Of a stretch of 64,000 nt of DNA, positions 1 to 64,000 are shown piece after piece (positions within the stretch are counted from its first letter, which is position 1; the number at the start of each line of letters is the position of its first letter). Under the pieces are notes generated by a model. That model saw only the letters and a program-made list of their open reading frames with translations. It was not told where the DNA came from and made no database searches. A program made the position numbers and the translations under genes. The stretch comes from Agelas oroides (Eukaryota > Porifera > Demospongiae > Agelasida > Agelasidae), in NCBI GenBank assembly GCA_949130485.1, contig OX422185.1, forward strand, positions 1-64,000, in the 5' to 3' direction.

Positions 1-740
1 CTAACCCTAACCCTAACCCCTAACCCTAACCCTAACCCTAACCCTAACCCTAACCCTAACCCTAACCCTAACCCTAACCCTAACCCTAACCCTAACCCTA
101 ACCCTAACCCTAACCCTAACCCTAACCCTAACCCTAACCCTAACCCTAACCCTAACCCTAACCCTAACCCTAACCCTAACCCTAACCCTAACCCTAACCC
201 TAACCCTAACCCTAACCCTAACCCTAACCCTAACCCTAACCCTAACCCTAACCCTAACCCTAACCCTAACCCTAACCCTAACCCTAACCCTAACCCTAAC
301 CCTAACCCTAACCCTAACCCTAACCCTAACCCTAACCCTAACCCTAACCCTAACCCTAACCCTAACCCTAACCCTAACCCTAACCCTAACCCTAACCCTA
401 ACCCTAACCCTAACCCTAACCCTAACCCTAACCCTAACCCTAACCCTAACCCTAACCCTAACCCTAACCCTAACCCTAACCCTAACCCTAACCCTAACCC
501 TAACCCTAACCCTAACCCTAACCCTAACCCTAACCCTAACCCTAACCCTAACCCTAACCCTAACCCTAACCCTAACCCTAACCCTAACCCTAACCCTAAC
601 CCTAACCCTAACCCTAACCCTAACCCTAACCCTAACCCTAACCCTAACCCTAACCCTAACCCTAACCCTAACCCTAACCCTAACCCTAACCCTAACCCTA
701 ACCCTAACCCTAACCCTAACCCTAACCCTAACCCTAACCC
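1..740. repeat. Telomere repeat array (CCCTAA)n
   Basis: Uninterrupted six-base CCCTAA repeats run from the first base to about 740, with one extra C near position 15-20. Seen from the minus strand this is TTAGGG, so the G-rich strand runs 3' outward to the left, as expected for a left chromosome end. TTAGGG is the usual animal telomere repeat. The single open frame across the array (alternating Arg-Val) is a by-product of the repeat, not a gene. Confidence 0.98.
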
Positions 741-2860
741 CCCGAACACTTTGCCCCAACCCCCTTTCAGTCAATCAACTATTAACACCAAACCCCCCGA
801 ACACTTTGCCCCAACCCCCTTTCAGTCAATCAACTATTAACACCAAACCCCCCGAACACTTTGCCCCAACCCCCTTTCAGTCAATCAACTATTAACACCA
901 AACCCCCCGAACACTTTGCCCCAACCCCCTTTCAGTCAATCAACTATTAACACCAAACCCCCCGAACACTTTGCCCCAACCCCCTTTCAGTCAATCAACT
1001 ATTAACACCAAACCCCCCGAACACTTTGCCCCAACCCCCTTTCAGTCAATCAACTATTAACACCAAACCCCCCGAACACTTTGCCCCAACCCCCTTTCAG
1101 TCAATCAACTATTAACACCAAACCCCCCGAACACTTTGCCCCAACCCCCTTTCAGTCAATCAACTATTAACACCAAACCCCCCGAACACTTTGCCCCAAC
1201 CCCCTTTCAGTCAATCAACTATTAACACCAAACCCCCCGAACACTTTGCCCCAACCCCCTTTCAGTCAATCAACTATTAACACCAAACCCCCCGAACACT
1301 TTGCCCCAACCCCCTTTCAGTCAATCAACTATTAACACCAAACCCCCCGAACACTTTGCCCCAACCCCCTTTCAGTCAATCAACTATTAACACCAAACCC
1401 CCCGAACACTTTGCCCCAACCCCCTTTCAGTCAATCAACTATTAACACCAAACCCCCCGAACACTTTGCCCCAACCCCCTTTCAGTCAATCAACTATTAA
1501 CACCAAACCCCCCGAACACTTTGCCCCAACCCCCTTTCAGTCAATCAACTATTAACACCAAACCCCCCGAACACTTTGCCCCAACCCCCTTTCAGTCAAT
1601 CAACTATTAACACCAAACCCCCCGAACACTTTGCCCCAACCCCCTTTCAGTCAATCAACTATTAACACCAAACCCCCCGAACACTTTGCCCCAACCCCCT
1701 TTCAGTCAATCAACTATTAACACCAAACCCCCCGAACACTTTGCCCCAACCCCCTTTCAGTCAATCAACTATTAACACCAAACCCCCCGAACACTTTGCC
1801 CCAACCCCCTTTCAGTCAATCAACTATTAACACCAAACCCCCCGAACACTTTGCCCCAACCCCCTTTCAGTCAATCAACTATTAACACCAAACCCCCCGA
1901 ACACTTTGCCCCAACCCCCTTTCAGTCAATCAACTATTAACACCAAACCCCCCGAACACTTTGCCCCAACCCCCTTTCAGTCAATCAACTATTAACACCA
2001 AACCCCCCGAACACTTTGCCCCAACCCCCTTTCAGTCAATCAACTATTAACACCAAACCCCCCGAACACTTTGCCCCAACCCCCTTTCAGTCAATCAACT
2101 ATTAACACCAAACCCCCCGAACACTTTGCCCCAACCCCCTTTCAGTCAATCAACTATTAACACCAAACCCCCCGAACACTTTGCCCCAACCCCCTTTCAG
2201 TCAATCAACTATTAACACCAAACCCCCCGAACACTTTGCCCCAACCCCCTTTCAGTCAATCAACTATTAACACCAAACCCCCCGAACACTTCGCCCCAAC
2301 CCCCTTTCAGTCAATCAACTATTAACACCAAACCCCCCGAACACTTTGCCCCAACCCCCTTTCAGTCAATCAACTATTAACACCAAACCCCCCGAACACT
2401 TTGCCCCAACCCCCTTTCAGTCAATCAACTATTAACACCAAACCCCCCGAACACTTTGCCCCAACCCCCTTTCAGTCAATCAACTATTAACACCAAACCC
2501 CCCGAACACTTTGCCCCAACCCCCTTTCAGTCAATCAACTATTAACACCAAACCCCCCGAACACTTTGCCCCAACCCCCTTTCAGTCAATCAACTATTAA
2601 CACCAAACCCCCCGAACACTTTGCCCCAACCCCCTTTCAGTCAATCAACTATTAACACCAAACCCCCCGAACACTTTGCCCCAACCCCCTTTCAGTCAAT
2701 CAACTATTAACACCAAACCCCCCGAACACTTTGCCCCAACCCCCTTTCAGTCAATCAACTATTAACACCAAACCCCCCGAACACTTTGCCCCAACCCCCT
2801 TTCAGTCAATCAACTATTAACACCAAACCCCCCGAACACTTCGCCCCACCCACCTTTCAG
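741..2860. repeat. 55-bp subtelomeric satellite, about 38 near-identical copies
   Basis: Directly abutting the telomere is a head-to-tail array of a 55-bp unit. It contains the words AAACCCCCCGAACACTTTG, CCCCAACCCCCTTTCAG and TCAATCAACTATTAACACC in that order. Copies are almost letter-identical; the changes I saw are a T to C near 2,291 and a diverged last copy (about 2,830-2,862). Such uniformity implies recent amplification or ongoing gene conversion. The unit is C-rich on the plus strand, matching the telomere, so G runs lie on the minus strand. Confidence 0.97.
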
Positions 2861-2870
2861 TAGCTCGTCG

Positions 2871-2929
2871 CTTATATATGTAAATAAATGGCGGGCCCTA
2901 CGGGCCGGCCATTTATTTACATTTATAAG
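2871..2929. repeat. Inverted repeat, 22-bp arms
   Basis: The left arm starts CTTATATATGTAAATAAATG and the right arm is its reverse complement with one mismatch. The loop, GGGCCCTACGGGCC, is itself GC-rich and partly palindromic. It could extrude as a cruciform. Confidence 0.9.
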
Positions 2930-2967
2930 CGGCGCTGCATCATGCCGTAGGCATGATGCGGCGCCGC
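2929..2967. repeat. Inverted repeat, 18-bp arms, three-base loop
   Basis: GCGGCGCTGCATCATGCC is followed by GTA and then by the reverse complement of the first arm with one mismatch. It starts on the last base of the preceding palindrome, so the two hairpins are fused end to end. Confidence 0.9.
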
Positions 2968-3215
2968 CTATTGCACTGCTTATTTCGCACTGCGGCGAAG
3001 CTGCATTGCGCCGCAGGCACAAAGCAATCCAGTCTATTTAAGTAAGCGTTTAGCGCTACATGGCGAAGCATGGCGCCTAATGCGGTCACCTACGATACAT
3101 TGCCTATCTCAGTCAGCATTTAGTGGTCTGCGTCGTCGCATTTTACCAAGCGCGCGTTGCGACAATTTATTTGCTATTTAAGTAAGCATTTGGCGCGGTG
3201 TAGTGACGCTACATT

Positions 3216-6200
3216 GGGCCAGGGGAATACAGGGGAATGAAGAAAGTGCCAGGGGAACGTCTTGGAGTGGGTGTGAAAAGCCAGGGGAATGCTGGAGAAT
3301 TCTGGGGGAATGTAAGGGCGTGCTTGCAATGTGCCAGCGGTATGCAGGGTAATGCAGGGAATACAGGGAAATGTATGGGAGTGGGTACAAATTGCAAGGG
3401 GGATTCAGTGGAATGCCAGGGGGTGTAAGGATGTAGGTGAAATGTGCCAGGAGATTACAGGGGGATGCCAGGGGAATGTACGGATGTGGGTGCAAACAGC
3501 TAGGGAAATGCAGTGGAATGCCAGGGGAATGAAATGGAGTTGGTCCAAAGTGCTTGGCAAATGCAGGTGTGAAGAATGCTGGGGAATGTATGGGGATGGG
3601 TGCAATGTGCCGGCGAATACAGGGAATGCAGGGCAATGCAGGAAAATGCAGGGAATTGCGGGGAACATAAGGGAGTGCATGCAAAGTGCCAGGGGAATGC
3701 AGGTGAATCCAGGAGAGTGCCAAGTGAACATATGGGAGTGTGTGCAAAGTGCCAAGAGAATGCAGGGGAATGCCAAGGGAACGTATGGGAGTGGGTGCAA
3801 AGTGCCAGGGGAATGCCAGGGGAATGTATAGGAGTGGGTGTAAAATACCAGGGGAATGCAGGATGCAAAGAAATGCCAGGGGAATGTATTGGTCTGTGTG
3901 CCAAGTCCAGTGGAATGCAGGGAAATTCAACGGAATGCCAGGGGAATGTATGCGAGTGGGTGCAAATTGCCAGGGTAATGCAGGGAATGCAGGGGAATGC
4001 CAGGGAAATGGAGGGGAATAAAGGTGAATGCCAAGGGAACGAACGGGAGTCTGTGCAAAGTGCCAGAGGGAGCAGGTGAATGCCAAGGGAACGAACGGGA
4101 GTCTGTGCAAAGTGCCAGAGGGATGCAGGTGAATGCAAATAAATGCCAGGTGAATGTATGGATCTGTGTGCAAAGTGCCTGGGGAATGCAGGGGAATTGA
4201 GGGGAATGTCAGGGGAAAGTATGGGAGTGGGCAAAAAGTGCCTGAGGAATGTAGGAGAATTCAGGGAAATGCAATGGAACGTATGCGTGGGTGCAAAGTG
4301 CAAGGGGAATGCAGGGGAATGCCGTCGAAACTTAAGGCAGTGGGAGAAAAGTGCCAGGGGAATGCAGGGAAATATAGTGAAATACCAAGGGAACGTATTG
4401 GGAGTGCGTGTAAACCGCCAGAGGAATGCAGGGAAATGCCAGGAGAATGTAAGAGTGGGTGGACTCCCCAGGGGAATGCAGCGGAATGCAGCCAGGAGAA
4501 TGTATGGAAATTGGTCCAAAGTGACACGTTAATGCAGGGGAATGACAGGGGAATCCATGGGATTGTATGGAACTGGGTGTAAAGTGCTAGAGCAATGCAG
4601 GTGGATGAAGGGAAATACTAGGGAAACATATGTGAGAGGTACTAAGTGCGAGGAGAAAGGAGGGGAATGCAGGGGAATCACATTAGAATGTATGGTAGTG
4701 GGTGAAAAGTGCCAGGGAAAGCAGGTGAATGGCAGGGAAATGTATGGGAGTGGGTGTAAAGTGCCAGTGGAATGTATTGGAGTGTGTGCAAAGTACCATG
4801 GGGAATGGAGTGGGTGTAAAGTGCCAGGGGAATGCAGGGGAATGTCAGGGAAACGTACGGTAGTGGGTGCAAAGTGCCAGGGGAAAGCAAGGGAATGTAT
4901 GTGTGGGTGCAAAGAGTCCACGAATGCAGGGGAATGCACAGGAATACCAGGAAAAAAGTAAATGGGTGGGTTCAATGTGCAAGGGAAATCTAGGGGAATG
5001 CCAAGGGAATGTATGGGAGTGGGTGCAAAGTGCCAGGGGAATGGAGGGGAATCCCATGAGAATGTATGGAAGTGGATACAAATTGCCAGGGAAATGCATG
5101 GGAATGGGTGTAGGTGCAAAGTGTCCAGGTAATGCAAGGGAATGCAGAGGAATGCAGAGGAATGCCACGTGAACGTATGGGAGTGGGAGTAACGTACCAG
5201 GGGAATGCAGGGGAATGACGGGAATCTACAGGAGTGGGTGTAAAGTGCCAGGGGAATACAAGGGAATGCAGGGGAATGCAGGGGAATGCAGGGGAATGCC
5301 AGGGGAACGTACGGTAGTGGGTGCAAAGTGCCAGGGGAATGTGTGTGGGTGCAAAGTGTCCAGGTAATGCAGGGGAATGCAGAGGAATGCCAGGTGAACG
5401 TAAATTGGTGGGTGGAAAGTGCAAAGGGAGTTGAGGGGAATCCCATTAGAGTGTACGGGAGTGTGTACATAGTGCCAGGGGATTGCAGGGGAATGCCAAG
5501 GGAATGTATGGGAGAGGGTGCAACGTGCCAGGGCAATGCAGGGGAATGCAGGGGAATACCAAAGGAACATATGGGAGGTGTAAACTGTCAGGGGATGCAG
5601 AGAATACACAGGAATGCCAGGGAAATGCAGGGGAATACAGGGGAATGCCAGGGGTACGTATGGGCGTGGGTGCAAAGTGCAAGGGAATGCTGTGGAATGC
5701 AGGGGAATACCAGGGGAACATATGGGAGTGGGTGCAAACTGCCAGAGGAATGCAGGGGTATGCAGGGGAATGCCAGTTGAACATATGGGAGTGGGTGTAG
5801 AGTGCCAAGGGAATGCAGGGAACTACCAGGTGAATGTAAGGGGGCGAGTGTAAAGTGCCACGGTAAAGAAGGGGAATGCAAAGCAATGCCAGGGGAACGT
5901 AGGAGAGAATGCAAATTCCCAGGGAAATGCAGGGGAATGCAGCGGAATGCCTGGGAACGCACGGAAGTGGGTGCAAAGTGCCAAGGGAATGCAGGGGAAT
6001 GCATGGGAATGCCAGGGAAACATGGGAGTGAGTGTAAACTGCCAGGGGAATGTAGGGAATGCAGGGGAATGCCAGGGGAAAGTATGGGAATGGGTGTATA
6101 ATACCAGGGTAATGCAGGGGACTACCAGGGAAATATAAAGGAGTGGGTGTAAAGTGCTAACGTAATGAAGGGGAATGCAGGGGGATGCCAGGGGAACGTA

Positions 6201-9200
6201 CGAGAGTGGAGGCAAAGTGCCAGGGGAACGCAGGGGAATGCAGGGAAATACAGGGAAATGCCAGGGGAACGTATGGTAGTGGGTGCAAAGTGCCAGGGAA
6301 ATGCTAGGGAATGCTGGGGAATGCTAGGGGAACGCATGGGAGTGGGTATAAACTGCCAGGGGAATGCAGGGAATACAGGGAAATGCCAGGGGAACGTATG
6401 GGAGTGGGTGTATAGTACCAGGGGAATGCAGGGGACTACCAGGGAAATGGAAGGGAGTGGGTGTAAAGTGCTAGCGGAATGAAGGGTAATGCAGGGGGAT
6501 GCCAGGGGAACGTACAAGAGTGTAGGCAAAGTGCCAGGGAAATGCAGAGGAATGCAGGGAAATAGAGGGGAATGACAGGGGAACATATGGGAGTGGGTGC
6601 AAAGTGCCAGGGGAATGCACGGAAATGTAGAGGAATGCCAGGGAAACGTATGGGAGTGTAAAGTGCCAGGGGAATGCAAGGGAATGACGGGAATCTACGG
6701 GAGTGGGTGTAAAGTTCTAGGGGAATTAATGTGAATGCAGTGGAATGCAGGGGAATGCCAGGGGAACGTATGGTAGTGGGTGCAAAGAGCCAGGGGAATA
6801 CAGGGGAATGCCAGGGGAACTTATGGGATTGGGTGCAAAGTGTAATAGGAATGCTGGGGAATACAGGGGAATGTCAGGGGAATGAATGAGTGGGTGTAAA
6901 CTGCCAGGGGAATGCAGGGAATGCAGGGGAATGCCAGGGGAACTGTGTATAGTGCCAGGGGAATGCAGGGGACTACCAGGGGAATGCAAGGGAGTGGGTT
7001 CAAAGTGCTAGCGGAATGAAAGGGAATGCAGGGGAATGCCAGGGGAATGCAGGTGAATACAGGGGAATACAGGGAAATGCCAGAGGAACGTATGGGAGTG
7101 GGTACAAAGTGCCAGCGGAATGCTGGGGAATGCTGGGTAATGCAAGCATATGCCAAGGGAATGTACAGGAGTGGGTGCAAAGCGCGAGGGGAATTCAGGT
7201 GAATGCAGGGGAATGCAGGGGAATGCCAGGGGAACGTATGGTAGTTGGTGCAAAGAGCCAGGGGAATACAGGGGAATGCCAGAGGAACTTATGGGAGTGG
7301 ATGCAAAGTGTCATGGGAATGCTGGGGAATACAGGGGAATGTCAGGGGAACGAATGAGTGTAAACTGCCAGGGGAATGCAGGGAATGCAGGGCAATGCCA
7401 GGGGAACGGTGTATAGTGCCAGGGGAATCCAGGGGACTACCAGGGGAATGCAAGGGAGTGGGTGTAAAGTGCTAGCGGAATGAAAGGGAATGCAGGGGAA
7501 TGCCAGGGGAATACAAGGAAATGCCAGGGGAACGTATGGGAGTGGGTGCAAAGTGTCATGGGAATGCTGCGGAATACAGGGGAATGTCAGGGGAACGAAT
7601 GAGAGTAGGTGTAAACTGCCAGGGGAATGCACGGAATGCAGGGGAATGCCAGGGGAAGTGTTTAGTGCCAGTGGAATGCAGGGGACTACCAGGGGAATGC
7701 AAGGGAGTGGGTGTAAAGTGCTAGCTGAATGAAAGGGAATGCAGGGGAATGCCAGGGGAATGCAAGGGAATACAGGGGAATACAGGGAAATGCCAGGGGA
7801 ACGTATGGGAGTGGGTGCAAAGTGCCAGGGGAATGCTGGAAATGCAGGGGGATGCCAAGGGAACGTTTGAGAGGGTGTAAACTGCCAGGAGAATGCAGGG
7901 AATGCAGGGGAATGCCAAAGGAACGTATGGGAGTGGGTGTAAACTGCTAGGGGAATGCAGGGAATGCAGGGGAATGCAGGGAATGCAGGGGAATGCCAGG
8001 GGAACGTATGGGAGTGGGTGTATAGTACCAGAGAAATGCAAGGGACTACCAGGGGAATGCAAGGGAGTGGGTGTAAAGTGCTAGCGGAATGAAAGGGAAT
8101 GCAGGGGAATGCCAGGGGAATGCAGGGGAATACAGGGGAATACAGGGAAATTGCCAGGGGAACGTATGGGAGTGGGTGCAAAGTGCCAGGGGAATGCTGG
8201 GAATGCAGGGGGATGCCAAGGGAACGTATGGGAGTGGGTGTAAACTGCCTGGGGAATGCAGGGAATGCAGGGGAACGCCAGGGGAACGTATGGGAGTGGG
8301 TGTATAGTGCCAGGGGAATGCAGGGGACTACCAGGGGAATGCAAGGGAGTGGGTGTAAAGTGCTAGCGGGATGAAGGGGAATGCAGGAAAATGCCAGGGT
8401 AAAGTACGAGAGTGGAGGCTGTGCCAGGGTAACGCAGGGGAATGCAGAGGAATACAGGAGAATACAGGGTAATGCCAGGAGAACGTATGGGAGTGGGTTC
8501 AAAGTGCCAGGGGAATGCTGGGGAATGCAGGAGAGTGCCAGGGGAACGATTGCAAGTGGGTGCAAACAGCCGGGGAAATACAGGGGAATGCAGGAGAATG
8601 CCAGGGAAACGTATGGTAGTGGGTGCAAAGTGCCAGGGGAATACAGGGGAATGCCAGGGGAACATATGGGAGTGGGTGCAAAGTGCCAGGGGGATGCTGG
8701 GGAATGCAGGGGAATGCCAGGGGAACATATGGGAGTGGGTGTAAACTGCCAGGGGAATGCAGTGCATCCAGGGGAATGCCAGAAAAACAAATGGGAGCGG
8801 GTGTATAGTGCCAGAAGAATGCAGGAGACTACCAGGGTAATGCAAGGGAGTGGGTGAAATGTGCCAGGGGAATGCGGGGGAATGCAAGGGAATACCAGGG
8901 GAACGTATGGGAGTGGGTGAAAACTGCCAGGGGAATGCAGGGGAATGCAGGGGAATGCCAGGGGAACATATGTGAGTGGGTGTATAGTGCCAGAAGAATG
9001 CTGGAGACTACCAGGGTAATGCAAGGGAGTGGGTGAAATGTGCCAGGGGAATGCGGGGGAATGCAAGGGAATACCAGGGGAACGTATGGGAGTGGGTGAA
9101 AACTGCCAGGGGAATGCAGGGGAATGCAGGGGAATGCTTGGGGAACATATGGGAGTGGGTGTATAGTGCCAGAGGAATGCAGCGAACTACCAGGGGAATG

Positions 9201-12200
9201 TAAGGGACCGAGTGTAAAGTGCTAGGGTAATGAAGGGGAATGCAAAGGAATGCAAGGGGAACGTACGAGAGAGGATGTAAATTGCCAGGGGAACGCAGGG
9301 GAATGCAGGGGAATGCCATGGGAATGTACTGTAGTGGTTGCAAAGTGCCAGAGGAATGCAGGGAAATGCACGTGAATGCAGGGGAATGCCAGGGAAACGT
9401 ATGGGAGTGAGTGTAAAGTGCCAGGGGAATACAGGTGAATAACGGGAATCTAAGGGAGTGGGTGTAAAGTGCTAGGGGAATACAGAGGAATGCAAGGGAA
9501 TGCCAGGGGAATGTATGGTAGTGGGTGCAAAGTGCAAGGGAAATACAGGGGAATGCCAGGGGAACTTATGAGACTGGGTGCAGTGTCAGGGGAATGCTGG
9601 GGAATACAGGTGAATGCCATGGGAACGTATGGGAGTGGGTGTTAACTGCCAGGGGATTGCAGGGAATGCAGGGGAATGCCAGGGAAACGTATTGGAGTGG
9701 AGGCAAAGTGCCAGGGGAATGCATGGGAATGCAGGGGAATCCAAGGGAATACAGGGAAATGCAAGGGAAACGTATGGGAGTGGGTGCAAAGTGCCAGGGG
9801 ATTGCTGGGGAATGCAGGGGATTGCAAGGGGAATGTATGGGAGTGGGTGTAAACTGCCAGGGTAATGCAGGGAATGCAAGGGAATGCCAGGAGAACATAT
9901 GAATGGGTGTATAGTGCCAGGGGAATGCAGGGAACTACCAGGGGAATGTAAGGTGGCGGGTGTAAAGTGCTACGGGAAGGGGAATGCAAAGGAATGCCAG
10001 GGGAACTACGAGAGAGGATGCAAATTGCCAGGAGAATGCAGGGGAATACAGGGGAATGCCAGGGGAACGTACGGTAGTGGGTGCAAAGTGCCAGGGGAAT
10101 GCAGGAGAATGCAGGGGAATGCCAGGGAAACGTATCGGTGTAAACTGCCAGGTGAATGCAGGGAATACAGGGGAATGCCAGGGGAACATATGGGAGTGGG
10201 TGTATAGTGCCACGGGAATGCAGGGGACTACAAGGGTAATGCAAGGGAGTGGGTGTAAAGTGCTAGCGGAATGAAGGGGAATACAGGGGAATGTCAGGTG
10301 AACGTATGAGAGTGGAGGCAAAGTGCCTGGGTAACGCATGGGAATGCAGGGGAATACAGGGGAATTCCAGGGGAACGTATGGGAGTGGGTGCAAAGTGCC
10401 AGGGGAATGCTGGGGAATGCAGGGGAATGCCAGGGGAACGTATGGCAGTGGGTGCAAACAGCCAGGGGAATGCACGGGAAAGGAAGAAGAATGCCAGGGG
10501 AACATATGGGAGTGAGTGTAAAGTGCCAGGGGAATGCAGGGGAATGACAAGGGAATCTACGGGAGTGGGTGTAAAGTGCTAGGGGAATTCAGGTGAATGC
10601 ATGGGAATGCAGGGGAATGCCAGGGGAACGTATGGTAGTGGGTGCAAAGTGCCAGGGGACTACAGGGGAATGACAGGGGAACTTATGGGAGTGGGTGCAA
10701 AGTGTCAGTGGAATGCTGGGGAATACAAGGGAATGCCAGGGGAATGTATGGGAGTGGGTGTAAACTGCCGGGGAATGGAGGGAATGCAGAGGAATGACAG
10801 GGGAACGCATGGGGGTGGGTGTATAGTACCAGCGGAATGAAGGGGACTACCAGAGGAATGCAAGGGAGTTGGTGTAAAGTGCTAGCAGAATGAAGGGGAA
10901 TGCAGGGGAATGCCAGAGGAACGTACGACAGTGGAGGCAAAGTGCCAGGGGAACACAGGGGAATGCAGGGGAATACAGGGGAATACAGGGGAATGCCAGG
11001 GGAACATATGGGAGTGGATGCAAAGTGCCAGGGGAAGGTTGGGGAATGCAGGTGAATGCCAGGGGAACGTACGAGAGTGGAGGCAAAGTGCCAGGGGATC
11101 GCAGGGGAATACAGAGGAATACAGGGGAATGCCAGGGGAACGTATAGAAGTGGGTGCAAAGTGCCAGGGGGATGCAGGGGAATGCAGGGGAATGCCGGGG
11201 GAACATATGGGAGTGGGTGTATAGCGCCAAGGGAATGCAGGGAACTACCAGAGGAATGTAAGGGGGCGAGTGTAAAGTGCTAGGGGAATGAAGGGATTGC
11301 AAAGAAATGCAAGGGGAATGTACGAGAGGATGTAAATTGCCAGGGGAACGCAGGGGAATGCAGGGGAATACCAGGGGTACGTACGGTAGTGGGTGCAGAG
11401 TGCCAGAGCAATGCAGGGGAATGCAGGGGAATGCCAGGGAAACGTATGGCAGTGAGTGTAAAGTGCCAGGGGAATGCAGGTGAATAACAAGGGAATCTAT
11501 GGGAGTGGGTGTAAAGTGCTAGGGAAATACAGTGGATGCAGGGGAATGCCAGGGGAATGTATGGTAGTGGTTGCAAAGTGCCAGGGAAATACAGGGGAAT
11601 GCCAGGGGAACTTATGGGAGTGGTTGCAAAGTGTCAGGGGAATGCTGGGGAATACAGGGGAATGCCAAGGGAACGTATGGGAGTGGGTGTAAACTGCCAG
11701 GGAATTGCAGGGAATGCAGGGGAATGCCAGGGGAACGTATGGGAGTGGAGGCAAAGTCCCAAAAGAATGCAGGAAAATGTAGGGGAATCCAGACGAATAC
11801 AGGGAAATACCAGGGGAACGTATGGGAGTGGGTGCAAAGTGCCAGGGGATTGCTGGGGAATGCAGGGGAATGCCAGGGGAATGTATGGGAGTGGGTGTAA
11901 ACTGCCAGGGGAATGCAGGGAATGCAAGGAATGCCAGGGGAACATATGTGAGTGAGTGTATAGTGCCAGGGGAATGCAGGGAACTACCACGGGAATGTAA
12001 GGTGGTGGGTGTAAAGTGCTACGGGAAGGGGAATGCAAAGGAATGCCAGGGGAACATACAAGAGGATGCAAATTGCCAGGGGAATGCAGGGGAATGCCAG
12101 GGAAACGTTCGGTAGTGGGTGCAAAGTACCAGGGGAATGCAGGGGAATGCAGGGGAATGCCAGGGGAACGTATGGGAGTGGGTGTATAGTGCCAGGGGAA

Positions 12201-15200
12201 TGCAGGGGACTACAAGTGGAATACAAGGGAGTGGGTGTAAAGTGCTTGCGGAATGAAGGGGAATGCAGGCGAATGCCAGGGGAACGTACGAGAGTGGAGG
12301 CAAAGTGCCAGGGGAACGCAGGGGAATGCAGGGGAATGCAGGGGAATACAGGGGAATTCCAGGAGAACGTATGGGAGTGGTGCAAAGTGCCAGGGGTATG
12401 CAGGGGAATGCAGGAGAATGCCAGGGGGACAGGTGGGAGTGAGTGTGAAGTGCCAAGGGAATGCAGGGGAATGAAAGGGGAATCTACTGGAGTGGGTGTA
12501 AAGTGCTATGGGAATTCAGGTGAATGCAGGGGAATGCAGGGGAAAGCCAGGGGAATGTATGGTAGTGGGTGCAAAGTGCCAGAGGACTACAGGGGAATGC
12601 CAGGGGAACTTATGGGAGTGGGTGCAAAGTGTCAGGGGATGCTGGGGAATACAAGGGAATGCCAGGGGAACGTATCGGAGTGGGTGTAAACTACCAGGGG
12701 AATGGAGGGAATGCAGGGGAATGCCAGGGGAATGCATGGGAGTGGGTGTATAGTGCCAGGGGAATGCAGGGGACCACCAGTGGAATGCAAGGGAGTGGGT
12801 GTAAAGTGCTAGCGGAATGAAGGGGAATACAGGGGAATGCCAGGGGAACATACGAGTGTGGATGCAAAGTGCCAGGGGAACGCAGGAGAATGCAGGGGAA
12901 TTCAGGGGAATACAGGGGAATGCCAGGGGAACGTATGGAAGTGGGTTCAAAGTGCCAGGGGAACGCATGGGAGTGGGTGTATAGTGCCAGGTGAATGCAG
13001 GGGACCACCAGGGGAATGCAAGGGAGTGGGTGTAAAGTGCTAGCGGAATGAAGGGGAATGCAGGGGAATGCCAGGGGAACATACGTGTGTGGATGCAATG
13101 AGCCAGGGGAACGCAGGGGAATTCAGGGGAATACAGGGGAATGCCAGGGGAACGTATGGAAGTGGGTGCAAAGTGCCAGGGGAATGCTGGGGAATGCAGG
13201 GAAATGACGGGAACGTATGGGAGTGGGTGTAAACTGCCAGGGGAAAGCAGGGAATGCAGGGGAATGCCAGGGGAACATATGTGAGTGGGTGTTTAGTGCC
13301 AGAAGAATGCAGGGGACTACCAGGGGAATGTGAGTGGGGGTAAAGTGCTAGCAGAATGAAGGGGAATGCAGGGGAATGCCAGGTGAACGTACGAGAGTGC
13401 AGGCAAAGTGCCAGGGGAATGCAGGGGAATGCAAGGAAATACAGGGAAATGCCAGGCGAACGTATGGGAGTTGGTTCAAAATGCCAGGGAAATGCTAGGG
13501 AAAGTAGAGCAATACCAGGGGAACATATGGGAGTGGGTTCAAACTGCCATGGGAAAGCAGGGGAATGCAGGGGATTGCCAGGGGAACTTATGAGAGTGGG
13601 TGTATAGTGCCAGGGGAATGCAGGGAACTACCAGGAGAATGTAAGGGGGTGGGTGTAAAGTGCTACGGGAATGAAGGGGAATGCAAAGGAATGCCAGGTG
13701 AACGTACGAGAGAGGATGCAAATTGCCAGGGGAATGCAGGGAACTACCAGGGGAATGTAAGGGGGCGAGTGTAAAGTGCCAGGGGAATGCAGGGGAATAA
13801 AGGGGAATGCACGGGAATACAGGGGAATGCTGGTGAATGCCAGGGAAACGTATGGGAGTGAGTTTAAAATGCCAGGGTAATGCAGGGGAATGACAGGGGA
13901 ATCTACGGGAGTGGGTGTATAGTGCCAGGGGAATACAGTGGAATGCAGGGGAATGCAAGGGAATGCCAGGGGAATGTATGGTAGTGGGTGCAGTGCCAGG
14001 GGAATACAGGGGAATCCCAGGGGAACTTATGGGAGTGGGTGCAAAGTGTCAGGGGAATGCTGGGGTATACAGGGGAATTCCAGGGGAACGTATGGGAGTG
14101 GGTGTAAACAGCCAGGGGAATGCAGGGAATGCAGAGGAATGCCAGGGGAACGTATGGGAGTGGGTGTGTAACGCCAGGTGAATGCAGGGGACTACCAGGG
14201 GAATGCAAGGGAGTAGGTGTAAAGTGCTAGTGGAATGAAGGGGATTGCAGGGGAGGGCCAGGGGAACGAACAAGATTGGAGGCAAAGTGCCAGGGGAACA
14301 CGGGAATGCCAGCGGAACGCATGGGAGCGGGTGCAAAGTGCCAGGGGAATGCTGGAAAATGCAGGGAAATGCCAGGGGAACGTATGGGAGTGGGTGCAAA
14401 CTGCCAGGGAAATGCAGGGGAACGTACGGTAGTGGGTGCAGTGCCAGGGAATGCAGAGGAGTGCAGGGGAATTCAGGGGAATGCCAGGGAAACGTATGGG
14501 AGTGAGTGTAAACTGCTAGGGGAATGCAGGGAATGCTGGGGATGCAGGGGAATGCCAGGAATTCGTATGGAAGTGGGTGTAGAGTGCCAGAGGAATGCAG
14601 GGGACTACCAGGGGAATGCAAGGGAGTGGGTGTAAAGTGCTAGCGGAATGAAGGGGAATGCCAGGGGAATGTACAAGAGTGGAGGCAAAGTGCCAGGGGA
14701 ACGCAGGGGAATGCAGGGGAATGCAGGGAAACGCCAGGGCAACGTATGGGAGTGGGTGTAAACTGCCAGGGGAATCCAGGGTAATGCAGGGGAATGCCAG
14801 GGGAACATATGGGAGTAGGTGTATAATGCCAGATGAATGCAGGAAGCTAACGGGAATGTAAGGGGGGTGATCTAAAGTGCCAGGGGAATGAAGGAAAATG
14901 CAAAGGAATGTCATGGGAACGTACGAGAGAGGATGCAAATTGCCAGGGGAATGCAGGGGAATGCAGGGGAATGCAAGGGGAACGTACGATAGTGGGTGCT
15001 ACGTGCCATGGGAATGCAGGAGAATGCAGGGGGGTGGCAGGGAAATGTATGGGAGTGTGTAAAGTGCCAGGGGAATGCAGGGGAATGACAGGGGAATCTA
15101 CGGGAGTGGGTGTAAAGTGCTAGGGGAATTCAGGTGAATGCAGGGGAATGCCAGGGGAACGTATGGTAGTGGGTGCAAAGTGCCAGGGGAATACAGGGCA

Positions 15201-18200
15201 ATGCCAGTGGAACTTATGGGAGTGGGTGCAAAGTGGCAGGGGAATGCTAGGGAATACAGGGGAATGCCAGGGGAACATATGGGAGTGGGTGTAAACTGCC
15301 AGGTGAATGCAGGGGTACGTATGGGAGTGGGTGTATAGTGCCAGGGGAATACAGGGGACTAGCAGGGGAATGCAAGGTAGTGGGTGTAAAGTGCTAGCGG
15401 AATGAAGGGGAATGCAGGGGAATGCCAGGGAAACGTACAAGAGTGGAGGCAAAGTGCCAGGGAAAATGCAGGGAAAGGCAGGGGAATGCCAGAGGAACAT
15501 ATGGGAGTGGGTGTATAGCGCCAGGGGAATGCAGGGAACTACCAGGGAAATGAAGGGAAATGCAAAGGAATGCCAGGGGAATGTACAAGAGGATGCAAAT
15601 TGCCAGGGAATGCAGGGGAATGCAGGGGAATGCGAGGGGAACGTACGAGAGTGGAGGCAAAGTGCCAGGGGAAGGCAGGGGAATGCAGGGGAATGCAGGG
15701 GAATACAGGGAAATGCATTTGGAATGTATGGGAGTGGGTTCAAAGTGCCAGGGGAATGCTGGGGAATGCAGGGGAATGCCAAGTGAACATGTGGGAGTGG
15801 GTGTGTAGCGCCAGGGGAATGTAAGGGGGCAGGTGTAAAGTGCTAGGGGAATGAAAGGGAATGCACAGGAATGCCAGGGGAACGTACAAGAGAGGATGCA
15901 AATTGCCAGAGGAATGCAGGGGAATGGCAGGGGAACGTACGGTAGTGGGTACAAAGTGCCAGGGGATTGCAGGGGAATGCAGGGGAATGCAGGGGAATGC
16001 CAGGGAAACGTATGGGAGTGTAAACTGCCAGGGGAATGCAGGGAATCCAGGGAAATGCCAGGGGAACGTATGGCAGTGGGTGTATAGTGCCAGGGGAATG
16101 CAGGGGACTACCAGGAGAATGCAAGGGAGTGGGTGTAAAGTGCTAGCGGAATGAAGGGGAATGCAGGGGAATGCCAGGGGAACGTACAAGAGTGGAGGCA
16201 AAGTGCCAGGGGAATGCAGGAGAATGCAGGGGAATACAGGGAAATGCCAGGGGAACATATGGGAGTGGGTGCAAATTGCCAGGGGAATGCTGGGGAATGC
16301 AGGGGGATGCCAGGGGAACGTATGGGAGTGGGTTTAAACTGCCAGGGGAATGCAGGGAATGCAGGGGAATGCCAGGGGTACGTATGAGAGTGGGTGTATA
16401 GTGCCAGGGGAATGCAGGGGACTACCAGAGGAATGCCAGGGCGTGGGTGCAAAGTGCTAGCGGAATGAAGGGGAATGCCAGGGAAACGTACAAGAGTGGA
16501 GGCAAAGTGCCAGGGGAACGCAGGGGAATGCAGGGGAATGGAAGGGAATACAGGGGAATGCCAAGGAAATGTATGGGAATGGGTGCAAAGTGCCAGGGGA
16601 ATGCTGGGGAATGCAGGGGAAGGCCAGGGAAACGTATGGGAGTGGGTGCAAATGCCAGGGGAATGTAGGGGAATTTAAGGGAATGCCAGGGGAACATATG
16701 GGAATGTGTGTATAGCACCAGGGGAATGCAGGGAACTACCAGGGGATTGTAAGGGGGCGGGTGTAAAGTGCTAGGGGAATGAAGAGGAATGCAAAGGAAT
16801 GCCAGGGGAACGTACGAGAGAGATTGCAAATTGCCAGGGGAATGCAGGGAAATGCAGGGGAATGCCAGGGGAACGTACGGTAGTTGGTGCAAAGTGCCAG
16901 GGGAATGTGGGGAATGCAGGGGAATGCAAGGGAAACGTATTGGAGTGAGTGTAAAGTGCCAGGGGAATGCAGGGGAATGACAGGGGAATCCACGGGAGTG
17001 GGTGTAAAGTGCTAGAGAAATTCAGGTGAATGCAGGGGAATTCCAGGGGAACGTATGGTAGTGGGTGCAAACTGCCAGGGGAATACAGGGGAATGCCAGG
17101 GGAACTTATGGGAGTGGGTGCAAACTGCCAGGGGAATGCATGGAAAGCAGGGGAATGCCAGGGGAACGTATGGGAGTGGGTGTATAGTGCCAGGGGAATG
17201 CAGGGGACTACGAGGGGAATGCAAGGGAGTGGGAGTAAAGTGCTAGCGGAATGAAGGGGAATGCAGGGGAATGCCAGGGGAACGTATGAGAGTGGAGGCA
17301 AAGTGCCAGGGGAACGCAGGGGAATGCAGGGGAATACAGGGGAATACAGGGGAATGCCAGGGGAACGTATGGGAGTGGGTGCAAAATGCCAGGGGTATGC
17401 TGGGGAATGTAGGGGAATGCCAGGGGAACGTATGGGAGTGGGTGTAAACTGCCAGGGGAATGCAGGGAATGCAGGGGAACGCCAGGGGAACGTATGCAAG
17501 TGGGTGTATAGTGCCAGGGGAAGGCAGGGTACTACCAGGGTAATGCAAGGGAGTGGGTGTAAAGTGCTAAGCGGAATGAAGGGGAATGCAGGGGAATGCC
17601 AGGGAAACGTACGAGTGGAGGCAAAGTGCCAGGGTAACGCAGTGGAATGCAGGGGAATGCAGGGGAATACAGGGGAATACAGGGGAATGACATGGGAACG
17701 TATTGGAATGGGTGCAAAGTGCCAGGGGAATGCTGGGGAATACAGGGGAATCCAGGGGAAAGTATGGGAGTGGGTGTAAACTGCCAGGGGAATGCAGGGA
17801 ATGCAGGAGAATGCAGGGGAACGTATGGGAGTGGGTGTATAGTGCCAGGGGAATGCAGGGTGACTACCAGGGGAATGCAAGAGAGTGGGTGTAAAGTGCT
17901 AGTGGAATGAAGGGGAATGCAGGAGAATGCCAGGGGAACGTACGAGAGTGGAGGCAAAGTGCCAGGGGAATGCAGGGGAATGTAGGGGATTGCAGGGGAA
18001 TACAGGGGAATGCCAGGGGAACATATGGGAGTGGGTGCAAAGTGCCAGGGGAATGCTTGGGAATGCAGGGGAATGCCAGGGGAACGTATGGGAGTGGGTA
18101 CAAACTGCCAGGGGAATGCAGGGAACTACCAGGGGAATGTAAGGGGGCGGGTGTAAAGTGCTAGGGGGATGAAGGGGAATGCAAAAGAATGCCAGGGGAA

Positions 18201-20140
18201 CGTACGAGAGGATGCAAATTGCCAGGGGAATGCAAGGGAATGCAGCGGAATGCTAGGGGATCGTACGGTGGTGGGTACACAGTGCCAGGGGAATGGAGGG
18301 GAATGCAGGGGAATGCAGGGGAATGCCAGGGAAACGTATGGGAGTGTAAACTGCCAGGGGAATGCAGGGAATGCAGGGAAATGCCAAGGGAACGTATGGG
18401 AGTGGGTGTATAGTGCCAGGGGAATGCAGGGGACTACCAGGGGAATGCAAGGGAGTGGGTGTAAAGTGCCAGCGGAATGAAGGGGAATGCAGGGTAATGC
18501 CAGGGGAACGTACAAGAGTGGAGGCAAAGTGCCAGGGGAACGCAGAGGAATGCAGGGGAATGCAGGGGAATACAGGAGAATGCCAGGGGAACGTATGGGA
18601 GTGGGTGCAAAGTGCCAGGGGAATGCTGGGGAATGCCACAGCAACGTATGGGAGTGGTGCAGTGCCAGGGGAATGCAGGAAATGCTGGGGAATGCCAGGG
18701 GAACGTATTGGAGTGGGCACAAAGTGCCAGGGGAATGTAGGGGAATGCAAGGGAATGCCAGGGAACATATGGGAGTGGGTGCAAAGTGCCATGGGAATGC
18801 ATGGGAGTGTGCAAAGTGCAATGGGAATGTGGGAGGATGCCAGGGGAATGTATGGGTGTGGGTGCAAAAGCCAGAAAAAAGCAGGGGAATGCAGGGAACG
18901 GGAACATATGGGATTTGGTACAAAGTGCCAGGAGAATGCAAGTGAATGCAGGGGAATGCTGGGGAATACCAGGGGAACATATGGGAGTGGGCGCAATGCG
19001 AGGGGAATTCAGTGGAATGCAGGCAAATGCAGGGGAATGCCAGGGAAACGAATGGGTATGTGTGCAAAGTGCCAGGAGAATGCAGGTAAATCTATGGGAG
19101 TGGGTGCAAAGTGCCAGGGAATGCAGGAGAATGCCAGGGGAACGTATGGGAGAGGGTGCAAATTGCCAGGGGAATGTAGAGGAATGCAGGTGGGTGCAAG
19201 GGAATGCCAGAGAACAAATGGGAGTGGGTACAAAGTGCCAGGGGAATGCAGGGGAATGCATTGGAGTGGGTCCAAAATGCCAGGGGAAGGGGATTGCAGG
19301 GAATGCCAGGGGAATGTATGGAAGTGGGTGCAAAGTGCCAGTGGAATGCAGGGGAATGCAGGGGAATACCAGGTTACTGTAAGGGAGTACCAGGTGAATG
19401 TAAGGGAGTGAGTGCTATGTACCTGGGGAATGCAGGGGACTACCAGTGTAATGTATTGGAGGGTGTGCAAAGTGCCTGGGGAATGCCAAGGGAATGTATG
19501 GGAGTGGGTACTAAGTGTCGGGAATGCCGGGGAATGCAGGGGGATGCCAGGGGAACATATGGGCCAGGTAAATGTATGGGAGTGGGTACAAAGTGCCAGG
19601 GAAATGGAGGGCAAGAACGCAGTGTCATGCAGGGGAATGCCAAGGAACATATTGAAGTGGGTGCAAAGTGCCAGTGGAATGCAAGGGAATGCAAGGGAAT
19701 GCAAGGAAATGCAAGGGGAATGTATTGGAGTGGGTGCAAAGTGCCAGTGAAATTCAGGGAAATGCAGTGGAATGCCATAGCAACGTATGGGAGTGGGTGC
19801 AAAGTCCCAGGGGAATGCAGGGGAATGCAGAGGAATGCCAGGGAAACGTATGGGAATGGGTGCAAAATGCCATGGGAATGCAGGGGAATGCAAGAAAATG
19901 CACAGCAACGTTTGGGAGTGGGTGCAAAGTACCAGTGGAATGCAGGGTAATGCAGGGGAATGCCATGGGAACATGGGAGTGGGTGCAAAGTGCCAGGGAA
20001 ATGCATGGGGGTGTGTGCAAAGTGCAATGGAAATGTAGGGGAACGCCAGGGGAATGTATGGGAGTGGGTGCTAAACACCAGAGGAACACAGGAGAATGCA
20101 GGGTAATGCGAGGGGAACGTATGGAAGTGGGTGCAACCGT
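3216..20140. repeat. 17-kb degenerate G-rich minisatellite
   Basis: The region is built from variants of GGGGAATGCA / GGGGAATGCCA (10-11 bp), interspersed with phrases such as GGGGAACGTATGGGAGTGGG, TGCAAAGTGCCA and TGTAAACTGCCA. A looser higher-order unit of roughly 250-370 bp is marked by AGTGCTAGCGGAATGAA (near 6,470, 7,006, 7,470, 8,080, 12,810, 13,040, 16,140, 17,240 and 18,470, among others). Dense GGGG runs lie on the plus strand. Long open frames on both strands reflect the absence of stop words in the units. No gene is supported. Confidence 0.95.
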
Positions 20141-20287
20141 ACATTGCTGCATGCCATTGTATATCACTGCATATACTATTGCACATCACTGCATATACTA
20201 TCACACATTGCTGCATGCTATTACATATCATTGAATATACTATTGCACATCACTGGATGTTAAAGTGTATCACTGCATATACTATTG

Positions 20288-20547
20288 CAAGAGAGCATAA
20301 GAACGGGCGGCTAGAGTAAGAGCGTGTAACTACGTAAAATTCGAAACCGGGCGGAATTTACCGCCAGTACTAGAAATAGTAACACGCACTGCGCACGCTG
20401 CTTTGACATAAGCCCTATGCATTGTTGCTAAGCGCACACGTGACCGGATGTTCTATATTTAGTACGGTTCAATAATTTTGCCCGGACTACGGGCTTCTAT
20501 TGGAGTTACACGTTCTTACTCTAGCCGCCCGTTCTTATGCGCTCTTG
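20288..20547. mobile_element. MITE with about 45-bp terminal inverted repeats, inserted in the 22-bp satellite
   Basis: A 260-bp non-satellite block starts CAAGAGAGCATAAGAACGGG and ends with the reverse complement of that sequence. The inverted repeats extend about 45 bp with roughly two mismatches. The block is bounded by satellite on both sides, with CTATTG repeated at the two junctions, consistent with a 6-bp target duplication. No coding capacity is seen in its interior, so it is a non-autonomous DNA element. Confidence 0.9.
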
Positions 20548-23500
20548 CTATTGCACATCACTGCATGCACAGCTCATCACGCATACACTATTCCACAACA
20601 CTGAATGCTACAGTACAACACTGCATATACCACTGCACATTCACTGCATGCTATTATAAATCACTGCATGCTATAGTACAACACTGCATAAACTATTGCA
20701 CATCACTGCATGCCATACTACATCATTGCATAATCTATTGCACATCACTGCATACAGTATTGCACACCACTGCATGTTATATTACATCACTGCATATACT
20801 ACTGCACATTGCTGCATGCTATTGCATGCATATAACTGCATATGCCATTGCACATCACTGCATATACTGTACATCACTGCATGCTATATTACATCACTGC
20901 ATATTCTATTGCACATTGCTGCATGCTAGAGTACATCACTGCATATACCATTGCACATCACTGCATATACTATTACACATCACTGCATGTTATATTACAT
21001 CACTGCATATACTACTGCACATTGCTGCATCCTATTGCATATCACTGCATATACTATTGCACATCAATGCATGCTATAGTACATCACTGCATATACTATT
21101 GCACATCACTGCATATACTATTTCACATCACGGCATATATTACTGCACATCACTGCATATACTATAGCACATCACTGCATGCTATATTACATCACTGCAC
21201 ATTCTATTGCACATTGCTGCATGCTTGAGTACATCACTGCATATACCACTGTACATCACAGCATATACTATTACACATCACTGCAAGTTATATTACATCA
21301 CTGCATATAGTACTGCACATTGCTGCATGCTATTGCATATCACTGCATATACTATTGCACATCAATGCATGCTATAGTACATCACTGCATATACTATTGC
21401 ACATCACTGCATATACTATTTCACATCACTGCATATACTATAGCACATCACTGCATCCTACATTACATCCTGCATATTCAATTGCACATTGCTGCCTGGT
21501 AGAGTACATCATTGCATATACCATTGCACATCACTGCATATACTATTGCACATCACTGCAAGCTATATTACATCACTGCATGCCAAACTACATCACTGAA
21601 TATACTACTGCACATTGCTGCATGCTATTCCATATCACAGCATACACTTCCACATCACTGAATGCTACAGTACAACACTGCATATACCATTCACATTCAC
21701 TGCATGCTATTGTAAATCACTGCATATACTATTGCAAATCACTGCTTGCTATAGTACATCACTGCATACACTATTGCACATCACTGCATGCAATATTACA
21801 TTACTGCATATACTATTGCACACCACTGCATGTTATATTTAATCACTGTATATACTACTGCACATTGCTGCATGCTATGCATATCACTGCATATACTATT
21901 GCACATCACTGCATGTTATATTACATCACTGCATATACTACTGCACATTGCTGCAGGCTATTGCATATCACTGCATATGCCATTGCACATTCACTGCATG
22001 CTATTGTAAATCACTGCATGTACTATTGCACATCACTGCATGCTATAGTACATCACTGCATACACTACTGCACATCACTGCATGCAATATTACATTACTG
22101 CATATACTATTGCGCATTGCTGCATGCTATTGCATATCAGTGCATCTATTGTTGCACATCAATGCATGCAATAGTACATCACTGCTTATACTACTGCACA
22201 TCACTGCATGCTATATTACATCACTGCATTATTGCACTTTCCTGCATGCTAGAGTACACCACTGCATAATCTATTGCACATCATTGCATATACTATTGCA
22301 CACCACTGCATGTTTATTACATCACTGCATATACTACTGCACATTGCTGCATGCTATTGCATATCACTGCATATGCCATTGCACATTCACTGCATGCTAT
22401 TGTAAATCACTGCATATACTATTGCACATCACTGCATGCCATAGTACATCACTGCATACACATTGCACATCACTGCATGCAATATTACATCACTGCATAC
22501 ACTTTGCACATCACTGCATATACTATTGCACATCACTGCATGCCATATTACAAAACTCCATATACTATTGCAATTCATTGCATGATGTATTATATCACTG
22601 CATATACTACTGCACATTGCTGCATGCTTTGCATATCACTACATATACTATTGCACATCACTGCATGTTATAGCATATCACAGCATATACTATTGCACAT
22701 CTGCATATTATAGCATATCACTGCATATACTATTGCACATCACTGCATATACTATTCCACATCACACATATACTATTGAACATCACTCATGCCATTCATA
22801 TTACATCACTGCATGCTATTGTAAATCACTGCATGTACTATTGCACATCACTGCATGCTATAGTACATCACTGCATACACTACTGCACATCACTGCATAT
22901 ACTATAGCACATCACTGCATGCTATATTACATCACTGCATATTCTATTGAACATTGCTGCATGCTAGAGTACATCACTGCATATACCATTGTACATTACT
23001 GCATATACTATTACACATCACTGCAAGCTATATTACATCACTGCATATACTATTGCACATCGCTGCATGCTATTACATATCACTGCATATGCTATTGCAC
23101 ATCACTGGATGTTGTAGTATATAACTGCATAAACTATTGCACATCACTGCATGCCATACTACATCATTGCATAATCTATTGCATTTCACTCCATGTTATA
23201 TTACACCACTGCATATACTATTGCACACCACTGCATGTTATATTACATCACTGCATATACTATTGCACACCACTGCATGTTATATTACACCACTGCATAT
23301 ACTATTGCACACCACTGCATGTTATATTACATCACTGCATATACCACTGCACATTGCTGCATGCTATTGCATATCACTGCATATGCCATTGCACATTCAC
23401 TGCATGCTATTGTAAATCACTGCATGCAATATTACATTACTGCACATACTACTGCGCATTGCTGCATGCTATTGAGTATCACTGCATCTATTGTTGCACA

Positions 23501-26500
23501 TCACTGCATGCAATACTACATCACTGCATATACTACTGCATATCACTGCATATACTACACAACATCACTGCATGCTATATTACATCACTGCATACTCTAC
23601 TGCACATTGCTGCATGCTAGAGTACATCACTGCATATACCATTGCACATCACAGCATATACTATTACACATGACTGCAAGCTATATTACATCACTGCATA
23701 TACTACTGCACATTGCTGCATGCTATTGCATACCACCGCATATGCTATTGCACATCACTGGATGTTATCGTATGTAACTGCATATACTATTGCACATCAC
23801 TGCATGCTATAGTACAACCTGCATAAACTATTCCACATCACTGCATGCCATACTACATCACTGCATATATTTTTTGCACATCACTGCACATACTATTGTA
23901 CATCACTGCATGTTATATTACATCACTGCATATACTACTGCACATTGCTGCATGCTATTCCATATCACTGCATATACTATTGCACATCAATGCATGCTAT
24001 AGTACATCACTGCATACACTACTGCACATCACTGCATATACTATAGCACATCACTGCATGCTATATTACATCACTGCATATACTACTGCACATTGCTGCA
24101 TGCTATTCCATATCACTGCATATACTATTGCACATCAATGCATGCTATAGTACATCACTGCATACACTACTGCACATCACTGCATATACTATAGCACATC
24201 ACTGCATGCTATATTACATCACTGCATATTCTATTGAACATTGCTGCATGCTAGAGTACATCACTGCATATACCATTGTACATTACTGCATATACTATTA
24301 CACATCACTGCAAGCTATATTACATCACTGCATATACTATTGCACATCGCTGCATGCTATTACATATCACTGCATATGCTATTGCACATCACTGGATGTT
24401 GTAGTATATAACTGCATAAACTATTGCACATCACTGCATGCCATACATCATTGCATAATCTATTGCATTTCACTCCATATACTATTGCACACCACTGCAT
24501 GTTATATTACATCACTGCATATACTATTGCACACCACTGCATGTTATATTACACCACTGCATATACTATTGCACACCACTGCATGTTATATTACATCACT
24601 GCATATACTACTGCACATTGCTGCATGCTATTGCATATCACTGCATATACTATTGCACATCAATGCATGCTATAGTACATCACTGCATATACTATTGCAC
24701 ATCACTGCATATACTATTTCACATCAAGGCATATACTACTGCACATCACTGCATATACTATAGCACATCACTGCATGCTATATTACATCACTGCACATTC
24801 TATTGCACATTGCTGCATGCTTGAGTACATCACTGCATATACCATTGTACATCACCGCATATACTATTACACATCACTGCAAGTTATATCACATCACTGC
24901 ATATACTATTGCACATTGCTGCATGCTATAGTATATCCCTGCATATACTATTGCACATAACTGCATATACTTTTGCATATCACTGCATTTTATAACAGAT
25001 CACTGATATACTATATAACATCACTGCATATACTATTGCACATCACTGCATGTTATACTACATCACTGCATATAATATAGCACATCACTGCATGTTATAC
25101 TACATCACTGCATATACTATAGCACATCACTGCATATAGTATTGCACATCACTGCATGCCATACATCCGGGCATATACTATTGCAGATCACTGCATCCCA
25201 TATTACATCACGTATATACTATCGCACATCACTGCATATACATTGCACATCATTGCATGTTATATTACATCACTGCATGTACTACTGCACATTGCTGCAT
25301 GCTATTGCATATCACTGCATAGACTAGTCCACATCACTGCATGTTATAGCAGATCACAGCATATACTATAGTATTCCACTGCATTAGTATTTCACATGAC
25401 TGCATATACTATTGCACATCACTGCATGCCATGCATATCACATCACAACATTACTATTGCATATCACTATACATAAGCTATAGTACATCACTGCATACAC
25501 TATTGCACATCACTGCTTGCAATATTAACTCACTGCATATACTAATGCACATCACTGCATATACAATTGCACATCACTGCATGCCATAGTACATCCGGGT
25601 ATATACTATTGCACATCACTGCATGCCATATTACATCACTGCATATACTATCGCACATCACTGCTATACTATTGCACATCACTGCATGTTATATTACATC
25701 ACTGCATAGACTACTGCACATTCCTGCATGCTATTGCATATCACTGCATATGCCATTGCACATTCACTGCATGCTATTGTAAATCACTGCATGTACTATT
25801 GCACATCACTGCATGCTATAGTACATCACGGCATACACTATTGCACGTCACTGCATATACTATCGCACATCACTGCTATACTATTGCACATCACTGCATG
25901 TTATATTACATCACTGCATAGACTACTGCACATTCCTGCATGCTATTGCATATCACTACATATACTATTCACATCATTGCATATCATGACTATTGCATCT
26001 CACTGCACATACTATTGTACATCACTACATGTTATATTACATCACTCCATATACTACTGCACATTGTTGCATGCTATTGCATATCACTGCATATGCCATT
26101 GCACATTCACTGCATGCTATTGTAAATCACTGCATGTACTATTGCACATCACTGCATGCTATAGTACATCACGGCATACACTATTGCACGTCACTGCATG
26201 CAATATTACATTACTGCATACTGCTGTGCACTCTGCATGCTATATATATTGCATATCACTGCATCTATTGCACATCACTGCATGCAATACTACATCACTG
26301 CATATACTACTGCACATCACTGCATATACTATAGCACATCACTGCATACTATATTACATCACTGCATATTCTATTGCACATTGCTGCATGCTAGAGTACA
26401 TCACTGCATATACCAATGCACATAACTGCATATACTATTTCACATTGCTCATACTATTGCATATCACTGCATATGCTATTGCACATCACTGCATGCCTTA

Positions 26501-26705
26501 CTACGTCACTGCATATACTACTGCACTTGCTGCACGCTGTTGCATATCACTGCATATACTATTGCACATCACTGTATGCTATAGTACATCCCTGCATATA
26601 CTATTGCACATAACTGCATATACAATTGCACATCACTGCATTTTGTAACACATCACTGATATCCTATATTACATCACTGATATCCTATATTACATCACTG
26701 CATAT

Positions 26706-27284
26706 CCGTATAGCGGGTTATTTCCGTGGGGTGCTAATTTTCGTTATTTTTGTGGTCAACTCTGGTGTCACGAAATTTTCCACCCACGAAATTTTCTACT
26801 CACACTGTAGCTCTGTGCTAACGTTCGGACCGGGCGACGTTCTTTTTCGCTACTTGTGCCCAGTTGACAGTGCCCTTGATCCGTAGGGTCCCCTTTCTCA
26901 AGCTGTCTCGTGTGTGGTGATACATGGAGGAAGTCAACAGAGAAGTGACGGAACAGGGCAGAAGCACGACCAAGAAACGGGACCAGTACCTCTCGTTCAG
27001 GTATGCGAGCACCAACGGACTTCGTGGTTTGTAGACATGGTAGCCTACCATGCAAGACTCGACACTGAAGCGCTCCATCTTTTCTCTAGTCTCGCGTAGC
27101 CAGACTCTTTCCGGTGAGAGTCTGGCTACACGTTCCTCGCCGAAACAGCATCGCGTGTACCGAGTTCAAAGTTCACATTACGTTATATGCGAGGCACGAA
27201 ATTTAAAACCACGAAATTTAATTCTGAGGGCCTCTTCCAGCTTTTCACGAAAATTTCCACCCACGAAAATAACCCGCTATACGG
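26706..27284. mobile_element. 579-bp MITE with CCGTATAGCGGG terminal inverted repeats
   Basis: The left end CCGTATAGCGGGTTATTT is matched by its reverse complement at the right end. Satellite repeats resume on both sides. Inside lie CACGAAATTT-type sub-repeats in both orientations and a TAGTCTCGCGTAGCCAGACT foldback (about 27,089-27,135), so a second element family may be nested in it. An open frame of 95 codons on the minus strand has no recognisable product. Confidence 0.88.
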
Positions 27285-28145
27285 TACTATTGCACATCAC
27301 TGCATCTTATATTACATCACTGCTATACTACTGCACAATGCTGGATGCTATCGCATATCACTGAATATACTATTACACATCACTGCACGTTATAGCATAT
27401 CACTGCATATACTATTGCACATCACTGCATATACTATTGCAGATCACAGCATGCCATATTACATCACTGCATATAATATTGCATATCACTGCATATACTA
27501 CTGCACATCACTGCATGCTACATCACTGCATACACTACTGCACTTGCTGCATGCTATTGCATATCACTGCATATACTATTGCACATCACTGCATGCTACA
27601 GCTCATCACTGCATACACTTTCCACATCACTGAATGCCACAGTACAACACTGCAGATACCATTGCACATTCACTGCACGCTATAGTAAATCACTAAATAT
27701 ACTATTGCATATCACTGCTGCGATAGTACATCACTGCATACACTATTGCACATCACTGCATGCATTACACCACTGCATATACTATTGCACATCACTGCAT
27801 GCTATATTACATCACTGCGTATACTATTGCACATCACTGCATATACTATTTCACATCACTGCATATACTATTGCACATTGCTGCATGCTATTGCATATCA
27901 CTGAATATACTATTGCACATCACTGGATGTTATAGTGTATCACTGCATACACTATTCCACATCACTGATGCTACAGTACAACACTGCATATACCATTGCA
28001 CATTCACTGCATGCTGTTGTAAATCACTACATATACTATTGCACATCACTGCATGCTATAGTACATCACAGCATATACTATAGCACATCACTGCATGCAA
28101 TATTACATCAATGCATATACTATCGCACATCACTGCATATACTAT

Positions 28146-28245
28146 AGGGATACATGGACAGGGAGAGGAACAGATAGACAGGGACAGGAATATGAACAGG
28201 GACAGATGGACAGCAACATGGATGAGAAGGACAGGGACAGGTAAG
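28146..28245. repeat. GACAGG-type microsatellite
   Basis: Imperfect GGACAGGGA / GACAGG units follow directly on the end of the 22-bp satellite. Confidence 0.75.
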
Positions 28246-29035
28246 AGGGGCAAAGGCCTTTTGTGTGTTAATGGCTTTCAGAAAAGCCAGTTGAGACTAT
28301 ACATTCAGAATAGGGTTGGCACCATCTTTTCACTAGCCCAGCACTGCTTCCATGCATAGATGTGACCTCCAAACCTCCTCCCAGTGACCATCACAAGTAG
28401 CTCTACCATTTCTCCCCATGATAGATGCATGCTAGATATAGATCTATGTAATTACCATAAGGGAAGCATTTACCTGCCCAACATACATACATGATTACAA
28501 TTCTCACAAAATTGTGAGAACAATGGACATTACGTGCTATTGGGGCAGACAGCTGTAAATCAGTTGCACCTTGAAATGCAACTGGTATTTACCTGCAATG
28601 CTACAATTCTGATTATATACAGTTCAGAATATTAAAAAAAATAGTAGCTAAGTGTAGGCTAATTAGCTCTTAACTGCACAAACAAAAACACAAACTAAAT
28701 TGCATCAGTTTCTATTTCTACCTATGAAAGCTAAAGTACCACCTGCAAAACACAATGCTGGTTACAAAAACCAAAAGCAATACAAAGCATCATGGAGCCC
28801 CAAACTTAACACAGTTGTGAACAATGTTCACAACTGCATTGTAATTAAAATAAGTATGTGTGCATTTACCTACACCCTAACCTACACCTGGTACAAACCT
28901 CACCAGTTTGTCAGGCACTTAAGTAACGTGCTAAATATGCATTCACAGTATTTAGCTACCTCCTAACCTACCTGCACACACCTGCATTCTGCCAAAGGCA
29001 AAATGTAGTTAATATCTACACTAGGTACCTTGAAG
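28246..29035. other. Unassigned sequence
   Basis: About 790 bp of AT-rich single-copy-looking sequence. It contains a small perfect palindrome around TTCTCACAAAATTGTGAGAA (about 28,500). I recognise no exon or element in it. Confidence 0.5.
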
Positions 29036-29079
29036 TCTTGTAATAAGTCTTGCTGTTTAGAGGACTGCTTTACGATGTG

Positions 29080-29345
29080 GAGTATTCCGTGTGAGACTAG
29101 AAGGGAATTGGGAGGGGCAAGAGGGAAGAGAAACACGAGAACAACAGACAGCAGGATATTTTAAGACAACACAAGCCATGCATATTGGTAGGTTCAGTTT
29201 GTTGGCATGCACACATCTTGCTGCTTCGGAATATGCTTCAGATTTATTTAGACTAGATGGGAAAAATAGAAAGGGGGGCAAGAGGGGAGAGACACAGGAC
29301 AGATTTAAGCAGGCAGCAGAGTATATTTTCTTGGACAAGCCATGC
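29080..29345. repeat. Diverged internal duplication
   Basis: Two stretches share the order GGGGCAAGAGGG - GAGA-ACAC - GGACAG/GACAGCAG - TATTTT - ACAAGCCATGCA (about 29,113-29,186 and 29,272-29,348). They look like an old tandem duplication. No coding product is recognised. Confidence 0.5.
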
Positions 29346-29639
29346 ACACAAGAGTGCAACACAAGTTTTACTCATTAAGTCGAGTACATCACCACCTTGA
29401 CGTCTTGGGAGAGGAGCACTCAATAATGGTATCTCCCTCACACCCTCTATCTTCCTCTCCCACTCATCCCACACCCCACACACCCCTTCACATACTCATG
29501 CACCCACACACCTTCAAGCTCCCAAGCCTTCATATCACATCTCTAGATCTTTTGCACTTGGGTCGATCTGTATTGGTCTTCCTCTCTGGGATCTTGTAGA
29601 TACAAAACAGATGTTCATCAAAAATTGGTGGATAGCTAG

Positions 29640-29755
29640 AGCATGGAGGATGGAAGATGAAGAGGGAGAGGGAGAAAGGGAGGAAAGGAAGGGGACAGAA
29701 AGGGAGGGGAGGGAATGAAGGAGAAAGAGGAGGAAAGAGAAATGTGGAGAATGGG
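29640..29755. repeat. GA-rich low-complexity tract
   Basis: GGGAGAGGGAGAAAGGGAGG-like purine run on the plus strand, lying in the intron between two exon blocks of the kinase remnant. Confidence 0.8.
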
Positions 29756-30084
29756 AAAGATGAAATTTCACCAACGCCCACACCCACCCACTTTCCACAA
29801 CCCACATCCGCACTTACCCCACAAGCATCTCACAGATGAGATACCAAGTGCCCACCAATCCACCTCCTTCCCGTGCCTCTGTCTCTGGATGATCTGTGAA
29901 GCCAGGTACTGTGGTGTACCACAGTGGGCAGGAGGAGAGGTGAGCCCATGTGGAATCAGTCTTTCTACCATTTGTGGGAATATTTCCCAGGCCGTCTACA
30001 GTTTTCCGAGTGACAGAAAGTGGCCTGCGAACACAGCTAGTGTTCAAAAGCACTAGTCTTATTCTACTAGTATACACTTGAATA

Positions 30085-31205
30085 ACACAAGTGACAACTG
30101 AAAACGTGGGGAAGAGGGGGAGAGAGGGAGAGGGGGAGAGGAGAGGGGGAGGAGAGGGGGAGAGGGGGAGAGGGGGAAGAGTACAGACTTAAGTGCCATG
30201 ATAGATGGTGACTAATGGGGAGAGGGAAAAAAGGGAGAGGAGGGAGGGGGACGGAGGAGGGGAGGGAGGAGGGAAGGGAGAGTAAGGTTAGAAAAGAGGG
30301 AGAGGGAGGGGAGGGGTAGCAAGGTTAGAAATGAGAGGGAGAGGGAGGGGGAGGGGAGGGAAGAGGGAGAGAAGAAAGGGAGGGGAGGGAAGAGGGGTAG
30401 GAAAGAGGGGGAGGGGAGGAGGAAAGAGGGGGAGGGAGGATGGAAGGGGAGGAGGGGGAGAGAAGAGAGGAAGGGTGAGGAAGAGGGAGGGGGAGGGAAG
30501 AGGGATGGAGGGAGGAGGGGGTGAGGGGGAGGGGAGAGAGGGTGGAAGGGGAAGGAGGGAGGAGAGAGGGAAGGAGGGATGGAAGGGGAAGGAATCAGGA
30601 AAGGGAGAGGGAGGGAAGAGAGGGAGGAAAGAGGGAGGAGGGAAGAGAGGGAGGGAGGGGAGAGGGAGGGGGAGGGAAGAGGGAGGGGAGAGAGGGAGGA
30701 GGGGGAGGAAGGAGGGGAGGGAGGGGAGGGGTGGAGGGGGAAGGGTGGAGGGGAGGGAGGAGGGGAAGGAGGGGAGGGAGGAAGGGGAGGAAAAGGGAAG
30801 AGGGAGGGAGGAGGGGAAGGAGGGAGTGGGAGTAGGGTTACGGAAGAGAGGGAGGGTTGGGAGGAGGCAAGGGGAAAGATGGAAGGTGGAGGGAAATGGG
30901 AGAGGGAGAGGGGAGAGGGAGGAGGGGAGGGAGGGAGGAGGGGAGGGAGGAGTGGGAGGGAAGAGAGGGAGGGTTGGGAGGAGGCAAGGGGAAAGATGGA
31001 AGGTGGAGGGAAATGGGAGAGGGAGAGGGGAGAGGGAGGAGGGGAGGGAGGGAGGAGGGGAGGGAGGAGTGGGAGGGAGGAGGGGGAGGGAGGAGGGGGA
31101 GGGAGGAGGGGGAGGGAGGAGGGGGAGGGAGGAGGGGGAGGGAGGAGGGAGGGAGGAAGGGAGGAGGGGGAGGGAGGACGGGGAGAAAAGAGAGGGAGGT
31201 GGAGA
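30085..31205. repeat. 1.1-kb polypurine (GA) tract
   Basis: Almost every base on the plus strand is G or A, in GGGAGGAGGGGGAGGGA-like words; the only sizeable break is around 30,180-30,225. It includes a tandem duplication of about 117 bp (GAAGAGAGGGAGGGTTGGGA at about 30,843 and again at about 30,960). The mirror-symmetric purine content could support triplex (H-DNA) structure. Open frames rich in Gly, Arg and Glu (plus) or Pro, Ser and Leu (minus) are compositional. Confidence 0.93.
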
Positions 31206-31661
31206 GAAGTGAGGCAGACTCACATGTTGAATGCAGAATGGAAGAATGGATTTCTCGCTGTTGAGTGCTCCACTCGTCTCACCAGAATCATCTCTGAGAG
31301 TCAATCTTGAGAGCAAAAAAATTCTTCGTGGGGATGTCTCTAGCCAACACCACATGACCTGTGCCTGTGTGTGGGTGTGTGAAATGGTAGGTGCATGAGG
31401 TGGAGGGTGTGTGGGGTGGTGTGTTGGGTGGAGAGTGTGGGTGAAAGTGTACAGGCAGAGGAAACGTGTGTATAGAAGGGTGTGAGTGTTGGTAAGGTCT
31501 GATGGAGGAGGGTACATGTCTTGTCACACTAGGTTTGTTCAATCTTGTAACATTCACTGGCCACAACTGCAGATGGTTTAATAAATAATGAACTATTACT
31601 TAGGCAACACACTGGACCAGATATAAGCAACATTCTTACACATTGCCTAGGTAACAGGTTA

Positions 31662-31803
31662 TATCATTTGATGGGTGAGAAGGCAATATGGCTCGATATT
31701 GCACGAGTGTGTGGCCATATTTTCACGATTTCACGAGCCGCGGCAAGTGAAAATACAGCACAAGAATGCAATATCCAATTGCCTTCTCACACATCAAATA
31801 ATA
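31662..31803. mobile_element. Small MITE with GTGAGAAGGCAAT inverted repeats
   Basis: The left end includes ATTTGATGGGTGAGAAGGCA and the right end is its reverse complement with a few mismatches, extending to GATATTGCA inside. About 142 bp in all. Flanks are AT-rich, and no unambiguous target duplication could be read. Confidence 0.8.
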
Positions 31804-31904
31804 CATTTATTATATACTACTGTCATTTTAGTGGCACCTACAAGATAGACAGCTACTGCACATGCGCAGTACAAAGGTCATTGCTGCGTTACATATTTAA
31901 TGAG

Positions 31905-32033
31905 CTTCAGGCTGCTGGCGTCTTTCGGCGCCAAAGCACGGGGTTCACTAAGTTCACCCAACTCCATGTGGTGACGTCATAAACTGTAATGTGCGCATTG
32001 CGCGCGCAGAGCGCCATGGAACTGGATCCAGGC
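31905..32033 (+). repeat. Dispersed repeat, copy A (inverted partner at 34.6 kb)
   Basis: The core GTTCACTAAGTTCACCCAAC, followed by TCCATGTGGTGAC, a run of GCGCATTGCGCGCGC and ATGGAACTGGATCCA, recurs in reverse orientation at 34,586-34,712. A TAGTCTCGCAAGCCACACC half-element lies just downstream (about 32,047). Confidence 0.85.
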
Positions 32034-32581
32034 ATGTAGCACATTAGTCTCGCAAGCCACACCTCTCTGCGAAGGGCTAGATCCTCGAGTCGAGTTTGAG
32101 TTGCTGGAGGGCATGCAGCAACAAAACACCAGTCGAACAAGACATCAGGTAGTCTGTATTGTATTCAAAGAGATTGTGCAACTTAATTTTATAGCAAGAA
32201 AATTATGTAGCTAATACTGGACTCGTGTAAAAAAAAACCAACAGGTTCAGTCAGTATTTTAATATTGAGTACTGTGATCATGTTCATCCCTAGCTTGTGA
32301 TCTAACCTGTTACCTACTAAAACTAAGACTTTCCTACTAAGACCAAGGGGTAGTCACATGCCGTGTGTTCAAGCGTTTGCGACTGGGATCAAAGTTTTTG
32401 ATTGGCAAAAAGTGTGCTTAATTGCTTGATCGTTCCCTTCTGTGTTCTTGATCCATTGATTTGAGCAGTTCAGAGGTCACCTTGATCAGCCCCCAAAAAG
32501 GGCTTTGATCACTTGATTCAATTTTGATCCCGGTCGCAAATGCTTCTACATGGGACATATAAGTGACTACCCCTTGTAAGA

Positions 32582-33091
32582 CAGGGCCGTAGCCACCGGT
32601 CCGGTTAGTCCGGTTTCAACCGGACCACTTATTCCCTCACCCATAGCTTGCTTGGCGTCGCCAAATAGGGCCAATGCTCGGCAAACGCCCATGGCACCCA
32701 CACAGCGTGGTGACATGTTGCAACATAATACGAGATGGCTGCGAACAGTGCGAAAGACCGAGTCTTCCAACAATTTTCCGTTCTTCCAACCGAACGATCT
32801 GCGAAGGGTGTGGCTTGTGAGACTAGCGAACGACTGGAAAGCCGAAACCATGCAGTGCTATATGGCGCAACAGGCAGAAAGGGTAGATGTTCATGCATAT
32901 AAAACTCTGTCGTCTGGCCTCCAAGAAGCATCGTTTTGGCCCAAAAATGGTCTCGGAAGCAACCTCATAACCTGTAAATCCAAAAAATTTTCTGGGGGGC
33001 ATGCCCCCAGACCCCCCAACCTGTTCCGTACGTGCTTACGCACGCACCATGCACTAACCTGGCCACTCCATATTTGATGGCTACGGCACTG
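32582..33091. mobile_element. Non-autonomous DNA transposon with CAGGGCCGTAGCCA ends
   Basis: The left end CAGGGCCGTAGCCA and the right end TGGCTACGGCACTG are inverted repeats with one mismatch. TAAGA flanks both sides, a 5-bp duplication that extends to about 8 with one mismatch if the last bases are counted as flank. CAGGG ends are typical of hAT elements, which favour 8-bp duplications, so hAT is a plausible but unproved class. A 141-codon frame inside has no recognisable domain. Confidence 0.8.
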
Positions 33092-33345
33092 TAAGACTAA
33101 GGTCCCAGTTAGACAGGATTCCTCATGTTTTTGCAGGTTGCTATGACAAAGTGTAGCCTCCTTCCCAGACTCTCAGTGTATCCTCACTTGATTTATTGCA
33201 AGCTTATTAGTGGAGCCCGGAAATGAGTTAGGCCATGTAGTCATGTACCCATCGTTGGTTGCTTGCTGTTTCCAGAGCAGAAACTGCAAGCAGCATATTA
33301 AAGTTGGATAGAAACCAGGATAAGTGTCTTAGCATCAGGCTTATG

Positions 33346-33683
33346 TAGCCTCGTTCCCAGGCCTTCCCCATTTTTACCTTCCGTTTGTGTTCACAATAAT
33401 ACACGGGAGTGGAAGACCAGTGTTTTTACCTTCCGTTTGTGTTCACAATAATACATGGGAGTGGAAGACCAGTGTTTTTACCTTCCGTTTGTGTTCACAA
33501 TAATACACGGGAGTGGAAGACCAGTGTTTTTACCTTCCGTTTGTGTTCACAATAATACAAGGGAGCGGAAGACCAGCTGGTCTTCCGCTCCCGTGTATTA
33601 TTGTGAATGCTAGTCTTCCGCTACCGTGTATTATTGTGAATGCAAACGGAAGGTAAAAACGGGGGAGGCTGGGAATGAGGCTA
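33346..33683. mobile_element. TAGCCTCG-family foldback element with internal tandem repeats
   Basis: It begins TAGCCTCGTTCCCAGGCC and ends with the near reverse complement GGCTGGGAATGAGGCTA. A perfect 9-bp duplication, AGGCTTATG, flanks it (33,337-33,345 and 33,684-33,692). The left part holds four 52-bp tandem units (starting near 33,371, 33,423, 33,475 and 33,527) containing TTTACCTTCCGTTTGTGTTC. The right arm carries the inverse of the unit, partly duplicated. The arms together could form a long hairpin. Confidence 0.93.
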
Positions 33684-34585
33684 AGGCTTATGCTAGTTTA
33701 AACGTCTGTGGAGCAATTTGACACACACTGTACCCCATATGAGAACATTGTCATGGAAACTGGGGGCAGAGAGGCTTTTGTGATAGGGAGGAGCAAGGTA
33801 AAATTAAAGAAGATGTAAATGATCTTCAGCACTAAACTGTCGGCATTATGAGATCAAGATTTTAAATGCAATTATGACATTCTTTGTGTAGTAAGCAACC
33901 ATTACATATGACAAGACATGTCCCTCAAAACATGAGACATTTGTGAGAGTATGGCAATGAGACTACTTTGGGAGTACACTTCAACAGATTGCACTGTGCA
34001 TGATTCAGTTTGCAAGAGCAGTTTTCTCTGAAAATAGTGTATGTACACTAGAGTTCAGTATTCTTGTTAAAAAGTTGCACATCTTCGGACACAATACAGA
34101 CTCTGTGATTTTTCTGGTGTTTTGTTTTGCTGCATGCCTTCCAGCAACTGTTTTGCATGACTTGCTGAGGGACAAGTTTTTAGTATCTTAAATAATGCAG
34201 TCAAGTGAAACCGTACCCCAAGATGCTCACACAAAATTTGTTCTTGTACTCAGATTGTAGTAAACATTTAGGTCATCACATGCAAACTAGAACTTACTAT
34301 AAAAAATCTGCACATGGCTCATGATCACTAGTATAGACTGGTGAAGCTAGACCTGAGCGTGAAAGACTAGGCTAGTAAGTCACACAGCATGTTACTGAGC
34401 TAGCTGTTGCACTCACAAAGGCATGAGAAAAGTACTGAAGCTCTTCAGGTCCGGAAATTATGCTGAATTTAGTTCACAGAGTTACTGTAAGTATAAAACT
34501 ACGACCCGTAAAACTATAGCAAGCTGTAAGTGAAAGTTTACCTCACAAGGGATTTTATACTGAGCTTCTTCCAATTAACATGTCT

Positions 34586-34712
34586 GGATCCAGTTCCATC
34601 TTCGATCCGCGCGCGCAATGCGCAAGGAATAAACATTACAAATTGTGATGTCACCACATGGAGTTGGGTGAACTTAGTGAACCCCGCCAAAGCACATGCT
34701 GCCGGTAGCTGA
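34586..34712 (-). repeat. Dispersed repeat, copy B
   Basis: Reverse-oriented copy of the repeat at 31,905-32,033, including GTTGGGTGAACTTAGTGAAC and GATCCAGTTCCAT. The two copies could be ends of one 2.8-kb inverted-repeat element or independent insertions. Confidence 0.85.
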
Positions 34713-34854
34713 TAATGTAATTAACACCTACAATTACCCAATTTACTGACTGTCGTATGTATCTTGCCCCAGTTTTCATAGGGAAAGTGTCCAGACCCTA
34801 TTTTTCGACGAGTCCGTAGGGCGCGTGTGAAAAATTCGGTCTGGGGACGAGAGT

Positions 34855-35508
34855 AGTCCTAGACCCCCTTGGACACATTATGCGGTCAGTCCTAGACCCC
34901 CTTGGACACATTATGTGGTCAGTCCTAGACCACCTTGAACACATTACGTGATTCATCCCTGACCCCCTTGAACACATTACGTGATTCATCCCTGACCCCC
35001 TTGAACACATTACGTGATTCATCCCTGACCCCCTTGGACACATTACGTGATTCATCCCTGACCCCCTTGAACACATTACGTGATTCATCCCTGACCCCCT
35101 TGAACACACTACGTGATTCATCCCTGACCCCCTTGAACACACTACGTGATTCATCCCTGACCACCTTGGACACACTACGTGATTCATCCCTGACCACCTT
35201 GGACACACTACGTGATTCATCCCTGACCCCCTTGGACACACTACGTGATTCATCCCTGACCCCCTTGGACACACTGCGTGATTCATCCCTGACCCCCTTA
35301 GACACACTACGTGATTCATCCCTGACCCCTTGGACACATTACGTGATTCATCCCTGACCCCTTGGACACATTACGTGATTCATCCCTGACCACCTTGAAC
35401 ACATTACGTGATTCATCCCTGACCCCCTTGGACACATTACGTGATTCATCCCTGACCCCCTTGAACACACTACGTGATTCATCCCTGACCCCGTTGGACA
35501 CATTATAC
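34855..35508. repeat. 33-bp minisatellite, about 20 copies
   Basis: The unit contains CATTACGTGATTCATCCCTG followed by ACCCCCTTGGACA. The first two or three copies are more diverged (TCCTAGACCCCCTTGGACAC). Because 33 is a multiple of three and the unit lacks stops in several frames, both strands show long open frames with an 11-residue repeat. No start context, flanking exon or recognisable domain supports a protein. Confidence 0.93.
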
Positions 35509-35542
35509 TTGATCTCATCAGAGGGTTTTCTCGCAATTGCTG

Positions 35543-35619
35543 TAGTCTCGCAAGCCAGACGTTTACCGTTCCGCAGCGCGATCCGATCGCGCTGCGGAAC
35601 AGAAATCCTTGCGAGACTA
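35543..35619. mobile_element. TAGTCTCG-family foldback element
   Basis: TAGTCTCGCAAGCCAGAC at the left pairs with CCTTGCGAGACTA at the right. The centre contains a perfect palindrome, CCGCAGCGCGATC followed by its complement. No clear target duplication was seen. Confidence 0.85.
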
Positions 35620-35639
35620 CAGCTACATGCCCATGCGGC

Positions 35640-36312
35640 TCCTCACCTTGGCAAGTATTGGCAGCACCTGTCGACCATAGATACTATGTTGTCTCAGTAC
35701 CCCCCGTGCATAGATACCACGGACGGAACATGGAATGCATGCAGCAAGTGGAGTAGGGTGCCCCGCTTCATTAGTGCGTGACCACGCCCCTTATTTGAGC
35801 TTCGACCCTTGCCCACCTGCATTGCCGAACGGCGGGTAATCTATGGGTGAACTTGCGAATGTACGTAAGTGTAGCATGTATATTACTAACTTTAGCCACT
35901 TTTAGCGTAGATGAGAGCAATGTAATGCGCCTGCGTGTATCAGTGGTATGCCCTACCTCCAATACCTGGGGCTTGATAAGGGGTAGGAGGGGAATTGACA
36001 TGTCCAAATGGAACAAGCCAGGTACAAACCTGCGTGCCATCCCCCTACGTATCTCTTACATATACCCATACCTCCCTGTCATGCACAGTGTATGACAGGT
36101 AGATACACAATGAGGTGTTACATTTGAGGGGGACAATCCCAACCTAGTACCAACCCCTCAGGAAAGATTCTGATGGCAAATCCCCCTGTTTCTGCAACAT
36201 CCGCCCCAGGTATGCAAGGCAGTCTCGTTCTGAGACCGCACTGTTCATGCCCGCTGGAAAAATGCACTTGGTGAAAAGTACTAGTCTGAGCACGAGCAAG
36301 GTGGGGCATACC
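35640..36312. other. Unassigned sequence
   Basis: No gene or element recognised. Short open frames on both strands have no supporting features. Confidence 0.5.
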
Positions 36313-36398
36313 TAGCCTCGTTCCCAGTCCTCCACCACAGCTATCGTCACTTGCAGCGCGTTATTCGTACTGCGACGATAGCTGTGGTGGAGGACTTA
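36313..36398. mobile_element. TAGCCTCG-family foldback element, right end trimmed
   Basis: It starts TAGCCTCGTTCCCAGTCCTC and folds on GTCCTCCACCACAGCTATCG. The right arm lacks the part matching GCCTCGTTCCCA. A perfect 9-bp duplication, GGGCATACC, flanks it (36,304-36,312 and 36,399-36,407). Confidence 0.92.
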
Positions 36399-36407
36399 GG
36401 GCATACC

Positions 36408-37049
36408 ATGGAAAGGTACATTACTCTTCATGGGAAACCTGTGAGGTAATCCTCGGATGCCTCCTCAAAACCATCCCAACTTCCCCACTGGCCTGGTCGG
36501 TCTGACTTCACTTGGCATGCCGACAGCTTGTGTTGTAGTTAGCAGAGGGCCTCTCAAGTTCACAATTTTGTATACTACTGTATACTAAACCTTAGTCTTT
36601 GGACACTCACCATTTAACTACTAGATTTTGTCCCCAGACCAAATTTTGTGTGAGTGACCTTCAACCTTATCAAAAATTAGTCTGGACACTTCAAAGCAGT
36701 CTGTTTTCTAAAGTGTGTCTCCAAGTGTTGTATTTGCCTGAAGATCCTCCGGGGTTGAAATGTTGATTATGCGCCCGCGAATATCTATGCATAATATACC
36801 TGCACAATGATCAGCCTGGTTCTTTGAGGTCCAAACTACTAAAATCTTTTTCTTTTTTTTTTTTACTCTCAGAACACTTCATCCTCAGTTGCATTGTACA
36901 CCACAGGCTATAGCTTAATGTCTCCCAATTTTGACTTTCCTTCATCACCCATGCACGCACACCATACATGCTATGGCACACTGCACACATACACATTCAC
37001 TGGCCACTGACAGTTACAAGCTGAAACTGTACTTCCTGTCAGGCGCTGT
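36408..37049. other. Unassigned sequence
   Basis: No gene or element recognised. A poly-T stretch occurs near 36,850. Confidence 0.5.
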
Positions 37050-37800
37050 TTCTTGGGGGTGTTTTGATTGTCCTTGTGGGTTTCAGGCCACACCTGTTAC
37101 CCTTGGCTAATCCCCCATCCCTGTCTGGCTAGAGAAAACATCTGGCTTGTCAGTTGTTGATACTTGTCTCAGCTGGACCCCTAAGTACATCAATGACTAC
37201 CTATGGCTTAAAATAATGCCTTATGTGTGACTGCCAGTCATCCACATTGACTATGTGTGTGACTTCCTTCTTTTCCCTCTCTCTTTTCTCCTCTAACCAA
37301 GACCACAAGGATTATACAGTATAAATAACTAGGGTCCCTCTCATGTCAGTAGTGGTTGTAGTCAATGCTGCCACCATTCTTCCTTCCCCCCTCATCTCAG
37401 TAATGCCTATCTACTCCTCTACCTACTTCAGTGCACCAAGGCCTGTGTGATGAAAATACTTGCTGTTAGGTAAGAGTTCTTTGATTGTCCTTGTGGTTTT
37501 CACTACATGTAGGCCACACCTGTTACCCATGCCTACAGAAAACATCTAGCCAGGCTTGTCAATTGTTCTTGCTTGTCTCAGCTGGTTACATAGTACATCA
37601 ATGACTACCTATGGTATAAGCCTTGTGTGTGACTGCCAGTTATCCACACTGACCATGTGTGTGACTTCTTTCTTCCTCTCTCTTATTTCTCCTCTAACTC
37701 TTCCCCCCCTCATCTCAGTAATGCCTATCTAACTCCTCTACCTACATCAGTGCACCAAGGCCTGTGTGATGTGGACTGTGACCACTCCTTTGCCTCTGTT
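37050..37800. repeat. Diverged tandem duplication of a few hundred bp
   Basis: Blocks in the same order occur twice: GATTGTCCTTGTGG and GGCCACACCTGTTACCC, then TCAATGACTACCTATGG, GTGTGACTGCCAGT, CTCATCTCAGTAATGCCTAT and TCAGTGCACCAAGGCCTGTG. Copy one is about 37,062-37,450 and copy two about 37,485-37,770. The second copy is shorter, so one has lost or gained sequence. A short open frame ending at about 37,854 crosses copy two, without a recognisable product. Confidence 0.85.
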
Positions 37801-37859
37801 TGCCCCCAGCAGGTGAGGGTTACTCCTCATGGAGAGTGTTTCTTGTGTGAGTGAGGACG

Positions 37860-39090
37860 GGAGACTGCCACATTTACTTTAAACCAATTAAAATATTATA
37901 AGTCAATTTTTCAATCTTATACCAAACCACCAAACTCTACTGTCATTGGTGGGTTGGTCAGGGAGAACTTCACAAGACCCAATCAGCAGTCTGTGTGTGT
38001 GTTTGGTGATCAAGGTTCAATTTACTGGGAGCTGCGGGGGACGCTCCTCCAACAATCCAGCTTTCCCAAAAAATTAAAAACTACCTAAACAATTTATAGT
38101 TCTAGATGTGATTTTACCTCTTCGATTGCATCATTCGGAGAACCTAAACCCTCAAATTTTTTGATGCCCCCGGACAAGCTTATACAGCTTGCCCCCCCAA
38201 ACTCCAAATCCTAGATAGAACCTAGTTATATCTGTGATGCATGCACAAGCAAAACTAGCTTTAAAGATACATTTTCATACCATAGTGGGCAAAAGTAACT
38301 GAGCTTCTAATTGTAACATGTATAGCCTGATATTCCATTCGATTGAAATGAAACCGATGAAAGCACATGCAGGACATGTTAGTCTGGTGCAACAAAACAC
38401 TAGTGGAGGCCTACTGTCAGAGTGCAGCGTCGACGACCTGGGGCGAAGACAACTGAAGTTGAAGCACACGTGGGAACTTAATTTTTATTTGTGCTTCTAC
38501 CAGCCATCAACAGCAGTCTGGCGGTACAAATTTAATATGGATGGTGGTTGTGGTCGCTTCAAGTCAAGGGCCATGCATAAACGCCACTCACAAATGCCAT
38601 GCAGAAATTTACCTCATCATTTCGGTGTAAAGCTTAATACATGCATGTGTAGCTACATTAGCTGCCCTGGCTGGAAAAATGGCTGGCATATGTGATACTT
38701 AGCTACCTCTGGTGAGGACCTAGCTACTTATGCGTTATCAAGCTTAGCTTAAACAGTAGACAGTGGCAAATCCTGCTGTGTGCCATAACAATGTAGTAGT
38801 AAATCAGCGGTTTGCTGCTTGCTCAGGCTGACCCCATGATGATGAATCATCTAACTAGTTATTGTTACTTTAGACTGCACCCAGGGAGGGCCATTCCTCT
38901 GAAGAAGCTGCACAAGAACTGTCCAAGGTATGTTGACAGTGTGTTTAGTAGTGGTACTTTCAAAGAAGCACTAAAACCCAGTCTTCCCAAAAAATCAGAC
39001 CAAAGCTGGGTTAGTCCAAGGTATCCCATGATACCCCTATATAGGCTTCCATGGCAACTGTGGGCTGTTTTCATAATATGGATTGGCTGA
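37860..39090. other. Unassigned sequence
   Basis: The longest open frame (38,318-38,695 plus, 125 codons) has no recognisable motif, codon pattern or splice context that I can support. No element ends found. Confidence 0.4.
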
Positions 39091-39352
39091 CCGCCAAGTC
39101 ACGGACTCGCGCGATCGCGGACTCGCACCGGAAATAATTTTACAGCTGGAATGCTTTGTTCTTTGCCGATACTGCACGTGCAACAGTTCTAATGAGTTGT
39201 AGAGTAGTGTAAACGGTTGCTTGACTTGTGGGAGACTTCCATAGTTTCCAAGAAGTCTTACTATGAAGCCGGTGTGAGTCCACAGGTACTGGAAGTAGTC
39301 CACGTATCAACGACAGAGTTAGCATGTGAGTTTGAGCAACGTTCTAGCTAGT

Positions 39353-39482
39353 CTAGGGTAGCCAGCGTAGCCAGCGTAGCCAGACTAGCCTCAAATCCAA
39401 GTTTTCCGTTCTAGATTTGTCTCGCAGTTATGGCGAGGAGTCCAGAACGGAAGGCTATCCACTGAGAGTCTGGCTACGCTGT
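39353..39482. mobile_element. Foldback element related to the TAGTCTCG/AGCCAGACT family
   Basis: GTAGCCAGCGTAGCCAGACT at the left pairs with AGAGTCTGGCTACGCT at the right. The inner TTTTCCGTTCTAGA pairs loosely with TCCAGAACGGAA. Confidence 0.7.
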
Positions 39483-40328
39483 TAGATTAATGTAGTTCTA
39501 GCCATTATACACACAGAGTTTGCGAAAATACATATAGCCGAGGGCTTTCCGCCAATAAACCGTTGTTCGATATCCAGGGAAGCACGTTTAAGCCTTGGGA
39601 GTGGGCTAACTGCAGTGAAATGCGCACTTACCTACTGGCTCATTGCACTGCTGCACAATCATTCCCATGCCTTTACAGTTCTGCCTGGTAACGACGCTTG
39701 TTTACAGCATAGTCGACGCCTCTCATGCAAGGCTAGCTTGGTTTTGTTAGCGCCTACAGAACTCGTACAGATGGCAGTAGCGTGCCCATCTCGTTTGATA
39801 ACTGTGTGTCTGCAAGGAACAAAGCATTCCAGCCGCAAAGCATTTCCGATCCGCCGTGAGTCCACAGTCACGTTTGAGTGCAGTTTGTTGTAGAGTAGAC
39901 CTAGCGTAGTACCGAGGCTGTCGGTGTGTGTGTGTGTGTGGGGGGGGGGGGGGGGAGCCGTATCAATATGTACTCTCTTTGTAAGTATACCACGTTGCTA
40001 ATGATGTGTAGACACAAGTGGAAGAAGGGCTGAGGAGCCCTGATTGGTTGTGCTGCACTCCAAATTATATAGAAGTTCAGGCCAGAATTAGAACAGCTTA
40101 GATAAACCTACAAGTAGCCTTACTGTCTTTTTATTCGTCCCTGATGACAGTGGCCTGAGCATAGATACTTGTTTGTTGCTTGACGCGGAGTGATGCGCTT
40201 GCCCTCAGCCTGCTGCTGCGCTTTTCGTATCCTTTTTTGGTCAGTGTACCCACATGATGCCTTCTACAAATCATTAGTGACTGGGTAGCTACTTCTGTGA
40301 GGTGGGGAAGGGGACATTGTTACCCTTA
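39483..40328. other. Unassigned sequence with one simple repeat
   Basis: GCAAGGAACAAAGCATTCCA at about 39,813 is nearly the inverse of GCTGGAATGCTTTGTTCTTT at about 39,146, a weak inverted pair. Apart from the TG/G simple repeat no gene or element is recognised. Confidence 0.45.
39925..39957. repeat. (TG)n-(G)n simple repeat
   Basis: About eight TG units followed by a run of G. Such runs are common sites of length error. Confidence 0.9.
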
Positions 40329-40560
40329 CAGTCGAACCTCCCATAACGGACCCTCCAAGAAGCGGACAACCTCTCTACAGCGGACAAACGCTGTGTTACG
40401 GATTGAAATTACTATAGTACTAATGCATAAATAACCTCCGAGAGGCGGACGCTTCTTGATTCCGGACAGCGGACAAGATTTGAACTCCCAACGTGACTTT
40501 TCAATACAAAGTTGCCTCTCAATAACGGACACCCAGGAAACCACACCTATAAAATTGTAG
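40329..40560. mobile_element. Fragment with CAGTCGAACCTC end (Tc1/mariner-pogo type)
   Basis: TACAGTCGAACCTCCCATAA followed by several GCGGACAACCTC / AACGGAC words is the usual look of a mariner/pogo-type end after a TA target. No matching right end was found nearby, so it is one-ended or decayed. A related intact short copy is at 40,874-40,959. Confidence 0.55.
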
Positions 40561-40873
40561 CACACCCACACATTTTGAGGACAATCAGGAATTTACATGC
40601 GTGATTATAGACACACGCATACGCTTGAACACATGTAGACAGCTAAGCTTCCATATTAAACTTTCACAGATGGTAAATACTACGTTGTTGTCAAGAAGTT
40701 TTTTTAAGATTTACTCTAGATTTATGGCCTATACAAGTCCAGGTGCTGTTAAGGAGTACACCAATTCTTTATTTTATCTGGGTCCATAAAAATTATATAT
40801 GCATGGGATTTCAAGTCCATTTTATTGATTATCTACCATTATATTATTATTAAAACATTATTTGAGGATTATA

Positions 40874-40959
40874 CAGTGGAACCTCCGAGATAGGGACAAC
40901 CTCTGAACAAAGGACAAAAGACCCGTTCCCAAAGTGTCCTTTGTTTGGAGGTTCAACTG
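40874..40959. mobile_element. 86-bp MITE, TA target duplication
   Basis: CAGTGGAACCTCC at the left is the inverse of GGAGGTTCAACTG at the right (one mismatch). TA lies on each side, the standard Tc1/mariner target. Confidence 0.88.
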
Positions 40960-40961
40960 TA

Positions 40962-41709
40962 AACTGATTCACTGCTTGTACACACATGCACACACATACA
41001 GTGTGGAACAACGGGGAGGGGGGAGGACTGGGTGAGACAGTGTGCCACAACAGGGGAGAAGAGGACGAGCAAGTAAGGACTTGTGTATTTACCTCATTGG
41101 CAAATTATGCTTGAGAGTGGGGTGAAAGCATGGGAGCATATGCTGGCATAAAAGGGAGCTGTGAAGGGCATGATTATGATCCAGCATGTAGCTCTACCAC
41201 AGTGGGGATTAGAGAACCCTTCAGAGTGAACTTGGTGCCAAGAATCCCTCCTTCAAGAAGCATGATTGTACTGTTGATAAGTGTAGAACACAAGAGCATA
41301 ACAGCTACTCTGGCTTAATATTAAGGAATGCATCAGGTAAGGGGGGTCAGGGGGTTTTTTTGTGCGTTTGAAGTCAGAGCAAAGCCACAAGCTCATGAAT
41401 AGTATTATAAGAAAGCAAATTTTGATAGCACTGTATATAGTTAGTAGACCTCCAAAATTTGCCAAGGCCTAGCAGGCTGTATACATTGTCTACAGTGTTC
41501 AGTTTGAGTGTGTTCAAATTCGTGATGCTAGCATTTTTTATGGGTGTTGTATATTCTCTCCTACTCTCAGGGTGACCATCAGCCCGAGACACATGTGTCT
41601 GATTTCGAGTTAGTACATTCAACCCACTATTTTGCCCACTACCTCGAAGCTCCAGAGACTGTTTTTCCACCCAGCAACCTGGCTGAGTCATAAACTTAAA
41701 AGGCTGAGT
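40962..41709. other. Unassigned sequence
   Basis: No gene recognised. A duplicated GGCTGAGTCATAAACTTAAA occurs at 41,670-41,720, just before the Penelope-like fragment. Confidence 0.45.
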
Positions 41710-42865
41710 CATAAACTTAAAAGGTTAGAGAAGAATGGGGAGGTCGCTAGTGCCTTGGTAAAATAGGTTGAGACCCACAGGAAGCCAACCCCCTAGGATT
41801 TATGGCCTGCCCAAGATCTACAAGCCTAATGTCCCACTCAGACCCATTGTTTCGTGCATAGGATCACAAACTTACCAACTATCCAAGCACATCACATCCC
41901 TCATATCCCCCCTAGCAGGACGTACTAGTTCCCTTGTCAAGAACTCCAGGCACTTTAACCCTTTTAGCCCGACGCGCATGCGCAGAAATTGATCGCGTGG
42001 TTACGAGAGAAGCTAATAAAAAATGGTGATTTAGTGTAGTGTTAATTCATTGCGTTATATCCTTTAAAATAGCTGAGTTCAGGCAATGATAGTTAGGCTT
42101 AGCTTAGTTGAAAACAAACCTGCTTTACTCAGAATGTAGTCAGAAGACCTGCTAGTGAAGTCCGAAGAAGCTACAACGGTGGAAACGTAGGTACCCGGTG
42201 TGTACCTGAAAATGACCAATAATACACGGCAAAAGTTGGCAGAGATTTCCAGCGAAGGTACGTTTCAACTGTCGTTGACACGATTAGATAGTATATAGAC
42301 GATAGAACATGTAGCGTGTGGATATAAGCTGTACTGTGGCCAACTACGATCGGCAGGCAAACTTCGAACGCGATTTTCAGGGGAAGTCCCTATAGGATGC
42401 GGCAGCAAATTATGCTTCGATTGACTTCCTGTTACACGTAATAACTAACTCCAAGTCCAAAAAGGCGCAGCGATCACGATAAATAGCGGAAGCGAAGTGC
42501 GGGCGCATTTGGCCGCTATCGGGTGTAATGGTCAAGAAATTTCACGGGCGCATTTGGCCGCTATCGGGTGTAATGGGTTAAAGAGATGATGGAAAGTGTG
42601 CATGTGGAAAGTGATGATATTCTAGTGAGCTTTGATGTCTCCTCCCGTTTCACCAATAGTAGTGATACCCTATGTGACTGGGATGAGTGAGGATGTTAGG
42701 TGGAAGTTCAACATCAGAGTAGTCTTTGTCCGGGTGGACTCTCTGCTCAATGTTGACCAAGGTCAAGGACAGGAGCTGTTGGTGAAGGAGGCCCTGCACA
42801 TCCAGATGACACCCTCAGAGGACGTGAGGGAGGAGCAATCCTCACCGACCTTTGACCCCCAATAA
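41710..42865 (+). pseudogene. Penelope-like retroelement fragment, internally deleted and interrupted
   Basis: The conceptual protein is split. From 41,718 one frame reads LEKNGEVASAL and is lost at a TAG near 41,760. The next frame gives [27 protein letters not shown] and YQLSKHI, hallmark reverse-transcriptase motifs of Penelope-like elements. It stops at the insertion at 41,959 and resumes exactly at 42,578 with MMESVHVESDDILVSFDV, the next RT motif. Immediately after this the palm, thumb and linker are missing: a segment near the linker (VVIPYVTGMSEDVR) follows. The GIY-YIG core is then missing and only the extreme C-terminus remains (LLVKEALHIQMTPSED). So there are at least two internal deletions, a frameshift and one nested insertion. 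It is a dead copy of an endogenous retroelement. Confidence 0.88.
41959..42577. mobile_element. 619-bp piggyBac-type MITE nested in the Penelope-like fragment
   Basis: Both junctions carry TTAA (41,955-41,958 and 42,578-42,581), the piggyBac target. The left end CCCTTTTAGCCCGACGCG and the inverted right end CCCATTACACCCGATAGCG match at about 70%, and both begin CCC as piggyBac ends do. The right terminal block, GGGCGCATTTGGCCGCTATC through GGGTGTAATGG, is present twice in tandem (about 42,503 and 42,545). Removing the element with one TTAA reconnects the reverse-transcriptase frame. Confidence 0.93.
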
Positions 42866-43328
42866 CGTGTATCCTCAGTAGTGCATGGCTATAAATAGCA
42901 AGATTTGTTTGCACCTCTTGACTTTTGCCCTGATGACGACTGGAACATTCAGTCTGACGTTGGCAAGTTATTTTCCGAGCTCAAGTTGGTTCCAGATATC
43001 CTTCTCTTCATTTATGCAGAATCAAAGAGAAGCCACTGAAAGTTCACCCTTGATGAACCTGGTAGGTACACCACTAAGAAGGTACCAAAACAGGTCTTGC
43101 CCACGTTTCATTCCTTGTATATCCTGAGATACCTAGCAGTGATCCACATTGCTAACATACTGATTTTAGGGAGTCACTAATTTCCTGAGTCCACCTCACT
43201 TGTCCGTATATTTGTGTTAACAGTGGAGGTGACAATGCCTTCTACTTTTTTCCACTATATAGGGTATGAATAACCACCAAGAGAGAGAGAAAATCAAAGA
43301 GACAAAGAAAACTTTAGTTGTTAGTAAC
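42866..43328. other. Unassigned sequence
   Basis: Nothing recognised. An 80-codon frame from 42,885 shows no homology to Penelope-like proteins by eye. Confidence 0.45.
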
Positions 43329-43610
43329 TAGTCTTGTACCCAGACTACTGAGGTGTAGTCTGGGAACCAGACCAGTTGGTAGCTTCATGATTGTCCATGT
43401 GGGTGCATGTGGTGGGAGGGTGGGTAGTGTGGTTGTATGATTGGATGTGGGGGAAAAAATGATCTTCAGTGTATAGTACTCCAAACTTCATGTCAGGTTT
43501 AAGTGGATCTTGTACCTGGACTAACAATGTGAAAGGTGTAGTCTGGGAACCAGACCATTTGGGTAGCTTTATGATCATGATGTAATGTATATGGTGGGAA
43601 GGGTGGTTTT
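43329..43610. repeat. Tandem duplication containing two small foldbacks
   Basis: TAGTCTTGTACCCAGACTAC, then GTAGTCTGGGAACCAGACCA, then GGTAGCTT-ATGAT and TGGTGGGAGGGTGG occur at 43,329-43,425 and again, diverged, at 43,508-43,608. The short foldback is a relative of the TAGTCTCG family that has been duplicated with its flank. Confidence 0.75.
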
Positions 43611-44094
43611 GATCGAGTATTGATCAAGAGTTCAGTAGCACGAGTACCGTAACCATGCTGTCAGGTGTAAGCGTAGCATCTAGCCAGCAACTGGAATTAA
43701 TGGTCCATGCAGCCTGGTTGCCTGAAGCCTTGCTACCCGGTGGCTCCATACCTGCATGTCTCTTCGCACCATAGTCTAGAAGCATACAATAATGATCTAC
43801 ATGCACTGTAAGGCTCACTTGTTCCTCGGACTAGTGGGAGAGTGTTGGTACACGGAAACATTGATAACACGGATGCGGCTCAAACCACAGTGAGATATTT
43901 GGTGGCCACATTGCGAGAGATATAATGAACACCTGCAGGAGGCAGTGCGAGGACAAATGGTGGCCCGCATCAGCCGTGTCGCCGCCCGCGTACAATTTTA
44001 TTTGCAGCGGAAGCTAAACTTCCTGTATGAAGTTACGGACACTCATAAAGTCACAAAAAAGGTTTTCTGAATAGAAACAAGCACATGTAGGGAT
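43611..44094. other. Unassigned sequence
   Basis: No gene or element recognised. Confidence 0.45.
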
Positions 44095-45950
44095 TAGTCT
44101 CGCGTAGCCAGACTCTCGCAGGGAGGGAGAGTCTGGTCAACTGCCCATATAAGACTTGTTCCAACACCCACCCCAACTGGGGTGGGCGATAAGTGCCTTC
44201 GCGGCCAGCTATATATAATAGCGATGTGTCAAGTAAACGAAGCCTCACTCACACTAGACAAGCTGCAATCATCGCGAGGCAATGTTAACTCTGTGGTGCG
44301 AGGAACGAGACTAAGTAGCTTGGTTAGGGTGGCGGTAAAACGGGAGTGGACGATGTTACTAATAATAGAATTTTCCACAAGTGGGGTGCGTTTTAATGGC
44401 ATAAATTGCATCACGCGCTTATGTAGCCCTGCGTGCCACGTTGGTTTCAACAGTCTGGCGGATGAGGTGAGTGTTGAACGTACCTGAAAGAATGGATATT
44501 CTTGAAACGATCGACGAGGCCATATTGTCATTTCGTCAGAAAGTGATGATGAGCAGGCCGCTCCAAGCAGATCTACGACCAAGGTTTTTACTCCTACCAA
44601 GTGTCCGCCTTCTTCCTCATCGGAGTCCAGGTTTGTCATTTTATGATGAATATGATATGAGACGTCCACTTATTCTCAAATGGCCTTTGTTTCAGTGGTG
44701 CATGATGACGGCGATATCCCATCTGACTCTCCCACTGATTGCGAGAAACGGGAAGTACGCTTGTACGTATTTTCTCCGTCTTTGTACGGTTATTCGTGTA
44801 GGTATGCTTTTTCCCCCTTGTCCTGGGAAAGGCAACTGATAGTGATGTCAGAGTTTCCAAAAGTATGTAAATATTCTTCTACACGGGCCATTTCTCCACA
44901 ATATCTTAATGTATTCACATCAAATTTGATATAGAGGTTCCTTAGAGGCTTGGGTATATTTCCTTGCACAGCTTTGTTAAAAATATCTGCCTCGATCAAA
45001 ACTACACACAATTTTTTGTCACATCTCGCTACTTTTCTGCAAATTGTTGAAGTATTAAGACATTTTGTGATGCTGCTCACAGTTACTTCAATATTCAACA
45101 AAGCACAACCAGTTCTGTATACTAGAGTAGTTGTCCAATGGGATGGTACAGGTTTTTGATTGGAAAATTGCTCCAACTTCCCCGGAAATGCAACTATTTA
45201 TGGCCACAAAATGCCGTTTTTTAAGCATTTATCAAGCCTAGTGCAAGGATTATACTAGATATCTAAAATCCACAACCTTCATTGGACTGAATAGGTACAG
45301 ACTATCCTTCACAGCGAGTTTCGTTGTGATCGGGCTTACAGCGGCTTCCGGAAAAGTAGTGACCGGAATATTGCGCTAAAATGACGTAGAAAAAATTTGG
45401 CAAACCAGTTACATTTCGAAGACCGTACCGCTTGCTGTATTCACCCAATCTCATTGATATGGGTACCGTTGGAATCGCCATTTTATGCTCTTTTCAAAAA
45501 TAAAGGTTGTTGTTGTGATAAACAAATTTTGATTTTCACCCCGACATCGCTACAACTGAGTGAATTTGTGTTTTTTGAGTTGGGATTTCTGTACGGTGTT
45601 ATGTTCGGCCGTCATTATACATACGCCTACGGAACGGAACAGTTTCATCACAATATTTCGCTGAACGGAGCCGGTGCACGACTGGCATGCAATCCAACCT
45701 CGTGCGTTGAATTACTTAGTTTCTGGGCGTGATACTTGTTTTTAATGGTAAGTAAAGGTTTATACACTAGTTGAAGTGTAAATGTAAGCGCTTACTAATC
45801 AGATTGTGTGCCGCCGAAATTCTGTGGAGGTACAGAAATGTTGTACTATATTCACCAGACCCCCCTTTCCTCTTGCAGGATTGAAGGGGGGGGGGGTCTG
45901 GGGACACGACTAACTCTCGCCAGGCAAGAGTCTGTCTACACGAGTCCAAG
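44095..45950. mobile_element. Possible long TAGTCTCG-type element (tentative)
   Basis: TTAGTCTCGCGTAGCCAGAC at 44,095 has an imperfect inverse near 45,920-45,948 (AGAGTCTGTCTACACGAGTC). If these are ends, the 1.86 kb between them is one element. It holds a minus-strand frame of 146 codons (44,669-44,229, with an acidic DSDEEE patch) and a plus-strand frame of 111 codons (45,397-45,732); I recognise neither. No target duplication was found. Two separate short foldbacks would explain the ends equally well. Confidence 0.3.
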
Positions 45951-46384
45951 GCTCGACAATTGCCTTAAAATGTCCGTATATAGAGGCTGTCAACAAGACA
46001 CTTTAAAAAAACCGTTGCTGCTCAAACAGTATCACAACCAGTAGCTACAGCATTTCATCGCACAATGCGATGTTTGGCAGTTGTGTGTGGTAGCACACAT
46101 ATTCAAACTTGTTCCATTCCAGTAAATGATGACTGGCTTATGTTAGCGTGATTTCCGCTCAGTGACAGAACTTGTATAGCAAGTTAATTGTAGTTTCCAT
46201 GGTAATATGCAGATAGTTTAAGGCTTCAAGTCATATAGCTACATAAATCACATTTATCTGGTCTTGCATCTAGTACAATAACCGTTTCTATTTCATGCCT
46301 TGTTAGTTTGCCTGAGTGGAACACCTGTTTTTGCTTGTACAAGAGGGCCTGGGCACAAGGAAATGTAGGAAGGGTGCAACTTAA

Positions 46385-47025
46385 CTCTTTGCACGTGGAA
46401 ATGATTTGTACATTACTGTTTATTAATGCGGAAATTAATGTTGTCAGTCTGAGGTCAAAGTGGCAAGCGTTGCCTAGCAAGCCCTGGGCAGTGCCAGTGG
46501 GCTAATTTGCATAGACAGCATGTAACTAGGCTGGACTAAATAGCTGATCACTGCTAGGTAAGCAATTTGTACTTGTTTGAAGCCATTATCTGCGGCTTTA
46601 CATCGGAGCGTACCAGCAATTCGAAACGGTGCCGATTTTCTCACTTGTTACCTACAGCCTTGACAGATTCAGCCGATTTCCGAGTTATCTAAAGGTAGTA
46701 CTCCAACCTTGAGTGAAAACTGGAGGCCGTTTGCTCCCTGTGTTGAAGAGAAAGCTTCGCGTTTAGCAGCCCTTGGTCAAATTCACAATCACTCGTGAAC
46801 TAGCACTGCCCCTTCCTGCCTTTTATGAGAGCAATGTAAGTGGAAAGGTGTGGCCTAGACTTATTACTACTACTACTCAATAGACAGGGATTTACCCTAA
46901 CTTCTTGTTTGGCTTTACTATTGCGTGGTTCTGCTTTTCCCAAGATCCCGTGCAGATTTATGTGCACTTCGCGTAGGCTAAATTAATCACGTATGCATAT
47001 AAATCTGCACTTCGCGTGCAAAGAG
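46385..47025. mobile_element. 641-bp TTAA-flanked MITE (piggyBac type)
   Basis: TTAA borders both ends (46,381-46,384 and 47,026-47,029). The left end CTCTTTGCACGTGG and the inverted right end CTCTTTGCACGCGAAG share a 12-13 bp terminal repeat. A subterminal AAATCTGCACTTCGCGTG is partly repeated (about 46,955 and 47,001). No long coding frame. It lies just before the MULE-like transposase remnant and is a different family from the TTAA element at 41,959. Confidence 0.85.
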
Positions 47026-47129
47026 TTAATGTGCATGGACATGCATTCATCCTGGTTGGTGTTGGGTGTAGATCCTTTTCGTTTCATTTTTCATAGGTTA
47101 AAGTTTGAAGTGAGTTCAAGCAATGAACA

Positions 47130-47245
47130 TGAAGAGCAGCAGTCGAGTACAACGACCTCCCAATGATGATCCCGAGCTTCCATTGTGAAGAGCAGCAGTC
47201 GAGTACAACGACCTTCTCCCAATGATGATCCCGAGTTTCCATTGT
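47130..47245 (+). repeat. Short tandem duplication at the transposase 5' part
   Basis: GAAGAGCAGCAGTCGAGTAC, AACGACCT, CCCAATGATGATCCCGAG and TTCCATTGT occur twice in tandem (about 47,130-47,187 and 47,186-47,242). The second copy has three extra bases. Confidence 0.9.
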
Positions 47246-49970
47246 TTTCTAATGTGATATCTGGGTACCCTGCAGAGCAGGTGGTACGGATTTTGATGGA
47301 CCCAAAGCTAGATCAAGACAAGTGTGTCACGTACAACCGATGGGTGTTACGAAGAATGCATATTTTATCATCGATGTAGATGATGTACACTCTGCAGATC
47401 TGAAAGCTGATGACTTGGGGTCTTGGAAGCCAAATGGAACAAGGGCAACCTACTTTCGGATTCTTCCTAGTGGTACTATGCGGATCTTGTCAGACAGACC
47501 AAAGGTGGTGACACGATCAACAAGCTACCTCCTGACTAGGCGATACTATGTGCACAGCACATATCACCTTTTTCAGCGCACAATCATTGATATTCAAGGT
47601 GAGGTTTCTTGTCTAATGCAACATTGATAAACATGGTGTTGTAGGAACTGTCTGCTCTAGTTTGTCACACTGACTTCATGTGCTACTACACCTTCTGTGT
47701 ATATGGAGAATATACTTAAGGGTGTGCACAGACAGGGTCTAAAGCATCAGACAAGTTTCAGTCCCTATCTGAACTGCGTTGTCTAGGTAACTGGTCCTCC
47801 CTGTGGCTTATCTACTGATGTACCTCAACATGCCTATTTGAAAGTGTTGAAGCAGTAGAAATTACGCAACAGTTGTGCATTTTGTAAATGGCTACTTTTA
47901 GTGCATTTTTGCAAAGATTGCCACTGGTCACACATCAATATAATTACTGTTGTTTTGTGCAAATTAGGTACCAGTTTTATCAGAACGAAATCAGCAGGCA
48001 AACCTGAATGAACGTCTTTCAGTTGGGAGTTGGTGGGATTAATTTTAGTGAGCACAGAATTTTGCTTGGTATTTCCACCAGTTTCCACACGGAGAGTATG
48101 TAACTACTATAGTCTTGCAAAAAAAGTGCCCATGGGTAGAGCATCTTACACACATGCAACCTTTAGAGAGTGCCTAGATCTTTGCTTGTGCTACATGAGG
48201 CAGTTTTTATTTGGTGAGACATTAAAATTAAAACTAGCACAAAAAGGTTTCCCATTTTGTATACCTATTTGGAATGGCATACTAATCCCATGAAGGCCAA
48301 AAAATGGACTTGTTTGACACACAAATTTCTCACCTATGTCTCAATATACGTTTAGACTGCATGCTAATTAAGGTTTCACCCACAAGTGCATTGTAGTTGA
48401 ATTGTACACTCAATTTTGCAGATCAGACGGGAAAGCGACACGTACAGCATGGGTTCAATACACGTTTGATGGCCCTGAAATTGGAAATTAAAATCAAACC
48501 ACATGGGAATTCCAAACAGGACAGACCATTTTTTCGAACATCAGCAACGACTAAAGAACGCATGAAGAAGGTGGCTTCTGAGCACCCTCCTAAGCAAGCC
48601 ATTGATATTCTAACCGAAGAGCAAGGTGGAGAACTCAAAGCCCATGGAGCACCACATGATCGCCATCAGCATCAGCAGGTAAAGGATACCAATCCTTTAT
48701 ATAGTGTCATGCAAAGTAGCACAAGGTATGTCACAGATTTTTGTTCAAGATGTCAAAGCGCTGCCCAACCAATGTGCATTCTGAGTGGCAGTTGGATGAC
48801 ATGGTTTGCTTCCTGACAAAACAATCACCGCTTTGGCGTACTTACAGCTGATACTACCTACAACCTTGGAGACTTTTATGTCACCCCACTGACATATCCC
48901 CACTTGATGCTGCAAGATGTAAAAACTGGAATATCACCGTTGATGCTTGGACCAGTTCTAGTCCACCAGAGGGTTGATTTCACAGCTTTCAACTACTTTG
49001 CAAGTACCCTTGTTGGATGCAGACGAGAACTCAGGAAGATCTTGTCGTTTGGAAGTGATGGGGACAAAGCACTAGTAGAAGCATTTACCCACAACTTTCC
49101 AAATGCTATTCAGCTGAGACATTTCATTCATTTCAAAGAAATGTGCAAGAGAAGCTGAAAGAGTATGGATTTGCAGCATCTGTCACCTCCAAGTTCATAG
49201 CTGATATTTTTGGAAAGCGTGCTGGCAATACTTTCTATGCTGGTCTCATTGACAGTGCCAGCCTCAGCGAATTTGATGAGCGTTTTGAATACCTCAAGTC
49301 AGTGTGGGATTTACGAGAGTCCACCTGTATGCAAACCTCTGAGCCACGCTTTTATAATTATTTTACCCAACGTGAAGAAGTTGTCCGAGCTCTGTCAGGA
49401 GGGACTGTAAATACTGGTGCAATTATGAACTTGACAACACCACCACAGCCTGTGTCAGTAAGTGTTGTGACAACCCAAAGCACCGTGGCGGCCAGTTTAG
49501 GGCCTCAGTGTGCTTATGCAATTCCAGTTACCTGCACAGCAGTGAACATATCCACACCACAAACCAACAATTTCGAAAGTGATGTGCACCCTCCTCCAGT
49601 GAGTAGTGGACCACCTCCGCTCATTCACACACCTCAAGCCACTGTCAGTCCATTTTACCTCAAACCTCTTAGTGGCAACATTAGGGTATGTCAAGGATGC
49701 AGAGGAAGTCTTTGGCTTTCTAATGGTTCGGTTCTGGCTCCACCATTTGACATTGTTGTTGCTCGTATGGAGAAACGATCTTTTCGTGATACTGATGGCA
49801 CTCTACGTACACCAATGTGCCCTTCTTTGGCTCATTACCATGCTTGTCTCACATGTATACGTGCTTTGCAGCCGAATTTTGTTGCTTCAACCCAGAGAGG
49901 TTTGGCTGATGTTAGCCAGCTCCTTACTCCTCAGCATCACCAGCATCTAAACCTTGAATTTGGCTTGTAA
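47130..49970 (+). pseudogene. Mutator-like (MULE) transposase remnant, many frameshifts
   Basis: A conceptual transposase in plus-strand order but several frames: PEFPLFSNVISGYPAEQVV (about 47,230), DVDDVHSADLKADDLGSW (47,375), EIKIKPHGNSKQDRPF (48,490), LYSVMQSS (48,700), ADTTYNLGDFYVTPLTYPHL (48,848-48,907), GPVLVHQRVDFTAFNYF, FGSDGDKALVEAF and RHFIHFK (to 49,137), then QEKLKEYGF onward in a shifted frame (49,146). The D of ADTTYN, the GPVLVHQR block and the D of SDGDKA are where MULE transposases place two catalytic acids. The expected segment after RFYNYF is lost. The C-terminus returns as GNIRVCQGCRGSLWLSNGS with SLAHYHACLTCIRA, a Cys/His-rich end. Frame breaks occur near 47,335, 48,840 and 49,135. 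The family is widespread in marine invertebrate genomes as unnamed proteins; the MULE assignment is by motif only. Element ends were not identified. Confidence 0.72.
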
Positions 49971-50440
49971 ATTTTGACTGCTACATTTTGGTATTGCTTT
50001 GTGTCCTTTTTTCCGCATACTTTTGTGCTTTGTACAGACCTCCTATGGCTGCTCAGATTTCCCTGTTACCTATTCAGTGTATGTGTGTTTGTGTTTTTGT
50101 GTACAGATCTTGCTGCTAAGTTTCTTGAGTTGGTTAGTCCATGATTGAGTCCACAATTGAGTCCATAATCCAGTCCAGAGTCCAGGTTTTGTACCATCCC
50201 CCAAATACCCTAGCCTTGTACAAACACAGATCATTTGGAAGGAATAAACACAGCCTGGCATCTTTTGTTGTAATGCAACATTGCACAGACTAGTGACATG
50301 CATGAAAGATTACATGACTGAATTTACCTCCACACCATTGGCTTTGAGTTTAAACTACTTTGTAGTTGGATTTGATTTCACTCTCATCTTCAAAAGTTGT
50401 TAGCCATTCTACAATAGTCTTGCATATACATGTATGTTAA
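49971..50440. other. Unassigned sequence
   Basis: Mostly T-rich. A few GAGTCCA words are repeated near 50,150-50,185. It may include the 3' part of the preceding element. Nothing else recognised. Confidence 0.45.
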
Positions 50441-50449
50441 TTTGTAACA

Positions 50450-50942
50450 CTTTATAGCGGGAGTTGTTCAGGTTGGTACTAGTCCACCGGTGTGTGCATG
50501 GGCGGGCACCTGCCTACCTGGCAGAGTGTTATAAGACTAACAAACAGTATGGACATTGTGTTACATGGGGAGCCAATAAATTGCATTTAAAGTCAGTGAA
50601 CACAGAGTTTGGCAGGAAAGCTATCATGTTTGAAGGTGCACAAGAGTGGAACAAGTTACTGGCAGATCTGAGAAATGTGCAGAGCATTAACACATTTAGA
50701 AAACTCTTAAAAACTCAATACTTTCGTGGCATTAGTACCTGAGTGTATTTTACTTGTTTTCTTAATTTTTGCTACTTCCTGCATGTTTGCAGTATTGTAT
50801 TTAACCTTTTGCTTGTATGGTTTCCTTTCTTGTTTTGTTATTTGGTGTTGTATGTATATACAGGACTCCCTGGTGGACCAGCCACTGGCTGAAGAGACAT
50901 TTCCTGTTTGAAATTAAAATTAATCAATCAATCAATCAATCA
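50450..50942 (+). mobile_element. 3' end of a non-LTR retrotransposon (LINE)
   Basis: The frame at 50,464-50,742 reads RLVLVHRCVHGRAPAYLAEC, then AIMFEGAQEWNKLLADLRN and NTFRKLLKTQYF. This is the C-terminal tail typical of CR1/L2/Jockey-type reverse transcriptases (K/RCLHG-APxYL ... WNxLP ... FKxxLKTxLF). About 190 bp of 3' UTR follow, then a tandem AATC tail (50,922-50,942), a usual 3' terminus for such elements. The rest of the element is missing, as in 5'-truncated insertions. Confidence 0.88.
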
Positions 50943-51691
50943 TAGCTTATCCTGATTTTCCCCACCTAGGTTTATAAGTGAGATTCTTCGCCATCTTGCT
51001 TCTGCGCATGGTTAACAAACCAAGTTCCATGCCAGATGAAATGTGAAGTGTACAAAATCACAAGCTGTCTGACTCAGTCATCGTTCGTCACACCATGTAG
51101 ACGTCTTGTGGTCATTGTAACATTTACTGATGCACAAGACAGCTGTCTCCTGTATTAGGCTCACTCACAGTGTTCTGTCGGTATTGTGGATATTGTATGC
51201 TTGTGAATTATTTTCACGACAATATTTGTATTACCTTGCTTATGCATGCTATTATTTCTGGATCAACATTCAAGCTCTACCCAAGACTCGGCTCCATTGT
51301 GCTATTTTCAGCTGTTAATAATTAATCCTAAGTTTACAACCGCTCATATCTCCAGACAACTAATCACAACAACAACTTCAAATTTCCTGTGTGCAGTGAG
51401 ACCTATTTACAAGTAATGTAAGCTCACAACGTTGGACAAATCAGGAAGTCAGAAAATATTTCCACATGTACATGGCTTCTTAACAGCGAACTGAATGGTC
51501 TCTTACAACCCACGCAACTGTTCCGCGGGCTTGAGATATCTCTGACGTAGAGAACTATGATAGGTTGTTGTCGACTGAGAGTTTGCATGATGGCCATAAC
51601 TCCTACTACTGAGAAAAGCCTAGGATTAAAAGCTTATTAGTCATTTATGCAACGCATGTTTAACTTTTCGCGCGCAAGTAAAAAGTGTACG
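50943..51691. other. Unassigned sequence
   Basis: No gene or element recognised. Confidence 0.45.
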
Positions 51692-51693
51692 TA

Positions 51694-51858
51694 CTGTTGA
51701 TTTCACCTCACTTCGAATGAGCGTGAGTGTGAAGCGTAAGCGTGTAGAGCGTCAGTATCGCTCAGCATACTAGTACAAGTACACGCCTGTACTTGTACAA
51801 ACATACGCACGCCGATACGCTCACGCCACGCTCATTCGAAGTGAGGTGAAATCAACAG
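51694..51858. mobile_element. 165-bp MITE, TA target duplication
   Basis: CTGTTGATTTCACCTCACTT and its perfect inverse form the two ends, extending about 29 bp. TA flanks each side. Inside is a second palindrome, TACAAGTACACGCCTGTACTTGTA. Confidence 0.92.
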
Positions 51859-51860
51859 TA

Positions 51861-52442
51861 ACTCTAGGACTTCCGGTTCCGTTGGCGTAACGACTGCTAA
51901 GTTCACATGCACATCTGGTGCACCACAGAAGGATGACCTTTGTACCGAAGAGCTACGAGGTGGAGCAGGATCTGCTAAGTCACTGGACGAGGTCAGTCTA
52001 TCACTTAGGTTCTGTTAAATTTTCAGGTAGAGAAAGGGGACTCTGGAGCTGACTCTCTGGCATAGGATTTAACTCTGGGAGGCTGTTATGGTCCTTGGAT
52101 GAAATCTGTCATGCTGACATCAGCATCAGCCTGGTATGCTTTATGGATGACCATCTGGAGCTATCTGCATACATAGCTAACACTAGAAATGACACAAGCG
52201 GAACTTGGTGATTCTGGTCGACAAGTTGTGCAGCACCATTGAAGTTCATGTACAAGGTAATGAGTGATGTGGAAGACCTCCCCCTCCTCTACACACAGAC
52301 ACTCATACACACGAACATGAACTATGTTGATGGGACTTGCTCTGCAAAAATAAAATCAATCAGTGATACACAAAACCTGTAGTCATGTTCCCAGGCCACT
52401 GCTCAGCTTTCCATCACTTTCAGTACATGCTGCAAGCAGCTA
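51861..52442. other. Unassigned sequence
   Basis: No gene or element recognised. Confidence 0.4.
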
Positions 52443-52704
52443 AAAGCTGGGGGTGTCTCTAATCGCTGGACTGGAATATGGAATGGAACGATGGAATGGA
52501 AAATGGAATGGAACAATGATACACAGTTATAGCTAACTCGTGTAACTGGCACTGCTCAGTCTAGGTTGAACTACATATATAGTGTATCTCTAGGGCTGTT
52601 ATCTCACCGCAGAAGCTTTATGAGCAAGTACGGCATTGCCCACCGTCATGCTTCTATATCCAAGTATGGTACCGTTGCTGGCTCATCACCAGATGCTTTG
52701 TTAT

Positions 52705-52757
52705 TGTAGTCTTGCACAGCCAGACAGACAAGGGTCTGGCTTTGCAAGACTATAGCA
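52705..52757. mobile_element. Small foldback, TAGTCTTGCA type
   Basis: TAGTCTTGCACAGCCAGAC and GTCTGGCTTTGCAAGACTA form a hairpin inside the larger foldback transposon. Confidence 0.8.
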
Positions 52758-52759
52758 GT

Positions 52760-52878
52760 ATAGTTATAGTCTTCGTGGACAAACTTGAATGCGTGTTTTT
52801 GTACTCTGTCTCATAGGCCAGAATTGGCCTGTTGCCTTGTGGCGTGACAATAAAATTTCATTCATTCATTCATTCATG
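52760..52878 (+). mobile_element. LINE 3' tail fragment
   Basis: The sequence ends GTGGCGTGACAATAAAATTT followed by four or five CATT units, the terminal style of L2/CR1-like elements. Only about 120 bp is present, with no coding frame. Confidence 0.65.
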
Positions 52879-53293
52879 TGATGGCAGAAATTAGCGCTCG
52901 ATCCTCAGTCTCTTTCCTTGTCTGGTATCATGATGTCATGGTCAGAACTCAGGGTCCCCGAAGACCAGCCACAGTACCATGCATAGGAGCCACACTTACT
53001 ACTGTCAAGGAATACTGCTACTAAGGTTGTGAGACCTAGGAGCGACCGAGGATCAAGTTGCACAGACAAAGACCGAAGCGAGAATGCTGGCAACATGCAT
53101 TGAACTTGCTCATATAGCCTCTGCGGTGAGATAAGAGCCCTAGACACATAGTAGCTAGCTCAACCTTGAAGAACAGCGCCAGTTACACTGTAACTACATA
53201 CATTCACCGTTCCATTCCATTTTCCATTCATCCGTTCCATTCCATAATAAATTTTATTATTCCATTCCAGCGATTAGAGACACCCAAAGCTGG

Positions 53294-53915
53294 GTGATTA
53301 TAGCCTGGGAATGATGCTACACCAACCGTTCATCAAAGGATAATCAACAGAACTATTCTGACATTGTATTGCTAAGTCACACAAATTAAAAAAACTCCGA
53401 TCTTGATTTGTCAGACGTAGCCTCCTTATAAAACAGCTGCAAAAAAAGAGTGAAAACCAATTTATTTTGATTCTGTATAGTTCATGTGTGGGAGTAAGAT
53501 GGGAAGTGAGGAGCTCCCTGTTAGGATAATGTTTCAATAAAGGGAAAATTAGCCACACCCCAGGCCTCCTTAATTCATTGTTTTGCTTAATATAAGTGGG
53601 AGAAAATGAGGAAGGTCTGCGAGCATTTATTGTTCCTGGTTCGTCACACTCCACTGAGCTGTACTTTCTACAGTCATGGCATTGATCAATATCGCTTGCT
53701 GCAATAGTTCTTGATCAAGTTTTTGTGGTACGTTCCATGGATGGATCAAATCACTATTTTATGTCACATTTGTATACTAAGCTATAGGCTTACATCAGAG
53801 GCACTGCATGTATGTGAGAATGAGCTAAAATTCAGACTTGTACGAAGTGTTCTGCAAAAACTTGACACCATCAGATTTAGTTAGAACTGGTTTTGAACAT
53901 GCAACAAGCTAGTTA
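53294..53915. other. Unassigned sequence
   Basis: A 118-codon minus-strand frame (53,654-53,298) has no recognisable domain. Confidence 0.4.
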
Positions 53916-54259
53916 GGCCATACCAAATTGATTTTATGTTTCACGGATTGCTTAGGTCAGAAACATGACCCGGTAGGCAGGCAAAAAAAAACAAAAATAA
54001 AAATGGCGAAACTTCTCATGAATAATTAGATACGCTCAGCCACACAAAACTGCTTGCCATCCTCCATCCTTGCCATGCTGTGAGTACTTAGCCTCGTTTC
54101 CAGGCCTTCGCGCGTTCGTCGCGTTCAGCGACGAACGCGAAGGCCTGAGAACGAGGCTAGTGAGTACTGGATTACGTGTACATATTAATTTTTTTTTCAA
54201 TTTTCAAAATAAAAAGACCCGGCCGGATCCGTGAAACATAAAATCAATTTGGCATGGCC
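53916..54259. mobile_element. 344-bp Harbinger-type MITE, TTA target duplication
   Basis: GGCCATACCAAATTGATTTT at the left continues to CACGGAT. The right end is its inverse with one mismatch. TTA flanks both sides (53,913-53,915 and 54,260-54,262); a 3-bp TWA target is characteristic of PIF/Harbinger. A TAGCCTCG element has inserted in its middle. Confidence 0.9.
54089..54159. mobile_element. TAGCCTCG-family foldback element nested in the Harbinger-type MITE
   Basis: 71 bp, TAGCCTCGTTTCCAGGCC to GGCCTGAGAACGAGGCTA, almost entirely palindromic through TTCGCGTTCGTCGC. A perfect 9-bp duplication, GTGAGTACT, flanks it (54,080-54,088 and 54,160-54,168). Confidence 0.95.
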
Positions 54260-54531
54260 TTAGTTCTATGTTGCCACTCAGGCATTATTTCAAAGTTCTT
54301 GGATCAACTGTCATCAATCTTTGCTTCGTCAAAAGTACTGTGTCTGAGATATTGCGTTCATGCTCGTATAAAAACTATGTGACATCAAAGGTGGTGTAAA
54401 TAAGGCATGGAAATGAGGCTTTTAAATGTTCAATAACCCTCACGTGTCAAAATGAAATGCAGATCCCAGACCCTTCTTCAGTCTGTTGGGACAGTAAGTA
54501 GTTTCCTAGGGTAGTACACTACATCTAGACC

Positions 54532-54867
54532 TAGTCTCGCATAGCCACACCTCATTGCGCAAGTGAGGGAAGGAGTTTGATAACTTTCAACGAGCCGCTT
54601 GTTGCACAGGAATTTCATTTATCCAAATTACATAAGTGCAAATGCTGCACAATTATCTTGGGAAGACGGACAAAGCAGCTGCTCATGGTTTCACAGTTGC
54701 TTCACAGATTGTAATTTCCTTTGTGATATCAGCACTCATGTGACGGAAATTATACTGCACTGTGATTGGTCCCGCACTGTACAGAGAAGTGCAACAAACT
54801 GCTGTAAAAGAAGTTACCAGACCCTTTCCCTAGCTGTCTTGCTGAACGGGGTGTGCACGCGAGACTA
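54532..54867. mobile_element. TAGTCTCG-family element, 336 bp
   Basis: TAGTCTCGCATAGCCACACC at the left is inverted at the right as GGTGTGCACGCGAGACTA. Flanks ATCTAGACC and ATCCTGGACC are similar but not identical, so a decayed 9-bp duplication is possible. An 89-codon frame inside has no known product. Confidence 0.75.
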
Positions 54868-55020
54868 ATCCTGGACCGAAGAACAATCTTATGTCAGCAC
54901 GCCGGACTTCATCTAAGACTATAACAGCCTCCCAGGGTAAAAATTATGCCAGGTACAAAGGTCTAGGTATGCAGAAGGCGTGGCACGGCGCGTGCACGTT
55001 GACAGGGGATGTTCCGTCCT

Positions 55021-55584
55021 AGAGGAGGTTGGAAGCTAGTAATTAGTGATACGCGCAAGGTAGCAATTAGTGCTACGTGAGTGACGTAATCATACTGACT
55101 TCCATAGCGGCCCATAGTGAAAGGTCAACTAGCCTCGTTCCCAGGCCCCGCCCATCTTTCCGTCGCTAATTAGTATGGTAAACCGTACTAATAAGCGACG
55201 GAAAGCTGGGCAACCGTACTAATTAGCGACGGAAAGCTGGGCGGGGCCTGGGAACGAGGCTACTCACAAACAGCTTTCGTTTGTTTGGGACGAAACTCAC
55301 TCAGTGGATACTGCTAGGTGAGCTCTAGATCGACCGCTATAGGTCTTCCTTACGCGCGAAGCATTTGAGTGTTTCCTTGGGAATCCCCACGGAAAATTCT
55401 CCATGTCATAAAATGCCATAGAAGTCGATCTAGCTCACCTAGCAGTATCCACTGAGTGAGTATCGTCCCAAACAAACGAAAGCTGTTGGTGTAAATCGAG
55501 TTGACCTTTCACTATGAGCCTCTAAGGCAGTCAGTATGATTACGTCATTCGCGTAGCACTAATTACTAGCTTCCAACCTCCTCT
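55021..55584. mobile_element. Long foldback element (over 150-bp arms)
   Basis: The left arm AGAGGAGGTTGGAAGCTAGT, AATTAGTG, GACGTAATCATACTGACT, ATAGTGAAAGGTCAAC, AACAGCTTTCGTTTGTTTGG and TCACTCAGTGGATACTGCTA reappears inverted on the right (about 55,420-55,584). The left arm is split by a 133-bp TAGCCTCG element and carries a small duplication around ATTAGTG. No target duplication could be read; another element sits 16 bp beyond its right end. Confidence 0.88.
55130..55262. mobile_element. TAGCCTCG-family foldback element inside the long foldback
   Basis: It runs from TAGCCTCGTTCCCAGGCCCC to its inverse, GGGGCCTGGGAACGAGGCTA. The interior has GCGACGGAAAGCTGGGC twice. The intact opposite arm shows that this block is an insertion. 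No exact 9-bp duplication is visible here. Confidence 0.9.
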
Positions 55585-55599
55585 GGTTCCGTCCTATAG

Positions 55600-55734
55600 T
55601 AGCCTCGTTCCCATGCCCCGCCCAGCTTTCCGTCGCTTGCAGTACGGAAAAGCGCAGAAGCGGTCGAGGGCCTGGAATAATTCATCACGTGAGTGACGCG
55701 CGCGGGGAGAGCCTGGGATCCGGGAACGAGGCTA
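55600..55734. mobile_element. TAGCCTCG-family foldback element
   Basis: TAGCCTCGTTCCCATGCCCC at the left and CCGGGAACGAGGCTA at the right. A perfect 9-bp duplication, GTCCTATAG, flanks it (55,591-55,599 and 55,735-55,743). Confidence 0.95.
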
Positions 55735-55743
55735 GTCCTATAG

Positions 55744-56640
55744 CTATTAGTACAAAATTAGTAGTTTAAGGAGATTTAATAATACAGTCCCTGCCAGCGC
55801 TCGCCTGACACGAAAACATTATAGAGAATATAACACCATGGAAGGTGCAAAGAATTGGTGGATAGACAATTAAGATTCCAGATAGCTGAAACTGTACAAC
55901 GGACACACGGTGCAAACATTCGGCTCCGGATTATCAATAATGAAGGCAACACCGCCACACTTATAGCCAGGAGTGCATGCTGGCCTTTCAATCATATTCA
56001 TCGCACTGCCGCCCGAAGGCTAGGGTTCTCGCGCCGTGGCACGCATGCATGCGAGCCATCAGTATCCCTTCGTCCTTGCAAAGGTACACGCAGATTATGC
56101 AACAACGCAGGCTCGCGCCATGGCCAGAAGCGCTCAAACGCCTTGGCGCAATTAGTATTGTTTTAGTTATATAGTTTTGGATTTAGAAGGTTTAGTTCAT
56201 AGTTTTTACAACTAGTTACAGTTTCAATTATACTAAAACTCCCAAACCCCAAATGGTATTTATAGTTATCAATGCAAAAAAAGTTATCGGTTTTAGTATA
56301 GTTTCCTGTTTAGCAAAGAAAAATTAGTGATTAACTGTACAACGGACATATCCCTCGCAGGCTCGCACCATGGCCAGAAGCGCATACGACCCTTATATAT
56401 AATACGTGCAAATCATTAACTCTCACTGTTTTCCTAGCATTAGACAGTATAGGGCATGCCTGAGAACACACATAGTGAGATTGCCGAGGGGCAGCGAGAC
56501 TTCCGGTCCTTAGGGCTGGACCATCATTGACTCAAATTGCTGTCTTGACATGGTCAGGAGCTGGGTCATGACACTGGACTACTCCCATACCCAATCATGC
56601 ACCCTCCCAATTGCACAATCAAATCATGATGCTATCAACT
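55744..56640. other. Unassigned sequence with a short dispersed duplicate
   Basis: CTGTACAACGGACA (about 55,892 and 56,335) and CGCAGGCTCGC-CCATGGCCAG (about 56,106 and 56,357) occur twice in the same orientation, suggesting an old partial duplication. A 103-codon frame at 55,855 has no recognisable product. Confidence 0.5.
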
Positions 56641-56690
56641 AGTCTCATTCCCAGACTACCCTTTCACGGGTAGTCTGGGCATGAGACCAG
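56640..56690. mobile_element. Small foldback, TAGTCTCATTCCCAGACT type
   Basis: TAGTCTCATTCCCAGACTAC pairs with GTAGTCTGGGCATGAGACCA. It is a relative of the TAGYCTCG family, without a readable target duplication. Confidence 0.8.
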
Positions 56691-58494
56691 TCCTAAAATC
56701 TCCAGTTTTGTCGCTTGGATTTCTTTTCTTCCAACTTCTCTTTCATTGGCTGGAGGAGCAGTAGAGAGTGACACTCACAAACTTCAAATCAGACTCAGGG
56801 TCATGGGTGTTCTCGGGCTGACAGTTACCCTGAGAGTGGGAGAGAATTTGCAGCAATCTTGAATAAAGTTGCTAGCATAGCAAATTTGAACACAAAACTG
56901 CAGACACGTGCATGAAATCTTATGTACATCTAAAGGATTACACAAAATGACCATTTTTAGCAGGATTCTTGTTAGACATTTTAGCAGCACCATTTGGATG
57001 TGGCAAATTCTGAATACACCTCGTTTAGCATGTATTAATTTTAGCGTTTTTTGACAGGAACCTAATTAATTAGACATATCATTATTAATTGCATTAGCGA
57101 AAATGACGCTGATCGCTAAAATCGGTAAATTTAGTATGCGCAATTAAAAGTAACATTAAGGTAAGCACTGATCATCCCACAAGCTGTATATACCTATACA
57201 TGTAGATTTGAAGCCCACAATCTTCTAGGAAGCATGTCTGGTTCATTTCCATAGCAACTGGTCCACCTACTGATTATTGCCTATAGCACAAAGCTTGCAA
57301 TGTTCTCCGCCAGATCCTCCTACAGAAGCTCTGACCACATGCATACACACACAGGCAATATGCATGCAAAACCAGGCCTGTCATGCAGTAGATGGTCTTC
57401 GCTCAAAAGTGGTCCCCCCCCCCCCCAGACCAAACATCACAGCCATAACTAGTCCCCTCCCTGCCGCTGATGGTCCCATCCTTGGCATGGTGGTCAGTGA
57501 GTGTGTCAAGGCTGAGAAGTGGACCAGCTCTCCAGTCAACCTTAGGCTGGTTTTTCAAGGCGAGCTAAAACGATGGCATTTAATACATCCATGTACAATG
57601 GCCCCCAGTGTCCTTCAGCTACTGACACAGTACCCCCTCAGTAAGTAGTAGAGTGTGTACTATCTCTGAGCTACCGAAGGAGGATAACGAGTGGCACTGG
57701 TGGAGAAGGCACATTACTATCACATTGAAAAGAGGTAGCCAGCTAACTATACACAAAGAACAAGTGCAGCACTCAATAGAGAAACTGTGTGGCATCTCTT
57801 GACTATTATTTTAGGCCCTCTGCGATGGTTTTGTGACACGGAGAAATGTCACTTTTTGGTCTAAAGTAGGCGAAACGAGAGTAAGCAAACAGGGAATATC
57901 CCATTCTTACACATGCAGGGACAGGTGAGGATTCCACTCCCCATAGCTTACCTCCATTTCAAAATCGGCAAGCACTGAGCACATGGCCACTTTGCTCAGA
58001 GCACGGTTTCTCCTTTTCCTCCACACGAGGCATCCTCTTTCTTTCCTCACTTTGTTAATGGGTGCTCTCCCCTCTCCTCGCAGTCCAGTCGTTCTTGGTG
58101 CTATCTCTCCAACTACGCTCAACGGGGCTTTGTTGTCGTCCACAATGAACTTTGTCATTAAAAACAGCTCCATCTGAGTCTATGATGCTCTCTGCTTCCC
58201 TTCTGTTCCTGTCTGAAGTCGATCCCTGGTCTGCAGAACTCACTGGGACCGCCATTTCTGGTGACTGGCAGACAATCTGCGCATGCACAGTGCACAATAA
58301 ACGATGACATACAATGACATCATCTCGCACGCCGCCATGTCAGCTCAGAGGTTCGTCTCACAATGCAAATGAGAGAGGGTCCCCCTTGTGTATAATCCTA
58401 AATTGTTTTGTTAGGAGAACTGCGGTTTTCCTACAGGTCATGTACAGATATGCTAGGAGACTGTGGAAACGGCTAGACATGTGTCTCTAATGCT
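56691..58494. other. Unassigned sequence
   Basis: A run of C occurs at about 57,413-57,426. Two candidate open frames (57,277-57,648 plus; 58,173-57,907 minus, the latter ending near a GGAGGTAAGC donor-like site) may be exons but match no family I know. Confidence 0.4.
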
Positions 58495-60292
58495 TTATAG
58501 CTGCACTAGCACAAAAGTATAGTAGAACAAGTTTTTGATGCCGGCTGCAAGGTAGACAGTGTAGATGTTTTGCAGGGCATACGCATATGCAGCAGTACGC
58601 AGGTCAAGTCCAAGGTCAAACTCTCTCACTGCATTCATAATTTGCTAGAGGGAGAAAAGATTCAATTCATCCCCTTTTCCAGAGTCTATGATTAGCCCAT
58701 TAGGGTTTTACTGTATAATGCCTCCCAAGTCATGATGCAAATCATACCACTGCTCGAAACCAGCCCATATCTTAATCAGATGAGTAGGGACACTTACCTT
58801 CCTCACCAGTCACATAAAACACTGTTTTGGCTAATTTAGCACCCTGTATATCACTTTCCCTGGAAAAGCCATCCACAATGGTTTATCAAAACTGTCAAAT
58901 TCATTTGCAAACACAGAATGGCTTCCATCCCAGCAACAATGAATGTTAATTGGCTAGTGCCCTGAGGCTGAGTAGTCACCCCTCCCCCTCCAACTGACAA
59001 GAGTGATGATTGAGACTAGCTCACCTGGATCCTCATGGCAAATTCTGGTGTGGGTACAATGGGGATGGACCCCGGCTGGCTCCCCAAGAACTTGCTCTCC
59101 AAACTCTTCAGCATGCTTGCTGCAAAGAAAGGCGACCAATCCTCAAGCAGTGAAAAGATGGGCTAACACGAGGGAGTTGCTAGCAATTAACAACTTGCTG
59201 ACATACCCAGGAGGTGGAAGTTTGACTCTCTCTCGTACTTTCAAGTGAGTCTGCAGTAGCTGACATGGTTAAGATTCTTCAGCCACTCAAAGTACGACAT
59301 TGTCATACCGCCAGCATTCGCAAACATGTCCTGTAAAGAACCAGAGAAACTGGCACGCATGAGGAGAGAGAGGGAGAGATATCTATGTATGCACACTTAC
59401 TGGAATCACTAGTACTTTTCTGTCCAAGAGGATCTTCTCGGCTGCAATGGTTGTGGGACCGTTTGCACCCTCCACTATCACCTGCATATGTAACACAACC
59501 AGAGATTGCAACTCATCCTCCTCACCCCTCACTCCTCCCATCCGTCATCCTTCACACCTCTCACTCCTCACCACCCATGCACCCGCACTCACCTTTGCCT
59601 TCATATTCCTGGCAATGTCTGCGGTGATCATTCTCTCTCCTGCGTCAGGAACCAGGATGTCACACTCGGCTGTCAGCAGGTTTTCCTCAGTCGCTGTGGC
59701 TCCAGGGAAGCCCATAATGGTGCCGTTGGTCTGAGTGGAGTACAGCCTCCATAACATTAGCTCTGACACACACACACAGCACAACATATCAATCCTTCAC
59801 ACCAGCATGTATTCCACAAGCTCTTTTGGATCAATCCCCTCCTCTCTGTTCACAATGTTGCCATCTCTCTCTATCACACCTACCAGCTTGGCACCCTCGC
59901 GACAGAGATACCAACAAGTATGCATGCCTATTTTGCCAAACCCCTGAAGAGAGAGAGGAAGTGGTCACGAAAACTGCAGGAAATGTGACTGTTATGTCAA
60001 GGTGCTTTTGCAAATTGGCCTACCTACTGTGATCATAGGATCATAGGATCATATATAGCCTCCAAGAACTGTTGGAGTCCATAAGCATTGAAATTGTCTA
60101 TATACATTCACAGTGTCAGATGTTGCCCTCAGGGATGTTGGCAGACTATAAAGCTTTCTAATTTAGTAGACATTTCAATATTACTGTGGTTCACGTATAT
60201 ACTTGTACAGTGAAGGTTTTGCCTGGTGTCACGCTGATTGCTGAACAATATTCAGCCTCCAATAGGAGACTGCGAATACTGTAGAACACACC
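58495..60292 (-). pseudogene. GLUD: Glutamate dehydrogenase, C-terminal half, with in-frame TGA
   Basis: GLUD enzymes are mitochondrial, converting glutamate to 2-oxoglutarate with NAD(P). Eight exons align in order: 60,292-60,203 (GVFYSI...KTFTVQ), 59,943-59,803 (GFGKIG nucleotide-binding turn, GIDPKEL), 59,730-59,593 (AECDILVPDA), 59,481-59,401 (VEGANGPTT), 59,330-59,207 ([20 protein letters not shown]), 59,119-59,025 (IPIVPTPEF), 58,859-58,798 (ESDIQGAK) and 58,644-58,495 (DLGLDLRTAAY, then TAA). Introns are short with GT-AG borders. Missing is the entire N-terminal half, including the mitochondrial leader and the substrate-binding lysines and aspartate; only about 520 bp separate the first exon from the upstream YIPF gene. 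Codon 30 of exon five (59,243-59,241) is TGA where an aromatic residue (Phe or Trp) is expected, and the 62-nt seventh exon does not close in frame with its neighbours. It is either a 5'-truncated pseudogene or a damaged assembly. Confidence 0.88.
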
Positions 60293-62444
60293 CTGACGAG
60301 AGAGAGAGTGTCACTCATGAGATCAGTACAATGCCATGACTTGCTGACCCTACAGGATCAGCCTGGCTAATTCATAGCGTGCATATAGCATACAATAACC
60401 ACATATGCATGAAATCATTTAGACTATTGTGCTCAAAAATGTCCACAAAGCAAGAGGATACCAGCCAGAAGGATGTGCTACCCGAGCCACAGAAGGATGT
60501 GCTACACAAGCCACAGGTACACAGAAGTATACGCAGCATGCAATTAACCATACAGGCACGTCCAGAAGTGGTCTGACTACGATGAAGATGGCCAACAACC
60601 AGTCAGTAGTTTGGAAGTGGAACAATGTGACAATGCATGTTGTGCTGTACATTCATTTGTTTGTACATACAAGAAATTTGCTACTTAAACAAAGGTGTTG
60701 GTAACTTGGTATTCAGCTGAGTGTCCCACTGGTGAAAGTCTCACTGTGGGTGATGAATACCCTGCCAGTGAAGGTCTTGCAGTATGCACTGAATAGCTCG
60801 TACTATTGTGCTCAGAGACAGCAGGTGTGGGAAGGGTGGAGTCTTGGGGAGCCAGAGCGGAACTGAAGTATATAGTAGAACTGTACAAGACAAGGGTTAG
60901 GGCCACTGTAACTAGCAGTCAAGCTAGAGACCATCTCTTCAACACATAATCAGAGACAGGGATAGAGTTAGTATGAGACAGGGTGATCTCTACCTTGAAG
61001 CCCACAGCCAGCCCAGCATGCATCAGGAACACTGTCACCAGACAAGCAACAGCCAGCTGAGTTTGGTGTGGGGGCAGGGCAGGAGGGGGAGGGGAATGCA
61101 AACAGCTGGTCACGGACATGCTAATAAAATGTTTTGCCAAAATCAGATACTTTTTTGTTCTCAGATTTGAACGGTTTCCACACAGCAAGCACTAGCACAG
61201 CTCCTGTGAAAGAAATGTGTCACCATTAGCATGCAGGGGTACCTAGCTGCCGTTTTTAAGTTGTCTAGGCTCCTGGAAATGAGGGTCACGTACCTGAAAG
61301 GGCTGTTCCGACACCTAGCAAGGCCCAACGTAACATATCACTGTTGATCACCCATAGCATCTAAAGGGATGCATGTAATACCTTTTGGGTTAGGCTCCTC
61401 CCCCTCTCCCTCCCTTTCTCCACTAGCAATGTACTGTGATGGGGATGAAAATGCTGATGCTATAGCCATAGATGGAGAGTAGCTCCAGCAGGGAGTAGCG
61501 GTTCTGACTGCCCCTCCACCACAGTAGGCTAGACAGGACGACCGGCACCAGCCAGGTATAGACATACAGAGCACATCCCAGGACAATCACCTCATGAAAA
61601 TGAAATTCCCAAGAACTCTGGTCTCTGTGTGGAGAAGGTGCACACACACACATCTTGTCAGGAAATGTTTCTTACTCCCACTCATTCCAGTATGGACTAT
61701 CAAGATTGTGCATGTGTTGTGTACACAGAAGGCGGGCAGGTTGGCCTTGTAAAACCACGTTTTGTAAATTGAGTTACTGGTAGACTGGTGTACTAATCCC
61801 AGTGGACACATGGTTGCACCTTCCTTTGTGTGGTGTATGTATGCTACACATGCCAAGGAGAACACTCAAGCACATGTGACACTCACTCAAACACTTTGAC
61901 AATGTTTCCACTGATGGCAGTGGAGAAGATGAGGGTCATGCAGAGTCAGATTGGTCCATAGAGGTCAGGGTTCGGCTGGATCACTTCTGCAAGATTGTAC
62001 CTCAGTGGTACCATCCCAGCCAACAACCGCTGTGCCACCTGCACAATGAGAGGCTCGAGACACTAGTTGGCTGTTGGGCTAGTCAGGGGGAGACGTACCT
62101 GGGCAGTTGTGACATCAAAGAAGCCCTGGTAGTATTCCAAGGTGAGGAGAGAGAGCCATGAGCTGGTGGAACGAGGCTGAGCAGGCTGGAGAGAAAGAAG
62201 GCACACTGACAACCGTCTCACTCAACCGTCTCACTTGACAGTTCATGTGAAGAGCCACCTCATGTGCTCACCTTTTCCTCATGGCCATCTGCATAGAGAG
62301 ACAGCAATAGTACACACAGGTGATTGAGAGCATGGGGACTACTGGCCTACTCCTGATAAGCTCTGGAAGCTAGTGCCATACAAAATGAGATGTGTGACAT
62401 CACAAGCACAGGGCCAAGAGCTTTGTCTCCTCACATACACCCGG

Positions 62445-62570
62445 CATGAACCAAGCCAGCATGAACCAACCCGGCATGAACCAACCCGGCATGAACCAAG
62501 CCGGCATGGACCACCCACCATGAACCAAGCCAGCATGAACCAAGCCAGCATGGACCACCCACCATGAACC
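62445..62570. repeat. 15-bp tandem repeat in a YIPF intron
   Basis: About eight imperfect copies of CATGAACCAAGCCAG lie between the third and fourth exons of the YIPF gene. A nearby ACCAGGAGCAACACGCA is also present twice (about 62,566 and 62,614). Confidence 0.85.
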
Positions 62571-62825
62571 AGGAGCAACACGCATTGCAGAGGAGGGGTT
62601 GGGAGGAGACCAAACCAGGAGCAACACGCACAATCATGGATGAGGTTGCAAGACCAGTGTGCAAGATATGACACGTCAAATGTCCTAGCAACACATCTGC
62701 CGGAGAGGAATGTAACCTACCTTGAGCTTGATGTGGCTCAATCTGTCCCTCTCCAAAGATTCCAGGCTCACTGTGTAAGTCTTGGGAGGGAACCATTTAG
62801 TCTCATGACAAAGGTTATCGCAACA

Positions 62826-62889
62826 TAGTCTCGTGCCCCGCCCGTGCGCGCCTCCCGGCGTGAGAGGGTGGGGTCTGGGGACGAGACTA
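62826..62889. mobile_element. TAGTCTCG-family foldback element in a YIPF intron
   Basis: 64 bp, TAGTCTCGTGCCCCGCCC to GGGTCTGGGGACGAGACTA. A perfect 9-bp duplication, ATCGCAACA, flanks it (62,817-62,825 and 62,890-62,898). It lies between exons two and three and leaves the splice sites untouched. Confidence 0.95.
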
Positions 62890-63134
62890 ATCGCAACACA
62901 TGAAGTGTTATCATGTCAGTAAACACGTCATGTGAGACTGGTAAACACACATACATACCTTGAAAAGCAAACTCTGACCCTGAGTCAGCCTGCAAGAACA
63001 AACATATGATATCCACCATCCTACACATCCCCACACTAAATACAGCAGAGTGTTCACTGTCCGAAACCCTTCCGGAGATTCACAACACACAGCCATACCT
63101 CCATGGTGATGGCTTCATACTTCTCCTCGGCCAT

Positions 63135-63196
63135 CGCATGCAGGAGTCGCGGTTCTAATTAGTACACACCAATAAACAAAGTGGGCGTGGCCGCAG
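63135..63196. promoter_or_regulatory. Putative shared promoter between divergent YIPF and NUDT8-like genes
   Basis: The YIPF start codon (63,134, minus) and the first NUDT8-like coding sequence (from about 63,197, plus) are separated by only some 60 bp and point away from each other. A bidirectional promoter is the simple inference. The NUDT8-like initiator Met was not found, so an upstream exon could overlap the YIPF gene instead. No TATA box is evident. Confidence 0.35.
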
Positions 63197-63951
63197 GTCC
63201 AAGGCTGATCGCTGCAACAGAGATCGAGTAGCCAGTATTCTTGGTGCCACCCCTCAGAAGTGGACCAGTGAGGGAGAGGGAAGCGCTGCGGTGCTGGTAC
63301 CGCTGGTAACAGCCGAGAAAGGGCCTTCCGTCTTGTTCACCCTCCGCTCCCGGCACATGTCCCGCCACCGAAACCAAGTAAGGTACGGTGCCTCAATAGA
63401 GTACTGTCTAGACTTGCCGGTAGAGTCTGCATCTATCGTCCTATCGTGCACTGCACAGACCTTTGCAACTTGCTTGACTTGAGAAATGGATAATAAAATG
63501 CATGGGCAGTGGCCTTTTATACTACCACGAACACACTAGTAATATCCTCCTACTTTTGTGTCAAGCAACTTGCATATAGGTCTGCTGCCAGCCGGTTATG
63601 TCTCCATCTTTGCCTGATAGCTTCCCTGGTGGGTTGTCAGAGGAGAGTGATGACTCTCTGGTCGAGTAAGGTTGAGGTGTGGGGCAAGCTCCCAAGATTA
63701 CCTGACCAAGTAAGTCCGGGAATCCCACCACTAATCCCTGTGGCCCTGAACATGTATCCAAGCTGGCCACAAGGAAGTGAATTATCAAAGGTGCTGCGTA
63801 AATGGGGGTGTATGACTAAAATGGAATGGCCCAGTGTACATCACTACCTGTTCCTGCAAATTCGCTGCAGGTTCGCTCGACAATGATCACTCCTGTGATT
63901 GGCTGTCTGCATGGCCTGGAACTCAACAGCCTCAGACCAAACAGCTCCGAG
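63197..63951 (+). pseudogene. NUDT8: NUDT8-like Nudix hydrolase, partial, Nudix box deleted
   Basis: NUDT8 is a mitochondrial Nudix hydrolase thought to act on CoA-type substrates. The first block (about 63,197-63,382) reads CNRDRVASILG, then AAVLVPLVTAEKGPSVLFTL and RSRHMSRHRNQV, ending at an AAGGTACGG donor. The exon at 63,621-63,709 continues in phase as SFPGGLSEESDDSLVE, the start of the Nudix motif. Where the catalytic helix (REUxEExGU) should follow, the sequence jumps, out of frame, to VEVWGKLPRLPDQ, which normally lies about 17 residues later. GTCGAG and GTTGAG at the join suggest a deletion between short repeats. The last exon seen (63,871-63,951) reads TPVIGCLHG and LNSLRPNSSE, matching the NUDT8 C-terminal half; the gene runs off the window. 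No initiator Met was found downstream of a stop at 63,156. As read, it cannot encode an active enzyme. Confidence 0.78.
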
Positions 63952-64000
63952 GTAGGTGTGTGAGTTTCATTGCTCGTAGTTTAATGGAGCTACCAATAGC

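Follow-up and report, generated by a model that had tools for sequence, protein, structure and literature searches.

Several described foldback and MITE-like transposons partly resemble the short units with TAGYCTCG ends (TAG units) that are examined here. Muta1, a MULE and type 2 foldback element of Aedes aegypti, is likewise described with many non-autonomous copies, 8- to 9-bp duplications, a palindromic terminal motif, and complex terminal inverted repeats (TIRs) (PMC5225508). However, its published outline gives a single 10-bp terminal palindrome followed by 12-bp tandem repeats, whereas TAG units have a longer stem-loop with family-specific stems, and Muta1 is assigned to the MULEs, whereas a transposase for the TAG units was not found. 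The Mutator/Foldback element Tm1 of Meloidogyne shares composite TIRs and MITE-like copies without coding capacity, and its duplications measure 8 to 10 bp in 45 of 53 cases (PMC3169594). As portrayed in that source, Tm1 differs in having TIRs built from 13- to 15-bp repeats, in the existence of an element encoding a Phantom-like transposase, and in a histone hairpin that is internal, whereas the hairpins described below are terminal.

Tetris/DAIBAM, a foldback element of Drosophila virilis, is also presented as non-autonomous, with 8- to 10-bp duplications, internal tandem repeats that feed satellites, and no autonomous copy found (PMC4079207). Its ends are different, and the description on which our comparison rests does not mention a terminal stem-loop in the portion consulted. 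Finally, the ATon-I and ATon-II elements of A. aegypti are short and non-autonomous, and a putative stem-loop is reported in each subterminal region of ATon-I (PMC3422177). According to the same account, ATons nevertheless leave no 9-bp duplication, since they insert between A and T, and no stem-loop is seen in ATon-II.

The window analyzed here is a stretch of 64,000 nucleotides from the sponge Agelas oroides. An earlier note, based on the letters of this window, had proposed five TAG copies of 64 to 338 bp flanked by exact, mutually different 9-bp repeats. All five pairs of repeats are present and exact, and the measured sizes (338, 86, 71, 135, and 64 bp) agree with that range; no strand was assigned to any of the five. 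The largest copy (33346-33683; 33337..33692 with duplications) has AGGCTTATG on both sides and contains 52-bp internal repeats. Each of its ends is 90-93% identical to a 444-bp family (L036) along about 70 bp, and bases 26-69 of that family match the internal repeats of the copy. The 86-bp copy (36313-36398; 36304..36407 with duplications) is flanked by GGGCATACC. Its right end lacks CGAGGCTA and closes with ...GGAGGACTTA, so the right side is short of 11 nt that the left terminus has. This corrects the proposal that each copy ends with the inverse of its start.

The three remaining copies can each be related to a longer element. In the 71-bp copy (54089-54159; 54080..54168 with duplications GTGAGTACT), the 34 bp at either end match the outer unit of locus L053 at 91%. 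For the 135-bp copy (55600-55734; 55591..55743 with duplications GTCCTATAG), the left 55 bp match a 394-bp element (L026) at 93%, and the right end matches over 15 bp only. The 64-bp copy (62826-62889; 62817..62898 with duplications ATCGCAACA) is an internal-deletion copy of a 323-bp family: compared with the two ends of L048 6675-6997, its bases 1-35 are 97% identical and its bases 38-64 are 100% identical. Most copies of roughly 260-830 bp have an end palindrome on each side, and a deletion running from within one end palindrome to within the other would leave a 50- to 140-bp copy that is a single foldback. The arms of foldback elements are long and self-complementary and often contain internal repeats; such structure is found both in the copy at 33346, with its 52-bp repeats, and in single foldbacks of 50-135 bp. 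An origin by internal deletion is seen for the copies at 62826 and 54089 and may apply to the other small copies. Judged from their sequences, at least some small copies are therefore remnants of larger families, which the first reading had not noticed.

To establish whether such duplications occur beyond the window is a matter of sampling, and our sample was not random. After the removal of 13 overlapping or duplicate loci, 45 fetched pieces (321 kb) were used; L001-L008 were chosen by motif, L009-L038 and L044-L057 were taken as transposase neighborhoods, and only L039-L043, the first 5 of 40 drawn positions, are random. Among 93 TAGYCTC[GA] end pairs in these pieces, exact flanking repeats of 9 bp were found 14 times, compared to two of 10 bp, one of 8 bp, and one of 6 bp, and the chance expectation at 9 bp is 0.03 when flanks are drawn from different loci. 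Repeats of 8 to 10 bp flank 20 of the 93 pairs (exactly in 17, with a single mismatch in 3), as is typical of MITEs, which are short units with TIRs and a target duplication. Exact 9-bp repeats flank a TAG unit at three of the five random loci, one of which (L042) has the variant left tip TAGCCTGG. A motif-blind scan likewise recovered TAG ends at 11 of 24 repeats of 9 bp, compared to 1/36, 0/23, 1/10, and 0/15 at 7, 8, 10, and 11 bp. Furthermore, one 323-bp element occupies two sites with different 9-bp repeats (GGGTCAAAG at L048 and GTGTACTGT at L057).

Genome-wide, TAGYCTCG has 31,434 forward and 31,355 reverse occurrences (62,789 tip 8-mers in 259 Mb), whereas the reversed pattern has 3,853 and 3,910, respectively. 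Part of this excess consists of tandem satellites, with the 8-mer recurring, for example, every 32 bp at C1:524626-524978. Such sites are what a reading of the units as chance hairpins or satellite fragments would predict, but we regard that reading as extremely improbable because of the excess of 9-bp repeats and because each site has its own repeat. The units are thus transposed and have a 9-bp target duplication, as the earlier note had argued, and its further points that they are recognized by their termini and that their interiors differ are also supported. We conclude that TAGYCTCG units are a real, abundant MITE/foldback transposon variant of this genome.

Just inside the ends lies a hairpin, often kept across the genome, which is a new observation beyond the first reading and whose role is putative. 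The ends tend toward the pattern TAG-Y-CTCG-N2-5-CCAG-R-C-stem-loop-stem'-G-Y-CTGG, the strict form of which has 11,676 matches in the genome, whereas the reversed pattern has none. These many ends, together with the L035 TIR matches given below, also fit the MITE habit of numerous copies without coding capacity, coding having been checked in part of the copies. Stem scores of at least 10 were obtained for 33 of 121 ends, compared to none of 363 shuffled sequences and 4 of 400 positions picked at random. At the 26 ends of 13 duplication-validated elements, 21 score at least 6 (versus 35 of 192 interior windows), the five lower scores include both ends of the copy at 33346, and a regular expression finds GYCTGG at 19. 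A CCAGRC-like motif is present at 64 of 126 fetched TAGYCTC[GA] sites, 34 of which also have GYCTGG; some of these 126 sites are chance 8-mers. When ends were folded, z-scores were only -0.8 to -1.3 in three of eight.

Within the window, TAGYCTCG occurs 11 times forward and 7 times inverted, so that several ends indeed have no readable duplication. None of the five duplication-flanked copies matches the strict pattern. Its two window matches are a plus-strand terminus at 27087..27125, for which no partner was found, and the left end of an end pair at 44095..44313. Another end pair lies at 54532..54867, a 77-bp foldback lies at 35543..35619, and a further foldback (55130..55262) lies within the CAGAGGAGG element at 55020-55585; these four features have no duplication and no assigned strand. 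A decayed transposase-like open reading frame (ORF) in the window (49059-49967) matched no Pfam family.

The letters of the inner stem vary by family while complementarity is kept: across 27 stems, 60 of 81 positions are paired, whereas 20,000 permutations gave 36.2 on average and never more than 50. Because pairing persists as the letters change between families, palindromy itself seems to be retained, either because end recognition is under selection or through template-switch correction. The stem base, in contrast to these otherwise different stems, is one motif at a near-constant distance from the tip. Its Y, R, and Y positions agree in 10,847 of the 11,676 strict matches (C-G-C in 5,670 and T-A-T in 5,177), and the genome-wide counts for a mispaired stem base are 282 (A.C) and 321 (G.T). 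This agreement could also stem from two old lineages.

In a typical terminus, 2-5 nt of spacer separate the tip TAGYCTCG from a palindrome with the base CCAGRC...GYCTGG and a family-specific inner stem. A GYCTSG motif is repeated in the tip and on both sides of the stem base, usually with an identical Y in all three places, as expected if, as in our model, a single end-binding protein reads all three. That the ends are read partly by shape, with the transposase or a partner binding the hairpin or cruciform of the terminus while the stem drifts and pairing remains, is a doubtful extension of this model. Somewhat short of an even chance, in our estimate, is that the palindromes are functionless, their pairing arising through template switching (quasi-palindrome correction) or as a relic of an older composite of two foldbacks. 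The two end hairpins of one element (L001 1882 versus 2143) differ at matching stem places, which correction would also produce, and tandem amplification within one hairpin of the copy at 33346 indicates that such stretches are unstable. However, correction alone fixes neither the single stem-base motif nor its near-constant distance from the tip, and by eye the sequence past GYCTGG is unlike the decayed second tip that a composite would leave.

The earlier note had also linked the units to MULEs through their target length. MULE duplications are given as 8 to 11 bp in one account (PMC6446971), a range that holds the 9-bp (14), 10-bp (2), and 8-bp (1) repeats among the 93 pairs. This part of the link stands, but a MULE as mobilizer did not emerge from the elements that could be delimited. 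The transposase search covered the MULE family (PF10551) alone and gave 119 scored matches, so MULEs are abundant. We viewed 30 MULE sites (L009-L038) in pieces of about 3.2 kb and another set of 12 (L044-L055) in pieces of 10 kb, several of the 12 overlapping the 30, together with C19, a MULE relative outside the 119-match list of which only the two ends were viewed. Five elements could be delimited with both ends and a duplication (L044, L045, L050, the inner element of L053, and C19). None of these five has TAG ends or a TIR in common with TAG units, although a TAG-ended MULE may lie among the other MULE sites; delimited elements start with G (GGGATTCGC, GGTCGTTAC, and GCGAATTTT) and make 8- to 10-bp duplications.

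A longer copy with the same ends and a transposase had been suggested as a check, and only two TAG-ended units spanning a MULE gene were found (L053 and L055), both best read as nested insertions. No transposase was found in a non-nested TAG-ended unit by the PF10551 search, in which most of the 119 sites are undelimited, and a query with the L035 TIR (41 matches, 40 of them at 94-100%) returned no long TAG pair among the best 40 of 1,036 first-look candidates. The MULE in L053 (3156-7972) has its own ends (GCGAATTTTTTTTTTGGGCG) and 9-bp duplication (ACGGCGCGG), and its relative in L051 (94% identical along 3.6 kb and 97% along 0.6 kb) is without TAG ends. At L046, TAG ends at 2800 and 5305 surround a MULE, and this candidate was rejected because neither its flanks nor its inner TIR sequence agree between the two sides.

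It is improbable that the L055 unit (2623-9240; 6,618 bp) is instead a genuine autonomous TAG element. A 585-bp element (L026 342-926) matches the outermost 272 and 300 bp of the unit at about 90%, both have 10-bp duplications (GGATTAGGCT and GGATATCTCA), a MULE-domain ORF (E 3.7e-6) lies inside, and the interior meets the ends without a target duplication. Nevertheless, decayed copies of GCGAATTTNTATCTGACGCAC lie in inverted orientation on either side of the MULE; GCGAATTTNTATCTGACGCAC is the terminus of the C19 relative (58% identical), where it has its own 9-bp duplication (CTACCGGAT). In addition, the inserted part starts and ends with inverted CATTGCCAGAAAT.

Merlin elements have an IS1595-type DDE transposase, and single-strand elements of the IS200/IS605-like and Helitron-like types are not known to make a target duplication. 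The 9-bp duplications disagree with the latter two identities. A non-MULE transposase that makes 8- to 10-bp duplications, either Merlin-like or of an undescribed superfamily, would reduce the MULE resemblance to target length. The lack of TAG ends and of a common TIR on the five delimited MULEs, with their initial G, agrees with such an enzyme, which we nonetheless consider rather unlikely given that MULEs are abundant and that the delimited ones make duplications of the same 8 to 10 bp. In addition, according to the Tetris/DAIBAM account, published foldback elements with such duplications are mostly assigned to Mutator (PMC4079207). The 9-bp duplications themselves are observed, and staggered cuts by a DDE transposase of the Mutator (MULE) type, a class that we infer, would produce them. 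We favor, as the probable reading, that TAG units are non-autonomous cut-and-paste MITEs whose most likely mobilizer, acting in trans, is a MULE-type DDE transposase, and that their termini carry a family-specific palindrome.

Integron attC sites are read by structure. If the shape-reading proposal is true, the ends of TAG units, as a cut-and-paste transposon of a eukaryote, would be read by structure in the manner of those sites, and many families in one genome would have in common only the tip motif and stem base. If pairing is under selection, a shared tip plus structure would explain, in a way that can be tested, how a DDE transposase of eukaryotes can serve many families whose ends are very different. 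Even if pairing is a by-product, the family illustrates how larger MITEs can become minimal foldbacks when a deletion joins their two end palindromes, and how tandem-repeat arms arise from a hairpin segment. The 62,789 tip 8-mers and the 11,676 strict ends, both counted over 259 Mb, make this a large repeat of the genome.

The window forms the opening 64 kb of contig C3 in an assembly of 259 Mb and 141 contigs. Its first 28 kb are occupied by tandem repeats: telomere-like CTAACC repeats (1-740), about 39 copies of a 55-bp repeat (729-2861), a long minisatellite based on the 10-bp unit GGGGAATGCA (to about 20 kb), and a 42-bp repeat array that ends at 28.1 kb (28138). The earlier note had described five copies of mobile units, here called TAG elements, that begin with TAGYCTCG, end with its inverse, and are flanked by 9-bp target duplications. 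All five duplications were exact when checked again, and both ends are as described in four copies, but the right terminus of the copy at 36313-36398 is 11 nt short. The copy starting at 33346 is enclosed by another element (31940-34685; ends GGGGTTCACTAAGTTCACCC, 10-bp duplication GCCAAAGCAC). Elements of another type, with ends (C/T)AGAGGAGGT(T/C)GG, occur at window 55020-55585 (9-bp duplication GTTCCGTCC) and in a random genomic locus (L040 3799-4050; 9-bp duplication GTATGGCGA), and an 835-bp element at 52451-53285 has ends GGGTGTCTCTAATCGCTGG and the 8-bp duplication AAAGCTGG.

Every TAGYCTC[GA] was paired with every inverse located 30-9,500 bp downstream in 45 genome pieces (321 kb), which gave 93 pairs after the removal of 13 duplicate or overlapping loci. 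A 9-bp excess was observed: 14 of the 93 pairs have exact 9-bp repeats compared to 0.03 expected from flanks taken across different loci, and 17 have them when one mismatch is tolerated (0.06 expected). Exact repeats of 10, 8, and 6 bp flank two, one, and one pairs, respectively. A smaller count (37 pieces, 60 pairs, 12 loci removed) yielded twelve repeats of 9 bp and one each of 10, 8, 6, and 3 bp. These pieces are biased toward the motif and transposase genes, and therefore element densities cannot be read from them; among five random 10-kb loci, three hold a TAG element with an exact 9-bp repeat. We also conducted a motif-blind scan for repeats around ends matching at 11 or more of 14 bases (seventeen 10-kb loci plus window 27001-64000). 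TAG ends account for 11 of 24 matches with 9-bp repeats, and for 1/36, 0/23, 1/10, and 0/15 at 7, 8, 10, and 11 bp. Transposition is also demonstrated by one 323-bp element that sits at two sites (L048 6675-6997 and L057 266-588) with different 9-bp repeats.

Many termini share a layout in which TAG-Y-CTCG is followed by 2-5 nt, CCAG-R-C, a family-specific stretch, the inverse of that stretch, and G-Y-CTGG. A CCAGRC-like motif is in place at 64 of 126 fetched TAGYCTC[GA] sites (Y-R combinations C-G 35, T-A 27, C-A 2, T-G 0), 34 of the 126 additionally have GYCTGG (R-Y combinations G-C 17, A-T 16, G-T 1), and the other 62 sites, which include chance 8-mers, have no recognizable motif. A stem score of at least 10 was obtained for 33 of 121 ends, for none of 363 shuffled sequences, and for 4 of 400 positions drawn at random from the genome. 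For a validated set of 13 elements with a duplication and a length of at least 262 bp, two of them large nested units, scores of at least 6 were reached by 21/26 ends versus 35/192 interior windows, and scores of at least 8 by 12/26 versus 4/192. The five ends scoring below 6 are the two of window copy 33346 and a single end of each of L048, L057, and L026 2391. Single-stranded DNA folding of eight ends, chosen by us and not at random, placed the start of the main stem at positions 10-14 in every case (z-scores -1.02, -4.45, -0.80, -4.04, -3.05, -5.16, -4.68, and -1.32). By eye, a GGAGAAA-like stretch on the 3' side of many hairpin loops is common to families with different stems (e.g., L035 407-486, L026 342-401, and L048 6928-6997).

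Genome-wide, a strict form of this layout matches 6,112 times with outer letter C and 5,564 times with T, whereas a reversed control pattern gives 0 matches for either letter. These counts represent sites rather than elements, since the gap is variable and single foldbacks match on both strands. Outer letter and stem bases agree as C-G-C in 5,670 matches and as T-A-T in 5,177, stem bases are mispaired as A.C in 282 and as G.T in 321, and a paired stem base accompanies a differing outer letter in 226 (by subtraction, provided that no place was counted twice). This agreement could descend from two old lineages. Pairing of the inner stem is not so easily explained in that way: across a dereplicated set of 27 stems, Watson-Crick pairs occupy 60 of the first 81 inner positions, compared to a mean of 36.2 and a maximum of 50 in 20,000 permutations. 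These stems, which are not fully independent, are 31 minus four left out, and derive from fetched loci and the first 42 strict-pattern strings listed, all from one end of contig C1. That contig also carries a large tandem array (C1:1248977-1428444; spacing about 14-21 kb) in which most units have TAG hairpin ends 523 bp apart. Two further C1 regions are satellites containing TAG-end sequence, with the tip 8-mer every 32 bp at 12 places (C1:524626-524978) or spaced mostly by multiples of 15 bp (C1:566175-567281).

Judging by sequence matches, at least some small copies are remnants of larger families. The copy at window 62826-62889 is made up of bases 1-35 (97%) and the final 27 bases (100%) of the 323-bp family, and thus its deletion joins points within both end palindromes. 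Copy 33346 matches the 444-bp L036 family at both ends (90-93%), and the 52-bp repeats of this copy correspond to L036 bases 26-69, a stretch within that family's end hairpin. Copy 54089 matches the outer unit of L053 over about 34 bp per end (91%). Copy 55600 matches one end of the 394-bp L026 element over 55 bp (93%) and the other over only 15 bp, and copy 36313 matches larger families in nothing but the common 15-bp tip.

The MULE transposase profile PF10551 has at least 119 scored matches in the genome, of which thirty were inspected in pieces of about 3.2 kb and twelve in 10-kb pieces (L044-L055). Five MULE elements could be delimited by their ends and a duplication: L044 3552-8603 and L045 3449-8259 (both with ends GGGATTCGCTTTTTTCAC and 10-bp duplications), L050 3829-7992 (GGTCGTTAC, 8 bp), the inner element of L053 (3156-7972; GCGAATTTTT, 9 bp), and C19:3321077-3327459 (GCGAATTTTTATCTGACGCAC, 9 bp). 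The last, for which only the two ends were fetched, was located by similarity to the L055 ORF and is outside the 119 matches. L046, L047, L048, L049, L052, and L054 lie outside this delimited set, and L051 has inverted ends without a duplication. Among these inspected sites, including the C19 ends, no transposase for TAG elements was found. Two TAG-ended units do span MULE genes (L053 2179-8105 with 9-bp repeats; L055 2623-9240 with 10-bp repeats), but we read both as nested rather than autonomous because each MULE has a terminus of its own or a close match to one; this reading is less certain for L055. The L053 ORF matches MULE (E 4.9e-6; 27.3 bits, slightly below the 27.6-bit cut-off) and SWIM (0.0022, below its cut-off), and the L055 ORF matches MULE (E 3.7e-6, 27.7 bits). 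An ORF downstream of the latter has cysteines arranged much as in SWIM, judged only by visual inspection and without a Pfam match, and for a 524-aa ORF beside the L055 MULE ORF (L055 5752-7326) Pfam gives no convincing family. A decayed gene at window 48800-49970 appears MULE transposase-like by eye; no Pfam family matches the 303-aa ORF that it contains. The duplication length fits the MULE link made in the earlier note. None of the five delimited MULE elements has TAG ends. We therefore infer the mobilizing enzyme from duplication length alone, and a MULE identity of TAG elements is plausible.

In the open-access papers searched by topic, no description of the TAG family was found, and no paper was found for six end strings. 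Foldback elements that make duplications of 8-10 bp are a well-known class. Passages from PMC3169594, PMC6446971, PMC4079207, PMC3422177, and PMC5225508 were compared with the TAG family. Within these passages, a palindromic terminal motif is a feature of Muta1 (PMC5225508) and subterminal stem-loops are described for ATon-I, but without a 9-bp duplication (PMC3422177); none of the passages from the five papers describes end hairpins in which the stems differ among families yet remain paired. The interest of the TAG family rests on this conserved end palindrome.
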